Origin: Faecalibacterium sp. I3-3-33
GTDB taxonomy: Bacteria; Bacillota; Clostridia; Oscillospirales; Ruminococcaceae
Direction of reading: 5' to 3'
Length of the DNA stretch: 64,000 bases
NCBI RefSeq assembly: GCF_023347295.1
Contig: NZ_CP094469.1
Location: 496,001-560,000, forward strand
Of this stretch, positions 1 through 64,000 are shown piece after piece; within the stretch, counting starts at the first letter, position 1; the number at the start of each line of letters is the position of its first letter. The notes beneath the pieces were generated by a model. It was not told the DNA's origin and searched no databases. It saw only the letters and a list, made by a program, of their open reading frames with translations. The position numbers and the translations under genes are program-made.

Positions 1-1442
1 ACTACATTGACCGTGCCATCTCTGCCAAGACCGATAACCGCCCGCAGTTCCAGCAGATGATCAAGGACAGTGAGCGTGGCATCTTTGACGTCATCATTGT
101 CTGGAAGCTCGACCGCTTTGCCCGGAATCGCTACGACAGTGCCCGGTACAAGACCCAACTGAAGAAAAACGGTGTCAAGCTCATGTCTGCTACCGAGATC
201 ATCTCCGAGGGACCGGAGGGCATCATTCTGGAATCGGTGCTGGAAGGCTATGCAGAATACTACTCTGCCGACCTTGCCGAAAAGGTTGTCCGTGGACAGA
301 CGGAGAACATCCTGAAAGGCCGCTGCAATGGTGGGCGTGGAACGTTTGGTTATACGCTGGATTCCGAGCGAAAATTTCACATCGATCCGCTTGCCTCCCC
401 TTTCGTGCTGGAAGCGTTCAGGAAGTACCGGGATGGTCTTACGATGAAAGAAATTCGGGACTGGCTGAATGAAAATGGCATCAAGAACCCGGTCGGCAGC
501 GCGTTCACCTATAACAGTGTCGAACATATGCTCAAGAATCGGCGTTACATCGGAGAACTGAAATTCCGGGATGTGGTCGTGCCGGATGCTATCCCGCCCA
601 TCATTCCGCTGGAACTGTTTGAGGACGTGCAGGAAAAAATCGCCAAAAACAAGAAAGCCCCTGCCCGGAGAAAGGCAGAGGATGATTACCTGCTGACAAC
701 CAAGCTGCACTGTGGTTACTGCGGTGCGCTGATGTTTGGCGAGAGCGGCACAAGCCGGACGGGAGAAGTCCACCGCTATTATAAATGTGCTACCGTCAAA
801 AAGAGGAAGGGCTGCAAGAAGAAAACCGTCCGCAAACAGTGGCTGGAAGATTTGGTGGTCAACCAGACCATGAAGCTTGTTCGGGATGATGCTGCTATGG
901 AATCCATCATTGCCAAGGTCATGGAACTGCAAAACAAGGAGAATACCAACATTTCCCTTTATGAAAAGCAGCTCCGGGATGCAGAATCCGGTATCCAGAA
1001 TATGCTCAATGCGGTTCAGGCCGGTATCCTGACCAGTTCCGCCAAGGAGCGGCTGGAGCAGCTGGAAGAAACCAAGCGTGAGCTTGAAGCCCGCATTGCA
1101 GAAGAAAAGCTGGCAAAGCCGAAAGTAACCGAAGAATTTATCAGGTTTTGGCTGCTGCGGTTCCGCAAGCTGGATATGAGCCTGAAAAACCAGCGGCAGG
1201 CACTGGTGGATACCTTTATCAATGCGATTTACCTGTATGATGATAAGGTTCTCATTACCTTTAACTATAAAGAAGGGACACAGACCGTGACTTTTGGAGA
1301 AGCGGCAGAAGCCGCATCAAAGGGAAATGGTTCGGATTTGGATTGCATTCCTGCACCACAAAAAAGACAGCTTTTGATAGCTGTCTTTTTTGCTTTATAT
1401 GGCAATTTTCTTTCAGCAGCACCGGCAGAACAGCGGACTTGA
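1..1442 (+). CDS. Large serine recombinase, 5' end outside window
   Basis: Site-specific recombinase of the resolvase/invertase superfamily that would integrate or excise a mobile element. The frame is open from base 3 (YIDRAISAKTDNRP), so the start and the catalytic serine lie left of the window. Visible parts in order: resolvase core with the conserved LDRFARN segment, a Recombinase domain (about residues 110-220 of the visible part, GGRGTFGYTLD), a zinc ribbon (CGYCGALM then KCATVKKRKGC), and a charged coiled-coil stretch. Base composition is lower in GC than the genes that follow, which suggests transfer. The last 28 or so residues are read through a terminator-like hairpin (1360-1391), so the natural end may be earlier or the tail may come from flanking DNA. 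Confidence 0.93.
   Translation, partial: YIDRAISAKTDNRPQFQQMIKDSERGIFDVIIVWKLDRFARNRYDSARYKTQLKKNGVKLMSATEIISEGPEGIILESVLEGYAEYYSADLAEKVVRGQTENILKGRCNGGRGTFGYTLDSERKFHIDPLASPFVLEAFRKYRDGLTMKEIRDWLNENGIKNPVGSAFTYNSVEHMLKNRRYIGELKFRDVVVPDAIPPIIPLELFEDVQEKIAKNKKAPARRKAEDDYLLTTKLHCGYCGALMFGESGTSRTGEVHRYYKCATVKKRKGCKKKTVRKQWLEDLVVNQTMKLVRDDAAMESIIAKVMELQNKENTNISLYEKQLRDAESGIQNMLNAVQAGILTSSAKERLEQLEETKRELEARIAEEKLAKPKVTEEFIRFWLLRFRKLDMSLKNQRQALVDTFINAIYLYDDKVLITFNYKEGTQTVTFGEAAEAASKGNGSDLDCIPAPQKRQLLIAVFFALYGNFLSAAPAEQRT
1360..1391 (+). terminator. Intrinsic terminator-like hairpin inside the recombinase 3' end
   Basis: The arms aaaaaagacagct and agctgtctttttt form a stem with a T-run and A-run on either side, so it could work in both directions. 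It lies about 50 bases before the in-frame stop. Confidence 0.6.
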
Positions 1443-1529
1443 ATAGGGCGGCAACAAAAGGGAAGCACCGGCAGCGCTGCCGGGCACCGCGGCCTATTTG
1501 CACAGAACCGTTCAAATCGTTCTCTGCAC

Positions 1530-1559
1530 TGGACAACCACCCCCTGTTCGCGGTATACT
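1530..1559 (+). promoter_or_regulatory. Candidate promoter for the LRR-VWA-MoxR set
   Basis: TGGACA and TATACT separated by 18 bases, about 40 bases before the chosen start of the LRR gene. The 130-base gap after the recombinase also contains a short palindrome, accggcagcgctgccgg. Confidence 0.5.
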
Positions 1560-1597
1560 GAAAGCTGAATGAAATGCAGAAAAAACGAGGTCGCAGC

Positions 1598-2698
1598 ATG
1601 GTGGAACAGGCAAACGAACTGATATTGGATCTCCTGCCCCTTTCGGCACAGACGGGACGGCTGGTGCGGGTGTACGGCACAGCGCCCTGCGTGGTGCTGC
1701 CGGGTACTCTGCCCGCCCCGGCGGGCGGCAGTTTTGCCCTGACCGAGCTGGGCAACTACTGTTTTTCGGAAAAGCCCCGCAGCCTGCCTGCGGCGGATAC
1801 CCTCTGCCGCTACGCAGTAAGCGCAGACGGCACGGTGCGGCTGACCCGGGCGTTTGGGCAGGCGGTGGGGCAAAAGCCCGCCCGCCGGTACGATTTTGAC
1901 CTTGACGCCCCGGCTGCGGACGAAGAGGAACTGCACCCGGTGTGCGGCAGCTTTTTAGAGGAAGTCACCCTGCCGGACAGTGTACAGGTCATTGGCAGCT
2001 GTGCCTTTTACAACTGCCGCAGCCTGCGTCTGCTCACCGTGGGCAGCAGCAGCCTGACCGTGGGCAGCGATGTGTTTTTGAACTGCTTTGCGCTGGAAAC
2101 GCTGCGAGTGCAGGCCGCACCGGAGCAGCCCACCGGGCTGTTTGCACTGGTGAACAACATCACCGAGGCGGTGCAGGCACAGTTCTGGCCCGCCGATGCC
2201 CCCGCACCGCTGGCGGCGCTGTGGTACCCTGCCTACTGGGAGGACATCGAGGAGACTCCCGCCCACATCCTGCTGCACACCTTTTCTGGGCAGGGATACC
2301 ATTACAGGCAGTGTTTTCTCGACAATAAATTCCTCCCCGCAGAATATGACGCTATCTTCCCGCAGGGGCACGATGCCGATGACGCCGCCATTATGGCCAT
2401 GCTCTGCTTTGCTCGCCTGCGGTATCCGTGGCAGCTGACCGAAACTGCTGCCGGGCACTACCGGGCGTTTCTGTCAGCCAACACTGACCGGGTGTTCGCC
2501 CGCCTTTTAAAGGCGCAGGACATCGACAGCATCCGCGCCCTGCTGGCGCTGGATGTGCTGGACAAAGCCGCTTTTGCGTCCGCCGCTGCCCTTGCCGCCA
2601 AGGCAGAGAACGCCGCCGCTGCCGCCCTGCTGGCAGATGCGGAACACAAAAAATATGCTCCCCAGCCCAAAAAGCAGCGGTACGATTTTGATTTTTGA
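1598..2698 (+). CDS. Leucine-rich repeat (BspA/LRR_5-like) protein
   Basis: A 366-residue protein with no signal peptide, so probably cytoplasmic. The middle has one clear LRR_5-type stretch (LEEVTLPDSVQVIGSCAFYNC followed by a second turn ending in LETLRV). The rest is alanine-rich helix, and the C-terminus is basic and aromatic (KKQRYDFDF). An internal RYDFDL echoes this tail. The start at 1598 is preferred over an ATG 24 bases upstream because gaggt lies 7-8 bases before it. The stop overlaps the next reading frame, and the three genes up to 5699 look like one operon. LRRs usually bind proteins; the partner may be the VWA or AAA protein, but that is inference. Confidence 0.75.
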   Translation: MVEQANELILDLLPLSAQTGRLVRVYGTAPCVVLPGTLPAPAGGSFALTELGNYCFSEKPRSLPAADTLCRYAVSADGTVRLTRAFGQAVGQKPARRYDFDLDAPAADEEELHPVCGSFLEEVTLPDSVQVIGSCAFYNCRSLRLLTVGSSSLTVGSDVFLNCFALETLRVQAAPEQPTGLFALVNNITEAVQAQFWPADAPAPLAALWYPAYWEDIEETPAHILLHTFSGQGYHYRQCFLDNKFLPAEYDAIFPQGHDADDAAIMAMLCFARLRYPWQLTETAAGHYRAFLSANTDRVFARLLKAQDIDSIRALLALDVLDKAAFASAAALAAKAENAAAAALLADAEHKKYAPQPKKQRYDFDF

Positions 2699-2712
2699 GA
2701 GGTGACCACACG

Positions 2713-4143
2713 TTGCCAAAGGAAAAATTTTTCGACCCCCGCAAGCCCTTCCAGTCCCAGCGGCCGGAGACCCACGAGGAGTGGCAGGCGCGCATGGGCG
2801 GCGAGGTGCTGGCGGTGGTGCGCAGCGGGCTGTATCTGGACTTCCGGTTTCTGGATATGGCACTCAGCGCCCTGACCCCCGCCCCGGACGAGCGCTGCCG
2901 GGTGCTGGCTACGGACGGTCAGACCCTGTATTACCAGCCGCAGCGCCTGCTGCAGCTCTATCAGGAAAACCCGAAATATCTCAACCGGCTGTATCTGCAC
3001 ACCATATTCCACTGCGTATTCCGGCATTTGTGGCTGAAAGGCCGCCGGGAGCCGCAGCTGTGGAGCCTTGCGTGCGATATCGCGGTGGAAAACGTCATTG
3101 ACAGCTTACAGCGCAAAAGCGTGATGCGCCCGCTGACCTATGTGCGGCAGAACGCCTACCGGCAGATCACCGCCGAGGAAAAGGTGGTGGCAGCAGCCCC
3201 GGTGTACCGCTGGCTCACCCGGCAGACGCCCGGCGTAGTGCGGCAGCTGGAGCGGGAATTTGTCACCGATGACCACCGCCTGTGGCCGAAGGATGCCCCG
3301 GAGCAGCCCCAGCAGATGCCCACCCCTCTGCCGCAGAAAACGTGGCAGAAGATCGGGGAGCGGATGCAGACCGAACTGGACCTGCGGGACAAGGAGGCGG
3401 GCGAGGGCACCGATGCCTTGAAGCAGCAGGTGAAAGCCGCCAACCGCAGCCGCCGCAGCTACAAGGATTTTCTGCGCCGGTTCTGCGTCCTGCGCGAGGA
3501 GGTCAAGCTGGACCCGGACGAGTTTGACCTGAACTTTTATACCTACGGCCTTTCGGTGTACGGCAACCTGCCCCTCATCGAGCCGCTGGAAAGCCGGGAG
3601 AGCAAAAAAATCGAGGAACTGGCGCTGGTCATCGACACCAGCTACTCCACCTCCGGCGAACTGGTGCGCGCCTTTCTGGCCGAGACCTACACCCTGCTCA
3701 AAGGGCGGGAAAACTTTTTCCACCGCATGAACCTGCACCTGATTCAGGCCGACAACGCCGTGCGGCAGGATATCCTCATCCGCAACGAGGACGAGCTCAT
3801 CCATGCCATGAACCACTTTGAGCTGCGGGGCGGTGGCGGAACGGACTTCCGTCCGGCCTTTGAATATGTAAACCAGCTTTGCGCCGAAAAGAAGTTTTCC
3901 AACCTGCGCGGCCTTTTGTACTTCACCGACGGCATGGGCACCTACCCGGCGCGGCGTCCCGGCTACGATACCGCCTTCCTGTTTTTGGGGGAGCGGTTCG
4001 ACGATGCCAACGTGCCGCCGTGGGCGATGAAGGTGGTACTGGACGAAGAAGAATTTACCGGTGCGGCAGCCCGCCCCGCCAGCGCCCTTGCGGACGCTCT
4101 GGCCGAGGAGGATGACCTGTACCGCGAACTGAACAACTCCTGA
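2713..4143 (+). CDS. VWA-like / DUF2201 putative metallopeptidase protein
   Basis: A 476-residue soluble protein. The N-terminal part resembles the DUF2201 putative metallopeptidase region, with an HxxxH-type motif (HTIFHCVFRH) followed by DIAVENVID. The C-terminal half is a von Willebrand factor A-like domain with a MIDAS-type DTSYS motif, GGGGTDF and YFTDGMG. Proteins of this type normally work with a MoxR AAA ATPase, which is the next gene. The start is taken as TTG at 2713 because gagaggtg lies 8 bases before it; an upstream TTG at 2695 overlaps the previous stop but has no ribosome site. The substrate is unknown. Confidence 0.82.
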   Translation: MPKEKFFDPRKPFQSQRPETHEEWQARMGGEVLAVVRSGLYLDFRFLDMALSALTPAPDERCRVLATDGQTLYYQPQRLLQLYQENPKYLNRLYLHTIFHCVFRHLWLKGRREPQLWSLACDIAVENVIDSLQRKSVMRPLTYVRQNAYRQITAEEKVVAAAPVYRWLTRQTPGVVRQLEREFVTDDHRLWPKDAPEQPQQMPTPLPQKTWQKIGERMQTELDLRDKEAGEGTDALKQQVKAANRSRRSYKDFLRRFCVLREEVKLDPDEFDLNFYTYGLSVYGNLPLIEPLESRESKKIEELALVIDTSYSTSGELVRAFLAETYTLLKGRENFFHRMNLHLIQADNAVRQDILIRNEDELIHAMNHFELRGGGGTDFRPAFEYVNQLCAEKKFSNLRGLLYFTDGMGTYPARRPGYDTAFLFLGERFDDANVPPWAMKVVLDEEEFTGAAARPASALADALAEEDDLYRELNNS

Positions 4144-4160
4144 CAAGAGGGGGAACCATT

Positions 4161-5699
4161 ATGAATATCAAACGTGCTAAGGAAGAAATCGAACATACCG
4201 TAAAAGCCTACCTTGCCAAGGATGCGCTGGGCGAATACGCCATTCCCGCCATCCGGCAGCGTCCCATCCTGCTGATGGGGCCTCCGGGCATTGGCAAAAC
4301 GCAGGTGATGGAGCAGGTGGCCCGGGAGTGCGGGGTGGCGCTGGTGGCCTACACCATCACCCACCACACCCGCCAGAGCGCCGTGGGTCTGCCCTTTATC
4401 CGACAGCGCCACTACGGCGATAAGGATGTGTCTGTCACCGAGTACACCATGAGCGAGATCATTGCCAGCATCTACGCCAAAATGGAGGCCACCGGCCTTT
4501 CCGAGGGTATTCTGTTCATCGACGAGATCAACTGCGTGTCCGAAACGCTGGCCCCTACCATGCTGCAATTTTTGCAGTGCAAGACCTTTGGCAATCAGGC
4601 CGTGCCTGCGGGCTGGGTCATCGTGGCGGCTGGCAACCCGCCGGAGTACAACAAATCCGTCCGGGATTTTGACATCGTGACCCTTGACCGTGTGCGCCGC
4701 ATGGATATCGAGCCCGACCTGCCGGTGTGGAAGGACTACGCCCGCGCCGCGCACATCCACAGCGCCATCCTGAGCTATCTGGAGCTGCATCCCCAGAACT
4801 TTTACCAGATCAACGCAGACGTGGACGGCACCCAGTTCGTCACCGCCCGCGGCTGGGAGGATCTTTCCAACCTGCTGGACACCTACGAAACGCTGGGCTT
4901 GCAGGCAGACGAGGAGCTGATCCGGGAGTACATCCAGCACCCGAAGATCGCCGAGGACTTCTCGGCCTATCTGGACCTGTACTACAAATACCGGGACGAC
5001 TACGGTGTGGAGGAAATTCTTGCCGGGCAGACAAAGCCCGCCGTGTTCGCCCGGCTGCTGCAAGCCCCCTTTGACGAGCGGCTCAGCCTTGTCAGCCTGC
5101 TGCTGGCGGGGCTGGACACCCGCTTTGCTGCCTCTCTGCAGGCGGATGCTGTGGCCGATGCCTGCTACGCCTTTTTGCGGGAGACCAAAAAGGCGCTGGC
5201 AACCCTGCCGGAGGATATCCCGGACGGCTCCGCGGAACTATTCAGCCAGCAGATCAAGGATTACGAAACTGAGACCCAGCAAAAGCGCGATGCCGGGCTG
5301 CTGGGCAAGGCAGAGCTGACCAACCGCCTGCAGGTGCAGGCCGCGCTGCACCAGTGGGAAGGGGAGCTGCGCCGCGCCAACGCCGCCGGTACGCAGGAGG
5401 CCTTCGACCTGCTGCGCGGTCAGTTCCGTGCGCTGGCAGACCAGCGCGAGACCACCCAAAAGACCGCCGCCGCTGCGCTGGAAGCTGCCTTCGACTTTAT
5501 GGAGCAGGCCTTTGCGGAAAGTCAGGAGATGGTGGTGTTCGTCACCGAACTTACGGTGAACCCCGCCTCCCACCAGTTCCTCACCGAGAACGGCTGCGAG
5601 CGGTACTTCAAGTACAACAAGGATCTGCTGCTGGATCACCGCAAGGCTGCTTTGCAGCAGGAGCTTGCCGCCGAGCAGCGCCGCCACGGCGGGGTGTAA
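4161..5699 (+). CDS. MoxR-family AAA ATPase
   Basis: A 512-residue AAA+ ATPase of the MoxR type, likely a chaperone-like ring that remodels a target with its VWA partner. Walker A is GPPGIGKT near residue 40 and Walker B is ILFIDEIN near residue 120. A sensor-like segment (IVAAGNPPEYN) follows. The C-terminal 200 residues are helical and charged, longer than in a minimal MoxR protein. A strong ribosome site (gaggggg) lies 17 bases after the VWA stop. It is the last gene of the set; element E1 follows at once. Confidence 0.88.
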   Translation: MNIKRAKEEIEHTVKAYLAKDALGEYAIPAIRQRPILLMGPPGIGKTQVMEQVARECGVALVAYTITHHTRQSAVGLPFIRQRHYGDKDVSVTEYTMSEIIASIYAKMEATGLSEGILFIDEINCVSETLAPTMLQFLQCKTFGNQAVPAGWVIVAAGNPPEYNKSVRDFDIVTLDRVRRMDIEPDLPVWKDYARAAHIHSAILSYLELHPQNFYQINADVDGTQFVTARGWEDLSNLLDTYETLGLQADEELIREYIQHPKIAEDFSAYLDLYYKYRDDYGVEEILAGQTKPAVFARLLQAPFDERLSLVSLLLAGLDTRFAASLQADAVADACYAFLRETKKALATLPEDIPDGSAELFSQQIKDYETETQQKRDAGLLGKAELTNRLQVQAALHQWEGELRRANAAGTQEAFDLLRGQFRALADQRETTQKTAAAALEAAFDFMEQAFAESQEMVVFVTELTVNPASHQFLTENGCERYFKYNKDLLLDHRKAALQQELAAEQRRHGGV

Positions 5700-5709
5700 G
5701 GCGCGGAAA

Positions 5710-5989
5710 ACGATTGAAAATGGCCTCCGCGTGTGCTTTGGCCATGTTTCGAGGAGTTTGTTTTTTATCCGGGATTCTGAAAAGCCTGCGGGCTTTTCAG
5801 AATCCCTTTTTTACAAGTGGGGACGCAAGGGAAAACGACAGGATTCGTGGAAAGCGCCTGCTTACCGTTGCGGCTCTCTCCCGTGAAAAAGGTACACCGG
5901 AGCGTCCGCAGACGCTCCGGTGTACCAAAGATATAAAAGTGATTTCCGCTGAATATGGCCAGAGCGTAGCGGAGGCCACTCTAAATCGT
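5710..5989. repeat. Element E1, composite of two inverted units
   Basis: The left unit starts with acgatt (5710) and has arms atggcc/ggccat, then a 36-nt perfect hairpin at 5771-5806 (arm gggattctgaaaagcc, loop tgcg) and a T-run. The right unit is inverted: hairpin 5891-5926, then the interlocked arms tccgct 5945-5950, atggcc 5955-5960, agcgga 5968-5973, ggccac 5974-5979, ending at cgt. About 85 bases separate the two hairpins. The left A-type pair has decayed (tccgcg/cgagga). It fills the gap between two convergent genes. Confidence 0.85.
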
Positions 5990-5997
5990 ATTTACGC

Positions 5998-6035
5998 AAA
6001 AAGAGGACACCGCACGAATGCGGTGTCCTCTTTTT
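5998..6035. terminator. Bidirectional terminator behind nifU
   Basis: A 17-bp perfect stem (aaaaagaggacaccgca and its complement) with loop cgaa and T-runs on both strands, 22 bases from the nifU stop. Confidence 0.9.
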
Positions 6036-6056
6036 GCTTAGGACATATTGTCAGGA

Positions 6057-6500
6057 TCAGTGGCCGCAGCTCTCGCAGTGCTCGCAATCCTCTTCCAGCT
6101 TGCCCACGATGGGTTCCGGGTCGATGCCCTGACGGCGGTAGTAGTCGGACAGAGCGGCCTTGACAGCCTGCTCTGCCAGAACGGAGCAGTGCACCTTGAC
6201 CGGGGGCAGACCCTCCAGAGCCTCCACAACGGCCTTGTTGGTCAGCTTCAGTGCCTCGTCCACGGTCTTGCCCTTGATCAGGTCGGTGGCCATGCTGCTG
6301 GTGGCAATGGCTGCGCCGCAGCCAAAGGTGAGGAACTTAACGTCCACGATCACATTGTTCTCGATCTTCAGGTACATGCGCATGATGTCGCCGCACTTGG
6401 GGTTGCCCACTTCGCCCACGCCGTTTGCATCGGGCAGCTCACCTACGTTGTGCGGATTTGCGAAATGCTCCATGACCTTGGCACTATACATACTTGCCAT
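6057..6500 (-). CDS. nifU: NifU-like iron-sulfur scaffold protein
   Basis: A 147-residue U-type scaffold on which the desulfurase builds iron-sulfur clusters. The three conserved cysteines are in GNPKCGD, LTFGCGAAIATSS and KVHCSVLAE. A cysteine-rich tail (CEHCESC) is added, as in other clostridial versions. The start is the ATG at 6500 (MASMYSAK) with gggag in front; in-frame codons further upstream lie inside nifS. It begins 2 bases after the nifS stop, so the two are co-translated. Confidence 0.93.
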   Translation of the reverse strand: MASMYSAKVMEHFANPHNVGELPDANGVGEVGNPKCGDIMRMYLKIENNVIVDVKFLTFGCGAAIATSSMATDLIKGKTVDEALKLTNKAVVEALEGLPPVKVHCSVLAEQAVKAALSDYYRRQGIDPEPIVGKLEEDCEHCESCGH

Positions 6501-6502
6501 AA

Positions 6503-7720
6503 TTACTGTTCTCCCTTCAGGCTGAACTGGCGGGCCTTGTTCTGACCCTGCAGCCACATACAACTCATAGCGCGGCGGCGGGGAATGACCTCCTCCAGCA
6601 CGTCACACAGATATTTTGCTTCTTCCATGGTGTTCTGCGGGCCAAAGGTGAACCGCATGGAACCGTGGCCGATCTCCTCAGGCACGCCGATGCTCAGCAG
6701 GACGTGGCTGGGGTCCAGACTGTCGGAGTTGCAGGCAGAGCCGGTGGAGGCGCAGATGCCGTGCATATCCAGATCCAGCAGGATGGTCTCGCCCTCCAGA
6801 CCCGGGAAGCTGATGTTCACATTGTTGGGCAGACGGGGACTGCGGCCGCCGTTCAGGCGGGCTTCCGGGATGTTCTTGAGGATGCGGTCGATGACGTAAT
6901 CGCGCAGCTCGCTCTCGTGGGCCATGCGCTCATCCAGATGCGCCGTGGCGATCTCCAGTGCCTTGCCCATGGCAGCAATGCCGGCCACGTTCTCGGTGCC
7001 TGCACGGTGGCGGGCCTCCTGACTGCCGCCATCGATCAAGTTCTGGGGCCATACGCCCTTACGGCAGTACAGGGCACCCATGCCCTTGGGGCCATTGAAC
7101 TTGTGGGCGCTCATGGACAGCATATCCACGCCCAGCTCCTTCACATCCACGGGGATGGCACCCACAGCCTGCACGGCGTCGGTGTGCATCCAGACACCGT
7201 GCTTGTGAGCGACCTCGGCAATCTCCTTGATGGGCTGGATGGTGCCGATCTCGTTGTTGGCCATCATGATGCTGACCAGCGCGGTGTCGGGACGGATGGC
7301 AGCTTCCACATCCTCGGGGCGGATGTAGCCCTCGGCGGTGGGCTTGATATAGGTCACTTCAAAGCCCATGCGCTCCAGTGCAGCCATGCTGTGCATGATG
7401 GCATGATGCTCAAAAGCGCTGGTGATGAGGTGCTTTTTGTTCTGGCGTGCCTTGGTGAAGGCGGTGCCCTTTACGGCCCAGTTGTCGGCCTCGGAGCCGC
7501 AGCTGGTAAAGAAGAGCTCAGCCGGACTTGCATTGATGGCCTTTGCCACCTGCGCACGGCCGGTGTCCACGAATTCCTTGGCCTCGTAGCCCACACTGTA
7601 ATGGCTGCTGGGGTTGCCGCAGGCACCGCTCAGGGCTTTGACCATCATTTCCAGTGCCTCGGGAGCACAGGGAGTGGTGGCAGCATTATCCAGATAAACC
7701 ACTTTTTCCATGTTTTCCAT
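6503..7720 (-). CDS. nifS: Cysteine desulfurase NifS
   Basis: A PLP-dependent class V aminotransferase-fold enzyme that takes sulfur from cysteine for cluster assembly; 405 residues. Visible motifs: VYLDNAATTP at the N-terminus, the PLP lysine in SAHKFNGPKG, the substrate loop HRAGTENVAG, and the active cysteine in STGSACNSD. The C-terminus carries about 30 extra residues after the usual end (RRRAMSCMWLQGQNKARQF), with an additional cysteine. The start at 7720 has aaagga upstream. It is the first gene of the nifSU pair. Confidence 0.94.
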   Translation of the reverse strand: MENMEKVVYLDNAATTPCAPEALEMMVKALSGACGNPSSHYSVGYEAKEFVDTGRAQVAKAINASPAELFFTSCGSEADNWAVKGTAFTKARQNKKHLITSAFEHHAIMHSMAALERMGFEVTYIKPTAEGYIRPEDVEAAIRPDTALVSIMMANNEIGTIQPIKEIAEVAHKHGVWMHTDAVQAVGAIPVDVKELGVDMLSMSAHKFNGPKGMGALYCRKGVWPQNLIDGGSQEARHRAGTENVAGIAAMGKALEIATAHLDERMAHESELRDYVIDRILKNIPEARLNGGRSPRLPNNVNISFPGLEGETILLDLDMHGICASTGSACNSDSLDPSHVLLSIGVPEEIGHGSMRFTFGPQNTMEEAKYLCDVLEEVIPRRRAMSCMWLQGQNKARQFSLKGEQ

Positions 7721-7800
7721 AGGAATGATCCTTTCTTATTGAACGCGTCTGCGGGAGCCTTAAATGCCCTGTGCAGATGCGGAATCCTTTCAACGGATAA

Positions 7801-7830
7801 GTTATACCATATCATTCCCTAGTATGTCAA
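7801..7830 (-). promoter_or_regulatory. Promoter of nifSU
   Basis: On the minus strand TTGACA (7825-7830) and TATAAC (7801-7806) are 18 bases apart. The spacer and flanks contain an imperfect inverted repeat (ATAC near 7821, GTAT near 7804), a possible site for the IscR-like regulator encoded at 9060. The operator reading is a guess. Confidence 0.6.
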
Positions 7831-7853
7831 TATGAATACTGGATTTTCGTGAT

Positions 7854-8294
7854 TCAGTCACCTTTTTTGCCTTTTCCGGTCAGCTTGCCCAGCGCTACCT
7901 TCCACTTGGGGTAGCCCCAGCGCTTATCCTCGGCAAAGTCGTCCGCCAGCTTCCACGGGAAGATGCCGCCGTCAAAGTACAGGTTTCCGGCTTCGTCCAC
8001 CCGGTCCAGCTTTTTGGGCAGATAGCTTTCGTCGTAATAGCTCTTGCGGCGGTCCGGCAGTACCCAGTGCAGTGTGCCGTCCTCATCCATGCCGGACGCC
8101 CACACGCCGAACACAAAGGTGGCAGCCTCGCCATAGCAGTGCTGCTCAAAGCGGATAGCACCATCGTAGTAGAACTTGATGACCTCCAGCGTGCCGGATT
8201 CCTTTTTGCCGTCCCGACCCAAAGTAGGGCGGTAATCCTGCTGGTAACGGCAGCCGCAGTGGCTGCCCGCGAACTCTTTTGCATGGAACGACAT
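7854..8294 (-). CDS. Conserved hypothetical protein, 146 aa
   Basis: No family recognised. The protein is soluble, rich in aromatic and charged residues, with an early HCGC motif (SHCGCRY) and a lysine-rich end (GKLTGKGKKGD). Many W, Y and G residues suggest a compact beta-rich fold. A ribosome site (aaagga) precedes the ATG at 8294. It stands between nifSU and the rhodanese gene on the same strand, so a role in sulfur or redox metabolism is possible from context only. A 14-base palindrome, cttattataataag (8329-8342), lies upstream and contains a -10-like TATAAT. Confidence 0.6.
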   Translation of the reverse strand: MSFHAKEFAGSHCGCRYQQDYRPTLGRDGKKESGTLEVIKFYYDGAIRFEQHCYGEAATFVFGVWASGMDEDGTLHWVLPDRRKSYYDESYLPKKLDRVDEAGNLYFDGGIFPWKLADDFAEDKRWGYPKWKVALGKLTGKGKKGD

Positions 8295-8354
8295 GGCATG
8301 GTTTCCTTTCTGGTATGGGTTTGTGCTTCTTATTATAATAAGCGGCTTTTTAGG

Positions 8355-8601
8355 GGACGATTTAGAATATCCTCCGCTTCGCTCTGGATATTTTTAGCGG
8401 AATTAGATTTTTTATTTGAGCATCTGAAAAGCCTGCGGGCTTTTCAGATGCTCTTTTTCACGAGTGGAGGGCGCCGGTTTTCTAAGCCCCTTTTGTGAAA
8501 ATGCGTTTGGAGCGGCCCGCAGGCCGCGACAAACGCGAAATAAAAATAATTTTTCCGCTGTTTATGCCCAGAGCGTAAGCGGAGGGCATTTCAATGGTTT
8601 T
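8355..8601. repeat. Element E2, composite of two inverted units
   Basis: Left unit: ggacgattt at 8355, interlocked arms atatcc/ggatat and tccgct/agcgga, then a 36-nt hairpin at 8418-8453 (arm gagcatctgaaaagcc, loop tgcg) and ctttttcacgag. Right unit: 34-nt hairpin 8503-8536 with a tandem G.A mismatch, then tccgct 8554-8559, atgccc 8564-8569, agcgga 8578-8583, gggcat 8584-8589. The two units use different B arms (atatcc against atgccc), each perfectly paired. It abuts the stop of the rhodanese gene. Confidence 0.85.
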
Positions 8602-8603
8602 CC

Positions 8604-8927
8604 TTAAAAATGCCCCTCAAAATCGCCCTCGATCTCGTAGGGCCAGCTTAAAATGCCGCCAAGGTCCCGCAGGTTGGTGTAGCCAAGGCTTTCCAGCTTC
8701 TGCACGGCATCGGCGCTGCGGCGGCCGGTGCGGCAGTACACCAGCCACAGGGCGTTTTTGTCCGGCAGCACCTCGGCGGCACGGTCGATGACCTGACCCA
8801 GCGGCAGCAGCTTTGCCCCGGGGATATGCCCCACGGCATACTCGTCCGGCTCGCGCACATCCACGGCTACGGCCTTGCCGGAATCCAGCAGACGAATGGC
8901 GTCTGCGGCGGTGATCTTTTCTGTCAT
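8604..8927 (-). CDS. Rhodanese-like sulfurtransferase, single domain
   Basis: A 107-residue rhodanese. The domain runs nearly full length, with DVREPDEYAVGHIPGA and the active loop CRTGRRSADA, whose cysteine would carry the persulfide. Small single-domain forms move sulfane sulfur between proteins. The ATG at 8927 follows gagtgag. It is divergent from iscR with 132 bases between the starts, so it may share that regulator and serve cluster assembly. Confidence 0.9.
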   Translation of the reverse strand: MTEKITAADAIRLLDSGKAVAVDVREPDEYAVGHIPGAKLLPLGQVIDRAAEVLPDKNALWLVYCRTGRRSADAVQKLESLGYTNLRDLGGILSWPYEIEGDFEGHF

Positions 8928-8963
8928 ACTCTCACTCCTCAAAGATAGGTTCTGTTCCATCCT

Positions 8964-8992
8964 ATGATAACAGACCTTTTTTGTTTGCACAA
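8964..8992 (-). promoter_or_regulatory. Promoter of the rhodanese gene
   Basis: Minus-strand TTGTGC (8987-8992) and TATCAT (8964-8969) with a 17-base spacer. Confidence 0.5.
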
Positions 8993-9004
8993 GAGGTTTC
9001 TCCT

Positions 9005-9032
9005 TTGCAAAATCCGAGTAACGTGCTATACT
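9005..9032 (+). promoter_or_regulatory. Promoter of iscR
   Basis: TTGCAA (9005-9010) and TATACT (9027-9032) with a 16-base spacer, 28 bases before the start codon. It stands back to back with the rhodanese promoter. Confidence 0.6.
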
Positions 9033-9059
9033 ATAAACTGCAACAAGGAGAGGACTACC

Positions 9060-9530
9060 ATGAAATTTTCCACCAAGAGCCGCTACGCCCTGCGCCTGAT
9101 GGCGGAGCTGGCGCGCTATGCGCCGGGCACCACCGTCAGCCTGAAGGAGATCAGCGAGCGGCAGAACCTGAGCCTGAAATATCTGGAGCAGATCGTCACC
9201 CCGCTGGCGCGGGTGGGGCTGGTCAAGAGCGAGCGGGGCAGTCAGGGCGGCTACCGCCTGACAAAGGACCCCGCCGACTACACCGCCGGCGAGATCCTGC
9301 GCGCCATCGAGGGCAGCGTAGCGCCCATTCCGTGCCTTGGCAGCGTGACCAACGAGTGCCCCATGTCTGAGCAGTGCTTCACCCTGCCGTTCTGGGCCGG
9401 GCTGGACGAGGTGATCAACCAGTATATCGACAGCGTTACGCTGGAACAGCTGGCAAGCCAGCTGCCCGCACTGGATTCCACCGCGCAGGAGAGCTGCTGC
9501 AGCTGCGGCGGCACGAAAAATGAGAAATAA
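9060..9530 (+). CDS. iscR: Rrf2/IscR-family iron-sulfur regulator
   Basis: A 156-residue winged-helix regulator that senses iron-sulfur cluster supply. The N-terminus MKFSTKSRYALRLM and the wing (SERGSQGGYRL) are typical of Rrf2. Three cysteines that could hold a cluster lie in CLGSVTNECPMSEQC, spaced 7 and 5, close to the IscR pattern. The tail SCCSCGG adds more cysteines. The start is the ATG at 9060 with aaggagagg before it. Location beside a rhodanese and near nifSU supports a role in cluster assembly control; it could be a cysteine-metabolism regulator instead. Confidence 0.85.
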   Translation: MKFSTKSRYALRLMAELARYAPGTTVSLKEISERQNLSLKYLEQIVTPLARVGLVKSERGSQGGYRLTKDPADYTAGEILRAIEGSVAPIPCLGSVTNECPMSEQCFTLPFWAGLDEVINQYIDSVTLEQLASQLPALDSTAQESCCSCGGTKNEK

Positions 9531-9543
9531 GTAAAAATAAGGC

Positions 9544-9572
9544 TTGACATTCCCCTTTGCATCGGCTATAAT
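9544..9572 (+). promoter_or_regulatory. Promoter of tRNA-Trp
   Basis: A perfect TTGACA (9544-9549) and TATAAT (9567-9572) with a 17-base spacer. Confidence 0.85.
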
Positions 9573-9597
9573 AATCAAGCATTCAGCGAATGTATAT

Positions 9598-9673
9598 AGG
9601 GGTATAGCTCAGCTGGTAGAGCAGCGGTCTCCAAAACCGCGTGCCGTGAGTTCGAAACTTACTACCCCTGCCA
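9598..9673 (+). tRNA. tRNA-Trp (CCA)
   Basis: Acceptor arms aggggta and tacccct pair, discriminator G, encoded CCA at 9671-9673. The anticodon stem gcggt/accgc encloses ctCCAaa. The T arm holds gttcgaaac. Confidence 0.95.
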
Positions 9674-9675
9674 TG

Positions 9676-9713
9676 ACGCACAGGTTCTTCGGAACTTGTG
9701 CGTTTTGTTTTTT
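9676..9713 (+). terminator. Terminator of tRNA-Trp
   Basis: Stem acgcacaggttc with its complement gaacttgtgcgt, loop ttcg, then a T-rich run. Confidence 0.85.
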
Positions 9714-9715
9714 GA

Positions 9716-9905
9716 ACCCTCTCAGGCGCTCCCGCGCCAGCTCCCCCGAAGGGGGAGCCAAGCCGTAAAGTTTAGCGCTAAAGCATTAGGCGCAATGAGA
9801 AAGTTTTCGGCAGTGCTCTTGCCTCTCCCTTTGAGGAAAGACTTCCCCCGCCCCGAGGGAGCTGGCAAAACCGTCAGGTTTTGACTGAGGGAGTTCGTTC
9901 TAAAC
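9716..9905. repeat. Second repeat family R2, copy 1
   Basis: It starts with ccctctcaggcgctcccg and contains three nested palindromes: ggcgctcccgcgcc, gctcccccgaagggggagc, and a longer one around aaaaccgtcaggtttt. It ends with gagttcgttc and a cccct run. A clearly related copy is at 53415-53589. In both cases it joins directly to an inverted E-unit. No coding signal is seen. Confidence 0.8.
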
Positions 9906-10019
9906 CCCTCCCGTGAAAATGCGTTTGGAGCGCTCCGCAGAGCGCGACAAACGCGAAATTTAAAATAGTCTTTCCGCTGAATATGGCCAGAGCACAGCGG
10001 AGGCCATTTAAAATCGTCC
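9906..10019. repeat. Element E3, single inverted unit joined to R2
   Basis: Starts cccgtgaaaa, then a 34-nt hairpin at 9921-9954 with the same tandem G.A mismatch as E2. Then tccgct 9973-9978, atggcc 9983-9988, agcgga 9996-10001, ggccat 10002-10007, ending aaatcgtcc. There is no matching left unit; R2 takes its place. Confidence 0.85.
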
Positions 10020-10085
10020 CAGCTCCTCCAAACAGCCCACCTTTACCAGCTTTTGCAAAAAATTGCATTTTCCGCAAATTTGTGC

Positions 10086-10114
10086 TTGACAACAGACCGA
10101 CTTTCCGATATAAT
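10086..10114 (+). promoter_or_regulatory. Promoter of the tRNA-Asp/tRNA-Thr pair
   Basis: A perfect TTGACA (10086-10091) and TATAAT (10109-10114) with a 17-base spacer. Confidence 0.85.
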
Positions 10115-10160
10115 AGAGCACGTTCCCGCGGTAAGATGCCGCACGAACTTGAGCGATCAT

Positions 10161-10237
10161 GGCCCGGTAGCTCAGTTGGTTAGAGCACCAGCCTGTCACG
10201 CTGGGGGTCGTCGGTTCGAGCCCGATCCGGGTCGCCA
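10161..10237 (+). tRNA. tRNA-Asp (GTC)
   Basis: Acceptor arms ggcccgg and ccgggtc, discriminator G, encoded CCA at 10235-10237. The anticodon stem ccagc/gctgg encloses ctGTCac. Confidence 0.95.
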
Positions 10238-10240
10238 TTT

Positions 10241-10316
<76 letters not shown>

Positions 10317-10322
10317 AAGGCA

Positions 10323-10360
10323 AACACCTCGAAGTCTTTAAGACTTCGGGGTGTTTTTTT
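10323..10360 (+). terminator. Terminator of the tRNA pair
   Basis: Stem aacacctcgaagtc with gacttcggggtgtt, loop tttaa, then seven T. Confidence 0.9.
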
Positions 10361-10448
10361 GCGCTTTTTTCAGGGCAGAGGGGCTGTTGCATCCTACTGC
10401 TTGTGGAAACCGCCCAAAATAGAACGACTTTTTCTTCCGGTACGTCAA

Positions 10449-10483
10449 TTGAAGCCATCTCTAAGTTGTTATATAATTAACAT
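10449..10483 (+). promoter_or_regulatory. Alcohol dehydrogenase promoter with Rex-like operator
   Basis: TTGAAG (10449-10454) and TATAAT (10472-10477) are 17 bases apart. Over the -10 lies TTGTTATATAATTAACAT (10466-10483), which agrees with the known Rex pattern TTGTTAA-N4-TTAACAA at 12 of 14 fixed positions. Rex represses fermentation genes when NADH is low, which suits the gene downstream. A separate inverted repeat (acggcaca 10495-10502, tgtgccgt 10511-10518) sits in the leader. Confidence 0.7.
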
Positions 10484-10541
10484 AATAATGAACTACGGCA
10501 CAGCGCTGCGTGTGCCGTGATAATTTTGGAGGTTTTGTATT

Positions 10542-11759
10542 ATGGCTCGTTTTACTCTGCCCCGTGATCTGTACCATGGCAAGGGCGCTCTGGAAGCGCT
10601 GAAGTCCTTCACTGGCAAAAAGGCAATGATCTGTGTCGGCGGCGGCTCCATGAAGCGCTTCGGCTTTTTGGACCGTGCCGTTGAGTACCTGAAGGAAGCC
10701 GGCATGGAAGTGGAGCTGTTCGAGGGCATCGAACCCGATCCTTCCGTGGAGACCGTCATGCGCGGCGCCGAGGCCATGCTGAAGTTTGAGCCCGACTGGA
10801 TCATCGCCATGGGCGGCGGCTCTCCCATTGATGCTGCCAAGGCCATGTGGATCAAGTACGAGTACCCCGAGATCACCTTTGAGGAAATGTGCAAGGTGTT
10901 CGGCATCCCGCCGCTGCGCCGCAAGGCACACTTCTGCGCCATTTCCTCTACCTCCGGCACTGCTACCGAGGTGACCGCCTTCTCCATTATTACCGACTAC
11001 CAGAAGGGCATCAAGTACCCCATCGCGGACTTCGAGATCACCCCGGACGTGGCCATCGTAGACCCCGATCTGGCTGAGACTATGCCCAAGAAGCTGGTTG
11101 CCCACACCGGTATGGACGCCATGACCCACGCTGTGGAGGCTTATGTTTCCACCGCACACTGCGACTACACCGATCCGCTGGCCATTTTTGCCATCCGTAT
11201 GATCCAGGGTGATCTGGTGGACAGCTACAATGGCGATATGTCCAAGCGCGACTCCATGCACAACGCCCAGTGCCTTGCCGGTATGGCCTTCTCCAACGCT
11301 CTGCTGGGCATCGTGCACTCCATGGCACACAAGACCGGCGCTGCCTTTGCAGACTACGGCGCACACATCATCCACGGCGCGGCCAACGCCATGTACCTGC
11401 CCAAGGTCATCGCCTTCAACGCCAAGGACCCCGAGGCCAAGAAGCGCTACGGCGTCATCGCAGACGAGATGAAGCTGGGCGGCGCAAACGATGACGAGAA
11501 GGTCAAGCTGCTCATCGAGTACCTGCGCGGCATGAACGACGCGCTGAACATCCCCCACTGCATCCAGCACTACGGCCCGGACTCCTACCCCACTGAGCAG
11601 GGCTTTGTGCCGGAGAATGTGTTCCTGGAGCGTCTGCCCGAGATCGCCAAGAACGCCATCGCCGACGCCTGCACCGGCTCCAATCCCCGCCAGCCCAGTC
11701 AGGAGGAGATGGAGAAGCTGCTCAAGTGCTGCTACTACGACACCGAGGTGGATTTCTGA
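10542..11759 (+). CDS. Iron-containing (group III) alcohol dehydrogenase
   Basis: A 405-residue cytoplasmic NAD(P)H-dependent dehydrogenase that would reduce an aldehyde to an alcohol. The cofactor motif is IAMGGGSPIDAAKAM (about residue 89 onward), followed by STSGTATEVTAFS. Metal ligands are expected in IVDPDLA (Asp), HAVEAYVS (His), GIVHSMAHKTG (His) and HIIHGAANA (His). Length and order fit the butanol/1,3-propanediol dehydrogenase group. Start at 10542 after ggagg. It is monocistronic, with a Rex-like operator in front and a strong terminator behind, so it probably reoxidises NADH during fermentation. The exact substrate cannot be told. Confidence 0.92.
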   Translation: MARFTLPRDLYHGKGALEALKSFTGKKAMICVGGGSMKRFGFLDRAVEYLKEAGMEVELFEGIEPDPSVETVMRGAEAMLKFEPDWIIAMGGGSPIDAAKAMWIKYEYPEITFEEMCKVFGIPPLRRKAHFCAISSTSGTATEVTAFSIITDYQKGIKYPIADFEITPDVAIVDPDLAETMPKKLVAHTGMDAMTHAVEAYVSTAHCDYTDPLAIFAIRMIQGDLVDSYNGDMSKRDSMHNAQCLAGMAFSNALLGIVHSMAHKTGAAFADYGAHIIHGAANAMYLPKVIAFNAKDPEAKKRYGVIADEMKLGGANDDEKVKLLIEYLRGMNDALNIPHCIQHYGPDSYPTEQGFVPENVFLERLPEIAKNAIADACTGSNPRQPSQEEMEKLLKCCYYDTEVDF

Positions 11760-11793
11760 TTCGTCCTTTCTTCGTTACACCTCCCCTAGCGCC

Positions 11794-11830
11794 AAAAGCC
11801 CCGCAGAGCACAACGCCCTGCGGGGCTTTT
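11794..11830 (+). terminator. Terminator of the alcohol dehydrogenase gene
   Basis: Stem aaaagccccgcag with its exact complement ctgcggggctttt. Confidence 0.9.
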
Positions 11831-11842
11831 GCTGATTATGCT

Positions 11843-12078
11843 GGACGATTTGAAATGCCCGCCGCGTGCGCTTTGGGCATATTCAGCGGAAAAATTATTT
11901 TTAATAGAGCAATGCCGGAGCGTCTGCGGACGCTCCGGCATTGCATTTTCACGGGATTGAGACCCCAGCTGTGAAAAAGGGGTTCAGAAACGCCCGCAGG
12001 CGTTTCTGAACCCCCAATTCTAAATTATAATTCCTTGAACTATGGCCAGAGCAGCGCGGAGGCCATTTAAAATGGTCC
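11843..12078. repeat. Element E4, composite of two inverted units
   Basis: Left unit: ggacgatt at 11843, atgccc 11855-11860 paired with gggcat 11875-11880, agcgga 11885-11890, then a 36-nt hairpin at 11909-11944 (arm gcaatgccggagcgtc, loop tgcg) and ttttcacggg. Right unit: 36-nt hairpin 11979-12014 (perfect, arms quite unlike the left one), atggcc 12042-12047, ggccat 12061-12066, end ggtcc. The right A pair is decayed. It lies between convergent genes. Confidence 0.87.
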
Positions 12079-12095
12079 TCCCGCAGCGGCAGACG

Positions 12096-13493
12096 TTACA
12101 GCTTGCTCAGCTGGGGACCCTGTGCGGTATCCTTGACAGCCCAGCCCAGTTCGGTCAGCTGTGCGCGGATGGCGTCGGCAGTGGCCCAGTCCTTGGCCTT
12201 CTTGGCGGCAGCGCGCTTCTCTACCAGCGCGGTCACCTCGGCGGGCACCTCGTCCTTCTTGCGGTTGTACAGCAGACCCAGCACGCCGGTGATCTCGTCA
12301 AAGGCGGCGGCAGCAGTCTCCAGTGCAGCCTTGCTGGAAGCAGCAGACAGGGTGTTGATCTCCTTGACCAGATCGAACACGGCAGCCAGCGCATCCGGGG
12401 TGTTCAGGTCGTCGTCCATGGCGGTGCAGAACTTGGTGCGTGCCTCGGCGGCCTTTTCCTTCAGGGTCTCGTCGGTGTCGAAGTCAGTCTTGCTCAGGGC
12501 AAAGTCCAGATTCTCGCGGCAGGTGTACAGGCGCTCCAGACTGTTCTTGCAGCTCTCGATGAGGTCCACAGTGTAGTTCAGGGGCATCCGGTAGCCGGCG
12601 GTCAGCATGAAGTAGCGGATGGGCTCGTAGCCGTAGAGGTTTGCCACATCCCGCACGGTAAAGAAGTTGTGCAGGCTCTTGGACATTTTCTGGTTGTCCA
12701 CGTTGATGAAACCGTTGTGCATCCAGTAGCGGGCAAACTCACAGCCGTTGGCGCACTCGCTCTGGGCAATTTCGTTTTCGTGGTGGGGGAAGATCAGATC
12801 CTGACCGCCGCAGTGCAGGTCGATGGTCTTGCCCAGATGGGTGCGGCTCATGGCGCTGCACTCGATGTGCCAGCCCGGGCGGCCCATGCCGTAGGGGCTT
12901 TCCCATGCGGGCTCACCGGGCTTTGCAGCCTTCCAGACGGCAAAGTCGGCGGGGTCCTCCTTCAGGTCGTCCTCCATGCGGCTGCGCAGCTCGCGGTTGC
13001 CGCTTTCCAGATCGTCCAGATTCAGGTGACTCAGCTTGCCGTAGCCGGGGTCGCTCTTCACCCGGAAGTACACATCGCCGTTTTTGGCAACGTAGGCGTG
13101 GCCGGAGTCGATCAGGTCTTTGACGATATCCAAAATCTGGGGGATATGCTCGGTAGCGCGGGGCTGCACGGTGGGCTTTTCGCAGTTCAGACCGGCGGCA
13201 TCCTTCAGGTACTCGGCCTCAAAGCGCTGTGCCACCTCCTTCATGGAGGTGCCCTCTTCCTGTCCCTTCTTGATGAGCTTATCGTCGATATCGGTGATGT
13301 TGGAAACGTAGATCACCTTGTTGCCCCGGTATTCCAGATAACGGCGCAGGGTGTCGAACACGATCAGCGGGCGTGCGTTGCCGATGTGGATATAGTTGTA
13401 CACGGTAGGGCCGCAGACGTAGATGCGGTACTCGCCGGGCACCTGCGGCACAAATTCTTCCTTCTGTCGGGTCAGGGTGTTGAAGATCTGCAT
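12096..13493 (-). CDS. cysS: Cysteinyl-tRNA synthetase
   Basis: Class I aminoacyl-tRNA synthetase, 465 residues, that charges tRNA-Cys. Visible: zinc/cysteine-binding CGPTVYNYIHIGNARP containing the HIGH-type motif, the GWHIECSAM segment with zinc ligands, HHENEIAQSE, and KMSKSLHN (KMSKS loop). The start is the ATG at 13493 with aaggag before it; upstream in-frame codons belong to the leader. A T-box leader precedes it, so expression should rise when uncharged tRNA-Cys accumulates. Confidence 0.96.
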   Translation of the reverse strand: MQIFNTLTRQKEEFVPQVPGEYRIYVCGPTVYNYIHIGNARPLIVFDTLRRYLEYRGNKVIYVSNITDIDDKLIKKGQEEGTSMKEVAQRFEAEYLKDAAGLNCEKPTVQPRATEHIPQILDIVKDLIDSGHAYVAKNGDVYFRVKSDPGYGKLSHLNLDDLESGNRELRSRMEDDLKEDPADFAVWKAAKPGEPAWESPYGMGRPGWHIECSAMSRTHLGKTIDLHCGGQDLIFPHHENEIAQSECANGCEFARYWMHNGFINVDNQKMSKSLHNFFTVRDVANLYGYEPIRYFMLTAGYRMPLNYTVDLIESCKNSLERLYTCRENLDFALSKTDFDTDETLKEKAAEARTKFCTAMDDDLNTPDALAAVFDLVKEINTLSAASSKAALETAAAAFDEITGVLGLLYNRKKDEVPAEVTALVEKRAAAKKAKDWATADAIRAQLTELGWAVKDTAQGPQLSKL

Positions 13494-13533
13494 GGTCAAT
13501 TCTCCTTTTTGTTCCAAACAGAAGCCGCAAAAC

Positions 13534-13796
13534 AAAACGCCCCCGGAGCGGTGCACAAGGCACAGCTCTGAAGGCGGTTTTAAAATCAAAATCGCGGTTC
13601 CACTTCTGTTTGTCGCTCAAAGCCGGTAACGGCGGCGCACCGCACGGCGATACTTCCCCACGGGGTTCCCGCCGCGTGCTGTCCGGGCGCACTTTGCGCG
13701 GCGGTCTGCAAACAGGCTTCCAGCCAGTGGCCTGTTCTCTCTGCGCAGACGGTATGCGGCGCTACTCTGCCCGGATAAACGCATTTATCCTTTTAC
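13534..13796 (-). promoter_or_regulatory. T-box leader of cysS
   Basis: The minus strand contains the T-box core TGGAACCGCG (13593-13602). It is followed by a terminator stem between 13534 and 13581 with a T-rich run, then the cysS ribosome site. Upstream is a large stem region (about 13620-13790) in which a TGC triplet after aagcctgtt could be the specifier for cysteine. The leader runs from a clear promoter to the gene, about 300 bases. Confidence 0.82.
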
Positions 13797-13802
13797 CCCT
13801 TT

Positions 13803-13831
13803 ATTATAGCGGTGCAGCGCAGGGAAGTCAA
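13803..13831 (-). promoter_or_regulatory. Promoter of the cysS leader
   Basis: Minus-strand TTGACT (13826-13831) and TATAAT (13803-13808), 17-base spacer. Element E5 starts only 14 bases upstream. Confidence 0.8.
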
Positions 13832-13844
13832 GGTACAACGAAGA

Positions 13845-14056
13845 ACGATTCAGAATGCCCGCCGCGTTGCTTTGGGCATCCTCAGCGGAAGAATTATTCT
13901 GAATTTCGGGATATCGGAACGCCTGCGGGCGTTCCGATATCCCATTTTTACCCGTGAAAAGGGCCCCCGGAGCGTCCGCAGACGCTCCGGGGGCCGAAAT
14001 TATAAATCTTCTTTCCGCTGAAATTGCGCAGAGCGAAGCGGAGCGCAATCAAAACG
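13845..14056. repeat. Element E5, most compact composite
   Basis: Left unit: acgatt, atgccc 13855-13860/gggcat 13874-13879, agcgga 13884-13889, 36-nt hairpin 13908-13943 (perfect, arm gggatatcggaacgcc). Right unit: hairpin 13961-13996 (outermost pair mismatched), tccgct 14014-14019, attgcgc 14023-14029, agcgga 14037-14042, gcgcaat 14043-14049. Only 17 bases separate the two hairpins. The right B arm (attgcgc) differs from every other copy yet pairs over 7 bp. Confidence 0.87.
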
Positions 14057-14064
14057 GTGGTGCT

Positions 14065-14817
14065 TTACCCGGGATACCGGTTCACTTCCAGCAGTTCTTC
14101 TGCCCGCTTTACCTGCTCTGCGGTGGGCGGTACAGCGTCCGGCAGGGGGTAGGGAATGCCCAGCTTCTGCCACTTGAACAGTCCCAAGGTGTGGTAGGGC
14201 AGCACCTCCACCCGCTGCACCGTTTTCAGGCTGCGGATGAAGTCTGCTGTTTTGCGCAGCCCCTCCTCGTCGTCGGTCAGCCCGGGTACAAGGACGTGCC
14301 GGATCCACAGCGGGATGCCGAGGTCGGAGATGTGCCGCGCCATGGCAAGGATGTTGGCGTTGTCTTTGCCGGTGAGCTGCCGGTGGCGCTCCGGGTCGAT
14401 CTCCTTGAGGTCAAGGATCACCAGACTGGTGTTAGCCATCAGGCGGTCGAACGCCGCCAGATACGCCGGGTCGTCCGGGCGGAAGGGCTGACCGGCGGTG
14501 TCCAGCGCTGTGTGCACGCCCTTGGCGCGCGCCAGCGTGAAGAACTCGGTCAAAAAGTCCATCTGCCGCAGCGGCTCACCGCCGCTCACCGTGATGCCGC
14601 CCTTTTTGCCCCAGTAGTTGCGGTAGCGGTATACCCGCTGGAACAGCGCTTCCGCCGTCCACTCCTCGCCGCCCTCTGCCCATGTTTCGGGGTTGTGGCA
14701 GTACTTGCACCGCAGGGCACACCCCTGCAAAAACACCACAAAGCGCACGCCGGGCCCGTCCACCGAGCCGAAGGATTCCAGCGAGTGGACGTACCCAAGG
14801 GTCTTACAGGACGCCAT
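14065..14817 (-). CDS. pflA: Pyruvate formate-lyase activating enzyme
   Basis: Radical SAM enzyme, 250 residues, that makes the glycyl radical on PflB. The cluster motif is [11 protein letters not shown] (CxxxCxxC) near residue 33, followed by SAM-binding GGEPL. The N-terminus [19 protein letters not shown] is typical of PflA. Its start lies 14 bases inside the end of pflB, so the two are translationally coupled. The short distance and order pflB-pflA are usual in Clostridia. Confidence 0.95.
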
Positions 14818-17056
14818 GGCAGGTACGGGCCAGCACGTCCAGCTGCTGCTCGCGGGTCAGGTCGATGAACTTGACGGCGTAGCCGGAAACGCGGATGGTG
14901 AAGTTGGCGTACTCTTCCTTCTCGGGGTGCTCCATAGCGTCCAGCAGCTTCTCCTTGCCAAAGACGTTCACGTTCAGGTGGTGTGCGCCCTGATCGAAGT
15001 AGCCGTCCAGCACCTGCACCAGATTCTCCACGCGCTCGCCCTCGCTGTGACCCAGTGCCTCGGGGTTGATGGTCTGGGTGTTGGAGATGCCGTCCAGTGC
15101 CCAGTGGTAGGGCAGCTTTGCTACGGAGTTCAGCGAGGCCAGCAGACCGTTCTGCTCTGCGCCGTAGCTGGGGGTAGCGCCGGGGGCAAACGGGGTAAAG
15201 GCGGCGCGGCCATCCGGCAGAGCGCCGGTGTACTTGCCGTACACCACGTTGGAGGTGATGGTCAGGATGGAGGTGGTAGCCTCGGAGTTGCGGTAGGTGT
15301 GGCGCTTCTTGATCATCTCAAGGAAGGTCTTGAGCAGCCACACGCCGATCTCGTCGGCGCGGTCGTCATCGTTGCCGTACTTGGGGAAGTCGCCCTCGAT
15401 CTCAAAGCCGGTGGCAAGGCCGTTTTCATCGCGCACCACCTTCACCTTGGCGTACTTGATGGCGCTCAGGGAGTCGATGACATGGGAGAAGCCTGCAATG
15501 CCGGTGGCAAAGGTGCGGCGCACATCGGTGTCGATGAGTGCCATCTCGGCTTCCTCGTAGTAGTACTTGTCGTGCATATACTGGATGAGGTTCAGCACGT
15601 TGACGTACAGCCCGGCCAGCCAGTCCAGCATCTGCACATACTTGGGCAGCACCTCGTCATAGGTCAGGTACTCGCTGGTGATGGGAGCGTAGTTGGGGCC
15701 GCACTGCTCGTGGCTCTTCTCGTCCACGCCGCCGTTGATGGCGTACAGCAGGCACTTGGCAAGGTTGGCGCGTGCGCCGAAGAACTGCATCTCCTTGCCG
15801 GTCTGGGTGGCAGACACGCAGCAGCAGATGGAGTAATCGTCGCCCCAGACGGGCTTCATCACGTCATCGTTCTCGTACTGGACGCTGCTGGTGTTGACGG
15901 ACACCTTGGCGGCGTACTTCTTAAAGGCCTCAGGCAGGGCAGAGGAGTACAGCACGGTCAGGTTGGGCTCTGGTGCGGGGCCCATGTTTTCCAGCGTGTG
16001 CAGGAAGCGGTAGCAGTTCTTGGTGACCATGCTGCGGCCGTCCATGCCGATGCCGCCCACTTCCAGCGTTGCCCACACGGGGTCACCGGAGAACAGCTGG
16101 TTGTAGCTGGGAATGCGGGCAAACTTGACCATGCGGAACTTCATGACCATGTGGTCAATGAGCTCCTGTGCCTGACTTTCGGTCAGGATGCCCTTGTCCA
16201 GATCGCGCTGGATATAGATATCCAGGAAGGTGGAGATGCGGCCCACGCTCATGGCGGCGCCGTTCTGGGTCTTGATGGCAGCCAGATAGCCGAAGTACAG
16301 CCACTGGCAGGCCTCCTTGGCGTCCTTGGCGGGCTGGGAGATGTCGTAGCCGTAGGCCTCGGCCATCTTCTTCATGCCCTTCAGGGCGCTGATCTGGCGG
16401 GCGATCTCCTCGCGCAGACGGATGACGTCATCGGTCATGGTGCCGTCGCCGCAGTTGGCAAGATCCTCCTGCTTGAACTGGATCAGGGCGTCGATGCCGT
16501 ACAGGGCAACGCGGCGGTAGTCGCCCACGATGCGGCCGCGGCCGTAGGTGTCCGGCAGACCGGTGATGATGTGGGTGTGGCGTGCCTTCTTCATCTCGGG
16601 GGTGTAGGCATCGAACACGGCCTGATTGTGGGTGCGGGTGTAGTCGGTAAAGATCTTGTGCAGCTCGGCAGAGGGCTGGTAGCCGTAGGTGGTGCAGGCC
16701 TGCTCTGCCATCTTGATGCCGCCGTAGGGCATAAAGGCGCGCTTGAGGGGCTTGTCGGTCTGCAAACCAACGATCTGCTCCAGATCCTTCAGGTTTTCGT
16801 CAATATAGCCGGGGCCGTAGGAGGTCAGGCTGCTGACCACCTCGGTCTCCATATCCAGCACGCCGCCCTTGGCGCGCTCGGCCTTCTGCAGCTGCTGCAA
16901 AGCACCCCAAAGCTTATCGGTAGCCTCGGTGGGGCCAGCCAGAAAGCTTTCGTCGCCGTTATAGGGGGTGTAGTTTTTCTGGATGAAGTCACGCACATTG
17001 ACCTCTTCCTTCCAGATGCGGCCTTCAAAGCCTTCCCACTGTTCAAACTGGATCAT
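14804..17056 (-). CDS. pflB: Pyruvate formate-lyase (formate C-acetyltransferase)
   Basis: Glycyl radical enzyme, 750 residues, converting pyruvate and CoA to acetyl-CoA and formate. The active cysteines lie in [12 protein letters not shown] near residue 410. The radical glycine is in RVSGYAVKF near the C-terminus. A long conserved N-terminal domain begins at [10 protein letters not shown]. The start at 17056 follows aggagg. Together with pflA it forms an operon whose leader is about 170 bases long. Confidence 0.97.
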
Positions 17057-17081
17057 TGGAACCTCCTTGCTCCATTACGCG

Positions 17082-17137
17082 GTTAGCGTTTTCTAACTTC
17101 TGAGCCTTTGAAAAACCGCTCTGTCTAGGCGGTTTTC
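17082..17137 (-). promoter_or_regulatory. Structured pflB leader
   Basis: Two short inverted repeats lie in the untranslated leader: gttag-cgttttctaac (17082-17097) and gaaaaaccgc/gcggttttc (17110-17137). The first matches the GTTAG...CTAAC pattern also seen at 17419-17436. Whether they regulate is unknown. Confidence 0.4.
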
Positions 17138-17231
17138 TGGGGGCGAAACGGTCTTGCGCTGCCGTCTGCGGCAGCCCTTACTACAAGGTGTAGACAAAAA
17201 TAAAAACCTGCCCACAAAATCTTGCGTTATT

Positions 17232-17260
17232 ATAATAGCAAGAACTGTTTTAAAAAGCAA
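17232..17260 (-). promoter_or_regulatory. Promoter of pflBA
   Basis: Minus-strand TTGCTT (17255-17260) and TATTAT (17232-17237), 17-base spacer. The -10 lies in an AT-rich near-palindrome (ttgc at 17222, gcaa at 17238) that could be an operator. Confidence 0.5.
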
Positions 17261-17375
17261 TAGAAAACAAGTGGGTTTTCTTCCAGCGGAAAGGCTATTC
17301 TTTGGGCAGAATGTAGAAAAAACGCCGAAACCCCGGCGGCACGGCAACTTTGCGAAAAAATTTGCAAATTAAGGG

Positions 17376-17404
17376 TTGACAAGACTAACCGTCTGTGGTA
17401 TCCT
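17376..17404 (+). promoter_or_regulatory. Promoter of the candidate small RNA
   Basis: TTGACA (17376-17381) and TATCCT (17399-17404), 17-base spacer; no protein gene follows on this strand. Confidence 0.7.
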
Positions 17405-17410
17405 GTTCTC

Positions 17411-17638
17411 GCAGCGGTGGTTAGCTAATTCTAACCACCGCTGCACCAGAAAAAAGGAGCGTCTGCAAGCGCTCCGCTCCATTCCTCCATTCCTTTCTCT
17501 TTTCTACGGGAAGCGGCAGCACGGTTTGCTCTGCTGCTTCCGGCGCGGCACCGGCTGTGTTTGGTACCACAGCCGACGCAAAGAAAACAAAAACGGGACA
17601 CTCAGCTTGACCACCTGAGTGCCCCGATTTTTGTTTTT
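17411..17638 (+). ncRNA. Candidate structured small RNA, about 228 nt
   Basis: Transcription from the promoter just upstream would start near 17411, exactly at a 14-bp hairpin (gcagcggtggttag/ctaaccaccgctgc, 17411-17444). Further hairpins follow: ggagcg/cgctcc (17456-17475), one around gaagcggcagca/tgctgcttc (about 17509-17540), and cggctgtg/cacagccg (about 17552-17575). A strong terminator (17589-17632) closes it. No convincing reading frame with a ribosome site is present. It lacks the SRP-RNA tetraloop domain and the single long irregular rod of 6S RNA, so I do not assign a family. Confidence 0.55.
17589..17638. terminator. Bidirectional terminator
   Basis: Stem aaaaacgggacactcag with ctgagtgccccgattttt (one bulge), T-runs on both strands. 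It serves the small RNA on the plus strand and the gene ending at 17637 on the minus strand. Confidence 0.85.
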
Positions 17639-18095
17639 ACTGCCCCAGCCCCGCCAGTTGTTCATACAGCTGCGCTGCGCCGCCGCCGGGGTATTTTACG
17701 CTGACATAGGCGCTGTTCAGGATGCACACGCCGTCGGAGTACACAGTCAGCAGAAACTTCTGGTTTTCGGCATCATCATAAAAGCTGACGGTGACCGACT
17801 GCACCGGGAAGGTATCGTGGGTGTAGGCAGAATAGTTCTGGTTCAGTTTTTTGCGGCAGGAGACAGTGGAAAGCAATTCTGCCGTTTGTTGGAACGCTTC
17901 GCTGTCCATGGAGAGGAGGTGATAGTCCATGTCGTTTGTGCTGCCAAAATGCGCCACTTCCTCGGTGCGGAGCGTGCCCTGCGAGCTGGCGCGTACCAGT
18001 GCTTTCAGGTCGATGGGATGGTATAGCACCGCAAAAGCTGCCAGTGCAAACAGGATAAAAAATAAAGCGGTGCGGGGAATGTGGAAGCTTTTCAT
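17637..18095 (-). CDS. Small membrane-anchored protein of unknown function
   Basis: A 152-residue protein with one N-terminal hydrophobic segment (ALFFILFALAAFAVLY, residues 10-25) and a mostly polar, probably extracytoplasmic remainder. No family recognised. It starts 4 bases after the stop of the UPF0104-type membrane protein gene and has a strong ribosome site (aaaggagg). It therefore belongs to that operon. Confidence 0.7.
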   Translation of the reverse strand: MKSFHIPRTALFFILFALAAFAVLYHPIDLKALVRASSQGTLRTEEVAHFGSTNDMDYHLLSMDSEAFQQTAELLSTVSCRKKLNQNYSAYTHDTFPVQSVTVSFYDDAENQKFLLTVYSDGVCILNSAYVSVKYPGGGAAQLYEQLAGLGQ

Positions 18096-18099
18096 CCGT

Positions 18100-19137
18100 T
18101 TACCCCTCCTTTGGCGGCTCCATTTGGACAAGATGCCGCTGGGCGATGAAAAAGCCCACGGCGCTGGCGGCAAATACCACATAATAGCTGGCGATGCGGT
18201 AGAGCATCAGTACGCTCATCACCTCGCCCCGTTCCAGAAAGCTGCCGAACACCAGCAGAAAGGCGGTCTCAATAGAACCCATCCCGGCTACGTTGGGCAG
18301 GGCGTTGGAAACAAACAGCATCAGACTGGTGAGCAGCTGCACCTGCCAGAAGCCCAGCGGCGAAAGCCCCATGAACCGGATGCACAGGTAGGGCAGGCAG
18401 AACAGCCCGAACAGCTTGAGCGCCTGCAGGGCAAAAATTTTCAGGCAGCGGGGCTTATCCGCCAGCAGGCGGCGGCTCTCGGTGCCCAGCACTTCCAGCT
18501 GCTCCAGCCAGTCGGCGCGGCGCTGCTGCCACTTTTCGGTCTTGGGCAGAAAGCCCAGCAGCCAGCGGGCGAGGTTCTGCACCACTGGCGAGACGCACAG
18601 CAGCACCAGCGCCACGATAACTACCGCTACCACAGCGTATGCCATGGGCAGATACCGCATGACACCGGTGGTGTTGGCGGCAAGCCAGCGGCGCTGTAAC
18701 AGCAGCATCACGGTGGCGTACAAAAGCACCGTGCTCTTGTGGGAAACGTATTCCAGTGTCATCAGCCCTGCGCCGGGGCCCAGCGGCAGCCCGGCCTTGT
18801 GCAGGTAGTACAGCTGCACCGGAACAGCACCGGCACCCAGCGTGACCACGTTGCCAAAGGTGCCGCACCAGCCTACATCTAACCCTTGCCACAGCTTGAA
18901 CTGCGGCAGACGGCTGCGCACGATGACCCACGCCACGCACCCTTCCAGCAGGGGGTAGCTGAGGCCGACCGCCAGCACCGCCAGCACCTGCCACACCGAC
19001 AGCTGCGCCAGCGCCGTGGTGATCTCGGCCCAGTGATCCTTAAAAGTGAACACAATGATGCAGGTAAGCACCAGCAGCACCAGCAGAGAGATCGCGGTCT
19101 TTTTGCGGGAGGGCTGCTGCGCGGCGGCTTGGCTCAT
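18100..19137 (-). CDS. Lysylphosphatidylglycerol synthase-like (UPF0104/YbhN) membrane protein
   Basis: A 345-residue integral membrane protein with about eight hydrophobic segments, resembling the flippase half of MprF and the UPF0104 family. Recognisable parts: an N-terminal segment SLLVLLVLTCIIVF, the conserved GVDVGWCGTFGNVVTLGAGAVP-like region around residue 85 and VAGMGSIETAFLLVFG near residue 280. The catalytic synthase domain of MprF is absent, so a lipid-flipping role is plausible but not shown. The start at 19137 has aaggag in front. Confidence 0.82.
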   Translation of the reverse strand: MSQAAAQQPSRKKTAISLLVLLVLTCIIVFTFKDHWAEITTALAQLSVWQVLAVLAVGLSYPLLEGCVAWVIVRSRLPQFKLWQGLDVGWCGTFGNVVTLGAGAVPVQLYYLHKAGLPLGPGAGLMTLEYVSHKSTVLLYATVMLLLQRRWLAANTTGVMRYLPMAYAVVAVVIVALVLLCVSPVVQNLARWLLGFLPKTEKWQQRRADWLEQLEVLGTESRRLLADKPRCLKIFALQALKLFGLFCLPYLCIRFMGLSPLGFWQVQLLTSLMLFVSNALPNVAGMGSIETAFLLVFGSFLERGEVMSVLMLYRIASYYVVFAASAVGFFIAQRHLVQMEPPKEG

Positions 19138-19282
19138 GGAAACAAAACTCCTTTCGGTATGGATGCTTTTAACCGGAAATTCTGGAACCAGTATAGCACA
19201 TCTCCCGCCGCCCTTTGTGAACGGAAGCGGAACTTTGTTGGGCAATTTGGGGCATTTGATAAAATGGGGAGACCTCTCCCGT

Positions 19283-19327
19283 AAAAAACAATGCCGGGCA
19301 GCGTGCGGCTGGCCGGCATTGTTTTTT
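19283..19327. terminator. Terminator behind the GT4 gene, resembling an E-type hairpin
   Basis: Arms aaaaaacaatgccgg and its complement; the apex contains gtgcgg. The basal arm caatgccgg equals that of the E4 left hairpin and the copy at 29147. It is preceded by cccgtaaaaa, close to the cccgtgaaaa that flanks E hairpins, so it may be a domesticated unit. Confidence 0.75.
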
Positions 19328-19330
19328 CCA

Positions 19331-20935
19331 TTATTCTTCCCCGTCCGTCAGCTCTTTTACCAGCCTTGTCAGGGTGGCTACATAGGATTCGTTGGAGAAC
19401 TGTTGTTCATATAGGCGGCGGCAGTTGTCGTGCATGGAAGCCAGCACCTCCGGGTGCTCGATGGCCCATGTCAGCTTGTCGGCAAGCTGCTGCGGGTCGT
19501 CGTCTTTGTAGAGGAAACCATCCACGCCCTCGGTCACCAGTCCGGCGGTGCCGGTGTGCTCCGATACGATGGAGGGCTTGCCGAAGATCAGTCCCTCGGT
19601 GACGAAGGTGGGCATGGGGTCATCGCGGGAGGCGCACACTACGCAGTTGCACTGCTCCATCAGGGATTTGACCTCCGGGCGCTCCAGCCGCTTGCGGTAG
19701 AAAACGGTCTGGGGATAGTCCCGCACCAGACTGTCCACGGCATTGTACATCCCCTTGTCGGCGGCTTTGCCCACAAAAAGGAAGGCGGCTTTCTCCCGCA
19801 CCGCAGAGGGCAGCAATCGGATGGCGTTGCACAGGATATCCGGGCCCTTGCGGTGTTCCAGCGAGCCCACCGTCACAAAGAGGGGACGCCCCCCGGCAAA
19901 GCTGATGTCGTAGCGGGGGAACTGCTCGGCGGCGTAGTCCGGCAGACCGTAGATCAATTGCTCGATCTCAAAATCCGGCCGGACGGAGTGCATGGCGGCG
20001 GTGGCGTGAGAGCCTACGGCGCAGGCGTGGATATTTTTTCCAAGCTCCTTGGGGATGCTGTGGGCGATGAAGGGGTAGCCCGCAAAGGCATCGTGCAGCC
20101 ACCACAGCACCGGCACAAAGGAGCCGTTCAGGGTGCTCACCACAGGGGCTTCCACCACCGTATTGGCCAGCACAAGGTCTGCGCTGGTGGCCAGCCCCCA
20201 CAGGGCACTGGAAGTAACGCAGTCCGGGCGGGTGACCACGGCGGCTCCGGCATCCAGAAACAGCGGCAGCGAGCCTTCGTCCGAGGGACCCAGCACCACC
20301 ACCTCAAAGCCTAAGCTGCGCAGCACCGGCACGGCGCTTACCAGCACGATGGGCGCGCCGGTCATGGTCAGCTCGTGGCTCAGGATCAGCGCACGGCGTC
20401 CCTTGGCGGAGAACACGTCATCGGCGCACAGCTCCCGGCGGAAGTGCAGCAGTGCCTGCGGGATGCGGCAGCTGTGCTGCGCCATGGCATGGGCCAGACG
20501 CAGCAGCTCGGTAACGCTGTCCTTGCCACGGGCGGCGGCGCGCACTTCGTCCAGCAATGCGCGGGACACCAGTGCGCAGCGGCTGCCGGGCAGGTGCTGG
20601 GTGCTCAGGTACAGGGCGGTAGCGCCGTCAAAGCCAAAGGAGGCATCGCAGATCGCAAGGTCTGCGCCCTCCCGCAGGGCGGCGGCAAAATAGGTCAGGG
20701 CAGTGGGGGTGCACTCCACATCCTCGCTTACCAGCAGCACCCCGGCCACAGCGGGGGTCAGCTCGCCCTCCAGCTGTGTCACCAGACGGAACTTGCGGTG
20801 CAGCTGGTTTTGCAGCGCCGTTTCCAGCGCCTTGTGACGCCCCGGCGCGTAGACCAGAAGATAGGTGCTCTGGGTATCGGTATAGACCTGCTTAGACAAT
20901 TGCTTGCGCTGCAGGGTACTGTAACTGGTGTACAT
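19331..20935 (-). CDS. GT4-type glycosyltransferase with an extra N-terminal domain
   Basis: A 534-residue cytoplasmic glycosyltransferase. The GT-B part runs from about residue 180 to the end: donor-side motif GSLEHRKGPDILCNAIRLLP, then CNCVVCASRDDPMPTFVTEGLIFGKP-like region typical of family GT4. The first 170 residues form a separate domain with no clear family (LVYAPGRHKALETALQNQ), perhaps an inactive GT-A-like fold. The start at 20935 follows ggagga. It sits with a coiled-coil gene and an acyltransferase gene on the same strand, which points to surface polysaccharide or glycolipid synthesis. Confidence 0.85.
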   Translation of the reverse strand: MYTSYSTLQRKQLSKQVYTDTQSTYLLVYAPGRHKALETALQNQLHRKFRLVTQLEGELTPAVAGVLLVSEDVECTPTALTYFAAALREGADLAICDASFGFDGATALYLSTQHLPGSRCALVSRALLDEVRAAARGKDSVTELLRLAHAMAQHSCRIPQALLHFRRELCADDVFSAKGRRALILSHELTMTGAPIVLVSAVPVLRSLGFEVVVLGPSDEGSLPLFLDAGAAVVTRPDCVTSSALWGLATSADLVLANTVVEAPVVSTLNGSFVPVLWWLHDAFAGYPFIAHSIPKELGKNIHACAVGSHATAAMHSVRPDFEIEQLIYGLPDYAAEQFPRYDISFAGGRPLFVTVGSLEHRKGPDILCNAIRLLPSAVREKAAFLFVGKAADKGMYNAVDSLVRDYPQTVFYRKRLERPEVKSLMEQCNCVVCASRDDPMPTFVTEGLIFGKPSIVSEHTGTAGLVTEGVDGFLYKDDDPQQLADKLTWAIEHPEVLASMHDNCRRLYEQQFSNESYVATLTRLVKELTDGEE

Positions 20936-20968
20936 GATCCAACTCCTCCGGCAGAATATCGGGCGGGC

Positions 20969-21763
20969 TTAGTGGCCGCGCAGCAGGGTCAGCAGCCTGC
21001 GCAGCGGGGCGGTCAGCCGCCAGCTGCTGCTGGCGCGCATATTTTCCAGCGAGACCTGATATTCGTGCTGGATGCCCTGCAAGGTCAGCAGCTGCTGATT
21101 CAGCCGCATACACTCGGCGCGGCTGGCCTGCAATACCTCGTCTGCTTCCTGTGCGGCGGTGGCGTTTTTCAGCTTCAGGTCGTTCAGCGCCCGCAACAGG
21201 GATTTGCCGGGCTGCTCGTGCAGAAAACGTCCCAGCGGGTAGTAGTGATAGTTCACCGCAAACTTCATGCCGGCACCAAAGCCGGTGGTGCAGTGCAGCG
21301 AAAGGTTGGGGTCTACGTCCAAAAACAGCAGGCTGTCCTCCTGCAATACAAGGCCGTTGACCGGCTGAAAGCTGATGCGCTCGTCCGAGATGGCAAGGTC
21401 AGTGATGCAGCAGGCCAGTTCGCCCGGGTCCAGCCGGACGGCGCGGGCGTCCTCCGGCAGAATAAAGGTGACCGACACCTCGTGGGTCAGCTCGTTGTAG
21501 ACATCCTCGGTGGCGACAAGGCATTCCCGGGGCGAGAAGCCGCTGCCGGTGTCATAGAACAGCTGCGGCAGGGTAAGGGTGATATTCTCGGCTTCGGCGC
21601 TGTGCCTGGAAAGCTCGGTCTGGCAGGTCAGCAGCTGCTGCTCCAGCTCCAGACACCGCTGCGCCAGCTGGGAAACACCCTCGTCCGAAAGCTTGAGCTG
21701 CTGCTCCAGCTCGGCAATGTGCGCCTGCAGGGCAGCAGGGGTCACGGGGGCATCGTGGTTCAT
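20969..21763 (-). CDS. Coiled-coil protein with SSSWRLTAPLR tail, polysaccharide-associated
   Basis: A 264-residue protein. Residues 12-55 are a coiled coil (repeated LEQQL). The middle is a beta-rich domain of unknown family (TLPQLFYDTGSGFSPRECL onward). A second coiled coil ends in SSSWRLTAPLRRLL. That ending is often seen on glycosyltransferases of Firmicutes polysaccharide loci, where it probably contacts the membrane. Here the domain stands alone, 33 bases before the GT4 gene, so it may be its partner. Confidence 0.65.
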   Translation of the reverse strand: MNHDAPVTPAALQAHIAELEQQLKLSDEGVSQLAQRCLELEQQLLTCQTELSRHSAEAENITLTLPQLFYDTGSGFSPRECLVATEDVYNELTHEVSVTFILPEDARAVRLDPGELACCITDLAISDERISFQPVNGLVLQEDSLLFLDVDPNLSLHCTTGFGAGMKFAVNYHYYPLGRFLHEQPGKSLLRALNDLKLKNATAAQEADEVLQASRAECMRLNQQLLTLQGIQHEYQVSLENMRASSSWRLTAPLRRLLTLLRGH

Positions 21764-21825
21764 AACGGGATCCTCCTCTTCCTTATCCTAAGCTCGGCTG
21801 CACCGCAGCCGGAACATTCAGAATA

Positions 21826-22941
21826 TCAGTGCCGTGGGGTGTAGTGTACCTGCGGGGTGTGCCGCCGGGCGGGGAACAGCTTGATGATCAGGTCCCGCCG
21901 CCGTTGCAGCAGGGCGCAGACAAGCCAGATGGAGCCCAGCGAAAGGACATATTGCAGGCAGATGCCCAAAACAGGGCGGTCGGCGTATTTCGCCGCGAAC
22001 AGATACCACGGAATAGCGGTAAGCTCTACGGTATGTATGCAGAAGATGTACAGGGAGCGGCGGCCGATGGCCTCAAAAAAGCTCACCAGCGCGTTCCGGT
22101 GCCGGTTCAAGCGCAGAAACAGCCGGACGAACAGCAGGCCGGCAAGGCCGTCCAGCAGGATGCTGATGGGGCCCATCGTCCACTCTGCCATGGAAACACA
22201 GTCGGTGATGCCGGTGGCAAAGGCAGCCACCGGGACCAGCAGAACGGCAGCCCACAGGATGCAGGACATCCGGCGGGACAAGGGCTGATCCAGCCAGTGC
22301 TGACGCTTGGCAAGGTAACCAAGGTACAGGTACGGCGTGATCACCGCGCCTTGGATCAGGCAGAAGGGCAGCTCCCATACAAGGCTGGCACCCCAGCCCA
22401 GCAGGGCACAGCCGCCCACCGCCCACGGGATGTACCGCTCCGGGAAGATGTTCAGGATAACGTCCAGCGCGATCCAGCCCATCAGCAGCGCCAGCAGGTA
22501 CCACATGGGCCCGCAGGAAAAGAACTCCTGCCCGAAGTAGGTGGCGGTGTGGGGCAGACCCAGCAGAAAACCGCCCGCCACCTTGATGCTCTCGGTCAGG
22601 GAGCCGGGCAGATAGTGAAAGGTATTATAATGAATGATAAAATGCAGCACCGTGGTAAAGACCGCAGTGTAGCAAAAGGGCTTGAGCAGGCTTTTGAGCT
22701 GCTGGTGGATGCATTTGCCGATGGAGCGCTTGCGGAAGCCGTAGCCGCTGGCGATAAAAAAGGCCGCCATCAGCGTTTCGCGGTAGACAAAGACCAAAAA
22801 GGCGGTCAGCGACAGGCCGTTCGACAACTGAAGCGGATAAAGTTCCGCAGTGTGTCCCAGCACGATGGCCAGCATCCCTGCGCCCTTGAGCATATCAAAC
22901 ATCCCGATGGAGCTGACAGTGCGGGGCTTGGTTGTTTCCAT
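21826..22941 (-). CDS. Acyltransferase 3 family membrane protein
   Basis: A 371-residue protein with about ten hydrophobic segments, of the acyltransferase-3/OafA type that moves acyl groups onto sugars or lipids. The likely catalytic histidine is in IVLGHTAELYP near residue 30. Other family features are FFIASGYGFRKRS and the run of membrane spans to residue 350. The start at 22941 follows a good ribosome site (gaaggaa). It has its own promoter at 23042-23070 and leads the minus-strand set to 19331. Confidence 0.85.
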   Translation of the reverse strand: METTKPRTVSSIGMFDMLKGAGMLAIVLGHTAELYPLQLSNGLSLTAFLVFVYRETLMAAFFIASGYGFRKRSIGKCIHQQLKSLLKPFCYTAVFTTVLHFIIHYNTFHYLPGSLTESIKVAGGFLLGLPHTATYFGQEFFSCGPMWYLLALLMGWIALDVILNIFPERYIPWAVGGCALLGWGASLVWELPFCLIQGAVITPYLYLGYLAKRQHWLDQPLSRRMSCILWAAVLLVPVAAFATGITDCVSMAEWTMGPISILLDGLAGLLFVRLFLRLNRHRNALVSFFEAIGRRSLYIFCIHTVELTAIPWYLFAAKYADRPVLGICLQYVLSLGSIWLVCALLQRRRDLIIKLFPARRHTPQVHYTPRH

Positions 22942-23041
22942 GAAAGATTCCTTCCCTGCGCCGGGCCAATACCCCTCATGAAAAAAGCCGGATACGGCGC
23001 AAATGATCGATTTTTATACAGCATTGCCATGATATATGGCT

Positions 23042-23070
23042 AGTATAATGCTTTTTATAGAGACTGTCAA
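23042..23070 (-). promoter_or_regulatory. Promoter of the acyltransferase gene
   Basis: Minus-strand TTGACA (23065-23070) and TATACT (23042-23047), 17-base spacer. The rest of the 370-base gap (22942-23313) holds the opposing promoter at 23232 and nothing else that I can identify. Confidence 0.8.
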
Positions 23071-23231
23071 TTTTGTTTTGCAGTCCGCACCATACCGGAA
23101 CTGGTATTTTGCGCTAAAAATTGTAGCATAGAAACCGGAAGATTGCAACGAAAGGTAGAATTTGGCCGGGCTGTGCCCTAAGATATGCAATAGAAAGTTG
23201 CCAAAAATGGAAATTAAATGTTGCAGAAGTA

Positions 23232-23260
23232 TTGCATTGCGCTGGAAGATATTGTATACT
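23232..23260 (+). promoter_or_regulatory. Promoter of the ligase/carrier cluster
   Basis: TTGCAT (23232-23237) and TATACT (23255-23260), 17-base spacer, 54 bases before the first ligase gene. Confidence 0.65.
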
Positions 23261-23313
23261 GGGCACAGTGCGACGCACCGCTGCATGAAAGGACAACGTG
23301 GGAGGAAAAAGCA

Positions 23314-24786
23314 ATGATGAAGGTAAAAGTATTGGACAACGTTTATGATCTGGTCACGCTGAATATGGAGCAGCGTTTTTCGGAGCGCGTGGCGCTCCGC
23401 TTCTATAATAAGGATACGGACGAGGTGACCGTAGTCCATTATAAGGACTACGCGCGGGATATCCGCCGTGCGGTCAGCTACTTCCAGAGCACCATCCCGG
23501 ATATCAAGGGCAAAAAGATCTGCCTGCTGAACAAAAATTGCTACGAATACGCCGTGAACACCTTCGGCATCATTCTGGCGGGCGGTGTGCTGGTACTGCT
23601 CAACCAGCACAAGAGCTGGGACGAGCTGTCCTACGAGCTGGAGCTGGTGGAACCCGCCGCCATCCTGACCGATGGTGACGACTACGGCACCAAGGAGCAG
23701 CTGGAAGCCGCCTACGGCAGCATCCTGCGCCCGATGGACGGCTTCCGCGCTTATGAGCCGGTGGCAGAAATGCCCCGCTGCATCGGCCACGATGACCTGA
23801 TGATCCTGATGTTCACCTCCGGCACCACCGGACGCAGCAAGGGCGTGATGCTGAGCGAGCGCAACTTCTTCAGCGTCATGCGCGCCCATGTGCAGATCGG
23901 TGAGCACATGATGGAGTATAAGCACGACCCGGAGCTTGTGGTCAGCCAGTACACGGTGCTGCCCATGTTCCATCTGGGCGCGTTCATCTGCCTGTTCTCG
24001 TGGGCGCACGCGGGCTGGGGCCTGAACGTCAGCGGCGATATCCGCAACTTCTATAAGGAGATCCAGCGGATGCCCAGTCAGGTCATGGCGGTGGTGCCGG
24101 TGATCATGAACTCCCTGCACAAGGACGTGATGCGCGGCCGCAAGAAGCGCTTGGGCGAGCTGTGGGTGCCCATCTGCTCCTCTGCCATGTTTGACCCGCA
24201 GGTGATGCTGGATATGGCCACCAACGGCATGTTCGTGGTGCAGACCTACGGCGCTACCGAGACCTGCGGCGACGGCATCATCAACTATGCGCAGGATGAA
24301 AAGCACATCGGCGCTGTGGGACAGGGCAACGATTATCTGGATTACAAGCTCGAGCCGGACGGAGAGCTGTGCATCCGGGGCGACAGCATCATGCTGGGCT
24401 ACTACAAGGATCCCGAGGCCACCGCGGAGGTCATCGACAAGGACGGCTGGTTCCACACCGGCGACCTTGCCCGGGTGGATGAGGACGGCTACTACTACAT
24501 TACCGGCCGCAAGAAGAACCTGATCATTCTGGACAGCGGCGAGAACATCAGCCCCGAGGAGCTGGAAGGTCTTGTGGAAAAATGCCCCGCTGTGCAGGAG
24601 TGCATCGTGAAGGAAATGGGCAAAAAGATCGGTGTTGTGGTGTACTGCCCGCAGGCCGAGCAGCAGACCGTGCAGGAGCATATTACCGAGATGAACCGTA
24701 CCCTGCCGCTGTATAAGCGCATCGGTGTGGTGGAGTTCAGTGCAGAGCCGCTGCCCCGCAACGCCACGGGCAAACTGCTGCGCTGA
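23314..24786 (+). CDS. AMP-forming acyl ligase (adenylation enzyme), paralog 1
   Basis: A 490-residue ANL-superfamily enzyme that would activate a carboxylic acid as acyl-AMP and pass it to CoA or a carrier protein. Motifs: phosphate loop TSGTTGRSKGV near residue 168, YGATETCG near 310, TGDLARVDEDGYYYITGRKKN hinge region near 390, and the catalytic lysine in ATGKLLR at the C-terminus. The ATG at 23314 is chosen because gggaggaaaa precedes it. It is followed by a close paralog and a carrier protein. Confidence 0.9.
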   Translation: MMKVKVLDNVYDLVTLNMEQRFSERVALRFYNKDTDEVTVVHYKDYARDIRRAVSYFQSTIPDIKGKKICLLNKNCYEYAVNTFGIILAGGVLVLLNQHKSWDELSYELELVEPAAILTDGDDYGTKEQLEAAYGSILRPMDGFRAYEPVAEMPRCIGHDDLMILMFTSGTTGRSKGVMLSERNFFSVMRAHVQIGEHMMEYKHDPELVVSQYTVLPMFHLGAFICLFSWAHAGWGLNVSGDIRNFYKEIQRMPSQVMAVVPVIMNSLHKDVMRGRKKRLGELWVPICSSAMFDPQVMLDMATNGMFVVQTYGATETCGDGIINYAQDEKHIGAVGQGNDYLDYKLEPDGELCIRGDSIMLGYYKDPEATAEVIDKDGWFHTGDLARVDEDGYYYITGRKKNLIILDSGENISPEELEGLVEKCPAVQECIVKEMGKKIGVVVYCPQAEQQTVQEHITEMNRTLPLYKRIGVVEFSAEPLPRNATGKLLR

Positions 24787-24825
24787 GTATAAAACGGATG
24801 AGATAAAACAGAAGGGAAAACTACA

Positions 24826-26292
24826 ATGGGCAAATTTGTGGAAAACATGTACGACGCTATTACGCTGGGCATGGAAAAGGAATTTCCCCAGCGCGTGGCC
24901 TTCCGCTACTATACCGAGGAGACCGACACCGTGACCACCGTCCTTTTTAAGGAGCTGGCACAGGATGTCCGCCGGACGGTCACCTACCTGCAGAGCACCA
25001 TCCCGGATGTGAAGGGCAAAAAGATCTGTCTGCTGAGCAAGAACAGCTACGAATATGTGGTAAACACCTTTGGCGCGATCATGGCAGGCTGCGTGCTGGT
25101 GCCAATGAACCAGCGCAAGAGCTGGGCAGAGATGTCTCACGAGCTGGAGCTGGTGGAGCCCGCCGCCATCCTGACCGACGGCGAGGACTACGGCAACAGG
25201 GAGCAGCTGGAGGCCGCCTATGGCAGCCTGCTGCGTCCCATGGACGGCTTCCGCAGCTATGAGCCGGCAGCCGAGCTGCACCCCATCGGTCACGATGACC
25301 TGATGGTGCTGATGTTCACCTCCGGCACCACCGGCCTGAGCAAGGGCGTTATGATGAGCGAGCGCAACCTGTTCAGCGCAGGTCATGTGCTGTGGGCCAT
25401 CTCCGCACAGCTGGAGGACAAGATCAGCCAGAAGGAGCCCCTGCCCGGCCACTACATGGTGCTGCCCATGTTCCATCTGGGCGCTTTCATCGACCTGTTC
25501 TCCACCACCGTCATGGGCTGGCCGCTGAACCTGGGCAACGATATCCGCAACTTCTACCGCGATATCCAGAAGATGCCCAGTCAGGTCATGTCTGTGGTGC
25601 CGATGATCATGAACGCCCTGCACAAGGACGTGATGCGCGGCCACCGCGATCGTCTGGGCGATCTGTGGGTGCCCATCGGCTCTTCTGCCATGTTTGACCC
25701 GCAGGTACTGCTGGATATGGCGCACAACGGGATGTTCGTCATCCAGTGCTACGGCGCTACCGAGACCTGCGGTGCCGGCATCATCAACTTTGCACAGGAC
25801 GAAAAGCACATTGGTGCCGTGGGTCAGGGCAGCGAGTACATGGACTACAAGATCGAGCCGGACGGCGAGCTGTGCATGCGCGGCGACTGCGTGATGATGG
25901 GCTACTATAAGGACCCGGAGGGCACCGCAGAGGTCATCGACAAGGACGGCTGGGTGCATACCGGCGACCTTGCCCGGGTGGACGAGGACGGCTACTATTA
26001 CATTACCGGACGCAAGAAGAACCTGATCATTCTGGACAGCGGTGAGAACGTCAGCCCCGAGGAGCTGGAGGGCATGGTAGAAAAATATCCCGCCGTACAG
26101 GAATGTATCGTAAAAGAACTGGGCAAAAAGATAGGTGTTGTGGTATACTGTGAAAAGGAGCACCAGCAGACCGTGCGTGACTTTGTTGCCCAGATGAACC
26201 GCACCGTCCCGCTGTACAAGCGCATCGGTGTGGTGGAGTTCAGCGAAACGCCGCTGCCCCGCAACGCTACGGGCAAGCTGGTGCGCAAGTAA
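24826..26292 (+). CDS. AMP-forming acyl ligase (adenylation enzyme), paralog 2
   Basis: A 488-residue ANL enzyme, clearly a tandem duplicate of the gene before it with long identical stretches. It keeps TSGTTGLSKGV, YGATETCGAG, ITGRKKN and ATGKLVRK. The main difference is around residues 180-225, after the phosphate loop, where the two copies share little (HVQIGEHMMEYKH against HVLWAISAQLEDK). That stretch could alter substrate choice. Start at 24826 after gaaggg; 39 bases separate the paralogs. Confidence 0.9.
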   Translation: MGKFVENMYDAITLGMEKEFPQRVAFRYYTEETDTVTTVLFKELAQDVRRTVTYLQSTIPDVKGKKICLLSKNSYEYVVNTFGAIMAGCVLVPMNQRKSWAEMSHELELVEPAAILTDGEDYGNREQLEAAYGSLLRPMDGFRSYEPAAELHPIGHDDLMVLMFTSGTTGLSKGVMMSERNLFSAGHVLWAISAQLEDKISQKEPLPGHYMVLPMFHLGAFIDLFSTTVMGWPLNLGNDIRNFYRDIQKMPSQVMSVVPMIMNALHKDVMRGHRDRLGDLWVPIGSSAMFDPQVLLDMAHNGMFVIQCYGATETCGAGIINFAQDEKHIGAVGQGSEYMDYKIEPDGELCMRGDCVMMGYYKDPEGTAEVIDKDGWVHTGDLARVDEDGYYYITGRKKNLIILDSGENVSPEELEGMVEKYPAVQECIVKELGKKIGVVVYCEKEHQQTVRDFVAQMNRTVPLYKRIGVVEFSETPLPRNATGKLVRK

Positions 26293-26319
26293 AACGCAAC
26301 AGAAAGGAAGCATAATACG

Positions 26320-26562
26320 ATGGAACGTGCAGAAATCATTTCTCAGATCACGGCTATTCTGGAGGATGTCGCAGAGGTATCGCCGGAGGATGTGACCGAA
26401 AGCAGCGTCCTGATGGACGATCTGGATCTGTCCTCTATGGAGATTTTGACCATTGTGGCAGATCTTGAGGAGACCTTTGGTCTGCGCATCCCGGAAAAGG
26501 AGCTGCGCAACTTTGTCACCATGGGTGATCTGGTGGATTATCTGGTAGCAAACGTGGGGTAA
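26320..26562 (+). CDS. Acyl carrier protein
   Basis: An 80-residue acidic four-helix carrier protein. The phosphopantetheine attachment serine is in DDLDLSSMEIL near residue 40. It starts 27 bases after the second ligase with aaaggaa before the ATG. Its position between ligases and a condensation-like enzyme suggests a dedicated carrier, not the general fatty acid ACP. Confidence 0.92.
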   Translation: MERAEIISQITAILEDVAEVSPEDVTESSVLMDDLDLSSMEILTIVADLEETFGLRIPEKELRNFVTMGDLVDYLVANVG

Positions 26563-26568
26563 AAACCA

Positions 26569-27777
26569 ATGGAAACGCAACAGCGCTCGACGGAATATAA
26601 CTTTCAGGGAATCATGTACTTTTTTCGTCGGGAAAAGATCCAGTGCCGGTACCAGTTCTCGCTGCGGGATGCGGTGGATATCACCCTCTTGCAGCGAGCA
26701 CTGACCACGGCTTTGGCAAGTGCGCCTTATTACACCCAGCGTCTGGTGCAGGAAAAGCGGGAGATGTGGCTGGAGCCCAACACGGAGCCCTGCCTTGTGT
26801 ACCCCGGTAGCACCATGCGCAATATCCCGGAGGAAACGAACGGCTATCTGTTCTGCATCAGCTGCGAAGGGGATACCGTCTATTTTGACTGGTACCACTT
26901 CCTACTGGACGGCCACGGGGTATCGCCCCTGTTCACCAGCATTCTGGAACAGTACTGCAACCTGCGTTACGGCACTGCCTTTGCGGTGCAGCAGATCGTG
27001 TGCGACCCGCCCTATGATATGGAGGCTATGCTGGCAGAGTATCCGCCCGTGGAGGCCGGGAGCGATGCCATCCAGCGGGACGTGGTGCAGACTTATGAGG
27101 GTGCGCTGCGCCGTACCCGGGTGTACTTGAGCAAGCAGAGCCTGGTGGAAAAAGCGCTGGCAAACAATGCAAAGCCGGTAAGCGCCCTGATGGGGCTGTT
27201 GTGCATGGCCATGCGGGAGTATCTGGGTAAGGAGAATATCCAGTATTCCTACTCCTCCGATACCCGCGATGTGGCTGGTGTGCCGAACGCACTGTACAAC
27301 TGCGTATGCAGCTTTGAGCATACGGTGCAGCTGCAAGCCCAGACCCGCCTTGCGGATCTTGTATCTGACGTAGATGCAGACATCAAGCGGGACTTGCAGC
27401 CGCAGTCCAAGCGCCGCCGCATGACCGAGCAGATGGGCTGGGTGTACAAGGTGGACCAGCAAAAAGCGCCCCTGCGCATCAAGCAGCGGGTGTTCCAGAT
27501 GGGTGAGTACATCGGCGGCACCATTTCGGATTTCTGGCTCAGCTATCTGGGCAATCCGCTGATGCCCGCCACCCCGGAGCTGACACAGTACACCACGGAT
27601 TTTGGCGTCTGGGTACCGCCGGAGGGCGCATCCGTGGGCGTGGAGGCCGCCAGCCTGAACGGAAAGATCATCCTGTGCATCCACAACAAGGCACCCAACC
27701 CGGGTCTGGCCGATATCCTCCGCAAGACCCTTGAAACCGAAGGTGTTGCGGTGCTGGAAGCCGAGGATCTGGACTGA
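26569..27777 (+). CDS. Condensation-domain/CAT-like acyltransferase
   Basis: A 402-residue protein of the chloramphenicol acetyltransferase/NRPS condensation superfamily. The catalytic motif is HFLLDGHG near residue 110, a HxxxDG form (only one of the two leading histidines of HHxxxDG). The C-terminal part has the DFWLSYLGNP segment near residue 320, where such folds have a conserved DFG-like motif. It begins 6 bases after the carrier gene. It would join the carrier-bound acyl group to an amine or alcohol. Alcohol acetyltransferase-like proteins are the closest alternative. Confidence 0.75.
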   Translation: METQQRSTEYNFQGIMYFFRREKIQCRYQFSLRDAVDITLLQRALTTALASAPYYTQRLVQEKREMWLEPNTEPCLVYPGSTMRNIPEETNGYLFCISCEGDTVYFDWYHFLLDGHGVSPLFTSILEQYCNLRYGTAFAVQQIVCDPPYDMEAMLAEYPPVEAGSDAIQRDVVQTYEGALRRTRVYLSKQSLVEKALANNAKPVSALMGLLCMAMREYLGKENIQYSYSSDTRDVAGVPNALYNCVCSFEHTVQLQAQTRLADLVSDVDADIKRDLQPQSKRRRMTEQMGWVYKVDQQKAPLRIKQRVFQMGEYIGGTISDFWLSYLGNPLMPATPELTQYTTDFGVWVPPEGASVGVEAASLNGKIILCIHNKAPNPGLADILRKTLETEGVAVLEAEDLD

Positions 27778-27793
27778 GAAATACATATCATAA

Positions 27794-27836
27794 AAGCAAA
27801 GGGCTGCTGCACGTTTTTGTGCAGTGGCTTTTTTGC
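27794..27836 (+). terminator. Terminator after the condensation-like gene
   Basis: Stem around ggctgctgcac/gtgcagtggc with T-run gctttttt. It separates the cluster from the MFS gene, although read-through is possible. Confidence 0.7.
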
Positions 27837-27920
27837 TGTGTTTTGTAAGAAAATCCGGTTGCAAAGCTGCGAAAAAATGGTTAAATAGAGAAAGGATATT
27901 TCCGTAAAGAGAGGTACACC

Positions 27921-29060
27921 ATGGAACAACCGAACACGCGCCTGCGCAATGCGGGCTTTGCGACCTTTTTCTTCAGCGGCATCTGCGCCATCAGTGCAGG
28001 TGTGGTGGTCAGTCTGTTGCAGGAGCGCTACGGCTTTGCCTACGGCATGACTGGTACGCTGCTCTCCCTGATGAGCGTGGGCAACCTGCTGGCGGGTCTG
28101 CTGATGGGAATGCTGCCCAGCGTGCTGGGCATGAAGCGCAGTGTGCTGCTGTTGACCATTGGTTACGCGGTGGGTTATGCCGTCATGGGGCTGACCGGTG
28201 CAGTGGCGCTGCTGGCAGCGGCCTTTTTTGTGGTAGGCATCGCTAAGGGCAGCGTCATCAACACCTGTACCATTCTGGTCAGTGATCACTCCGCCGACCG
28301 CACCCGGGGCATGAACCTGATGCACAGCTGCTACGCCTGCGGCGCACTGCTGTGCCCCTTCCTCATCGCGGCAGCAGCCCGGGTAAGCACCGAGCTGGCT
28401 GTGTTTTTACTGGCAGCTATGGGCCTTTTGCTCTGGCTGGTATACGTCTTTACCCCGCTGCGCGGCGGCAAGAGCAAGGGCAATGCAGAGAAAGAGACCA
28501 TCGACTGGAGCTTTTTGCGCTCTGCCCGCTTCTGGCTGCTGACCGGATTGCTCTTTTTCCAGAACGCCGCTGAGCAGAGCGTCAACGGCTGGATGGTGAC
28601 CTACTTCAAGGGCAGTGGCATCATTGCGGGCACGCTGGCGGCCTACACCGTCACCGTGATGTGGGGCGCTACGCTGGTGGGACGGCTGCTCATCGCCTTT
28701 GTGTTCCCCTTAAAAAAGCCCCGCAAGGCCATGGTGGGCATGAGCGTGCTGTGCACCGTGTTCTATGTGCTGCTGGTCATGGCGCACACGCAGGGCGCAG
28801 CCATTGCGCTGCTGTTCGCCTTTGCCATCTCCATGTCCGGGCTGAACCCCACCGCCGTGGCCAGTGCAGGCCGCATGACCAGCGTGACCAGCATGGGCAT
28901 CATGCTGCCGGTGGCTTCCAGCGGTGCCATCCTGATGCCGTGGGTCATCGGCATTGTGGCCGAGCGCGCAGGTCTTGCCGCCGGTATGGCCTCCAATATC
29001 GTGCCCTGCGTGGGTCTGGTGCTGTTCACCCTGCTGGTAGCAAAGCTGCCGGAGGAATAA
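27921..29060 (+). CDS. MFS transporter
   Basis: A 379-residue membrane protein with 12 likely spans, of the major facilitator superfamily. The loop after the second span (GMLPSVLGMKRSVLL) is family-like. A short central loop (RGGKSKGNAEKE) splits two halves of six. The start follows gagagg. Being next to the ligase-carrier-condensation cluster, it may export the product, but a terminator lies between. Confidence 0.85.
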   Translation: MEQPNTRLRNAGFATFFFSGICAISAGVVVSLLQERYGFAYGMTGTLLSLMSVGNLLAGLLMGMLPSVLGMKRSVLLLTIGYAVGYAVMGLTGAVALLAAAFFVVGIAKGSVINTCTILVSDHSADRTRGMNLMHSCYACGALLCPFLIAAAARVSTELAVFLLAAMGLLLWLVYVFTPLRGGKSKGNAEKETIDWSFLRSARFWLLTGLLFFQNAAEQSVNGWMVTYFKGSGIIAGTLAAYTVTVMWGATLVGRLLIAFVFPLKKPRKAMVGMSVLCTVFYVLLVMAHTQGAAIALLFAFAISMSGLNPTAVASAGRMTSVTSMGIMLPVASSGAILMPWVIGIVAERAGLAAGMASNIVPCVGLVLFTLLVAKLPEE

Positions 29061-29063
29061 GAA

Positions 29064-29130
29064 ATGAGGTTCTGCTGACGCAGAAATGATGTTTGCGCTC
29101 TGCGCAAAATGATGTGCCGCCGGTGCGGCA
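29064..29130. repeat. Array of three short hairpins with an ATGATG spacer
   Basis: Three small palindromes, ttctgc/gcagaa (29070-29085), tttgcgc/gcgcaaa (29092-29108) and tgccgc/gcggca (29115-29130), each preceded by ATGA(T/G)G at 29064, 29086 and 29109. The period is 22-23 bases. The spacer is constant and the arms vary. Confidence 0.7.
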
Positions 29131-29140
29131 ATGCCGGTTT

Positions 29141-29222
29141 ATAAGAGCAATGCCGGGCAGCCTGCGGGCTGTCCGGCATTGCATTTTCACAGGAGAGGGC
29201 GCGGAGGATATTTTAAATCGTT
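29141..29222. repeat. Element E6, truncated unit
   Basis: A 36-nt hairpin at 29147-29182 (arm gcaatgccgggcagcc, loop tgcg, one G.T) is followed by ttttcacaggag. Then comes the outer end of an inverted unit (ggaggatattttaaatcgt) with no second hairpin. This looks like an internal deletion of a composite. Confidence 0.75.
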
Positions 29223-29227
29223 TTGCG

Positions 29228-29848
29228 TCAGCCCTCAATACCTCTTGCTTTGGCGCTGAACTCGCAGCCGCAGTAGTCCTGCCGGTACAGGCCGTACTGC
29301 TCCGAAAGCTGTAGGCTGCGCAGGTAGCCGTTGTGCTTTTTGAAGTCCGAGGGCAGGTGCTTGACCCCGAATTCGGCTTCCAGTTCCTGCCCAATGGCGT
29401 TGATGCGGGCGGCGTCCTTGTGGGGGCTGATGGACAGGGTGGTGGTGAACCAGTCAAAGCCGTTGTCCCGGGCGTACTGCGCGGCGCGGCGCATCCGCAG
29501 CCGGTAGCAGACGGTGCAGCGGCTGCCGCGCTCCGGCTCATTTTCCAGCCCGGCTACGGCGGTGTAGAACTGCTGCGGATCGTAAGTGTCCTCCACCACG
29601 GTCACCCCCAGCGGGTGGGCGGCGGCTACGAACTTTTGCAGCTCCTCGCCCCGGCGGTGGTACTCTGCCGCAGGCCATGTGTTGGGGTTGTAGTACAGCA
29701 CCGTGATCTCAAAATATCGGCACAGCTGTTCCAGCACGGCACTGGAACAGGGACCGCAGCAGGCGTGGAGCAAAAGGCGCGGGCGGGCATCGCCAAGGGT
29801 TGCCAGCACGGCGTCCATCTGCTGGGCATAGTTGCGTTGTGTTGCCAT
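29228..29848 (-). CDS. queH: Epoxyqueuosine reductase QueH
   Basis: About 206 residues. Catalyses the last step of queuosine synthesis on tRNA, independent of B12. The cluster and metal cysteines are visible: HACCGPCSSAV near residue 25, CTVCYRLRM in the middle and DYCGCEFS near the end. The start is taken at 29848 (MATQ) because aaagga lies 10 bases before it; an ATG at 29857 is also in frame. It stands alone on this strand. Confidence 0.93.
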   Translation of the reverse strand: MATQRNYAQQMDAVLATLGDARPRLLLHACCGPCSSAVLEQLCRYFEITVLYYNPNTWPAAEYHRRGEELQKFVAAAHPLGVTVVEDTYDPQQFYTAVAGLENEPERGSRCTVCYRLRMRRAAQYARDNGFDWFTTTLSISPHKDAARINAIGQELEAEFGVKHLPSDFKKHNGYLRSLQLSEQYGLYRQDYCGCEFSAKARGIEG

Positions 29849-29923
29849 TGGTATCATCCTTTGCTATAATGGTCTTGCCTACATTATAGCATATTTTACG
29901 ATGAAATACAGGAGGTTTCCCCC

Positions 29924-30148
29924 ATGACAGAAGAAAAGATCGCCCGCATCAATGCGCTGGCCAAAAAGAGCAAGACCACCGGCCTGACCGAGGCCGAAAA
30001 AGCCGAGCAGCAGGCGCTGCGGCAGGAGTATCTGGCCGACATCAAGGCCAGCCTGCGCAGCCAGCTGGAGCGCACATCCATTCAGGAGCCGGACGGCACC
30101 ATCCACAAGGTGACCCGCCGCACCGACCTGACCGGGGAGCGCAGCTGA
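29924..30148 (+). CDS. DUF896 (YnzC-like) small protein
   Basis: A 74-residue helical protein of the UPF0291/DUF896 family, with EEKIARINALAKKSKTTGL and LTEAEKAEQ, then LRQEYL. The function is not known; the B. subtilis member is in the SOS regulon. The ATG follows aggaggt. It is divergent from queH. Confidence 0.9.
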   Translation: MTEEKIARINALAKKSKTTGLTEAEKAEQQALRQEYLADIKASLRSQLERTSIQEPDGTIHKVTRRTDLTGERS

Positions 30149-30156
30149 GCGTGGAA

Positions 30157-30208
30157 GAATCGTTTGGATTTCGGGGCACAGAACCGTCTGCGGGCGTTTC
30201 TGTACCCC
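30157..30208. repeat. Eroded E-type remnant
   Basis: aatcgtttggattt resembles an outer end. It is followed by a 36-nt imperfect hairpin (30173-30208, ggggcacagaa/tttctgtacccc, apex ctgcgg) and a short T-run. The interlocked arms are gone. It lies between two co-directional genes. Confidence 0.6.
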
Positions 30209-30298
30209 GTTTTTGCAGGCGGTGCCGCAAGGCTTCCCCGCACGCATTTTTGCCTATTCGCATAGGATGGCGCACAGCGGAAAAGGGGAGATGACGGC

Positions 30299-31093
30299 AT
30301 GAGACAGACAAAGCGGTTTGCGGTGGTGGGCGGTGATGCCCGGCAGGCGGCGGCAGGGTGTGCACTGGCACGGGCAGGGTATACGGTGGGCGGCGTGCAG
30401 CAGCTGCCGCAGGCAGACTACATCCTGCTGCCGCTCCCGCTGGAACAGCCCGGTCTGCCGCTGACGCAGCTGCTGGGCGCGGCAAAGCCCGGCGCGCTGG
30501 CGCTGGGCGGCAAGGTGACGGAGAGTGCAAGGACCATTGCCCGGGCGGCAGGGGTGGAGCTGGTGGACTACTTTGCCCGCCCGGAACTGACCGTGTATAA
30601 CGCCATCCCCACCGCCGAGGGCTGCATCGGCATTCTGCTGGAGCGGCGCAGTCGTACCCTGTGGGACGCGGCGGTGCTGGTGCTGGGCTTTGGCCCGGTA
30701 GGGCGGGCACTGGCGGTGCGTCTGGCGGCGCTGGGTGCGCGGGTGACTGTGGCGGCACGCCGCCCGGTGCAGCGGGCGATGGCAGAGGAGCTGGGGCTGC
30801 GGGCGGTGCCGCTGACAGACCTTGCCGCAGAAGCTGCCGCCTTTGACACAGTGGTGAACACCATCCCTGCGCCGGTGCTGACGGCACAGGTGCTGGCGGC
30901 GCTGCCGAAGGGGTGCCTGATCGTGGATCTGGCCTCAAAGCCCGGCGGCACAGACTTTGCCGCCGCCCGGCGGCTGGGGCATACGGCGCTGCACGCGCTG
31001 AGCCTGCCGACGGTCTGGGCACCGGAAACGGCAGGGGAGGCGCTGGCACGCACGGTGCAGGCTATTTTGCAGGAGCGGGAGGGAAGGGTATGA
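30299..31093 (+). CDS. dpaA: Dipicolinate synthase subunit A
   Basis: A 264-residue Rossmann-fold protein like SpoVFA, which with DpaB converts dihydrodipicolinate to dipicolinic acid for spores. Visible: N-terminal FAVVGGDARQ, a central AVLVLGFGPVGRALAVRLAA nucleotide-binding segment near residue 125 and PTVWAPETAGEALA at the C-terminus. It is somewhat shorter than spore-former versions, which reach nearly 300. The stop overlaps the dpaB start as ATGA. GC content is very high here. Confidence 0.88.
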   Translation: MRQTKRFAVVGGDARQAAAGCALARAGYTVGGVQQLPQADYILLPLPLEQPGLPLTQLLGAAKPGALALGGKVTESARTIARAAGVELVDYFARPELTVYNAIPTAEGCIGILLERRSRTLWDAAVLVLGFGPVGRALAVRLAALGARVTVAARRPVQRAMAEELGLRAVPLTDLAAEAAAFDTVVNTIPAPVLTAQVLAALPKGCLIVDLASKPGGTDFAAARRLGHTALHALSLPTVWAPETAGEALARTVQAILQEREGRV

Positions 31094-31683
31094 CCACAGA
31101 GAAAAAGGGCTGTCTTGCCTTTGCGGTGTGCGGCAGCTTTTGCACGCTGGAGGATGCCTTGGGCGCGGCGCAGGCGCTGACGGCACAGGGCTGGACGCTG
31201 CTGCCCGTTATGAGCTTTGCCGCGCAGCAGAATACCCGGTTCGGCACCGGGGAAAGCTGGCGGCAGCGCCTGCAGGCCGTTACCGGGCAGCCGGTGCTGG
31301 ATACCTTGCAGGCGGTAGAGCCGCTGGGACCCCGGCGGCTGGCGCAGGCGCTGGTAGTCGCGCCCTGCACCGGCGCAACGCTGGCGCGACTGGCGGCGGG
31401 GCTTTCGGATACGCCGGTGACCCTTGCTGCCAAAAGCCTGCTGCGGGTGGGCAGCCCGGTGGTGCTGGCAGTCTCCACCAACGATGGCCTTGGCGCTTCC
31501 GGGGAAAACATGGCACGGCTATGCCAGCGCAAGCACTATTACTTTGTGCCCTACGGGCAGGACGACCCCTTTGCCAAGCCCCAGAGCCTGAAGGCGGACC
31601 TTGCCCTGCTGCCCGCCGCCGTGGACGCCGCTTTGCGGGGTGAGCAGCTGCAGCCGGTGCTGCTGGGGCAAAGGAATGCGTAA
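31090..31683 (+). CDS. dpaB: Dipicolinate synthase subunit B (flavoprotein)
   Basis: A 197-residue flavoprotein of the SpoVFB type. Family features: CGSFCTLEDALGAAQAL near the start, VVAPCTGATLARLAAGLSDTPV in the middle (flavin site) and RHYYFVPYGQDDP-like ending (KHYYFVPYGQDDP). The start is the ATG at 31090 overlapping dpaA, preceded by gggaaggg. It forms a two-gene operon with dpaA. A carboxypeptidase gene follows after 81 bases. Confidence 0.88.
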   Translation: MTTEKKGCLAFAVCGSFCTLEDALGAAQALTAQGWTLLPVMSFAAQQNTRFGTGESWRQRLQAVTGQPVLDTLQAVEPLGPRRLAQALVVAPCTGATLARLAAGLSDTPVTLAAKSLLRVGSPVVLAVSTNDGLGASGENMARLCQRKHYYFVPYGQDDPFAKPQSLKADLALLPAAVDAALRGEQLQPVLLGQRNA

Positions 31684-31688
31684 ATCTC

Positions 31689-31717
31689 TTTTCAGCGGGG
31701 AAAAAATGTGGTATACT
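31689..31717 (+). promoter_or_regulatory. Candidate promoter of the carboxypeptidase gene
   Basis: TTTTCA and TATACT (31712-31717) with a 17-base spacer; the -35 is poor. Confidence 0.4.
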
Positions 31718-31764
31718 CCAAATGATGCCTTGCGGGCATAAAACTGACAAGCGGAGAATACCTG

Positions 31765-33096
31765 ATGAAAAAATTTACCGCAGCACTGTGCACTGTGCTG
31801 CTTTTGATAGGCGCTGTGCTGGTGCCCGGCGCGGCAGCAGCCGGCCCGGCACTGGCCAATACTCGGGGCTACTGCATCATGGATGCAGACACCGGCCTTG
31901 TGCTGGCGCAGCAGAATATGGACGAGGAACTGCACCCGGCCTCCATTACCAAGGTGATGACCCTCGGTCTTGCCTGCGAAAAGGCGCAGGGAGATTGGGA
32001 TGACGTAAAGCTGACCGTGACCCACGAGGATGTCTACTCGCTGGCGGGCACGGATTCCAGCCATATCGCCCTGCTGGAAGGGGAAGAAGTCCCCTTGGTG
32101 GATGCGCTGTACGCCACCCAGATGGCAAGTGCCAACGACGGTGCCAACCTGCTGGCGGAATATTTCGGCGGCGGCACCATCGCGGACGGCGTGAAGGCCA
32201 TGAATGCGCAGGTGGAGGAACTGGGGCTTGCCCACACCCACTTTTCAAACCCCCACGGCATCAGTGATGACGACCACTACACCAGCTGCTACGATATGGC
32301 GCAGATCCTGCGCTGGGCATTGCAGCAGCCCGGGTTTGAAGATGTGTTCACCCGCAACCAGATGTACACCATGCAGTCCACCAACATTCAGCCGGTGATC
32401 CGTTACTTCTCCCAGCAGGATAAGATCCGCATCGGTTCCAGCCGCTACCATATCGACAGTGTGCTGGGCTCTAAGCTGGGCTACACCAACACCGCCCGGT
32501 ACAGCTATGTCTGTCTGGCAGAGCAGGATGGGGTACGGTTGATCTGCGCGACCATGCAAAGTCAGCTGAGCACCGATAAATATAACGATATGCGCACCCT
32601 GCTGGACTACGCCTTTGCTACCTATAAAAGCTACACCCAGCTGCCCGGCGGCAGCGTCACCGCACAGCTGGCAGTGGCGGGCGGCGGGCAGAGCCTTGGC
32701 ACCGTTACTGTGGCAGACCCCGGGGTGAAGCTGCTGCTGGCCGAGGGCTTGTCTGCGCAGGATGTGACCGTGGACTTAGAACTGCCGGAGCAGTATCTGC
32801 TGGGCGCAGAGCCCGCCGTGTATGCGGTGTACACCCTGAACGGCGGCGCAAAGCAGGAGAGTACCAGCGTGCGGGTAAAGGCCGAGATCACCGGTCTGGC
32901 CGAGCTGCTGGAGCAGAGCACCGGCACAACGCTGGAAGCCGCCAAGGACGTGGAACCGGGCAGCAGCGCATGGCTGCTGGCGGGCATCTCGGTGGGCTGC
33001 ACGGTGGGTGCGGCAGTGGTCACGGTGCTGGTGCTGCGGGTGCACGCACGCCTGAAAAAACACCGCAAAACGGCAAAGCGCCGCAACAAAGCGTAA
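31765..33096 (+). CDS. D-alanyl-D-alanine carboxypeptidase (PBP5/DacF type)
   Basis: A 443-residue low-molecular-weight penicillin-binding protein that trims peptidoglycan side chains. A signal peptide (FTAALCTVLLLIGAVLVPGAAA) is followed by the active motifs SITK near residue 70, SAN in MASANDGANLL near 125 and KLGYTNTA near 240 (the KTG position reads KLG). A beta-rich C-terminal domain and a final membrane anchor (WLLAGISVGCTVGAAVVTVLVL) follow, with a basic tail. Location behind dpaAB recalls sporulation DacF, but a vegetative role is equally possible. Confidence 0.9.
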   Translation: MKKFTAALCTVLLLIGAVLVPGAAAAGPALANTRGYCIMDADTGLVLAQQNMDEELHPASITKVMTLGLACEKAQGDWDDVKLTVTHEDVYSLAGTDSSHIALLEGEEVPLVDALYATQMASANDGANLLAEYFGGGTIADGVKAMNAQVEELGLAHTHFSNPHGISDDDHYTSCYDMAQILRWALQQPGFEDVFTRNQMYTMQSTNIQPVIRYFSQQDKIRIGSSRYHIDSVLGSKLGYTNTARYSYVCLAEQDGVRLICATMQSQLSTDKYNDMRTLLDYAFATYKSYTQLPGGSVTAQLAVAGGGQSLGTVTVADPGVKLLLAEGLSAQDVTVDLELPEQYLLGAEPAVYAVYTLNGGAKQESTSVRVKAEITGLAELLEQSTGTTLEAAKDVEPGSSAWLLAGISVGCTVGAAVVTVLVLRVHARLKKHRKTAKRRNKA

Positions 33097-33164
33097 AAGC
33101 CTGTTCAAAACCAGACTTTTCCAGATAAAGAAAAAGCTTTCAGAAAAAAGAGAGGTAAAATATC

Positions 33165-33731
33165 ATGGGTAAGTTTATTTTTACGCAGACCGAGATCCCC
33201 GGCGTGGTGGTCATTGAGCCGCAGGTGTTCGGCGATGACCGCGGCTATTTTATGGAGACCTACCAGAAGGATCAGTTTGCAGAGGCTGGCATCGACAAGG
33301 AATTCGTGCAGGACAACCAGAGCCGCTCCACCCGGGGCGTGCTGCGCGGGCTGCACTTCCAGAAGAACCACACCCAGGGCAAGCTGGTGCGCGTGACCAA
33401 GGGCGAGGTGTATGACGTTGCCGTGGACTGCCGCCCCCACAGCGCTACCTTTGGCAAGTGGGTGGGCGTGACCCTCTCTGAGGACAACAAGAAGATGTTC
33501 TATATCCCGGAGGGCTTTGCCCACGGTTTTCTGGTGCTGAGCGATGTGGCAGAGTTCTGCTATAAGTGCACCGATGTCTACGACCCCACCAGCGAGGGCG
33601 GCATCCCCTACGACGACCCCACCGTCAACGTGCAGTGGCCGGACTGCGGCTGCGAGCACAAGACCAGCGCAAAGGACAAGCTGCACGAGCCCTTTGCCGC
33701 CCAGAAGTTCGAGTATTTTGAAAAGTGGTGA
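33165..33731 (+). CDS. rfbC: dTDP-4-dehydrorhamnose 3,5-epimerase
   Basis: A 188-residue cupin enzyme of dTDP-rhamnose synthesis. Recognised by GDDRGYFMETYQKDQF, the substrate loop QDNQSRSTRGVLRGLHFQ with the active histidine, and IPEGFAHGFLVLSD. Start after gagagg. It is the first gene of a set with an ABC exporter and a glycosyltransferase, which suggests a rhamnose-containing cell-wall polysaccharide. Other dTDP-rhamnose genes are not in the window. Confidence 0.95.
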   Translation: MGKFIFTQTEIPGVVVIEPQVFGDDRGYFMETYQKDQFAEAGIDKEFVQDNQSRSTRGVLRGLHFQKNHTQGKLVRVTKGEVYDVAVDCRPHSATFGKWVGVTLSEDNKKMFYIPEGFAHGFLVLSDVAEFCYKCTDVYDPTSEGGIPYDDPTVNVQWPDCGCEHKTSAKDKLHEPFAAQKFEYFEKW

Positions 33732-33737
33732 TCGCCC

Positions 33738-34547
33738 GTGGCAAAATTCAAAGCAATGTGGAACGGCTTCTGGCGCTACCGCTATCTGCTGTGGAACCTT
33801 GTAAGCCGTGATTTCAAGCTGAAATACCGCCGCAGCGTGCTGGGCGTGGTGTGGAGCGTGCTGAACCCGCTGCTCATGTGCCTTGTGTACTGGGCGGTGT
33901 TCAGCAGCCTGATGGATATGCGCGGCAGCGGCATCGACAACTTTGCCGTCTTTCTGATGTGTGGCCAGCTGCTGTTCAACTTCTTCAACGAGGCTACCTC
34001 CACCAGCATGAGCAGCGTACTCAGCGCCGCCCCGCTGCTGAAAAAGGTGTATATCCCCAAGTATATTTTCCCGCTGGAAAAGTGCTGCTTTGCCATGGTG
34101 AACTGCGTGTTCAGCTTTGTGGCCCTGCTGCTGGTCATGATCTTTACCGGCGCACCCTTCCACCTCACCCTGATCGAGGCAGTGTACCCGCTGGTGACCT
34201 TGTTCTTCTTCAGTCTGGGCGTCAGTATGTTCTTGGCGGCGGCTACCGTGTTCTTCCGGGATATCATGCACATCTGGAGCGTGTTCGTCACCGCGCTGCT
34301 GTATTTCTCCGCCATCTTCTACGACCCCACCCAGATGACCTTTTCCATCGGCGGCTTCAATATGCAGCAGATCATCAAGCTGAACCCCATGTACTGGTAT
34401 ATCACGGGCTTCCGCCGCACGGTGATGTGGGGCATCCCGCTGGATTGGAATATGTTCCTTGTCTGCGGCATCTGCGCGGTAGTGTCCATGGTAGTGGGGC
34501 TGCAGGTGTTCCGCAAAACGCAGGACCGCTTTGTGCTGCACATTTAA
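33738..34547 (+). CDS. ABC-2 type polysaccharide exporter, permease
   Basis: A 269-residue membrane protein with about six spans, of the Wzm/TagG type. The conserved start LVSRDFKLKYRRSVLGVVWSV and the C-terminal LNPMYWYITGFR are typical. The start is GTG at 33738; an ATG at 33756 is possible. It is 6 bases after rfbC and 12 before its ATPase. It would carry a lipid-linked polysaccharide across the membrane. Confidence 0.93.
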   Translation: MAKFKAMWNGFWRYRYLLWNLVSRDFKLKYRRSVLGVVWSVLNPLLMCLVYWAVFSSLMDMRGSGIDNFAVFLMCGQLLFNFFNEATSTSMSSVLSAAPLLKKVYIPKYIFPLEKCCFAMVNCVFSFVALLLVMIFTGAPFHLTLIEAVYPLVTLFFFSLGVSMFLAAATVFFRDIMHIWSVFVTALLYFSAIFYDPTQMTFSIGGFNMQQIIKLNPMYWYITGFRRTVMWGIPLDWNMFLVCGICAVVSMVVGLQVFRKTQDRFVLHI

Positions 34548-34559
34548 GGAGGGTGAACA

Positions 34560-35303
34560 ATGGAACCGATCATCAAAGTGGACAATGTTTCCATGTGCTT
34601 CAACCTTTCCAAGGAAAAGCATGAGAGCCTGAAGGAGTACTTTCTGGCCATGGTGCAGGGGCGGCTGCAATACGACGAGTTCTACGCTTTAAAGGACGTC
34701 AGTCTGGACATTATGCCCGGCGATTTTTACGGCCTTGTGGGCTTGAACGGCTCGGGCAAATCCACCCTGCTCAAGACCATTGCCGGGGTGTACAAGCCCA
34801 GCAAGGGCAAGGTGACCGTAAACGGCACCATCGCCCCGCTCATCGAGCTGGGCGCGGGCTTTGATATGGACCTGACTGCCCGCGAGAACATCTACCTCAA
34901 CGGCACGGTGCTGGGCTTCTCGCCCAAGTATCTGGACGAAAAATTTGACGAGATCGTGGAATTCAGCGAGCTGGAAAACTTTCTGGATGTGCCGCTGAAA
35001 AACTACTCCTCCGGCATGGTGGCGCGCATCGGCTTTGCCATTGCCACCATCACAAAGCCCGATATCCTCATCGCGGACGAGGTGCTGTCGGTGGGTGATT
35101 TCCTGTTCCAGCAGAAGTGCGAAAAGCGGATGCAGGAGCTGATGGCGGGCGGCACCACGGTCATTCTGGTGTCCCACTCCATCGAGCAGATCGAGCGGAT
35201 GTGCACCAAGGTGGCATGGCTGAGCCACGGCCACCTGAAAATGAACGGGGATACCGCAACAGTCTGCGCCGCCTACAAGGCGACCCAGCGCGGCGAGGTC
35301 TGA
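34560..35303 (+). CDS. ABC-2 type polysaccharide exporter, ATPase
   Basis: A 247-residue ATPase of the Wzt/TagH type. Walker A GLNGSGKST near residue 60, signature YSSGMVARIGFA near 150, Walker B ILIADEVLSVGD near 170, and the switch histidine in VSHSIEQI. It lacks the long C-terminal glycan-binding domain of some Wzt proteins, so export probably does not depend on a terminal sugar mark. Start after aggaggg. Confidence 0.94.
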   Translation: MEPIIKVDNVSMCFNLSKEKHESLKEYFLAMVQGRLQYDEFYALKDVSLDIMPGDFYGLVGLNGSGKSTLLKTIAGVYKPSKGKVTVNGTIAPLIELGAGFDMDLTARENIYLNGTVLGFSPKYLDEKFDEIVEFSELENFLDVPLKNYSSGMVARIGFAIATITKPDILIADEVLSVGDFLFQQKCEKRMQELMAGGTTVILVSHSIEQIERMCTKVAWLSHGHLKMNGDTATVCAAYKATQRGEV

Positions 35304-35304
35304 T

Positions 35305-37182
35305 ATGAATGTACGGTTGAAACGCGCCAAGGAGCTTGCCGGCTATGCCGTGCAGCTGACAAAGGACGAGGGCTTGCCCACCATGGTCAGGCGCGGCGCG
35401 GGCTTTGTAAAGCGCCGCTGCTTTGGCAAACGCGCACGCTACCTGCCCGCCAAAAAGGTGCTGGAAGCCCAGCGCGCCGAGATGGCGGGCAAAACGGCGG
35501 CAGACTGCGGCCTGCCCACCATTTCGATATTGACCCCGCTGTACAATACCCCGGAAAAATACCTGCGGGAATTTCTGGATTCCTTCGTGGGGCAGACCGC
35601 GCCCAACGGGCAGCTCTGCCTTGCCGATGCTTCGGACGCCGCCCACGGGGACGTGGAACGGATCGTAAAGGAATATCAGCAAAAGAATCAACAGATCGTA
35701 TACAAAAAGATCGAAAATCAGGGCATTGCGGCCAACACCAACGCCGCCGCGCAGCTGGCAACGGGGGAGTATCTGGCGCTGGCTGACCACGACGACATTC
35801 TGGCACCCCATGCTCTGTACACTATGGGCAAGGCCATTTTGCAGCTGCGGCAGCGCGGCGAACCGGACGGTTTTCTGTATAGCGATGAAGCCTTGTTCAC
35901 CAAGAGCATCCGCCGCCCCATGGTGGCGCACTTCAAGCCGGACTACGCCCCGGACTACCTGCTGTGCTGCAACTACATCTGCCATCTGGCGGTGTTTAAA
36001 AAGGCACTGTGGGAGCAGCTGGGCGGCGAACGCCCGGAATGCGACGGCAGTCAGGATCATGATCTGTTCCTGCGGCTGCTGGAAGAGACCGGCGGTGCCG
36101 CCCATGTGCCGCAGGTGCTCTACTACTGGCGGGTGCACGCGGGGTCTACCTCCGGCGGTGCAGACGCCAAGCCATATGTTGCGGCAGCGGCCAAAAAGGC
36201 GCTGACAGACCACCTGACCCGCACCGGGCGCACCGGTACGGTGGAGGACGGCTTGTTCCCCAGCACCTACCGGGTGAAATGGGACATCGTGGGCGAACCC
36301 AAGGTGAGCATCCTTATCCCCAACAAGGACCACACCGAGGATCTGGAAAAGTGCCTGCACAGCATCTGGACAAAGACCGACTGGGAGCACTTTGAGGTCA
36401 TCGTGGTGGAGAACAACTCCACCGACCCCGCCACCTTTGCCTACTATAAAAAGGCGCAGCAGCGTTACGACGGTCTGCGGGTGGTCACCTACCCGAAAAA
36501 AGGCTTCAACTTTTCCGGCATCAACAACTTTGGCCGCAAATACGCCACCGGCGAATATCTGCTGCTGCTGAACAACGACGTGGAGGTGCGCAGCGGCGAA
36601 TGGCTCACTGAACTTCTGCGCCAATGCGCCCACCCCGGCGGGGCGGCCGTGTGCGGTGCCATGCTCTTTTACCCGGACGAGACCATCCAGCACGCGGGCG
36701 TCATTACCGGGCTGGGGGGCTACGCGGGGCACAGCCACAAGTACAAAAAGGCAGGCGGCAGCGGGTATCTGTTCCGCACCGCCACGGTGCAGGACTTTTC
36801 CGCTGTGACCGGTGCCTGCCTGCTGGTAAAGACCAGCGTGTGGGACGAGGTGAAGGGGCTGGACGAAGCCTTTGCGGTGGCCTTCAACGATGTGGACTTC
36901 TGTCTGCGGGTGCGGGATGCGGGCTACCGCATTGCGTGGACGCCCTACGCCCAGCTGACCCACTACGAGAGCAAGAGCCGCGGCGGGGACGAAAAAGACC
37001 CGGTAAAGGCACGGCGCTTTGCCGCCGAGCAGCAGCGTCTGTACGAGGTGCACGGCAAGGCGAACATCCTGCATGACCCCTACTACAACCCCAACCTGAC
37101 CATGGACCGGGAGGATTTTTCCGAAAGCGATGATCTGCGCGGGCTGAAAGAGGGACGCATCACGGTGCAGTGGAGGGAATAA
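35305..37182 (+). CDS. GT2 family glycosyltransferase, two domains
   Basis: A 625-residue protein. The N-terminal half has a GT2-like domain (PTISILTPLYNTPEKYLREF near residue 70, LADHDDIL near 160). The C-terminal half has a second, complete one (KVSILIPNKDHTEDLEKCL near 330, LLLLNNDVEV near 420, FNDVDFCLRVRDAGYRI near 530). Proteins of this layout build rhamnan-type polymers. The gene begins one base after the ATPase gene, so it belongs to the exporter operon. Confidence 0.9.
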   Translation: MNVRLKRAKELAGYAVQLTKDEGLPTMVRRGAGFVKRRCFGKRARYLPAKKVLEAQRAEMAGKTAADCGLPTISILTPLYNTPEKYLREFLDSFVGQTAPNGQLCLADASDAAHGDVERIVKEYQQKNQQIVYKKIENQGIAANTNAAAQLATGEYLALADHDDILAPHALYTMGKAILQLRQRGEPDGFLYSDEALFTKSIRRPMVAHFKPDYAPDYLLCCNYICHLAVFKKALWEQLGGERPECDGSQDHDLFLRLLEETGGAAHVPQVLYYWRVHAGSTSGGADAKPYVAAAAKKALTDHLTRTGRTGTVEDGLFPSTYRVKWDIVGEPKVSILIPNKDHTEDLEKCLHSIWTKTDWEHFEVIVVENNSTDPATFAYYKKAQQRYDGLRVVTYPKKGFNFSGINNFGRKYATGEYLLLLNNDVEVRSGEWLTELLRQCAHPGGAAVCGAMLFYPDETIQHAGVITGLGGYAGHSHKYKKAGGSGYLFRTATVQDFSAVTGACLLVKTSVWDEVKGLDEAFAVAFNDVDFCLRVRDAGYRIAWTPYAQLTHYESKSRGGDEKDPVKARRFAAEQQRLYEVHGKANILHDPYYNPNLTMDREDFSESDDLRGLKEGRITVQWRE

Positions 37183-37186
37183 CAGC

Positions 37187-37723
37187 ATGAACATCAAAGG
37201 TCATTTCGAGACCATCACCCGGCACAAGCTGCTGGTGATGAAATACTGCTTTGAATGCGGGTTGTATGAGCAGGGCCTTGCCCACGACCTGAGCAAGTAC
37301 AGCCCCACCGAGTTCATCCCCGGGTGCATCTATTATCAGGGTGACCACAGCCCCAACGAGGCGGAGCGCGCGGCCAAGGGCTACACCTCGGCGTGGCTGC
37401 ACCACAAGGGGCGCAACAAGCATCATCTGGAATACTGGATCGATTACAGCACCACCAAGACCGGCCTGACCGGCATGAAGATCCCCCTGCGGTACGTCTG
37501 CGAGATGGTGTGCGACCGGGTGGCGGCAAGCCAGATCTATCTGGGCGATAAGTACACCGATGCCTCCGCGTGGGAGTACTACCAGCGCAGCAAGGATCAC
37601 TACCTGATGCACCCGGAGACCCGGGCGCTGCTGGAAAAGCTGCTGTGCATGGTGCGGGACCTGGGGCGTGAGCGCACCTTTGCCTACATGAAATTCCTGC
37701 TTGGCTGCGAGACTGATTACTGA
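37187..37723 (+). CDS. DUF5662-like protein
   Basis: A 178-residue soluble protein, rich in histidine and aspartate: HDLSKYSPTEF near residue 30 and HHKGRNKHHLEYWID near 65. The pattern suggests a metal-binding helical fold similar to HD-type hydrolases. I recognise it as close to DUF5662; no function is known. It is 4 bases after the glycosyltransferase gene and ends the operon before a clear terminator. Confidence 0.75.
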   Translation: MNIKGHFETITRHKLLVMKYCFECGLYEQGLAHDLSKYSPTEFIPGCIYYQGDHSPNEAERAAKGYTSAWLHHKGRNKHHLEYWIDYSTTKTGLTGMKIPLRYVCEMVCDRVAASQIYLGDKYTDASAWEYYQRSKDHYLMHPETRALLEKLLCMVRDLGRERTFAYMKFLLGCETDY

Positions 37724-37728
37724 ACCCG

Positions 37729-37763
37729 AAAGGCTGCTGCACAGACTGTGCGGCAGCCTTTTT
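37729..37763 (+). terminator. Terminator of the rfbC operon
   Basis: Stem aaaggctgctgcac/gtgcggcagccttt with T-run. Confidence 0.85.
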
Positions 37764-37775
37764 GCGTGCAGAACC

Positions 37776-37888
37776 CCGTGAAAAGGCAATTCTGGAAAAT
37801 CGGCAGATTTTCCGGAATTGCGAATAAAAAATAATTTTTCCACGGAATATGGCTGGAGCGCACGCGGAAGCTATTTTAAAATGTTCCT
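37776..37888. repeat. Element E7, single inverted unit
   Basis: ccccgtgaaaa, 36-nt hairpin 37786-37821 (arm gcaattctggaaaatc, loop ggca), then tccacg 37839-37844, atggct 37849-37854, cgcgga 37863-37868, agctat 37869-37874. Its hairpin is nearly identical to the one at 53598-53633. The pairs here need G.T wobbles, so it is drifting. Nothing else is seen between 37889 and the next ribosome site. Confidence 0.8.
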
Positions 37889-38019
37889 GCTTTTGCGTGC
37901 TTTGCCGAAACTTTCCGGCAAAGTTTGGCGCATCTGCCCATTGACAGCACACCGCGGCAGAGGATAAGATGAAACTGGGGAGCAACGCGCTCCCATAAGA
38001 AGAAAGCGAGGGACCACAG

Positions 38020-38634
38020 ATGAAGCTTTGGAAACGATGGACGGCAGCGGTCCTTGCAGCTGCAATGGTGCTGCTGCTTTTAACAGCCTGCGGGCCCTCC
38101 GGCCCTTCCACACCGGATGCGCCGGACAAGCCGGGCAGCAGCGAACCCGGCAAAGACCCCACCGACCCCGGAACGGGAGAACCCGGCAAAGACCCCGAAG
38201 AGGAAAATACCGTGGAACAAAAGAAGGCCGCAGTGGTGGAAGCACTGAACACAGTGCGCAAGGACTACGGCAATGACACCCCGCTGACCATGGACGCCGA
38301 GGTCTGCGCCATGGCTGAAAAAATGGCAAAATTGCAGCTGGACGGTCTGCTTGGCAAGTACGGCAGCGACCCGATGAAGAGCGAGCAGTACGCGAAGGAC
38401 TGGAACGCCATCAGCAAGCTGACGGTAAAGGGCAAAAAGCTGGTGGGCGTAGGCGGCTACGGCGGGGATCCCACAGAGAGCGTGATCCGCGGCTGGGCAA
38501 AGAACGGCAGCACCCTGAAAAAGGCACTGGTCACGAGCACGGAAGCCACCCTTGTAGGCGTGGGTGTGGTGCAGAACACTGACCCCAAAACGAAGGATAA
38601 AATTCCCTTTATGGTGGTCGTGATGACCTACTGA
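38020..38634 (+). CDS. CAP/SCP-like lipoprotein 1
   Basis: A 204-residue exported lipoprotein. Lipobox LLTAC at residues 24-28, then a P/G/D/E-rich linker with repeated PGKDP to about residue 65. The remainder resembles the CAP (SCP/PR1) fold: VVEALNTVRKDYGNDTPLTMD, a central helix, and GWAKNGSTLKKALV followed by TLVGVGVV. The usual metal-binding histidines are not obvious. Function unknown; CAP proteins of gut Firmicutes are often surface proteins. Confidence 0.75.
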   Translation: MKLWKRWTAAVLAAAMVLLLLTACGPSGPSTPDAPDKPGSSEPGKDPTDPGTGEPGKDPEEENTVEQKKAAVVEALNTVRKDYGNDTPLTMDAEVCAMAEKMAKLQLDGLLGKYGSDPMKSEQYAKDWNAISKLTVKGKKLVGVGGYGGDPTESVIRGWAKNGSTLKKALVTSTEATLVGVGVVQNTDPKTKDKIPFMVVVMTY

Positions 38635-38643
38635 ATATGCGCA

Positions 38644-38677
38644 AACGCCGCTGACGAAAAGTCGGCGGCGTTTTTGT
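38644..38677 (+). terminator. Terminator of CAP lipoprotein gene 1
   Basis: Stem aacgccgctgac/gtcggcggcgtt (one G.T) followed by five T. Confidence 0.85.
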
Positions 38678-38689
38678 GTGGTTCGTGCA

Positions 38690-38718
38690 TTGACAGCCGC
38701 CGCCCGTGAGGTTACACT
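38690..38718 (+). promoter_or_regulatory. Promoter of CAP lipoprotein gene 2
   Basis: TTGACA (38690-38695) and TACACT (38713-38718), 17-base spacer. Confidence 0.75.
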
Positions 38719-38779
38719 GTTTTTATGGCAGACTGCGTGGTCTGCTGGGGTATTTATCATTTACAGGAGGGCAAAACCT

Positions 38780-39286
38780 ATGAAATGTATCAAAAAACTG
38801 GTTGCGCTTACGCTGGCTGCTGTGCTGGTGCTGACCATGCTCACCGCTTGCGGCGGTACACCGAGTGTGCCAGAGGCAACGGAAGAAACAAAGCAGATCG
38901 TGGACAATATCAATGCGGTTCGGACGGAAAACGGCCTGTCGGCACTGGAGATCAACACGGCTGTAACGGATGTGGCCCAAAAATATTTAGCGGTACAGGA
39001 AAAGAAGAAGCTGAATCTGATCTCGGAAGAAAACTATCAAAAGGAAATGCGTGAGCTGTATGCCATTAAGGTGGCTGGCAGAAGCTACATCGGATATTTA
39101 GCAACGACATCTAACTCCTCGGGCGAGAAGGCTTTGACCAAGGAAAGCTGGCAGAAAACGTATGATTCGAACAAGATGAATTATAGTGATTGTCGGATCG
39201 TGCGCAGCGCTGATGCAAAATATGTTGGTGTTGTCATGAAACAAATCAGCAATGGTAAGTATATTACGGTCGTTGTGACTTACTGA
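38780..39286 (+). CDS. CAP/SCP-like lipoprotein 2
   Basis: A 168-residue lipoprotein. The signal KKLVALTLAAVLVLTMLTACGG has the lipobox LTAC. The mature part keeps the CAP-like pattern (IVDNINAVRTENGLSALEIN, SWQKTYDSNKMNY, then YVGVVMKQ). The ATG at 38780 follows aggaggg. Its signal and promoter are nearly the same as in the next gene, but the mature domains differ widely. The mature region is lower in GC than the neighbours. Confidence 0.75.
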   Translation: MKCIKKLVALTLAAVLVLTMLTACGGTPSVPEATEETKQIVDNINAVRTENGLSALEINTAVTDVAQKYLAVQEKKKLNLISEENYQKEMRELYAIKVAGRSYIGYLATTSNSSGEKALTKESWQKTYDSNKMNYSDCRIVRSADAKYVGVVMKQISNGKYITVVVTY

Positions 39287-39305
39287 TTTGTAATTTGAAA
39301 TCTCT

Positions 39306-39525
39306 GCAAACGCCGCTGACGAAAAGTCGGCGGCGTTTTTGTGTGGTTCGTGCATTGACAGCCGTCGCCTGCGGGGTTACACTGCTTTTATGGCAGATCG
39401 CGTGGTCTGCCGGGGTATTTATTATTTACAGGAGGGCAAAACCTATGAAATGCATCAAAAAACTGGTTGCGCTTACGCTGGCTGCGGTGCTGGCGCTGAC
39501 CATGCTCACCGCTTGCGGCGGTACA
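39306..39525 (+). repeat. Duplicated terminator-promoter-signal module, copy 2
   Basis: Same length as copy 1. The terminator is at 39309-39342, TTGACA at 39355-39360 and TACACT at 39378-39383 with a 17-base spacer. Confidence 0.9.
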
Positions 39526-39945
39526 TCTGCCCCGTCGGCTCCGCTCCACGAAACAAGCAAGGAGGTCAGAACGCAGGTTTTGAACGGTTTGAATAAAACG
39601 CGTGCAGAGCTTGGAAAGCCGGACTTGAAAGAAAATGCAGAAGTGGACCTTCTGGCAGAACGCTATATGGCAGCATTGAAAAAGTGCGGTGCAAACTGGA
39701 ACGATACTGATATGAAAAATACGCGAAGCGAGCTTGTAGAAGAAGCTCGTGCGCTGAAAATTGATGGTGCAGAGGTCACCATCACCATGGCACAGGTACG
39801 CTATACAGAAGGAACCGACAAGCCGCTGGTAGACGGCGGCTATTTTGGTCTTGATAAGACCGAGGCAGACTATGTCGGCATCGCAGTAGATAATATCGGA
39901 AGCAAGACCTATACGATCGCATGGCTCATCAAGACGGCGTCCTGA
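39445..39945 (+). CDS. CAP/SCP-like lipoprotein 3
   Basis: A 166-residue lipoprotein with lipobox LTAC in the shared signal peptide. The mature part has VLNGLNKTRAELGKPDLKEN and ends YVGIAVDNIGSKTYTIAWLI, a divergent CAP-like pattern. The ATG at 39445 follows aggaggg. It arose by copying the promoter-signal module of the gene before it, or by conversion of that module. Confidence 0.72.
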   Translation: MKCIKKLVALTLAAVLALTMLTACGGTSAPSAPLHETSKEVRTQVLNGLNKTRAELGKPDLKENAEVDLLAERYMAALKKCGANWNDTDMKNTRSELVEEARALKIDGAEVTITMAQVRYTEGTDKPLVDGGYFGLDKTEADYVGIAVDNIGSKTYTIAWLIKTAS

Positions 39946-39973
39946 TAAGTTAAAAAACAGATATAAAATAAAA

Positions 39974-40010
39974 CACCCCGGCCGGGCGGTTTTACCGCTT
40001 GGCCGGGGTG
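39974..40010. terminator. Bidirectional terminator
   Basis: Strong stem caccccggcc/ggccggggtg with a central cgggcggttttaccgctt region and flanking A/T-runs. It lies between convergent genes. Confidence 0.85.
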
Positions 40011-40028
40011 CTGTTTTGCAAGAAATAA

Positions 40029-40154
40029 TTACTGCTCGTTTTCGTAGATCTTGATATAGCGCGGGGCGCTTTTATCCTGCCAGAGCAGCAGAATGGCGGT
40101 CAGGGCGACAGCCAGTGTGGTGAGGACGGCGAGCAGAGCTTTGAGAACTTTCAT
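40029..40154 (-). CDS. Small single-span membrane protein, 41 aa
   Basis: MKVLKALLAVLTTLAVALTA begins a hydrophobic segment that runs to about residue 25 and is followed by a polar tail ending in KIYENEQ. The ATG at 40154 has a strong ribosome site (aaggaggc) and its own promoter, so translation is likely despite the length. Function unknown. Confidence 0.65.
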   Translation of the reverse strand: MKVLKALLAVLTTLAVALTAILLLWQDKSAPRYIKIYENEQ

Positions 40155-40220
40155 GGTTTGGTGCCTCCTTGTGAAGTTCGGGAGCGGAGCGGGGGACGTT
40201 CCGCCTGTCATGTTAGGTAT

Positions 40221-40249
40221 AGTATAGCATATTCCCGCAGTAAAGGCAA
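40221..40249 (-). promoter_or_regulatory. Promoter of the 41-aa membrane protein gene
   Basis: Minus-strand TTGCCT (40244-40249) and TATACT (40221-40226), 17-base spacer. Confidence 0.65.
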
Positions 40250-40287
40250 ACGGCAGAGAGGGGAGAACAAAAAGAAAAATACGGTGG

Positions 40288-40301
40288 TTAGTCAAAACTA
40301 A
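40288..40301. promoter_or_regulatory. Candidate operator upstream of rnf
   Basis: A perfect inverted repeat TTAGT-caaa-ACTAA, about 57 bases before the rnf -35. Regulator unknown. Confidence 0.35.
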
Positions 40302-40357
40302 TTGACGAAAACGAATAAGAAAGTTCAGGAAAATTCATCATTTGGGGCGTGATGTCG

Positions 40358-40385
40358 TTGACTTCCCGCGCCAAAATGATACAAT
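40358..40385 (+). promoter_or_regulatory. Promoter of the rnf operon
   Basis: TTGACT (40358-40363) and TACAAT (40380-40385), 16-base spacer. The leader to rnfC is about 85 bases. Confidence 0.65.
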
Positions 40386-40474
40386 AAGTGTGTTAAGCAG
40401 CTGCTGTCCCTGTACCAGTGCGCCTGCATGGGCGTGGGGATAGCAATTCAAGCAGAATGGGGGATTTGAAATCC

Positions 40475-41791
40475 ATGTTGAACAAGCTGAAACGTGCGGC
40501 GCTTGGCGCGCATACGCCGCATGACAAGGCAACTGCTGCAAGCAAACCTGTCCCGATGCCTCTGCCCGCGCAGGTACGCATCCTTATGAGCCAGCACATT
40601 GGCGCACCCGCCAAGGCACTGGTGAAAAAAGGCGATGAAGTGTTCGTCGGCACCAAGATCGGTGAGGCGGGCGGCTTTGTCTCCGCAAACATCCACTCCA
40701 GCGTTTCCGGTATGGTAGCTGCAGTGGAAGCTTTCCGTCTGTCCAATGGCCGTATGTGCGATTCTGTTGTCATCAAGACCGATGGCAAGCAGACCGTAGA
40801 CCCGGCCGTCAAGGCACCGGAAGTCACCGATAAGGCAAGCTTCCTTGCTGCCGTGCGCGAGTGCGGTCTGGTCGGTCTGGGCGGCGCAGGCTTCCCCACC
40901 GATGTGAAGCTGCAGCCCAAGCAGCCGGTGGATACTTTACTGATCAACGCCTCCGAGTGCGAGGTGTGGCTGACCAGCGATACGCAGGAGATGCTGGAGT
41001 GCAGCGATGATATCATCCGCGGCATCAAGGCTGTGCTGCAGTATACCGGCATCCCGAAGTGCATCATTGGTATTGAGAACAACAAGCCCGAGTGCATCGA
41101 CCTGCTGTGCAAAAAGACCAAGGACGACAGCGCTATTGAGGTAAAGCCCCTGCCCAGTGTCTACGGCACCGGCGCAGAGCTGATCCTGATCGAGAAGTGC
41201 CTCGGCCGCGAGGTGCCCCACGGCGGTCTGCCCGCTGATGCAGGCGCTATCGTGATGAACGTGACCAGCGTTTCCACGCTGGGCAAGTATCTGGCTACCG
41301 GTATGCCGGTGGTCCAGCGTACCATCACCGTGGACGGCGATGCCTGCGCAAAGCCCCAGAACGTTGTTGTGCCCGTGGGCACCGCCTATCAGGACATTCT
41401 GGACTATGTGGGCGTCAAGGGCGAACTGGGCAAGGTGGTTGCCGGCGGTGCCATGATGGGCCCCGCTGTGGAGAACCTTTCCTACCCCACCACCAAGACC
41501 ACTTCCGGTCTGATCCTGCTGAGCAAGGCAGCTGCACAGCCCGCACAGGTCAACCCCTGCATCCGCTGCGGCCGCTGCGTGGAGTACTGCCCCATGGGTC
41601 TGGAGCCTGTGGAGGTCAATCAGGCCTACGCCGCCCGCGATGTGCAGGAGCTGGGCAAGCTGCACGCTGACTACTGCTTCAACTGCGGCAGCTGCTCCTT
41701 CGTCTGCCCGGCAAAGCGCCCGGTCACCCAGATGATGAGTCTGGCCAAGGCCTTCTATCTTGGCGAAATCAAAAAAGGAGGCAATAAGTAA
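40475..41791 (+). CDS. rnfC: Rnf complex subunit C
   Basis: A 438-residue peripheral subunit of the ferredoxin:NAD+ oxidoreductase that pumps Na+ or H+. It binds NADH, FMN and two [4Fe-4S] clusters: CIRCGRCVEYCPMGL near residue 365 and CFNCGSCSFVCPAKRP near 405. The glycine-rich GLGGAGFPTDVK near residue 135 is the FMN/NADH site. The ATG at 40475 is chosen because gggggat precedes it. First gene of the operon; the order C-D-G-E-A-B is the clostridial one. Confidence 0.96.
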   Translation: MLNKLKRAALGAHTPHDKATAASKPVPMPLPAQVRILMSQHIGAPAKALVKKGDEVFVGTKIGEAGGFVSANIHSSVSGMVAAVEAFRLSNGRMCDSVVIKTDGKQTVDPAVKAPEVTDKASFLAAVRECGLVGLGGAGFPTDVKLQPKQPVDTLLINASECEVWLTSDTQEMLECSDDIIRGIKAVLQYTGIPKCIIGIENNKPECIDLLCKKTKDDSAIEVKPLPSVYGTGAELILIEKCLGREVPHGGLPADAGAIVMNVTSVSTLGKYLATGMPVVQRTITVDGDACAKPQNVVVPVGTAYQDILDYVGVKGELGKVVAGGAMMGPAVENLSYPTTKTTSGLILLSKAAAQPAQVNPCIRCGRCVEYCPMGLEPVEVNQAYAARDVQELGKLHADYCFNCGSCSFVCPAKRPVTQMMSLAKAFYLGEIKKGGNK

Positions 41792-42750
41792 TGGATACGA
41801 AGCTTATTGTTTCGGCTTCCCCGCACGTCCGCAGTGACGAGACCACCCAGAGCCTGATGGCCAACGTGATCGTTGCACTGTGCCCCTGCGTGGTTGCCTC
41901 TGCGATCATTTTCGGCGTGCGCGCCCTGCTGGTCACCGCCGTTTCCGTGGTAGCCTGTGTGGTCTTTGAGTGGCTGTACTGCAAGCTGCTGAAGCGTGCA
42001 AACCCCATCAGCGACCTGTCCGCTGTGGTCACCGGCATCATTCTGGCTATGAACGTGCCTGTGGGTATGCCCATCGGTCAGCTGATCATCGGCGATCTGG
42101 TGGCCATCATCGTTGTCAAGCAGCTGTTCGGCGGCATTGGCATGAACTTTGCAAACCCCGCTCTGGTGGGCCGTATCGTGCTGTTCATCAGCTTTGCCGG
42201 CTCCATGAATAAGTGGGTGTTCCCGGATGCAGCAGTGGATCAGCTGTCCAAGGCTACCCCGCTGGCTGTGGCAGATCCTTCCAAGCTGAGCCTGCTGGAC
42301 CTGTTCATGGGCATCCACGGCGGTGTGCTGGGCGAGACCTGCGCACTGGCCATCGTGCTGGGTCTTATCTATCTGGTGGCTACCAAGACCATCAGCATCG
42401 CCATCCCGGCTTCCTACGTTGGCAGCGTGTTCGTGTTCTACCTGATCGCTACCAAGGATCTGCACAGCGCACTGGTTGCCGTGCTGAGCGGCGGCCTGCT
42501 GTTCGGTGCTGTGTTCATGGCTACCGACTACGTTACCAGCCCCTTTACCCTGAAGGGCAAGCTGGTGTACGGCGTTTGCCTTGGCATCGTTACCTTTGCC
42601 ATCCGCTACTGGGGCAGCTACACCGAGGGCGTGTCCTTCGCACTGCTGTTCATGAACCTGTGGGTCCCGTACATCAATGATCTGACCCGTCAGACCCCGT
42701 ATGGCTATGTGAAGCCTGCAAAGAAAGCGAAGGAGGGTGCTGGCAAATGA
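41791..42750 (+). CDS. rnfD: Rnf complex subunit D
   Basis: A 319-residue membrane subunit with about nine or ten spans that carries covalent FMN. The flavinylation-type threonine is expected in the ATDYVTSPFT segment near residue 245. The N-terminus SASPHVRSDETTQSLM is typical. Its ATG overlaps the rnfC stop by one base. Confidence 0.96.
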   Translation: MDTKLIVSASPHVRSDETTQSLMANVIVALCPCVVASAIIFGVRALLVTAVSVVACVVFEWLYCKLLKRANPISDLSAVVTGIILAMNVPVGMPIGQLIIGDLVAIIVVKQLFGGIGMNFANPALVGRIVLFISFAGSMNKWVFPDAAVDQLSKATPLAVADPSKLSLLDLFMGIHGGVLGETCALAIVLGLIYLVATKTISIAIPASYVGSVFVFYLIATKDLHSALVAVLSGGLLFGAVFMATDYVTSPFTLKGKLVYGVCLGIVTFAIRYWGSYTEGVSFALLFMNLWVPYINDLTRQTPYGYVKPAKKAKEGAGK

Positions 42751-43301
42751 GTAAGACTGCAAATTCCAGCTGGGAAACCACCGGTAAGCCCATCGTTGTG
42801 CTGACCGTCATCTCTCTGATCGTCAGCCTGCTGCTGGCTCTGGTGAACGGCATGACCGCTCCCGTTATCAAGGAGAACACCCGCCGCACCACGCTGGCTG
42901 CTTATGTCAGCGTGATGCCCTCTGTTTCTGACGCAGCTACGCTGGAGGAAGTTACCGATTACACCACCGCCAACGTTACCGGCGTGGTAAAGGCTCCGGA
43001 CGGCGGCATTGCCATCAAGGCCGAGGAAAAGGGCTTTGACGGCGGCATCCTGACCGTCATCATGGGCTTCGACGCCAACGGCGCCGAGACCGGCATCTGG
43101 GTGGACGCTTCTACCCAGACCAAGGGCATCGGCTCCAATGTGTCCACCGATGACTTCCTGGCACAGTTCAACGGCATGGACGGCACCAAGAACATTGTGA
43201 TGAATCAGGATTTCGATGCGTACAGTGGCGCAACCATTTCGTCCACCGCTCTGTTTGCTGCCATCAATGATTGTATCAACTGCTTCAACGAGCTGGCATA
43301 A
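42747..43301 (+). CDS. rnfG: Rnf complex subunit G
   Basis: A 184-residue subunit with one N-terminal span (PIVVLTVISLIVSLLLALV) and an FMN-binding domain outside. The flavin threonine is in YSGATISSTAL near residue 160. It overlaps rnfD by ATGA. Flavin attachment needs ApbE, which is not in the window. Confidence 0.95.
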   Translation: MSKTANSSWETTGKPIVVLTVISLIVSLLLALVNGMTAPVIKENTRRTTLAAYVSVMPSVSDAATLEEVTDYTTANVTGVVKAPDGGIAIKAEEKGFDGGILTVIMGFDANGAETGIWVDASTQTKGIGSNVSTDDFLAQFNGMDGTKNIVMNQDFDAYSGATISSTALFAAINDCINCFNELA

Positions 43302-43318
43302 AAGGAGGTTGGTAAGAA

Positions 43319-43984
43319 ATGGCACAAGAAAATAAGTCCAAGGTAAGCATCCTTACCAACGGCATCATCAAAGAAAACCCTGTTCTGCGTCTGGTTCTGG
43401 GCACCTGCTCCATTCTGGCCGTTACCACGGCAGTTTCCAGCGCACTGGGCATGGGCGCCGCCTTCACCTTCGTGCTGGTGTGCTCCAATATCATGATCTC
43501 CCTGCTGCGGAAAGTCATCCCCGGCAAGGTGCATCTGCCCTGCTACATCGTTATCATTGCAGGCTTTGTGACCATCGTGCAGATGTTCATGCAGGCCTAC
43601 ATGGAAAGCCTGTACAACGCTCTGGGCGTGTTCCTGCCCCTGATCGTTGTCAACTGTATCATTCTGGGCCGTGCCGAGATGTTCGCCTGCAAGAACAATG
43701 TGGTGGATTCCGCACTGGACGGCGTGGGCATGGGTCTCGGCTACACCCTCACCGCTACTCTGATGGCCTCCATCCGTGAGATTCTGGGCAGCGGCACCTG
43801 GCTGGGCTTCCAGATCATTCCGGAAAGCGTTGCCAAGATGTCCATCATGACGCAGGCTCCCGGTGCATTCTTCTGCTACGGCATCCTGATGGCAGGCTGC
43901 ATCTGGCTGGAAGGCAAGCTGGACGCCCGTATCGAGCGCAAGAGCTGCTGTGATCTTGACAATCTGAAGAAGGAGGCGGAATAA
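43319..43984 (+). CDS. rnfE: Rnf complex subunit E
   Basis: A 221-residue six-span membrane subunit, homologous to RnfA. Conserved: NGIIKENPVLRLVLGTC at the start and NCIILGRAEMFACKN in the middle, which includes a cysteine that may hold the membrane cluster. The ATG follows aaaggagg. Confidence 0.95.
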   Translation: MAQENKSKVSILTNGIIKENPVLRLVLGTCSILAVTTAVSSALGMGAAFTFVLVCSNIMISLLRKVIPGKVHLPCYIVIIAGFVTIVQMFMQAYMESLYNALGVFLPLIVVNCIILGRAEMFACKNNVVDSALDGVGMGLGYTLTATLMASIREILGSGTWLGFQIIPESVAKMSIMTQAPGAFFCYGILMAGCIWLEGKLDARIERKSCCDLDNLKKEAE

Positions 43985-43985
43985 G

Positions 43986-44618
43986 ATGCTCGTCAAACTC
44001 GCTGCGATCTTCTTCAGCATGATCCTTGTCAACAACTATGTGCTGGTGAAGTTCTACGGTATCTGCCCGTTCCTGGGCGTTTCCAAAAAGCTGGATTCCG
44101 CTGTTGGTATGTCCGGTGCTGTCATCTTCGTCATGTTCATGGCAACGGCCGTTACCTTCCCCATCCAGATCTTCATTCTGGACCCGGCTGGTCTGAGCTA
44201 CCTGCAGACCATCGTGTTCATTCTGGTCATCGCTGTGCTGGTGCAGTTCATCGAGATCTTCCTCAAGAAGTACGTCGTTGCACTGTATAACTCGCTGGGC
44301 GTTTATCTGCCCCTGATCACCACCAACTGCTGCGTGCTGGCTGTTACCATTCTGGTCGTGGGCGACTACGGCGCAGATGTGGCTGCACACGGTTTCGGCT
44401 ACGCCTACATCGAGGCTCTGATCTGCGCCATCGGCGCAGGCTGCGGCTTTATGCTGGCTATGGTCATGTTCAGCGGCGTGCGTAAGCGCGTGGAAGCCTG
44501 CGATCCCCCGGCACCCTTCAAGGGCCTGCCCATCACCCTGATCGCAGCTGCAATCACCAGCCTGTCCTTCATGGGCTTCGGCGGCATCGTCGAAAACCTG
44601 TTCAATGTTACGCTGTAA
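43986..44618 (+). CDS. rnfA: Rnf complex subunit A
   Basis: A 210-residue six-span membrane subunit. Typical segments are VNNYVLVKFYGICPFLGVSK and LITTNCCVLAV; their cysteines could bind a shared [2Fe-2S] cluster with RnfE. It starts one base after the rnfE stop. Confidence 0.95.
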   Translation: MLVKLAAIFFSMILVNNYVLVKFYGICPFLGVSKKLDSAVGMSGAVIFVMFMATAVTFPIQIFILDPAGLSYLQTIVFILVIAVLVQFIEIFLKKYVVALYNSLGVYLPLITTNCCVLAVTILVVGDYGADVAAHGFGYAYIEALICAIGAGCGFMLAMVMFSGVRKRVEACDPPAPFKGLPITLIAAAITSLSFMGFGGIVENLFNVTL

Positions 44619-44633
44619 GGGAGGAACAGGACT

Positions 44634-45533
44634 ATGAATATTGTATCTGCTGTTATCCTGTGCACCATCGTGGGCGCTGTGGGTGCTATCATTCTGGTAG
44701 CCGCCGCAAAGTTCATGGCGGTGGAGGAAGACCCCCGCATTGAGGAAGTTTCTGCCTGTCTGGCCGGCGCAAACTGCGGCGGCTGCGGCTACGCCGGCTG
44801 TGCCGACTACGCCAAGGCAGTGGTTCTGGACGGCGTGCCCTGCGACAAATGCGCACCCGGCGGCCCCAAGGCTGCTGCTGCCATTGCCAAGATCATGGGC
44901 GGCGAGGCAAGCGCCGTAGAAAAGAAGGCTGTTGTGCAGTGTCAGGGCAGCTCCGAGCACTGCAAGCCCGCCTACGACTACAAGGGCATCCAGACCTGTG
45001 CTGCTGCGGCAGCCCTGTACGGCGGCCCCAAGACCTGCTCCTTCGCCTGCATCGGTCTGGGCGACTGCACCAAGGTGTGTAAGTTCGACGCCATCCACAT
45101 CGTGGACGGTGTGGCCAAGGTGGACAAGGATAAGTGCACCGGCTGTGGTGCCTGCGCCAACATCTGCCCCAAGCAGGTGATCATGATCGACGCTGCCGGC
45201 CCCCGCAAGCCGGTGGTCATGTGCTCCAACAAGGATAAGGGCGCTGTGGCAAACAAGCTGTGCACCACTTCCTGCATTGCCTGCGGCATGTGCGAGCGCA
45301 CCTGTAAGTTCGACGCCATCCATGTTGTGGACGGCGTGGCACGCGTTGATTACGACAAGTGCAAGGGCTGCGGTATGTGCGCCCAGAAGTGCCCCAAGCA
45401 CATCATCCTGTTCCCGCTGAAGGACGACCCTAATCCCCCGAAGCCCGTGGTGAAGCCCGCCGCTCCCGCTGCTGCCCCCGCAGCAAAGCCGGAAGCCAAG
45501 GCTGAGGCAAAGCCCGAGGCCAAGGCAGAGTAA
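44634..45533 (+). CDS. rnfB: Rnf complex subunit B
   Basis: A 299-residue ferredoxin-like subunit that takes electrons from reduced ferredoxin. An N-terminal membrane anchor precedes the cluster motif CLAGANCGGCGYAGC near residue 45. Ferredoxin domains follow: CTGCGACANICPKQ near 170 and CIACGMCERTCKF, CKGCGMCAQKCPKH. The C-terminus is a low-complexity P/A/K/E tail of about 40 residues. Last gene of the operon. Confidence 0.95.
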   Translation: MNIVSAVILCTIVGAVGAIILVAAAKFMAVEEDPRIEEVSACLAGANCGGCGYAGCADYAKAVVLDGVPCDKCAPGGPKAAAAIAKIMGGEASAVEKKAVVQCQGSSEHCKPAYDYKGIQTCAAAAALYGGPKTCSFACIGLGDCTKVCKFDAIHIVDGVAKVDKDKCTGCGACANICPKQVIMIDAAGPRKPVVMCSNKDKGAVANKLCTTSCIACGMCERTCKFDAIHVVDGVARVDYDKCKGCGMCAQKCPKHIILFPLKDDPNPPKPVVKPAAPAAAPAAKPEAKAEAKPEAKAE

Positions 45534-45543
45534 ACTGTAAACC

Positions 45544-45580
45544 AAAGCCCGCCGTGCTGCAATGCCCGGCGGGCTTTTTG
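45544..45580 (+). terminator. Terminator of the rnf operon
   Basis: Stem aaagcccgccg/cggcgggcttt with T-run. Confidence 0.88.
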
Positions 45581-45587
45581 TATGAAA

Positions 45588-45900
45588 ATGATTGAGAATG
45601 CCCTCCGCTTGCGCTTTGGGCATCTTCAGCGGAATAATTATTTTTAATTTCGCGTTTGTCGCGCTCTGCGGAGCGCTCCAAACGCTTTTTTCACAGGAGG
45701 GGCCGAGAAGGCAAACGGTAACGCACTCCGCAGCGCCGCGCTTCCGAAGGAAGCGGCGCTGCAAATGCAGTTTACCATTACGACCCTTCTCGTGAAAATG
45801 GCAGAACGGAACGCCCGCAGGCGTTCCGTTCTGCCGAAATCTAAAATAAATTTTCCTTAAATCATGCCCAGAGCAACGCGGAGGGCATTTTAAATCGTCC
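45588..45900. repeat. Element E8, composite with a nested palindrome
   Basis: Left unit: tgatt, atgccc 45598-45603, tccgct 45604-45609, gggcat 45618-45623, agcgga 45628-45633, 34-nt hairpin 45652-45685, T-run. Middle (45704-45792): a further inverted structure with arms cgagaagg/ccttctcg, ggtaa/ttacc and an inner stem gcagcgcc/ggcgctgc. Right unit: 36-nt hairpin 45800-45835 (arm ggcagaacggaacgcc), atgccc 45864-45869, gggcat 45883-45888, end aaatcgtcc. The right A pair is decayed. It lies between convergent genes. Confidence 0.85.
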
Positions 45901-45910
45901 GCTCTCCCGT

Positions 45911-46873
45911 TTATTCCGTCTTAGTGGGGCGGATGGTCACCTCGCCGCAGCGCAGCGCCTCGGTGCGCCCGCCCTCCCGCTGCACCACCAGCCGCCCGGC
46001 ATCGTCAATGGAAAGCGCCTGCGCGGCGTAGGTCTCGGTGCCGGTGCACACGGTCACCCAGTGGCCGGGCACAAAGCAGCGGGCGCGGTACTCGTCCAGA
46101 CATTCAAAGCCCGGGCAGAGCGCTAACAGCTCCCGCCCGATAGCGCCTGCCAGCGCCGCCCGGCTTACCGGGGCGGGGTCGCCGGGGTATAGGCTGCCAG
46201 CTTTGGCGGTCAGCTCCGGGGGAAAGTCCTCGGCGGTGGCGGTCAGGTTCAGCCCGATGCCCACCACCAGCCACTCCAGCTGGCCGCTTTCAAGGTCAGT
46301 ACCGGCTTCGGTCAGGATGCCGCACACCTTTTTGCCCTTATAATACAGGTCGTTCACCCATTTGATGGCAAGTTCCAGCCCGCACAGCGTCTGCACAGCC
46401 CGGCACACCGCCACTGCCGCGCCGATGGTGGCGGTCTGGGCGTTGGCGGCAGGCAGCGGCGGGCGCAGCACCACCGAGCAGTACACCCCCTTGCCCGCCG
46501 GGCTGGCAAAGCTGCGCCCCAGCCGCCCGCGCCCGGCGGTCTGCCCGCCCGCCAGCACCAGAGTGCCGTGGGCAGCGCCTTCCAGCGCCAGCAGCTTTGC
46601 GGTGCGGTTGGTGCTTTCCAACGTGTCGTACAGCTGCACCGGGGCAGGGTAGGGGCCTACCGCCTCGGTGCAGAAGGGATCGCCGCCCAGCAGGCGGTAC
46701 CCCCGGCGGGAGGCGGCTTCCAGCACATAGCCCTGCGCGGTAAGCGCAGCCGCCGCCTTGTGCACGGCAGCGCGGCTGACCCCCAGCTGCTGCGCCAGCT
46801 GCTGGCCGGAAATATAAGCGCCCTCGGCGGCGCTGAGCGCCTGTAAAAGCGCCTGACGGGTGGTAGAAGCCAT
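45911..46873 (-). CDS. birA: Biotin-protein ligase / biotin repressor
   Basis: A 320-residue enzyme. The N-terminus has a helix-turn-helix (YISGQQLAQQLGVSRAAVHKAA). The catalytic domain starts with TLESTNRTAKLLAL, contains the biotinyl-AMP loop GRGRLGRSF near residue 115 and KWVNDLYYKGKKVCGILTE near 165. The C-terminal SH3-like part is present (LSIDDAGRLVV). It attaches biotin to carboxylases and may repress biotin genes. The ATG at 46873 follows ggagga. Confidence 0.94.
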   Translation of the reverse strand: MASTTRQALLQALSAAEGAYISGQQLAQQLGVSRAAVHKAAAALTAQGYVLEAASRRGYRLLGGDPFCTEAVGPYPAPVQLYDTLESTNRTAKLLALEGAAHGTLVLAGGQTAGRGRLGRSFASPAGKGVYCSVVLRPPLPAANAQTATIGAAVAVCRAVQTLCGLELAIKWVNDLYYKGKKVCGILTEAGTDLESGQLEWLVVGIGLNLTATAEDFPPELTAKAGSLYPGDPAPVSRAALAGAIGRELLALCPGFECLDEYRARCFVPGHWVTVCTGTETYAAQALSIDDAGRLVVQREGGRTEALRCGEVTIRPTKTE

Positions 46874-47045
46874 GGCGTAAATCCTCCCTGTGTGCTATAC
46901 TGCTATTGTACCATATCTGCGGAAGAAGAAAAAGTTTGAAATAATTTTAGTTTTTTGCAGGAACTGCCGCCGCTCCCTCGTATTAAAGACAGAAGGGCGG
47001 CGCAGAGCAGCGCATCCAAGACCGGAAAGGAGGCCGTGCAGCGCG

Positions 47046-47591
47046 TTGACAACACAGGAATTCAGCACGATGGTGCAGAAATATCAGGCGCTCGTGTACA
47101 CGGTCTGCCACCAGCTGGTGCCGGATGTACAGGAAGCGCAGGATCTGACGCAGGAGACCTTTCTGGCGGCGTGGCGGGCCATCGACCGCTGCCCGCCCGG
47201 CTTTGAAAAGCAGTGGCTGGCGCGCATCGCCGCCAACAAAGCCAAGGACTATCTGCGCAGCGCATGGGTGCGCAAGATGAACACCCCCGGCGACGAGGTG
47301 CTGGCGCTGGAGGGCGCGCCGCCCGGTATGCAGCCGGAGCAGCAGGTGCTGGAAGCGCTGGGCGAGGAAGAGCTGACGGAGATGATCTTGAATCTGCGCG
47401 AGCCCTACTGCACGCCCTGCCGTCTGGTGCTGCTGGAACAGCACACCATGGCCGAAGCTGCAAGACTGTGCGGCCGACCGCCCAAAACGGTGGAAGCGCA
47501 GGTCTACCGCGCCAAAAAGATGCTGGCGCAGCAGATCCTGCAAAACGACCGCATACCCTGTGAAAGGAGGAGCGTACATGGAACTGTTTGA
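47046..47591 (+). CDS. ECF-type RNA polymerase sigma factor
   Basis: About 181 residues. Region 2 is MVQKYQALVYTVCHQLVPDVQEAQDLTQETFLAAWRAID-like in its conserved positions (QDLTQETF), region 4 is MAEAARLCGRPPKTVEAQVYRAKKML. The start is uncertain: TTG at 47046 has aaaggagg 12 bases before it; ATG at 47070 is the other choice. The frame is open far upstream, which is probably chance. The next gene overlaps its end. A GGAAC (46960) and CGTA (46979) pair upstream resembles an ECF promoter with a short spacer, so it may control itself. Confidence 0.85.
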   Translation: MTTQEFSTMVQKYQALVYTVCHQLVPDVQEAQDLTQETFLAAWRAIDRCPPGFEKQWLARIAANKAKDYLRSAWVRKMNTPGDEVLALEGAPPGMQPEQQVLEALGEEELTEMILNLREPYCTPCRLVLLEQHTMAEAARLCGRPPKTVEAQVYRAKKMLAQQILQNDRIPCERRSVHGTV

Positions 47592-48099
47592 CGCAAAAGG
47601 CTGTTTGAGCGAGGAAGGTTTACAGGCACTGGTCGGCGGGCAATTGGACGAAACACAGCGGCTGGAAGCCGCCGAACACCTTGCCTACTGCGACCGCTGC
47701 ATGGACCGCTACACCGCTCTGCTGACCGATGATGTGCTGGAGCAGCCGCCGCGCTCCGCCCGGGGCGCGGTGATGGGCACCATCTGGATACGGCTGATGC
47801 AGAACACATGGGGACGCGCCGCCGTGGCGACCGTAGCCGCCGTGCTGGCGCTGACCATGTGGCGAGCCGGTACGCTGGAACAGATCCTGCACACCGGGCA
47901 GCAGCTGAATACATGGCTGCCGCAGACTACACAGCAGACCGAACCGGAGCTGCTGGGCAAGCCGGTGAACGACAAAGCCCCGCAGCAATCCACCGCTCCG
48001 CTGGGCAAGCCCATAGAGGACAAAAAACAGCTGACCGAAAAACTATCCGACGCACTGGACGCGCTTTTGCACCACAGTGCAGACACCACTGAGAAATGA
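47578..48099 (+). CDS. Anti-sigma factor with zinc-finger-like N-terminus
   Basis: A 173-residue membrane protein. The N-terminal HLAYCDRCMDRY has the HxxxCxxC pattern of zinc-binding anti-sigma domains. One membrane span (AAVATVAAVLALTMW) follows near residue 85, then a polar outer part. The ATG at 47578 has aaaggagg before it and overlaps the sigma gene by 14 bases. It would hold the sigma factor at the membrane until a signal arrives. Confidence 0.85.
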   Translation: MELFDAKGCLSEEGLQALVGGQLDETQRLEAAEHLAYCDRCMDRYTALLTDDVLEQPPRSARGAVMGTIWIRLMQNTWGRAAVATVAAVLALTMWRAGTLEQILHTGQQLNTWLPQTTQQTEPELLGKPVNDKAPQQSTAPLGKPIEDKKQLTEKLSDALDALLHHSADTTEK

Positions 48100-48110
48100 G
48101 GGAACTGATT

Positions 48111-48836
48111 ATGAAGAAAAACGGGATCCTGACCCTGCTGTTTGCCTGCATCCCCGGTGCGGGGCAGATGTATCAGGGCTATATGAAGCGGGGGCTCTCG
48201 CTCATCACCATGTTCTGCCTGTTTATTATCCTAGGCAGCACCACGGGGCTGGACGCACTGGTAGTCGGCTGTATCGTTGTGTATATGTACAGCTTTTTCG
48301 ATACCTTGAACCTCCGCGCGCAGCTGGCGGCGGAAAAAGCCCCGGAGGACGATTATCTGGTGCACTTTAATTGGCACGATGCCCGCATGACCCAGTTCAT
48401 GGGCGAAAGCCACAAGCTGGTGGGCTGGGGGCTCATCGCACTGGGCGCCATCGTGTTCTACAACAACATCATCATGCGGGTGCTGGGCGATGTGATGTGG
48501 CGCTGGGGACAGGATAACCCGGTTTTCCGCGCCATCTACCTGATGCTGGATGCCCTGCCGCAGATCGTGGTCTGCGTGGCGCTGATCGTGTGCGGTATGT
48601 GGCTGGTGCGCGGCCCGAAGAACAAAAAGGGCAAGCAGCCCCCTGAAGAGGAGACCGAGGAAGCTGAGGATTTCCACGCCTACACGGCTGCGCCGCAGGC
48701 TGAGGATGCCGAGGATACCGCGGACACGGATACCCATTTTGCCATGCCGGAGCTTTCGGCACTGCTGGGGGAACCGGTGACCGGCGCAGAACAGGACGAA
48801 AATCCTGCGGAGGATGACGATGATCGAGCAGAATAA
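48111..48836 (+). CDS. Multi-span membrane protein with acidic tail
   Basis: About 241 residues. The N-terminus ILTLLFACIPGAGQMYQGYMKRGLSL is TM2-domain-like; three or four spans follow. The last 70 residues are very acidic (EEETEEAEDF onward). Start at 48111 with gaggga before it; an ATG at 48096 overlaps the previous stop. It lies in the sigma operon and is a likely target or sensor, by context. Confidence 0.75.
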   Translation: MKKNGILTLLFACIPGAGQMYQGYMKRGLSLITMFCLFIILGSTTGLDALVVGCIVVYMYSFFDTLNLRAQLAAEKAPEDDYLVHFNWHDARMTQFMGESHKLVGWGLIALGAIVFYNNIIMRVLGDVMWRWGQDNPVFRAIYLMLDALPQIVVCVALIVCGMWLVRGPKNKKGKQPPEEETEEAEDFHAYTAAPQAEDAEDTADTDTHFAMPELSALLGEPVTGAEQDENPAEDDDDRAE

Positions 48837-49653
48837 GACCCCCTTGACGGCACAGCCGGGCAGTGTGCCCCCGCCGGAGCACAAGCCCGCTGAAAAGCCC
48901 CTGCGCCGAGTGGGCAGCCTGACCTTGGGCGCGTGTCTCATTGCGGCGGGCGTGTTCTTCCTGCTGTATTTCTTCGTGCCGGGCTTTGATGTGCAGCTGA
49001 CCCTGAAAATTGCCCCGGCGGTGGCGCTGGTGCTGCTGGGGTGCGAGGTGCTGTTCTTTGCCGCCCGCCCCGGCCGCTGGAAGTACGATTTTGTGTCCGT
49101 GCTGGTCTGTCTGGTGCTGATGGCGGGCTGCTTCTGCATGGCGATGCTGCCCATGCTGTGGGACGAGTTGAGCGGCGAAAATCAGCAGACGATGAACCGT
49201 CTGAGCGCACAGGCCATTGACGAATTGTACACCGCCTGCAAGCAGGATGCGCAGGATATCGCCATCCGGGATATCAGCGGCAGGCTGTACCTGAGCGGCC
49301 CGCAGGCCGAAACTTTGCAGCAGGCCGCCGCCCTGCCCGCCGGGGATACCTACCTGACCTTGACCGTGGAGCTGTTCGGCCCCTACGACAGCGCCGCCGC
49401 CTTTGCCCGGGACTGCTACACCCTGACCGCACTGGCAAAGCAGTGCACCGTACCGCCGGAAAGCCTGCACTTTACATGGGATGCCCCCAGCGCGGCAGAA
49501 AGCAGCCTGAACACCGGCAGTCTGCTGTATACTGAGGATTACTCGCTGGACCTGAGCGGCGCTGTGCAGCTGGACTGGACCGCGCAGCAGATGGAACAGC
49601 AGACCGAGACCGAGTATCTGCTGGATGCAGAGAATATTCCCGACGAGGATTAA
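48820..49653 (+). CDS. Membrane protein of unknown function, sigma operon
   Basis: About 277 residues. Three hydrophobic segments between residues 35 and 115 (LIAAGVFFLLYFFV; APAVALVLLGCEVLFF; VLVCLVLMAGCFCMAML), then a polar domain of 160 residues that is probably extracytoplasmic. No family recognised. The ATG at 48820 has ggagg before it and lies within the end of the previous gene. Confidence 0.72.
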   Translation: MIEQNKTPLTAQPGSVPPPEHKPAEKPLRRVGSLTLGACLIAAGVFFLLYFFVPGFDVQLTLKIAPAVALVLLGCEVLFFAARPGRWKYDFVSVLVCLVLMAGCFCMAMLPMLWDELSGENQQTMNRLSAQAIDELYTACKQDAQDIAIRDISGRLYLSGPQAETLQQAAALPAGDTYLTLTVELFGPYDSAAAFARDCYTLTALAKQCTVPPESLHFTWDAPSAAESSLNTGSLLYTEDYSLDLSGAVQLDWTAQQMEQQTETEYLLDAENIPDED

Positions 49654-49688
49654 AAAATACCGCCGCACAGCAGTGCGGCGGTATTTTT
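49653..49688. terminator. Terminator of the sigma operon
   Basis: Stem aaaaataccgccgca/tgcggcggtattttt, loop cagcag. Confidence 0.88.
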
Positions 49689-49713
49689 GCAGTGCGGCTG
49701 AAAGGATAAACGA

Positions 49714-49748
49714 AAAACGCCCCGAAGTCCTAAGACTTCAGGGCGTTT
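49714..49748 (-). terminator. Terminator of tRNA-Thr copy 2
   Basis: Minus-strand stem aaacgccctgaagtc/acttcggggcgttt with T-run; clearly homologous to the terminator after copy 1. Confidence 0.88.
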
Positions 49749-49752
49749 AAGC

Positions 49753-49828
<76 letters not shown>

Positions 49829-49844
49829 ACATCACAGCTCGATT

Positions 49845-49873
49845 AGTATAGCACAGCTTTGCGGGTTTTGCAA
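49845..49873 (-). promoter_or_regulatory. Promoter of tRNA-Thr copy 2
   Basis: Minus-strand TTGCAA (49868-49873) and TATACT (49845-49850), 17-base spacer. Confidence 0.7.
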
Positions 49874-49909
49874 GCGTTTTTTGCAAAAAATAATATTTTT
49901 GCGCAAAAA

Positions 49910-49939
49910 TCCCCGGAGCATCCGTAGACGCTCCGGGGA
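49910..49939 (-). terminator. Terminator of the secreted-protein gene, E-like hairpin
   Basis: Stem ccccggagc/gctccgggg with apex atccgtagac, close to the gagcgtc class of E hairpins. A minus-strand T-run follows. No other E features remain. Confidence 0.75.
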
Positions 49940-49953
49940 CTCTGGAAATGCGT

Positions 49954-50622
49954 TTACTTTGCCAGACTGGTCAGGATGGGCTCGCACTGCTCTACGGTGG
50001 AGGAGAGCATCAGGTTGTAGGCGGTGACCATCTCCTGAATGGCGGTGCGGTTCTCCTTGGTCAGGGCATAGCTCTGGGTGGTGCCGTCCCGGCCGATGAA
50101 CACAGCGGTGACGCTCTTGGCGTTCAGCCACTCGCTCAGCCAGCTGATCTCCTCATCGCTCAGCTGGAACAGCTCCATGTCGAACCAGCAGCCCATATCC
50201 TGATCGTAGCCGCCGCCGTACTCCTCGTCACAGGTAAAGGTGTACAGCTCGTCATCAGCAGATACGTTGACCGTTTTGATGTCCAGCTTCTTGCTGCCTG
50301 CGTAGGTCAGGATCATATTAAAGGCAATGCCATCGTCCTGCACGAACATATAGGGGTACAGCCCGCAGGACTTTTTGGCCATGCTGGCCTGCTCCTGCGG
50401 AGAGGAAAGATCCCAGCCGCCGGTCTCCTTATCGTAGGTGACGGTGAACTTGGAAAAAGCGGTCTTGAGCTCGGCATCACTGGGGGCGGCGTTGGTAGCT
50501 TCCACCGCAGCGGGGACAGTGGGCAGTGCGGGCGCAGCAGCCGAAGCGGCCATGCCGCCGCACAGCATGGCGGCAGCGCACAGACCGGCGATGACGCGCC
50601 GGAACAAACGGGAAGATCTCAT
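49954..50622 (-). CDS. Secreted protein of unknown function
   Basis: A 222-residue protein with a signal peptide (RVIAGLCAAAMLCGGMAASAAA, cleavage likely after ASA near residue 28). The mature part is acidic, with YGGGYDQDMGCWFDMELF in the middle and LSDEEISWLSEWL after it. Three cysteines are present. No family recognised. The ATG at 50622 follows aaagga. It is monocistronic. Confidence 0.7.
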   Translation of the reverse strand: MRSSRLFRRVIAGLCAAAMLCGGMAASAAAPALPTVPAAVEATNAAPSDAELKTAFSKFTVTYDKETGGWDLSSPQEQASMAKKSCGLYPYMFVQDDGIAFNMILTYAGSKKLDIKTVNVSADDELYTFTCDEEYGGGYDQDMGCWFDMELFQLSDEEISWLSEWLNAKSVTAVFIGRDGTTQSYALTKENRTAIQEMVTAYNLMLSSTVEQCEPILTSLAK

Positions 50623-50748
50623 AAGTCAGTACTCCTTTCCATTTTCGAAGGGGATGATGCTGGTTTCAGTATACCGCAGCACGGCGGAAAAGCAAGAAAA
50701 CTGTCACGAAACGCCCTGACGCTGTCACGAAACGACTTTCGCTTGTCT

Positions 50749-52443
50749 TTAGCCCACCTGATGCTCTTCCAGCCAGCGGGTCATCTGCTGGGCAATGCCC
50801 TTGACGCTGCCTTCCTCAAAAGGCACCTTCAGCCCGGCGGTCTGCATCAGCTCGGTGTAGCTGGCAAGACCGGCGCGGCGCACCAGCTTGAGGTAGCGCT
50901 CCCATGCGTCCTTGTGGTCATCAAGGCTCAGCAGGAAGAACTGCAAGGCCGCCATGGTGGACAGGCAGTAGTCGATATAGTAGAAGGGGCACTCGTAGAT
51001 GTGCAGCTGGCGCTGCCACCCGGCACCGCGCCCGTAGAAGGGTAGGTTGTCAAAGTCGATCCACGGGCGGTACTTCTTTTCCAGCTTGAGCCACTCGGCG
51101 TTGCGCTGGTCGGGGGTCAGGTCGGGGTTCTGGTACATGATGTGCTGGAACTCGTCCACGGCGCAGCCGTAGGCAAGGAACACAAAGCTGTCCTCGGCGT
51201 GGAGCAGGGAGTATTTCTCGGTATCCTTGCCGAACAACAGGTGGTGCCACGGCGCGGTGAGGAACTCCATGGCCATGGAGTGGATCTCGGCGCTCTCCAT
51301 GGCGGGGCATTCCAAATCGGCGGGCACGTTGGGGTCGCGCTCGGCCACATAGCCCTCAAAGGCGTGGCCGCACTCGTGGGTCAGCACGTCCACATCACCG
51401 GAGGTGTTATTCCAGTTGGCAAAGATAAAGGGTGCCTTGTAGCTGGGCAGGCTGGTCATGTAGCCGCCGGACATCTTGCCGGGACGGCTCTCCACGTCAA
51501 ACAGCTCGTTGTCCTGCATGAAGTCGATGAACTCTGCCGTCTCGGGGCTCAGCTCGTGGTACATGGTGCGGGCGGCATCCATGCGTGCCTGATAGCCCGG
51601 GATGGGCTTGGGGTTGCCGTCCTTGAAGATGATGGGCAGGTCGGTAAAGGTGGGGTGGGTGATGCCGGTGCGCTTGGCGCGCATGGCCATCACTTTTTGC
51701 AGCTCGGGCACAACGTCCCGGGCAACCTGATCCCGGAAGGCCTGAATCTCGGCCTGTCCGTAGCCGATGCGGTTCATGCGCACATAGGAAAGCTCGCTGT
51801 AATCCTTATAGCCCAGCACCTTGGCCTGCTGATTCAGGTTCTTGACGATCTTGGTGTACAGTGCGTCCAGCTCGTCCCGGTGGGCGTCAAAGTAACCGGC
51901 CTCGGCTTCGTAGGCGGCGCGGCGCACGGCGGGGTCCAGATCCTCCTTGTAGGGGCCCAGCTGGGGGATGGTCAGCTGCTTGCCGTCCAGTTCCACCAGT
52001 GCGCCGCCGTAGATCTGCTGGTACTGACTGACCAGCGCGTTGAACTCCTGCTGCAATTCCACGGTGCGGTCGTCCATGCCCAGCACGGCGTTCTTCATAC
52101 CGGCTACGCAGGTGGTGCCGAAGTGCTCGGTGAGGGCATCCACATAGGGGTTTGCCAGAAATGCCCGGCTGATCTCCACGCTGGCGTTGGTCACGGCAGG
52201 GCCGTTGGCATCAAAAAAGTCCTGCTCGGCCTTCCAGTAGGCATCGCGGGTGTCACAGGTGTAGTGGATGTTGGCCAGCTGAGAGGCGGTGGTGTAGTCT
52301 GCAAAGGCGCGGCTCTGCTCGTAGTACACCTGAATGAGAGCGTCGCCGTCCGGGGCGTCAGCGGCCTTGGCAGCCAGCTGTTTGCACCGTGCCAGCAGGG
52401 CGTCGATGTCCGGGCGGGTATAGGTCATTTCGCTGAATTTCAT
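50749..52443 (-). CDS. Oligoendopeptidase F family (M3) metallopeptidase
   Basis: A 564-residue cytoplasmic zinc peptidase of the M3B group. The zinc motif is HECGH in VDVLTHECGHAFEGYV near residue 357, with the third ligand glutamate in ECPAMESAEIHSMAMEF. The helical N-terminal half matches the M3 fold. It cleaves oligopeptides. Start at 52443 after aaagga. Single gene. Confidence 0.92.
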   Translation of the reverse strand: MKFSEMTYTRPDIDALLARCKQLAAKAADAPDGDALIQVYYEQSRAFADYTTASQLANIHYTCDTRDAYWKAEQDFFDANGPAVTNASVEISRAFLANPYVDALTEHFGTTCVAGMKNAVLGMDDRTVELQQEFNALVSQYQQIYGGALVELDGKQLTIPQLGPYKEDLDPAVRRAAYEAEAGYFDAHRDELDALYTKIVKNLNQQAKVLGYKDYSELSYVRMNRIGYGQAEIQAFRDQVARDVVPELQKVMAMRAKRTGITHPTFTDLPIIFKDGNPKPIPGYQARMDAARTMYHELSPETAEFIDFMQDNELFDVESRPGKMSGGYMTSLPSYKAPFIFANWNNTSGDVDVLTHECGHAFEGYVAERDPNVPADLECPAMESAEIHSMAMEFLTAPWHHLLFGKDTEKYSLLHAEDSFVFLAYGCAVDEFQHIMYQNPDLTPDQRNAEWLKLEKKYRPWIDFDNLPFYGRGAGWQRQLHIYECPFYYIDYCLSTMAALQFFLLSLDDHKDAWERYLKLVRRAGLASYTELMQTAGLKVPFEEGSVKGIAQQMTRWLEEHQVG

Positions 52444-52607
52444 GGAAAATTTCCTTTCCGGGGCAGTTTCCCCTTTGGTATCTTGTGTTCATCTTACCAC
52501 GTTCTGCGCCAAAAGAAAAGAGGGAGACAGGCGGGCAAAAGTCCTACGTTTATACAACACTGCCAAAAATAAAAACGCTCCTTTGGCAAAGATGTCCGTT
52601 TAAGCGC

Positions 52608-52636
52608 TTGCAGTGCAGCAAAAAAAGGATTATAAT
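52608..52636 (+). promoter_or_regulatory. Promoter of the folT leader
   Basis: TTGCAG (52608-52613) and TATAAT (52631-52636), 17-base spacer. Transcription would start near 52643, just before the riboswitch. Confidence 0.8.
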
Positions 52637-52644
52637 GGCATCAT

Positions 52645-52740
52645 CAACAGAGTAAGACCCTGCGCGTTAAGTGCCGCATCAACGGGGAGTTGTGCTGCGG
52701 ACGAAGGTATTGACCGCGGTGCAGGGTCTGCATCCCGCTG
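52645..52740 (+). promoter_or_regulatory. Tetrahydrofolate (THF) riboswitch
   Basis: The leader contains the folT-type signature GCGTTAAGTG (52664-52673), an ACGGGGAGTTGT loop region, GGACGAAGG and CCGCGGTG, closed by gaccctgc/gcagggtc (52656-52663 and 52721-52728). This order matches the THF riboswitch class. The expression platform is the terminator at 52810. Confidence 0.88.
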
Positions 52741-52809
52741 CTGCATGGACTTGGGTGCAGGCGAGAGCCGTCTGCGGTTTTTGCCCGGAAGTGAATGTTG
52801 TTGGAATTC

Positions 52810-52852
52810 ACGCCCTCCTTTGTGCGGTCTGTCACAGGGGAGGGCGTTTTTG
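52810..52852 (+). terminator. Terminator of the THF riboswitch platform
   Basis: Stem acgccctcc/ggagggcgt with five T, 40 bases before the folT start. It would stop transcription when folate is bound. Confidence 0.82.
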
Positions 52853-52891
52853 CGTCCTGCCTGCTGTTCCTTTTTAAGGAGGACAACTATA

Positions 52892-53404
52892 ATGAACGAC
52901 AAAAAAACTTCGGTGCGTACCCTGACCATGCTGGCCCTGCTGATAGCCATGAGCATCGTGTTCAGCCGGGTGCTCAGCATCTCCACCGGCTTCGTCCGGT
53001 TCAATCTGGGCAGTCTGCCGGTGCTGCTGGCGGCGGTGGTGTTCGGCCCCGGCGCAGGCTTTGCGGTGGGTGCAGTGGCCGATATCATCGGCGGTGTGCT
53101 GGCGGGCTACGCCATCAACCCGCTCATCACGCTGGGTGCGGGTGCCATCGGCTTGGTGGCAGGTTTTGCGTGGCAGAAGCTGAACAGCCTTTCCACAAAT
53201 TTGCGGCTTGCAGCCAGCGTGCTGCTGGGGCATTTTGTGGGCTCTATGGTCATCACCTCGCTGGCGCTGCGGCTGTTCTACGGCTACCCGTGGGCAACGC
53301 TGGCAGTGCGCATCCCCAACGCCCTCATTCTGAGCGCCGTGAACGTTGTGCTGCTGCGCATCCTGCTGGAAAACCGCAGCCTGATGAAGCTGGCAAAGAA
53401 GTAA
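52892..53404 (+). CDS. folT: Folate ECF transporter S component
   Basis: A 170-residue membrane protein with about six spans that captures folate and works with an ECF energy module encoded elsewhere. Conserved parts: RTLTMLALLIAMSIVFSRV at the start, FNLGSLPVLLAAVVFGPGAG and GAVADIIGG. The ATG at 52892 follows aaggagg. The THF riboswitch in front supports the assignment strongly. Confidence 0.92.
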   Translation: MNDKKTSVRTLTMLALLIAMSIVFSRVLSISTGFVRFNLGSLPVLLAAVVFGPGAGFAVGAVADIIGGVLAGYAINPLITLGAGAIGLVAGFAWQKLNSLSTNLRLAASVLLGHFVGSMVITSLALRLFYGYPWATLAVRIPNALILSAVNVVLLRILLENRSLMKLAKK

Positions 53405-53414
53405 GCTGTGAAAA

Positions 53415-53589
53415 CCCTCTCAGGCGCTCCCGCGCCAGTTCTCCCAAAGGGAGAGCCAAGCCGTAAGGCTCGTTGCTAAAGCTTTATGTGCAATGAGAAA
53501 CTTTCCCACCATGCCAAAGGCTCCCTCCCCGAGGGAGCTGTCAAAACCGTCAGGTTTTGACTGAGGGAGTTCGTTCCCAAACCCCTACC
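53415..53589. repeat. Second repeat family R2, copy 2
   Basis: Matches copy 1 (9716-9905) at both ends: ccctctcaggcgctcccg at the start, aaaaccgtcaggtttt and gactgagggagttcgttc near the end. The middle is more diverged but keeps the palindromes (gttctcccaaagggagagc). It follows the folT stop by 10 bases. Confidence 0.8.
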
Positions 53590-53698
53590 GTGAAAAGGCA
53601 ATTCTGGAAAATCCGCAGATTTTCCAGAATTGCGAAATTATAAATAATTTTTCCGCTATTTATGCGCAGAGCAAAGCGGAGCGCATTCCAAATCGTGA
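53590..53698. repeat. Element E9, single inverted unit joined to R2
   Basis: cgtgaaaa, perfect 36-nt hairpin 53598-53633 (arm gcaattctggaaaatc), then tccgct 53652-53657, atgcgc 53662-53667, agcgga 53675-53680, gcgcat 53681-53686, end aaatcgtg. The B arms atgcgc/gcgcat form another compensated pair. Confidence 0.85.
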
Positions 53699-53719
53699 TC
53701 TTGAATCGAGGCAGTATCT

Positions 53720-54991
53720 ATGAACTACGAACAGGCAATGGAATACATCCACGCGGTGCAGTGGGCGGGGCATAAGCCCGGGCTTACCCGCACCCGCACC
53801 CTGCTGGCTGCACTGGGCGACCCGCACAAAAAGCTGCAATTCGTCCATGTGGCGGGCACCAACGGCAAGGGCAGTACGGCGGCGATGCTGGCTTCCTGCC
53901 TGCAAGCCGCCGGTTACCGGGTGGGGCTGTATACCTCGCCCTTCATCAACCGGTTCAACGAGCGCATCCAGATCGACGGACAGCAGATCCCGGACGAGGT
54001 GCTGGTAAAGCTGGTGGAACAGGTAAAGCCCGCCGCCGATGCCATGGAGGATGTGCCAACCGAGTTCGAGATCATCACCGCGCTGGGAATGCTCTATTTT
54101 GCGCAGCAGCAATGCGATATCGTGGTGCTGGAGGTGGGGCTTGGCGGCACGCTGGATTCCACCAATGTCATCGAAAAGCCTGCCAGTGCGGTGATCACCG
54201 CACTGGGCATGGATCACGTCAAGGAGCTGGGCCCCACGCTGGCGGATATCGCCGCTGCCAAGGCGGGCATCATCAAGCCGGGCTGCCCAGTGGTGAGCTA
54301 CGGCGGTGCACCGGAGGCAGACGCCGTGCTGCGCCGGGTGGCAGCGCAGCAGCACGCCCCCTTTACCGAGGTGGACTTTGCCAAGCTGCAGATCACCGGC
54401 GGGGATCTGGACGCAGTTACCTTCAGCTTTGACGGGCTGGACGGGGTGCGGCTGCCGCTCATCGGCAGTTATCAGCCCCGCAACGCCGCGCTGGCCATCA
54501 CCGCCCTGCGGGTGCTGCGGCAGCAGGGCTGGAACATCCCGGAAAGCGCCATCCGCACCGGGCTGGAGCAGGTAAGCTGGCCCGGGCGCTTTGAACTGCT
54601 GCGCCACAGCCCGGCCTTTGTGCTGGACGGCAGCCACAACGCCCACGGGATGCGCGCCACGGTGCAGAGCCTGAAAGACCGCTTCCCCGGGCAGAAATTC
54701 GTCTTTCTGGTCAGCATCATGGCAGATAAAGACGTGGACGAGATGCTGGCGCTGCTGGCACCGCTGGCCGAGCGGTTCGTGACCGTGACGGCGCACAACC
54801 CCCGTGCCATGCCGGCGCAGACGTTGGCAGAGCATATCCGCGCCTACGGCTGCACCGCCGAGGCAGCAGACAGCATCGAGGCCGGTGTAGCCCGCGCGGA
54901 AGAACTGGGCGGCGAAGGCCCGGTGTGTGCACTGGGTACGCTGTATTTCTCCGGCGATGTCCGGCAGGCCTTTGCCCGTCTGAATGCGTAA
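53720..54991 (+). CDS. folC: Folylpolyglutamate / dihydrofolate synthase
   Basis: A 423-residue Mur-ligase-family enzyme that adds glutamate to folates, trapping them in the cell. Phosphate loop HVAGTNGKGSTAAML near residue 40, LYTSPFINRFNERI near 75, LEVGLGGTLDSTNV near 140 and LDGSHNAHGM near 298. The ATG follows gaggc. It lies behind folT on the same strand with R2 and E9 between, so the two probably act together on imported folate. Confidence 0.94.
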   Translation: MNYEQAMEYIHAVQWAGHKPGLTRTRTLLAALGDPHKKLQFVHVAGTNGKGSTAAMLASCLQAAGYRVGLYTSPFINRFNERIQIDGQQIPDEVLVKLVEQVKPAADAMEDVPTEFEIITALGMLYFAQQQCDIVVLEVGLGGTLDSTNVIEKPASAVITALGMDHVKELGPTLADIAAAKAGIIKPGCPVVSYGGAPEADAVLRRVAAQQHAPFTEVDFAKLQITGGDLDAVTFSFDGLDGVRLPLIGSYQPRNAALAITALRVLRQQGWNIPESAIRTGLEQVSWPGRFELLRHSPAFVLDGSHNAHGMRATVQSLKDRFPGQKFVFLVSIMADKDVDEMLALLAPLAERFVTVTAHNPRAMPAQTLAEHIRAYGCTAEAADSIEAGVARAEELGGEGPVCALGTLYFSGDVRQAFARLNA

Positions 54992-55022
54992 CGATGCAGA
55001 AAAAAATATTTTTGAATACAAG

Positions 55023-55066
55023 CAGAGCCGGACAGCCCTCGGGCGGTCCGGCTCTGTGTTTTTATA
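55023..55066. terminator. Terminator of folC
   Basis: Stem cagagccggac/gtccggctctg followed by a T-rich stretch; it also closes the minus-strand gene ending at 55076. Confidence 0.85.
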
Positions 55067-55075
55067 AAGAAAATA

Positions 55076-55624
55076 TTAGATCCGCAGCTGCTTTTTTGCC
55101 ATTTGCAGCGCACGGCGCAGCGGACGATAGAGCAGCAGCATCAGCACAAAATTGCCGATGCCGTGCAGTGCATCGTAGCTCAGACCGCTGAGCCACCAGC
55201 TCAGGGCAAAGGCGGGCGTTTTGGCAAACAGATATACCGCCGCGCACAGTCCGCCGAAGCACAGGCCGTACAGCCCGCTGAACACCGCCCAGAAAAAGGC
55301 GTTGTCCATGCGGCGCAGCAGCCATGCCAGCAGCGCCAGAAGATACCACACATACAGATACATCACCCACCACAGACCAAAGCCGTACAGCACGCCCTGC
55401 AGCAGGATGAATACCGTGATGGCGCCGGGCGTCTCCCGGGGCAGCTCCAGTGCAAACAGGATGATGAGCAGGCTTACCGGCTCCAGATTGGGCAGACCGC
55501 TCATGGCCTGCTTGCTCACCACCAGCAGTGCGCCCATCAGGCCGCTGAGCACCAGCCGCAGCACCCGGGTGTGCAGCGCCACCGGCTTTTTAGCCCTTGG
55601 TGTAGGTAAAGGCATAGCTGTCAC
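55076..55624 (-). CDS. ECF transporter S component-like membrane protein
   Basis: Up to 182 residues with about five or six spans. The N-terminal span (VLRLVLSGLMGALLVVSKQ), the LPNLEPVSLLIILFALELP segment and GIGNFVLMLLLYRPL are like S components of vitamin ECF transporters. The start is uncertain: ATG at 55624 or 55615 inside the previous gene, or GTG at 55582 just after its stop. The partner upstream is a DUF4430 lipoprotein, so cobalamin or a related vitamin is a reasonable guess for the substrate. Confidence 0.75.
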   Translation of the reverse strand: MTAMPLPTPRAKKPVALHTRVLRLVLSGLMGALLVVSKQAMSGLPNLEPVSLLIILFALELPRETPGAITVFILLQGVLYGFGLWWVMYLYVWYLLALLAWLLRRMDNAFFWAVFSGLYGLCFGGLCAAVYLFAKTPAFALSWWLSGLSYDALHGIGNFVLMLLLYRPLRRALQMAKKQLRI

Positions 55625-56051
55625 CGTCGTGGAGCTCGATGTCGGCCACGCCCACCGTGGTCATCTCACCGGCAGCATCGGTCAGGCACCACCATGCCTG
55701 ATCCTTATCGTAGTCGGCAGTCTCGCCGTTCACGGTGGTCACAAAGCCGGCCTCGGCTTCTTCCTGACTGATGATCCCGGCCTCGGCCAGTGCGGTGCTC
55801 AGCTTTTCGCCGTCGGTCACGTTCAGCAGTACGCTGGACACGCTGCCGTCCGCAGCGGTAACGGTGAACTCCACCGTGGCCTGTGCCTTACTGGCAGCGG
55901 AAGAAGCAACCTCGGAAGCGGCCACAGAAGAAGCCACAGAGGAGGCAGCGCTGGAGGCGGTAGAGGACGCGGAAGCGCCGCAGCCTGCCAGCAGGCAGAC
56001 GGACAGCACAGCACTGAGGGTCAGAACGGCAAATTTATGCAGGTAGTTCAT
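55590..56051 (-). CDS. DUF4430 lipoprotein
   Basis: A 153-residue lipoprotein. Lipobox LLAGC near residue 24, then a 30-residue serine/alanine linker, then the DUF4430 domain (LLNVTDGEKLSTALAEAGI, TTVNGETADYDKDQAWWCLT, LHDGDSYAFTYTKG). DUF4430 resembles the C-terminal part of vitamin B12 carriers. It overlaps the membrane protein gene after it, so the two may form one uptake system. Promoter TTGATT (56125-56130) and TACTAT (56102-56107), 17 apart. Confidence 0.85.
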   Translation of the reverse strand: MNYLHKFAVLTLSAVLSVCLLAGCGASASSTASSAASSVASSVAASEVASSAASKAQATVEFTVTAADGSVSSVLLNVTDGEKLSTALAEAGIISQEEAEAGFVTTVNGETADYDKDQAWWCLTDAAGEMTTVGVADIELHDGDSYAFTYTKG

Positions 56052-56101
56052 GGTTCAAGATCTCCTTGTTTCGTGTTTTGCGTGCAGAACGCATGGCAGA
56101 T

Positions 56102-56130
56102 ATAGTACCATGAAACCGGCTGAAAATCAA
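56102..56130 (-). promoter_or_regulatory. Promoter of the DUF4430/S-component pair
   Basis: Minus-strand TTGATT and TACTAT, 17-base spacer; the -35 overlaps the stop of the ROK gene. Confidence 0.55.
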
Positions 56131-57047
56131 CATTTTTTCTGCATGGCTTCAAAATATGCGGCGGCGACGCCCACCTGATTGGCTTCACTGCTGAAGGCGC
56201 AGGGCACGATCTGGCAGCGGGGTAAGCCCTCCATGTAAGCCTGTCCCGCCCGGGAGGCGTACAGTCCATCGTAGGCGCTGCGCAGGCTTTCCAGCAGCAG
56301 GGGCTGCTTGCTGATGCCGCCGCCAATGGCCACCTTTTCCACATCCAGCAGAACGGTCAGGTTGTAGATCTGCACCGCCACCGCGTGGCAGAACCGCCGC
56401 AGCACCTCTAAGGCTTCCGGCTCCCCGGCGTTGGCGGCGGCAAAAAAGCTGCGTCCGTCCAGCGGGGCGTTTTCCGGCAGTGCCTTGCGGGCGCGGTACC
56501 ATTTGAGCAGATTGCTGGTGCTGCACTGGCAGGCCATGTTCTGGTCCGGGGCGTCCCACGCCTCGGCGTTGGTGTTGACAAAGCTGTACTCTCCGGCGGT
56601 AAAGTGCACCCCGCGCACCAGCTGTCCGTTGGCGATGATGCCGCCGCCCACGCCGGTGCCAATGATGAACACTGCCGCGTTGCAGCAGCCTTTCAGCGCG
56701 CCGTTTGCCAGCTCTGCCATGGCGGCGGCCTTGCCGTCATTTTCCAGGATAACGGGGCAGCCGCACTTTTCTGCCAGCAGCTGCCCCACCGGGGTAGCGG
56801 TGTTGTACAGCAGCGCCCCGCCGTTGGACACATAGCCGGTGCGGTTGTCCACAAAGCCCGGCAGCGCCATGGCAATGCCGACTACCTCGCCCTTGTGGGG
56901 CGCATACAGCCGGTAGACCGTATCCAGAAACTGCGCCTGCGTATCCTGCGGCGTGGGCACCGCGCCGCTGTTCGTGCGGTGCATCTGCTCATCCATGACC
57001 GAGTATTTGATCTCGGTTCCGCCTACATCAAAAACCATGATCTTCAT
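56127..57047 (-). CDS. ROK family sugar kinase
   Basis: A 306-residue ROK protein without a DNA-binding domain, so a kinase and not a repressor. ATP motif FDVGGTEIKYSVMD at the start, ILENDGKAAAMAEL near residue 100, GTGVGGGII near 130. The family cysteine motif (CxCGxxGC) is replaced by ACQCSTSNLL, so zinc binding may be lost. The histidine in VHFTAGEYS is kept. Substrate may be glucose or an amino sugar. Start at 57047 after gggaggg. Confidence 0.88.
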   Translation of the reverse strand: MKIMVFDVGGTEIKYSVMDEQMHRTNSGAVPTPQDTQAQFLDTVYRLYAPHKGEVVGIAMALPGFVDNRTGYVSNGGALLYNTATPVGQLLAEKCGCPVILENDGKAAAMAELANGALKGCCNAAVFIIGTGVGGGIIANGQLVRGVHFTAGEYSFVNTNAEAWDAPDQNMACQCSTSNLLKWYRARKALPENAPLDGRSFFAAANAGEPEALEVLRRFCHAVAVQIYNLTVLLDVEKVAIGGGISKQPLLLESLRSAYDGLYASRAGQAYMEGLPRCQIVPCAFSSEANQVGVAAAYFEAMQKKC

Positions 57048-57227
57048 CTTGTAGCCCTCCCGTAAACGGTCGTTTTCTGTCCCTATTATGGCAAATCATC
57101 GCGGGAAAGTAAAGCCCCGGCGGTAAAAAAGAAAACTGCAAAAAACGCACCGGCTTGCGGTTGCAATCCACCCCGCCCTGTGATATCCTGAAAAGAGAGT
57201 ATCTGTTATATAAAGGAAGAAACTGCC

Positions 57228-58397
57228 ATGGATTGCAAACTGCGTGCCAAAAACTGCGGCGGCTGCCCCCTGCTGGGGCTGGACTATGCCGCGCAGCTGA
57301 AACAAAAGGAAGAAAAAGTGCGGGCTCTTGTGGGCAAATACGGCCCGGTGCACCCCATCCGGGGCATGGAGCAGCCTTACCACTACCGCAATAAGGTGAT
57401 CTCCACCTTTGCCACCGGCTGGGGTGGAAAACTGACCTCCGGCATCTACGCGGCAAACAGCCACAAGGTGCTGCCGGTGGAAAGCTGCCTACTGCAGGAC
57501 GAGGTGCTGGACAAGACCATGCAGGCGGTGCGGGCTGCCGCCAACGCCTGCCGCTACCAGCCCTACGACGAGGACAAGGGTACCGGTCTTGTGCGCCACT
57601 GCCTGCTGCGGCGGGGCGTAGCCACCGGGCAGGTGATGGTAGTGCTGGTAACGGCGCAGCCGGTGCTGCCGGGCGCGAAAAACTTTGTCAAGGCGCTGCT
57701 GGCGGAAACTGCGCAGCGCGGCGTGACTGTGACCACCGTGGTGCAGAACGTGAACAGCCGCAAGACCAGCGTGGTGCTGGGCGAGGCAGAAAAAGTGCTG
57801 TACGGCAAGGGGTTCATTCTGGACACCCTTTGCGGCAAGACCTACGCCATCAGCCCGCGCAGCTTTTATCAAATCAATCACGCCCAGACCGAAGTGCTGT
57901 ACGGCCTTGCGGTGGAAGCTGCAAAGCTGACCGGCAAAGAGGTGGTGCTGGACGCCTACTGCGGCATTGGCACCATTGGCCTGACCGCCGCCGACCATGC
58001 AAAGCAGGTGGTGGGTGTGGAGCTGAACCGGGACGCCGTGCAGGACGCCATTGGCAACGCAAGACACAACGGCGTAAAGAACGCCCGCTTCTTTGCCGCC
58101 GACGCCACCCGCTGGATCCGCGAAGCAGCCGCAGCAGGGGAGAAGGCAGATGTGATCTTTATGGACCCCCCGCGCGAGGGCTCTACCCCGGAATTCCTTG
58201 CCAGCGTGGCCCGCATGGCTCCAAAGCGGGTGGTCTACGTCAGCTGCAACCCCGTTACCCTTGCCCGCGACCTTGCCACCCTGACAAAGCTGGGCTATAA
58301 GGCCGAGGGCTTTACCCCGGTGGATATGTTCCCGCATACGGAGCATATCGAAACGGTATGCGCATTATCCAAGACATCAGCGTACAGAGCGAGATAA
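57228..58397 (+). CDS. rlmD: 23S rRNA (uracil-C5)-methyltransferase, RlmD/TrmA family
   Basis: A 389-residue SAM enzyme that methylates uracil in RNA. The N-terminal cysteines (CKLRAKNCGGC) form the [4Fe-4S] site of the RlmD group. SAM motif LDAYCGIGTIGL near residue 243, DPPREGSTPEF near 310 and the active cysteine in YVSCNPVTLARDL near 340. A TRAM domain is missing, and such short forms are common in Firmicutes. Start after aaggaag. Which uracil it modifies cannot be told. Confidence 0.87.
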   Translation: MDCKLRAKNCGGCPLLGLDYAAQLKQKEEKVRALVGKYGPVHPIRGMEQPYHYRNKVISTFATGWGGKLTSGIYAANSHKVLPVESCLLQDEVLDKTMQAVRAAANACRYQPYDEDKGTGLVRHCLLRRGVATGQVMVVLVTAQPVLPGAKNFVKALLAETAQRGVTVTTVVQNVNSRKTSVVLGEAEKVLYGKGFILDTLCGKTYAISPRSFYQINHAQTEVLYGLAVEAAKLTGKEVVLDAYCGIGTIGLTAADHAKQVVGVELNRDAVQDAIGNARHNGVKNARFFAADATRWIREAAAAGEKADVIFMDPPREGSTPEFLASVARMAPKRVVYVSCNPVTLARDLATLTKLGYKAEGFTPVDMFPHTEHIETVCALSKTSAYRAR

Positions 58398-58403
58398 TCT
58401 GCA

Positions 58404-59519
58404 ATGGATAGATATTTTTTTATTTTAACGACCATTGATCTTTTTGTGCTTGGCTTTATGTGCTTTCTTACAAAGCTGAGCGAATCTTTGAATAAAAAGC
58501 AGAAGCGCGGGTTCTTTCTGGCCTTTGCGCTCATTGCGTGCATTTCGGTGCTGGAGGTCATCACCATTGTGGTGGATGGTGCACCGCCGGGCTGCCGCTG
58601 GCTGAACATTTTGTCCAACTATCTGGGCTTCGGGCTGACACCGGCAGTGGCGCTGTGTCTGGTATATGTGCTGGACAAAAAATCCATCATCCGGCGCGGG
58701 TTCAAGGTGGCGGTGTGCTGCGAGGGCGTGTATCTGCTTTTTCTGGCGGCAACGCTGCCCTATGGGCCTGTGTTCTCGGTGAGTAAGGAGAACCTCTACG
58801 CCCGGGGCGAGCGCTTTTACATCTATGTCATGATGTATTATATCTCCATGCTGTACCTTATGGCGGCTACGGTGCGCACGGCGACGGCTTTTCAGAACCG
58901 CAGCCGCACGCTGATCTACCCGCTGATCCTGTTTCTGGGCGCGGAGACCGTGATTCAGATCGCACTGCCGGAGCTGCACGTCACATGGCTGTGCGTCACG
59001 TTGCTGTCGGTGCTGTATTATATCTATTGCAGCGAGATGTGGAACCAGCTGGACGCCCTGACCGGACTTCTGAACCAGAACAGCTACCTGAACCGCACCG
59101 CCGAGATGCGCCGCAGCGGCGGGGTGCTGGTGGTGTTTGATGTGGACGACTTCAAGCAGATCAACGACCGCTACGGCCATTTGCAGGGAGATGTCTGCCT
59201 TGCCGAGATCGCAGACTGCATCAAAAAAGCCTATGCCCGCTGCGGCTACTGCTACCGCATTGGCGGCGATGAATTCTGCGTGCTGCTGAAAGACGAGGCA
59301 AGCGAAGCCCGCTGCGCAGCAACGCTGCAATCTCTGCTGGCAGAGCGGCGCAAGGTGCTTACCATTTTGCCGACGGTCTCCCTTGGCTCTGCCGCCTTTT
59401 CCGGGGAGGACGTGGTCACAGTGAAGGACCGCGCCGACCGTGCGCTCTACTGCGCCAAAAAAGAACAGAAGGCCCGCGCCGCAGCGGAAAAGCACGCAGA
59501 CAGAGAGCAGACAGCCTGA
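58404..59519 (+). CDS. Membrane GGDEF protein (diguanylate cyclase)
   Basis: A 371-residue protein with six or seven N-terminal spans (residues 1-215) and a GGDEF domain (about 222-355). The active motif is IGGDEF, with VLVVFDVDDFKQINDRYGHLQGD before it. The site is intact, so it may make c-di-GMP. No RxxD inhibitory motif is obvious. The start lies 6 bases after the rlmD stop, without a strong ribosome site. Confidence 0.88.
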   Translation: MDRYFFILTTIDLFVLGFMCFLTKLSESLNKKQKRGFFLAFALIACISVLEVITIVVDGAPPGCRWLNILSNYLGFGLTPAVALCLVYVLDKKSIIRRGFKVAVCCEGVYLLFLAATLPYGPVFSVSKENLYARGERFYIYVMMYYISMLYLMAATVRTATAFQNRSRTLIYPLILFLGAETVIQIALPELHVTWLCVTLLSVLYYIYCSEMWNQLDALTGLLNQNSYLNRTAEMRRSGGVLVVFDVDDFKQINDRYGHLQGDVCLAEIADCIKKAYARCGYCYRIGGDEFCVLLKDEASEARCAATLQSLLAERRKVLTILPTVSLGSAAFSGEDVVTVKDRADRALYCAKKEQKARAAAEKHADREQTA

Positions 59520-59556
59520 AACACTGCCTGCACACTTTATAAATGGAGGAACACCG

Positions 59557-60066
59557 ATGAATACAGATTGGAACAGCCCGCAGGGCGATTTTGACACCGC
59601 TGAAAAGCAGGGAGAACTGCTGATGCTGCTCAGCCGACAGCAGGTCACCGTGCACACATGGGACGACCCGGACTTTGACTACATGGAGGAGCAGGATCTG
59701 GCACTGGTGGTGCAAAGCCCCTCCGGCACAGAGGACCTGCTGATTGAGCTGTGCGGGGAATTCTCGGTGTTTTTTGAAAAGTGGCACGGTGAGTACGCCG
59801 CCACCGCCGAGGGCTACGCGCAGCTGCAGCAGGACATCACCGCCATTCTGGACGGCAAGGCGGGCGCACTGAGCCTGTACACGGAGAACGGCTGGCAGGG
59901 CACGGTGCTGTGCACCGAGCTGCCCGGCGCAGAGGATGCCGCTGCGGCGCTCAAGCGCTGCTGGCAGGCGGCAAAGCCGGACGCCGCCCTGCCTGCGGGC
60001 AGTCGGCTGGGGCTGGTGTGCTGGGATCCGGCACAGAACCGGAAAGTGCAGCTCCCGGAGGAATAA
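59557..60066 (+). CDS. Conserved hypothetical protein, 169 aa
   Basis: An acidic soluble protein of unknown family. It begins MNTDWNSPQGDFDTAEKQGE; the middle EEQDLALVVQSPSGTEDLLIEL is beta-like, and a LQQDITAILDG helix follows. The ATG at 59557 follows tggagga. It is 37 bases after the GGDEF gene, so they may be co-transcribed. Confidence 0.68.
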   Translation: MNTDWNSPQGDFDTAEKQGELLMLLSRQQVTVHTWDDPDFDYMEEQDLALVVQSPSGTEDLLIELCGEFSVFFEKWHGEYAATAEGYAQLQQDITAILDGKAGALSLYTENGWQGTVLCTELPGAEDAAAALKRCWQAAKPDAALPAGSRLGLVCWDPAQNRKVQLPEE

Positions 60067-60072
60067 TAGAGC

Positions 60073-60110
60073 AAAAAGGTCGCTGCACAAAATGCGTGCA
60101 GCGACCTTTT
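60073..60110. terminator. Bidirectional terminator
   Basis: Stem aaaaggtcgctgcac/gtgcagcgacctttt, loop aaaatgc, between convergent genes. Confidence 0.9.
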
Positions 60111-60111
60111 C

Positions 60112-60648
60112 TTATACAATTTGTTGTTTCTTTTTACGATTTGCCATATAGTTTGCGAATGCGGAGGCCGCAGTGCCCAGCGCGATGCCCAGCACTGCGC
60201 CGCCAAGGACATCGGTGGGAAAGTGCACATAGAGGTACAGCCGGGTAAAGGCGATAAAGGCTGCCAGCACCAGCGCGGGTGCGCCCAGCTTCCGGTTTTG
60301 CAGCCAGAGCGCATAGGCTGCCGCCACCCCGGAAGCGGTGTGCCCGGAGGGGAAGGAGTGCCCGTGCGGTCGCGCCACCAGCATGGTGATGGTGGTGTTG
60401 ATATCGCAGGGACGGGGGCGGGCGAACAGCGGCTTGAGGAAGAAGTGCCCCGCCGCCATGTACAGCACCAGCGCCACCGCCATGGCAAAGCCTGCTTTGC
60501 GGGTGCGCCGGAAGAGCAGAAGCAGCAGGGTGAACGCGATCCAGATCTCGCCGTGGGCACCGGCGTAATCAAAAAAGATGGAGATCGCATTCATTACCGG
60601 GTTGCGGAACTGGTACAGCCAGTCCAGAAAAGCAAACTCAAAGGGCAT
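60112..60648 (-). CDS. PAP2 family phosphatase
   Basis: A 178-residue membrane phosphatase with five or six spans. All three PAP2 motifs are present: KPLFARPRP near residue 72, PSGHTASGV near 100 and HFPTDVLGG near 147. It may act on undecaprenyl pyrophosphate or phosphatidic acid. The ATG at 60648 follows aaggagg. Confidence 0.93.
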   Translation of the reverse strand: MPFEFAFLDWLYQFRNPVMNAISIFFDYAGAHGEIWIAFTLLLLLFRRTRKAGFAMAVALVLYMAAGHFFLKPLFARPRPCDINTTITMLVARPHGHSFPSGHTASGVAAAYALWLQNRKLGAPALVLAAFIAFTRLYLYVHFPTDVLGGAVLGIALGTAASAFANYMANRKKKQQIV

Positions 60649-60740
60649 GGGTTCCTCCTTTTGGGTGGTGAAAGAGCGGATTTTTTATACAATATAGCAT
60701 ATAAATGTTAAAAAATACAGAATGCACTGTAAATTTACCC

Positions 60741-61718
60741 TCAGGGCAGGGGATACTCCGCTTTCATCTGCTCCAAAGTGGGGTAGCTGTCGAGCGCACC
60801 GTGGTGCTGCACGCTGAGGGCGCAGAAGCGGTTGGAAAAGGTCAGATACTCGGTCAGGCGTTTGCGGGAAAGTTTTGGCAGTTCGGCGGTGGTCACGCCG
60901 TCCCGCTGCAGCTGCCACAGGAACGAGCCGATAAAGCCGTCCCCTGCGCCGGTGGTGTCTACCGCTGTCACCTTGGGGCTGCGGGCGCGGGCACTGGTGG
61001 CGCGGGTATAGGCGCGGGCACCCTTGCCGCCGCAGGTGTACAGCACCAGCTGCACATCTCCGGTAAAAAGTGCGGGCAGTGCGGCTTCAATGTCCTCGGT
61101 GCCGGTGAGGAAGGGCAGTTCCTCGTCCGAAAGCTTCAGGATGTGGCTCAGAGGGAGAAACTGCCACACGGTCTGGCGCAGCTGCTCCCGGTCCGGCCAG
61201 AGGGGGAAGCGGAGATTGGGGTCAAAGCTGAGGATGGCGCCCGCCTCCCGCGCAGCAGTGATGGCGGCCAGATGGGCGTAGCGCATGGGGCTGTCCACCA
61301 GCGAGACACTGCAAAAGTGCAAGGCAAAGGCCTGCGAGAACCAGCCCGGGTCGATCTGCTCCGGGGTATACAGCAGGTCTGCGGAGGGCTTGCGGCAGAA
61401 GCTGAAGGTGCGCTGGCCGTTTTCCGCTAAGCTGACGAAGGCCAGCGCGGTGCTGGCTTTGCCGGTAAATTCCAGATGGGAAAGCTCCACGCCGCAGGCG
61501 GCGAGCGCCCGGGCGATCTTGTGACCAAAGGGGTCATCGCCCAGCTGGCTCAGCAGCGCACTGCGGCCGCCCAGCCGGGCAACGGCGGCGCAGACATTGG
61601 CCGGGGCACCGCCCACCCGGGGGCTGAAAGCGGGCACTTCGTCAAAGCTGCACCCCACCCGGGAGGGGATCATATCGATCAGCGCTTCGCCGATGGAAAA
61701 TAAGATCCTGTCGGACAT
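60741..61718 (-). CDS. PfkB family carbohydrate kinase (fructokinase-like)
   Basis: A 325-residue ribokinase-fold kinase. GGAPANVCAAVARLGG near residue 38 is the substrate-side signature, and the catalytic motif is DTTGAGDGFIGSFL near 250. The opening LFSIGEALIDMIPS is like fructokinases. The ATG at 61718 is preferred over upstream codons; aaggaag lies before it. Stands alone on the minus strand. Confidence 0.92.
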   Translation of the reverse strand: MSDRILFSIGEALIDMIPSRVGCSFDEVPAFSPRVGGAPANVCAAVARLGGRSALLSQLGDDPFGHKIARALAACGVELSHLEFTGKASTALAFVSLAENGQRTFSFCRKPSADLLYTPEQIDPGWFSQAFALHFCSVSLVDSPMRYAHLAAITAAREAGAILSFDPNLRFPLWPDREQLRQTVWQFLPLSHILKLSDEELPFLTGTEDIEAALPALFTGDVQLVLYTCGGKGARAYTRATSARARSPKVTAVDTTGAGDGFIGSFLWQLQRDGVTTAELPKLSRKRLTEYLTFSNRFCALSVQHHGALDSYPTLEQMKAEYPLP

Positions 61719-61834
61719 AGGGCTTCTTCCTTTCTGCATACAGGTGTGCCGCAAGGTGCGGCAGTGTACAGTATACACCCGCAGGGCGCTGTGCGCAACT
61801 GCTTCTTTTATACGGTAATGGGCGGGTTTTGCGG

Positions 61835-61863
61835 TTGACTTGCGGCGGCAGATATGCTACAAT
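61835..61863 (+). promoter_or_regulatory. Promoter of the MATE gene
   Basis: TTGACT (61835-61840) and TACAAT (61858-61863), 17-base spacer. Confidence 0.75.
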
Positions 61864-61903
61864 TTCCAGACGTATGCAAAAACAGGGAAAAAGGAAAAAG
61901 TGT

Positions 61904-63205
61904 ATGGATCTGACAAAACAGTTCTTTAAATATGTCTCGCAGAATATTTTCGGCTTACTGGGTACTTCGTGCTATATTCTGGCCGACACTTATTTTATTG
62001 CACAGGCCGCCGGTACGGATGGCGTTACCCTGCTCAACCTCTGCCTGCCCATCTACAACTTTATTTTTGCCATTGGCTCTATGATCGCGCTGGGCTCGGC
62101 CACCCGCTACGCCATTGCCAAGGCGCAGAACGATGCCCGGGGACAGCGGTATTTCTCCAATGCCATTCTGTGCGCCGTACTGGCATCTATCCCGTGGATG
62201 CTGGCGGGTGTCTTTGCGCCCGGGGCGCTGCTGCGGCTCATGGGCGGCGATGTCGGCATCGTGGCGCTGGGCATCCCCTATGCGCGCATCTTTTTGCTGT
62301 TCACTCCGTTTTTTATGTGCAATTACATCGTTTCGGCCTTTGTCCGCAACGACGGCGACCCCTCCCTTGCCATGGTAGCGACCCTGAGCGGCAGTCTGTT
62401 CAACGTGGTGTTCGACTATATCTTTATGTTCCCCATGGGTCTGGGCTTGGCCGGTGCGGCGCTGGCAACGGCGGTTTCGCCTATTATCAGCATCGCCATT
62501 TGCAGCCGCCACTTCTTTAAAAAGGAGAACACCCTGCAATTCGTGCGGCAGATGCCCTCGGCAAGGCTGCTGGGGCAGAGCTGTCAGCTGGGCATCTCCG
62601 GCTTTGTGGGGGAGCTTTCCTCCGGCGTGACCACCACGGTGTTCAACTTTCTGCTGCTGGGGCTGGCGGGCAACGTGGGCGTAGCAGCCTACGGCGTGGT
62701 GGCAAACTTTGCGCTGGTGGCTACCGCCATCTTCAACGGCGTGGCGCAGGGTGCACAGCCGCTGGTGAGCCGCTGCTATGGGCAGAACGACCACGCCGGG
62801 GCGCGGAAGCTGCTGCTGTTGGGCAGCGGCACCGTGCTGGTGCTGGCGGCGGTGCTGTACGCTGCGGTGTTCGGGCTGACCGATACCTTTGTAAGCTGGT
62901 TCAACAGCGAAAACTCGGTGCAGATGGCGCAGTATGCCCACACCGGGATGCGGATGTACTTTGTGGGCTACTTCTTTGCGGGCTTCAACATCATGGCGGC
63001 GGGCTATCTGAGCGCTGTGAACCGCCCGGCAGAGGCCTCTATCACCTCCATCTGCCGCGGCATGGTGGCCATCGTGGCCTGCTCGCTGGTGCTGAGCGCA
63101 GTGTTCGGGATGCCGGGCGTATGGGCGGCCTTCCCGGCTTCGGAGCTGCTCACCGCCCTGCTGACCCTGTTTCTGCTGCGCAGAAAAAAGGCCGAGACGG
63201 CTTAA
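61904..63205 (+). CDS. MATE family efflux transporter
   Basis: A 433-residue membrane protein with 12 likely spans that exports drugs or metabolites using Na+ or H+. Typical segments: GTSCYILADTYFIAQAAGTDG at the start, VRNDGDPSLAMVATLSGSLFNVVFDY near residue 145 and GVAQGAQPLVSRCYGQ near 285. Start at 61904 after aaagga. The stop overlaps the stop of the AraC gene on the other strand. Confidence 0.92.
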   Translation: MDLTKQFFKYVSQNIFGLLGTSCYILADTYFIAQAAGTDGVTLLNLCLPIYNFIFAIGSMIALGSATRYAIAKAQNDARGQRYFSNAILCAVLASIPWMLAGVFAPGALLRLMGGDVGIVALGIPYARIFLLFTPFFMCNYIVSAFVRNDGDPSLAMVATLSGSLFNVVFDYIFMFPMGLGLAGAALATAVSPIISIAICSRHFFKKENTLQFVRQMPSARLLGQSCQLGISGFVGELSSGVTTTVFNFLLLGLAGNVGVAAYGVVANFALVATAIFNGVAQGAQPLVSRCYGQNDHAGARKLLLLGSGTVLVLAAVLYAAVFGLTDTFVSWFNSENSVQMAQYAHTGMRMYFVGYFFAGFNIMAAGYLSAVNRPAEASITSICRGMVAIVACSLVLSAVFGMPGVWAAFPASELLTALLTLFLLRRKKAETA

Positions 63206-64000
63206 ATATACATCTCCTGTTCCCGCATGGTCTCCTCGGGCGTAAGCCCGGCCTGTGCGGCGCGACCGGTCAGTGCCCGCCATTGTGCAGGGGACTGGCC
63301 GGTTTCTTTTTTGAATACCCGGCACAGGTAGTTCGCCCCGGAAAAGCCGCACAAGCTGGCCACCACGTCTAGTGTGTACTCCCGGTGCAGCAGCAGCCGC
63401 TGCGCGGCCTCGATGCGCACGGTGGTCAGGTACTTGCCCGGCGGCACGCCCACGGCGGCGGTAAAGGTGCGCACCAAATGGCTTTTGGAGACCCCCAGCC
63501 GCTCGCTGAGCTCCTCCACGCCGTACAGTCCCGCGTAGTTGGCGCGGATATCCTCAATGGCGGCCTGCACCAGCGGCGGCAGGGCGGGCGCGGCGCTGTC
63601 GGCATCCGCCAGCTCACACAGCAGGGCAAAGACCAGCTGGCTGCGGGCACGGCTGTGGGTGTTTTTTTCCTCCGCAAGACGCCCCATCAGCTCGGCGGCG
63701 GCAGGGCAGGTCTCGCCTTTGGCAAGATAGGGCAGCTCCTGCAGGCCGTTCAAAAACTGCGTGCTGGCCTGCCCGGTCAGCTGGACGCACAGCAGATGGC
63801 AGCTGTCCTCCGGGGTCAGGGTGAGCGGGGCGCGGCTTAAGATCAGATGTCCCGCCGCAGCGGACTGCGGCGGCAGCACCAGCACAGAGCCGGCGGGCGC
63901 AGCCGATGCCCCGGGCAGGGAAGCCGTGCATCTGCCGCTGGAAACAAGGCAGACCCACAGCCCCTCGCCGGTCAGGGTGCGGGGCGCGGAAAGCTGCACG
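63202..64000 (-). CDS. AraC family transcriptional regulator, 5' end outside window
   Basis: At least 265 residues, with the N-terminal sensing domain cut by the window edge. The C-terminal 100 residues are a double helix-turn-helix: VEELSERLGVSKSHLVRTFTAA, then LDVVASLCGFSGANYLCRVFKKETGQSP. The sensing part looks cupin-like. A possible GTG start lies at 63999 but the frame stays open to the edge. It converges with the MATE gene with overlapping stops, so it need not regulate it. Confidence 0.9.
   Translation of the reverse strand, partial: VQLSAPRTLTGEGLWVCLVSSGRCTASLPGASAAPAGSVLVLPPQSAAAGHLILSRAPLTLTPEDSCHLLCVQLTGQASTQFLNGLQELPYLAKGETCPAAAELMGRLAEEKNTHSRARSQLVFALLCELADADSAAPALPPLVQAAIEDIRANYAGLYGVEELSERLGVSKSHLVRTFTAAVGVPPGKYLTTVRIEAAQRLLLHREYTLDVVASLCGFSGANYLCRVFKKETGQSPAQWRALTGRAAQAGLTPEETMREQEMYI

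Follow-up and report, generated by a model that had tools for sequence, protein, structure and literature searches.

Organization of the repeat in the window

What are the related, hairpin-bearing sequences that occupy the intergenic gaps of this 64-kb stretch of Faecalibacterium DNA (the window), and how might they have come to vary as they do? The original prediction recognized a dispersed repeat family at no fewer than nine sites with three remnants. The family is real, and its extent was underestimated. In the window, eight sites together carry 13 good units, and there are fragments besides. We built a covariance model, R1, from these 13 units, and it recovers all of them in the window, as it must. 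The units and fragments are as follows.

E1a, 5710..5821, plus strand: cap, 36-nt hairpin (5771-5806) and TTTTTTAC tail; R1 match, alignment A1.
E1b, 5876..5989, minus strand: hairpin at 5891-5926; R1 match, alignment.
E2a, 8357..8468, plus strand: hairpin at 8418-8453; R1 match, alignment.
E2b, 8488..8598, minus strand: GCGTTTG-class hairpin; R1 match, alignment.
E3, 9906..10017, minus strand: single unit, inner side fused to a second repeat (GAGGGAGTTCGTTC); R1 match, alignment, sequence.
E4a, 11845..11959, plus strand: convergent Fe-ADH and CysRS genes on either side; R1 match, alignment.
E4b, 11964..12076, minus strand: unit; R1 match, alignment.
E5a, 13845..13958, plus strand: outer end adjoins a promoter-like site (13831-13803, minus strand) upstream of cysS; R1 match, alignment.
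E5b, 13947..14058, minus strand: a radical-SAM gene stops at 14065, 7 nt from the unit's outer end; R1 match, alignment.
Possible hairpin remnant without a cap, 19283..19327, no strand assigned: hairpin found, no R1 match.
E6, 29147..29221, no strand assigned: hairpin (29147-29182) fused to an isolated 21-base end (29201-29221).
E7, 37771..37884, minus strand: single unit with diverged cap; R1 match, alignment.
E8a, 45588..45701, plus strand: unit; R1 match, alignment.
E8 center, 45702..45784, no strand assigned: own palindrome, GCAGCGCCGC...GCGGCGCTGC; sequence.
E8b, 45785..45898, minus strand: unit; R1 match, alignment.
E9, 53583..53696, minus strand: single unit; R1 match, alignment.

Eight of the nine predicted sites thus carry one or two R1 units, but the ninth, at 29141 (E6), gave no R1 match at E ≤ 0.001. 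The predicted remnant at 19283 does contain a hairpin, whereas those at 30157 and 49910 were seen by eye in the sequence alone; none of the three matches R1, and they are counted as possible only. A 21-base end pattern, allowed up to three mismatches, matched the window 12 times against 1.6 expected, and none of 100 shuffles scored as high.

Each unit runs from an end (ACGATT) through a cap, which contains a 6-bp helix that covaries, and an A/T linker to a 36-nt hairpin and the sequence TTTTCAC. On either side of the hairpin the consensus reads TTTGGG...CCATTTTCAC, and the GC content of the repeat is mostly 0.40 to 0.55. With the loop set at 4 nt, the best stem was 16 bp, equal to 36 nt, in 100 of 146 copies extracted from the genome and 15 bp in another 25, in agreement with the hairpin length first noted. 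Inverted double units, also foreseen, occur at 18 of 107 genome sites and are tail to tail in all 18; these composites span 214 to 379 bp. At E1, the 24-nt end arms are 83% complementary. The complete form is probably two such inverted units joined tail to tail, each made up of the end, the cap, the A/T linker, a hairpin of 16 bp and TTTTCAC.

Copy number and spread in the genus

Scanning genomes with a covariance model, as had been proposed, proved informative. R1 found at least 150 places in the 2.99-Mb genome (G000) at E ≤ 0.01, and the end pattern found 131 (57 forward and 74 reverse). Among 31 genomes of the genus, the copy number is high in eight and none or one in the other 23. The eight are related, and each has from 71 to at least 150 scored copies. 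No further genus with the repeat appeared in a family-wide sample of 298 genomes. The repeat family appears to be undescribed: we found no published account in the literature searched, whose coverage leaves most subscription journals outside. A phage or virus origin was rejected on a narrow test, the exact 25-base linker pattern being absent from viral_contigs.

Position beside genes and terminator form

All copies had been placed beside gene ends. Most are, but not all. At 125 outer ends, the neighboring gene runs towards the unit in 72 and away from it in 16, with no direction assigned in 37. The outer end of E9 (53696) stands shortly before an ATG at 53720. From its sequence, a unit is probably an intrinsic terminator for the gene running into its outer end. 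This reading leads one to expect genes pointing into that end, as most do. Among the 66 units with enough flank, 40 had the in-frame stop of a reading frame of 100 codons or more no farther than 60 nt from their outer end, compared with 7 of the same 66 in a control shifted by position (80 codons). In 26 of 122 units, the outer end lies 7 to 8 nt after four or more consecutive T's, a sharp peak. The U-tract of the unit itself is short (TTTTCAC), and a consensus terminator scan of 5000-15000 called just four of nine units terminator-like, with 14 calls in total versus 11.3 expected from shuffles. With a terminator-like unit facing each way, a composite would be expected to halt transcripts arriving from either flank.

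A hairpin and T-tract at gene 3' ends is also the mark of SPRITE. This Streptococcus pneumoniae repeat is reported to have an 18-bp duplex and a U-rich tract, to be enriched at the 3' ends of convergent genes, to be nested with other small repeats, and to have 30 copies, a GC content of 28% and AAAA/TTTT ends (PMC3049150). Both are dispersed intergenic repeats. However, the Faecalibacterium repeat has at least 150 copies and a GC content mostly of 0.40 to 0.55. It also differs from SPRITE in that its cap contains a separate covarying helix, its pairs lie tail to tail and its stems vary from copy to copy.

The location after genes and the terminator-like form would also suit plain host terminators that are alike by selection or chance and belong to no mobile family. 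Cap, linker and end are conserved beyond the hairpin and T-tract, though, and the copy-number distribution, in which 23 of 31 genomes have at most a single copy, and the empty sites described below are evidence against this explanation. We consider it very improbable.

Variation between relatives at orthologous sites

The comparison of orthologous gaps that had been suggested revealed strain variation, the opposite of one sequence fixed in every gap. Among relatives, a site may be present, absent or shortened, or it may keep its boundary and hold another hairpin. The whole E2 composite is absent in G029, G014, G027 and G028. G014 lacks 45584-45906, a segment that takes in the E8 composite and, beyond its two ends, 4 and 8 nt of flank. 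At the E6 boundary, G014 and G029 have a fuller unit with another hairpin. At E9, G029 has the same boundary and a similar cap with a different hairpin.

The stems were compared with those of G029 on 13 loop-proximal bases, at sites whose flanks are 91 to 100% identical. Of 123 sites, 42 were comparable: 9 had identical stems, 3 had stems within 1 bp of each other and 12 had different stems, while at 18 no stem was detected. At least five of these 18 (sites 16, 28, 80, 91 and 95) hold a unit that the stem filter missed, two more (3 and 83) keep the cap, and another (19) has some other hairpin. Hairpins with an insert in the loop, extractions that were cut short and some mismatched stems escape the filter; it overlooked the G000 stem at site 88, which does differ, and took just one of the two units at site 84 into the comparison.

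The interior of E8 is inverted between its caps in G027 relative to G028; in these two genomes a near-repeat of about 20 nt flanks the locus. This is the one clear inversion; site 80 is a second, partial case. In invertible DNA segments, the interior flips between inverted repeats. Both orientations of E8 were found between genomes, not within one strain, and no recombinase is tied to the flip. Some differences at a site may have arisen when each half of an older composite was deleted independently, and not by exchange.

Matched arms in changing stems

The main feature, which the original prediction missed, is that stems vary between copies and between orthologous sites and mostly stay matched. 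Stems of at least 14 bp occur in 136 of 146 extracted copies; 105 of the 136 are free of mismatches, and the 136 comprise 88 distinct 15-base stems. In the cap helix, 98.7% of cells are paired in the 13 window units, with two-sided changes at five of six pairs. In 132 genome units, 97.5% are paired, with two-sided changes at all six pairs in an alignment fitted to the model (A2). Misaligned columns spoiled the main-hairpin structure counts of A2, which was used for the cap helix only. In the double-hairpin elements of fungal mitochondria, too, paired hairpins change their stems and conserve their shape.

Orthologous copies show base-pair changes in both arms at sites 16, 17 and 92 and at E8b, one of them from A:T to C:G. 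The cap is also changed at site 17, so its paired change may belong to a block replacement. Single-arm mismatches between orthologues were found twice at site 97 and once each at E7, at E8b (in G009) and, in G029, at E1, E4 and site 33, among others. With about eight single-arm mismatches against four paired changes, arm matching is not absolute.

The strong covariation of the cap helix and hairpin would be expected of an RNA element, such as a structured 3' untranslated region or a riboswitch-like element, under selection on the transcript. A looser scan of non-pairing changes (43 G-U versus 28 A-C) leans the same way. However, the best stems of 114 hairpins show no clear G-U excess, their non-Watson-Crick pairs being 8 A-C, 7 G-T and 4 others. 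No Rfam family overlaps a unit at gathering score, and a known RNA family was rejected on this ground. Below that score, a search of 5700-14100, over E1 to E5, gave as best overlap AaHKsRNA41 on E4a, which scored 26.7 bits where the cut-off is 97. We consider an RNA element kept by selection on the transcript improbable.

Candidate mobilizing systems

The MITE-like character that had been proposed holds up: the repeat is short, has terminal inverted repeats, is present or absent at orthologous gaps (E8 and E2), and is amplified in part of the genus. These features would fit an ordinary MITE of a DDE transposase, whose insertion sequence with the same inverted ends was lost or never found, followed by neutral decay. 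No general target-site duplication, which had also been proposed as a check, accompanies the 18 pairs, in which the longest shared flank string averages 5.33 compared with 5.29 in mixed pairs. Two long end pairs (193361-195630 and 1912654-1915368) enclose, by reading of their ORFs, a putative dicarboxylate symporter and a putative Na/Pi cotransporter. No transposase was seen among those ORFs, and an autonomous element there was rejected in view of these ordinary-looking genes. Nor would neutral decay be expected to leave one site with hairpins that are perfect and yet differ. We regard this origin as unlikely.

BOX and RUP of S. pneumoniae are both reported to make target-site duplications and occur in few related species each (PMC3049150). 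The present repeat resembles BOX as a modular composite and shares with both the limitation to few relatives, but target-site duplication is not its rule.

The REP/BIME-like alternative fared worse. Here, a RAYT transposase that some carriers no longer have would have moved a REP/BIME (REPIN) family. The repeat shares with such families inverted palindrome doublets (18 of 107 sites), a mostly extragenic position, a copy number above 100 and complementary stem-subfamily changes (PMC3116915; PMC3733652); for REPs, subfamilies that differ by alternative pairs of stem residues have been reported (PMC3733652). However, the Y1 transposase (PF01797) has no match in G000 (this genome) or G028, both single-contig carriers, and the consensus has no GTAG/CGTC tag at the hairpin foot; CGTC is present in many stems but adjoins the loop. 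The 16-bp stems, nearly constant loop and T-tract tail also set the repeat apart from REP/BIME/REPIN. Y1_Tnp is nevertheless present in six of eight high-copy carriers versus 5 of the other 23 genomes. A link to Y1 may therefore exist, but we did not assign the repeat to the REP/RAYT group, and such an origin is improbable. Spread driven by a reverse transcriptase was rejected, the carriers G000, G012 and G014 having no match to RVT_1 (PF00078). These searches found no enzyme that mobilizes the repeat.

A model for remodeling of the repeat

The repeat is probably a MITE- or SPRITE-like terminator element of one Faecalibacterium clade, remodeled by cap recombination, conversion and deletion. 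In this model, copies would spread to places just 3' of stop codons or host terminator T-tracts, through an enzyme that the searches above did not reveal. Recombination between inverted caps would flip the composite interior, and conversion from other copies could swap a whole hairpin or cap helix at once. Units would be shortened by deletion or interrupted by other small elements, and mutated hairpin arms would tend to be restored to match. The block replacements themselves are observed, as is the one clear inversion between genomes; transposition, conversion as the route and the restoring of arms are inferred.

A more specific and tentative version, to which we give a low probability, treats the caps as recombination sites and the 16-bp hairpins as breakage sites: the host's hairpin nuclease SbcCD would cut the hairpin, repair would copy another dispersed hairpin, and recombination at the caps would flip composites. 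The SbcD subunit scored above cut-off in all eight high-copy carriers and in 11 of the 23 other genomes. If this version is true, terminators all over the genome would keep exchanging their hairpins, each hairpin still matched to itself.

The repeat looks like a mobile transcription stop sign. The same site carries different perfect palindromes in relatives with flanks 91 to 100% identical, and the origin of matched hairpin arms becomes directly testable in the eight related high-copy genomes. With repeats behind many genes, the family also matters for where transcripts end, and for the typing of strains, in a genus that is common in the human gut.

Structure of the repeat unit

The 13 units in the window, all turned to one orientation, were aligned (A1). 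Each runs from an ACGATT end through a cap (ATGCCC-TCCGC-loop-GGGCAT), the motif AGCGGAA, and an A/T linker to a hairpin of 36 nt with a TGCG loop, followed by TTTTCACGGGAGGG. Both the cap helix and the hairpin covary: 17 pairs carry two-sided changes, a number reached in none of 500 shuffles. The number of further pair types was reached in 7 of 500 shuffles, and the A1 structure scores above every slid version. The second cap helix (TCCGC with GCGGA), which makes the repeats "interlocked" in the sense of the original prediction, has zero two-sided changes in A1. Therefore, we do not claim a pseudoknot.

Distribution in Faecalibacterium

A covariance model built from the same units (R1) matches at least 150 places in the host genome (G000), a single contig of 2,994,777 bases with the window at 496001 to 560000. 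Among 31 genomes of the genus, with up to 121 candidates scored in each, 8 have 71 to at least 121 copies, 2 have one, and 21 have none. Outside Faecalibacterium, there was no R1 match in a sample of 298 family genomes from 115 genera, in which filters were stricter than in the genus survey and 12 candidates per genome were scored. The cap pattern, searched as one variant in GTDB genomes, occurred in 38 stretches, 38/38 from Faecalibacterium. The sole copy in G016 is a composite (locus L106), and that in G003 is a unit behind a TGA (L107). Given these single copies, the family either predates the high-copy clade or has moved.

Position relative to genes

The 107 G000 sites with units above 60 bits comprise 88 single units, 18 inverted pairs, and 1 tandem, and the inverted pairs are tail to tail in all 18. 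Coding strand was judged by a purpose-made codon-usage score trained on 13 window genes. It was callable at 88 of 125 outer ends, where 72 genes run towards the unit and 16 away; on the tail side (n = 89), 26 run towards it and 2 away, with 61 lacking a strand call. Of 122 units above 65 bits, 66 had enough flank for a stop test; in 40 of these, a reading frame of 100 codons or more ends no farther than 60 nt from the outer end, versus 7 in a shifted control for which the frame length was set at 80 codons. A run of at least four T precedes the outer end by 7 or 8 nt in 26 of the 122 units, and the base directly before the unit end is a purine in 90%. In the window, convergent genes flank sites E4 and E8.

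E3, E9, and several single units elsewhere are joined on their inner side to a second dispersed repeat (GAGGGAGCTGTCAAAACC...GACTGAGGGAGTTCGTTC; window 9690-9905 and 53390-53580). Two further features of the window are as follows.

On the minus strand, a T-box leader at 13567-13788 precedes cysS; it scores 68 bits (E 1.7e-13), under the Rfam gathering score of 93.
On the plus strand, a THF riboswitch at 52646-52742 scores 87.7 bits.

Matched hairpin arms

Stems of at least 14 bp were found in 136 of 146 copies extracted from G000. They are without mismatch in 105 of these and, read over 15 bases, comprise 88 different sequences. Most of the 22 hairpins of the GCGTTTG class share a recurring two-base mismatch. 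The best stems of the other 114 contain 19 non-Watson-Crick pairs (8 A-C, 7 G-T, and 4 others). A looser scan of all fetched genomes, which forced stem lengths and included stem ends and hairpins from outside the family, gave 43 G-U, 28 A-C, and 56 others. These counts therefore give no strong indication of RNA-only selection, which may nevertheless be at work. Between orthologues, both arms changed together at sites 16, 17, and 92 and in unit E8b, and a single arm changed at about eight places. The matched arms are compatible with strong pairing selection and arm-templated repair as well as with conversion from copies elsewhere. We rank conversion first because the stems belong to recurring classes.

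Turnover at orthologous sites

The window is about 90 to 98% identical to G029 and G014 over most blocks, and less so in some. E8 is retained in G029; in G014, the rnfB-side terminator joins the birA-side end directly, and the composite is gone together with 4 and 8 flanking nt. E2 is complete in G000 and G009, partial in G012 and G030, and missing from G029, G014, G027, and G028. In both G029 and G014, E1 is a shorter unit with a different hairpin between the same flanks, and E6 keeps its outer boundary with differing hairpins. E9 likewise has its boundary and a different hairpin in G029; its position in G014 holds only a hairpin without a cap.

Stems were compared between G000 and G029 at the 42 of 123 G000 sites with both flanks found in G029 stretches. 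Nine were the same, 3 were within one base pair, 12 were different, and 18 had none detected, although at least 5 of these 18 (sites 16, 28, 80, 91, and 95) actually hold a unit in G029, nearly identical to that of G000 at site 91. At site 20 the hairpin has changed and the cap is nearly the same; at sites 21 and 22 the cap has changed and the hairpin is the same. Replacement thus goes block by block.

Inversion is seen at E8, where G027 and G028 have their outer flanks and ends in common. The G028 interior matches the reverse complement of the G027 interior, save for a loop insert and scattered differences. Polymorphisms place the crossover in the cap, and within AATGCCCTCCGC if the ancestral loop was that of G000. 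At site 80, G000 and G029 share the left outer cap, and the G029 hairpin behind it is the right-hand hairpin of G000. Either general recombination or a site-specific enzyme may be at work. A stretch of about 20 nt, comprising the rnfB-side terminator's 3' arm and T-tract, stands on both sides of the E8 composite in G027 and G028 and once in G030. This flank repeat, at one locus, is possibly a long target duplication.

Two elements lie within units. One of about 92 bp (AGCTTGTCGGGGC...GCAAACGCG) was inside the hairpin loop in 13 of 13 contexts, at loci mostly fetched around units: site 95 in G029 (G000 2497049), G000 756340, 816891, and 2652708, E8 in G028, E2 in G012, and others. At site 95, one hairpin is seen both carrying this element and free of it, and at least 6 of the 146 extracted G000 copies hold it whole or in piece. 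The other, of about 118 bp (TTCCGGGTTGCGG...GGTCGTCGTCGTTGC), splits the cap in 8 of the 146 (10433, 213344, 741965, 2364776, 2497049, 2602736, 2782779, and 2843445), and also occurs in G014 at E7 and in G030 at E2. G013, which has no R1 matches, carries a related sequence beyond rnfB.

Candidate enzymes

Y1 transposase gave no match in G000 or G028. High-copy genomes had at least one match more often (6 of 8) than the others (5 of 23). Therefore, a RAYT-like helper, since lost, is possible. Reverse transcriptase had no match in G000, G012, or G014. SbcD was above cut-off in all 8 high-copy genomes and in 11 of the 23 others, a distribution that is compatible with hairpin cleavage but is no evidence for it. 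PMC3733652 gives a stem limit of 8 to 16 bp for SbcCD.

Relation to known repeats

The original prediction was of a MITE or REP/BIME-like element. Its MITE-like part is supported, and the family departs from REP/BIME in two tested features. SPRITE, as described in PMC3049150, is the nearest published kind that we found, by form and place, and the literature searched contained no description of this family. Therefore, we call it a MITE-like repeat of terminator form, with hairpins that are exchanged and mostly self-matched.
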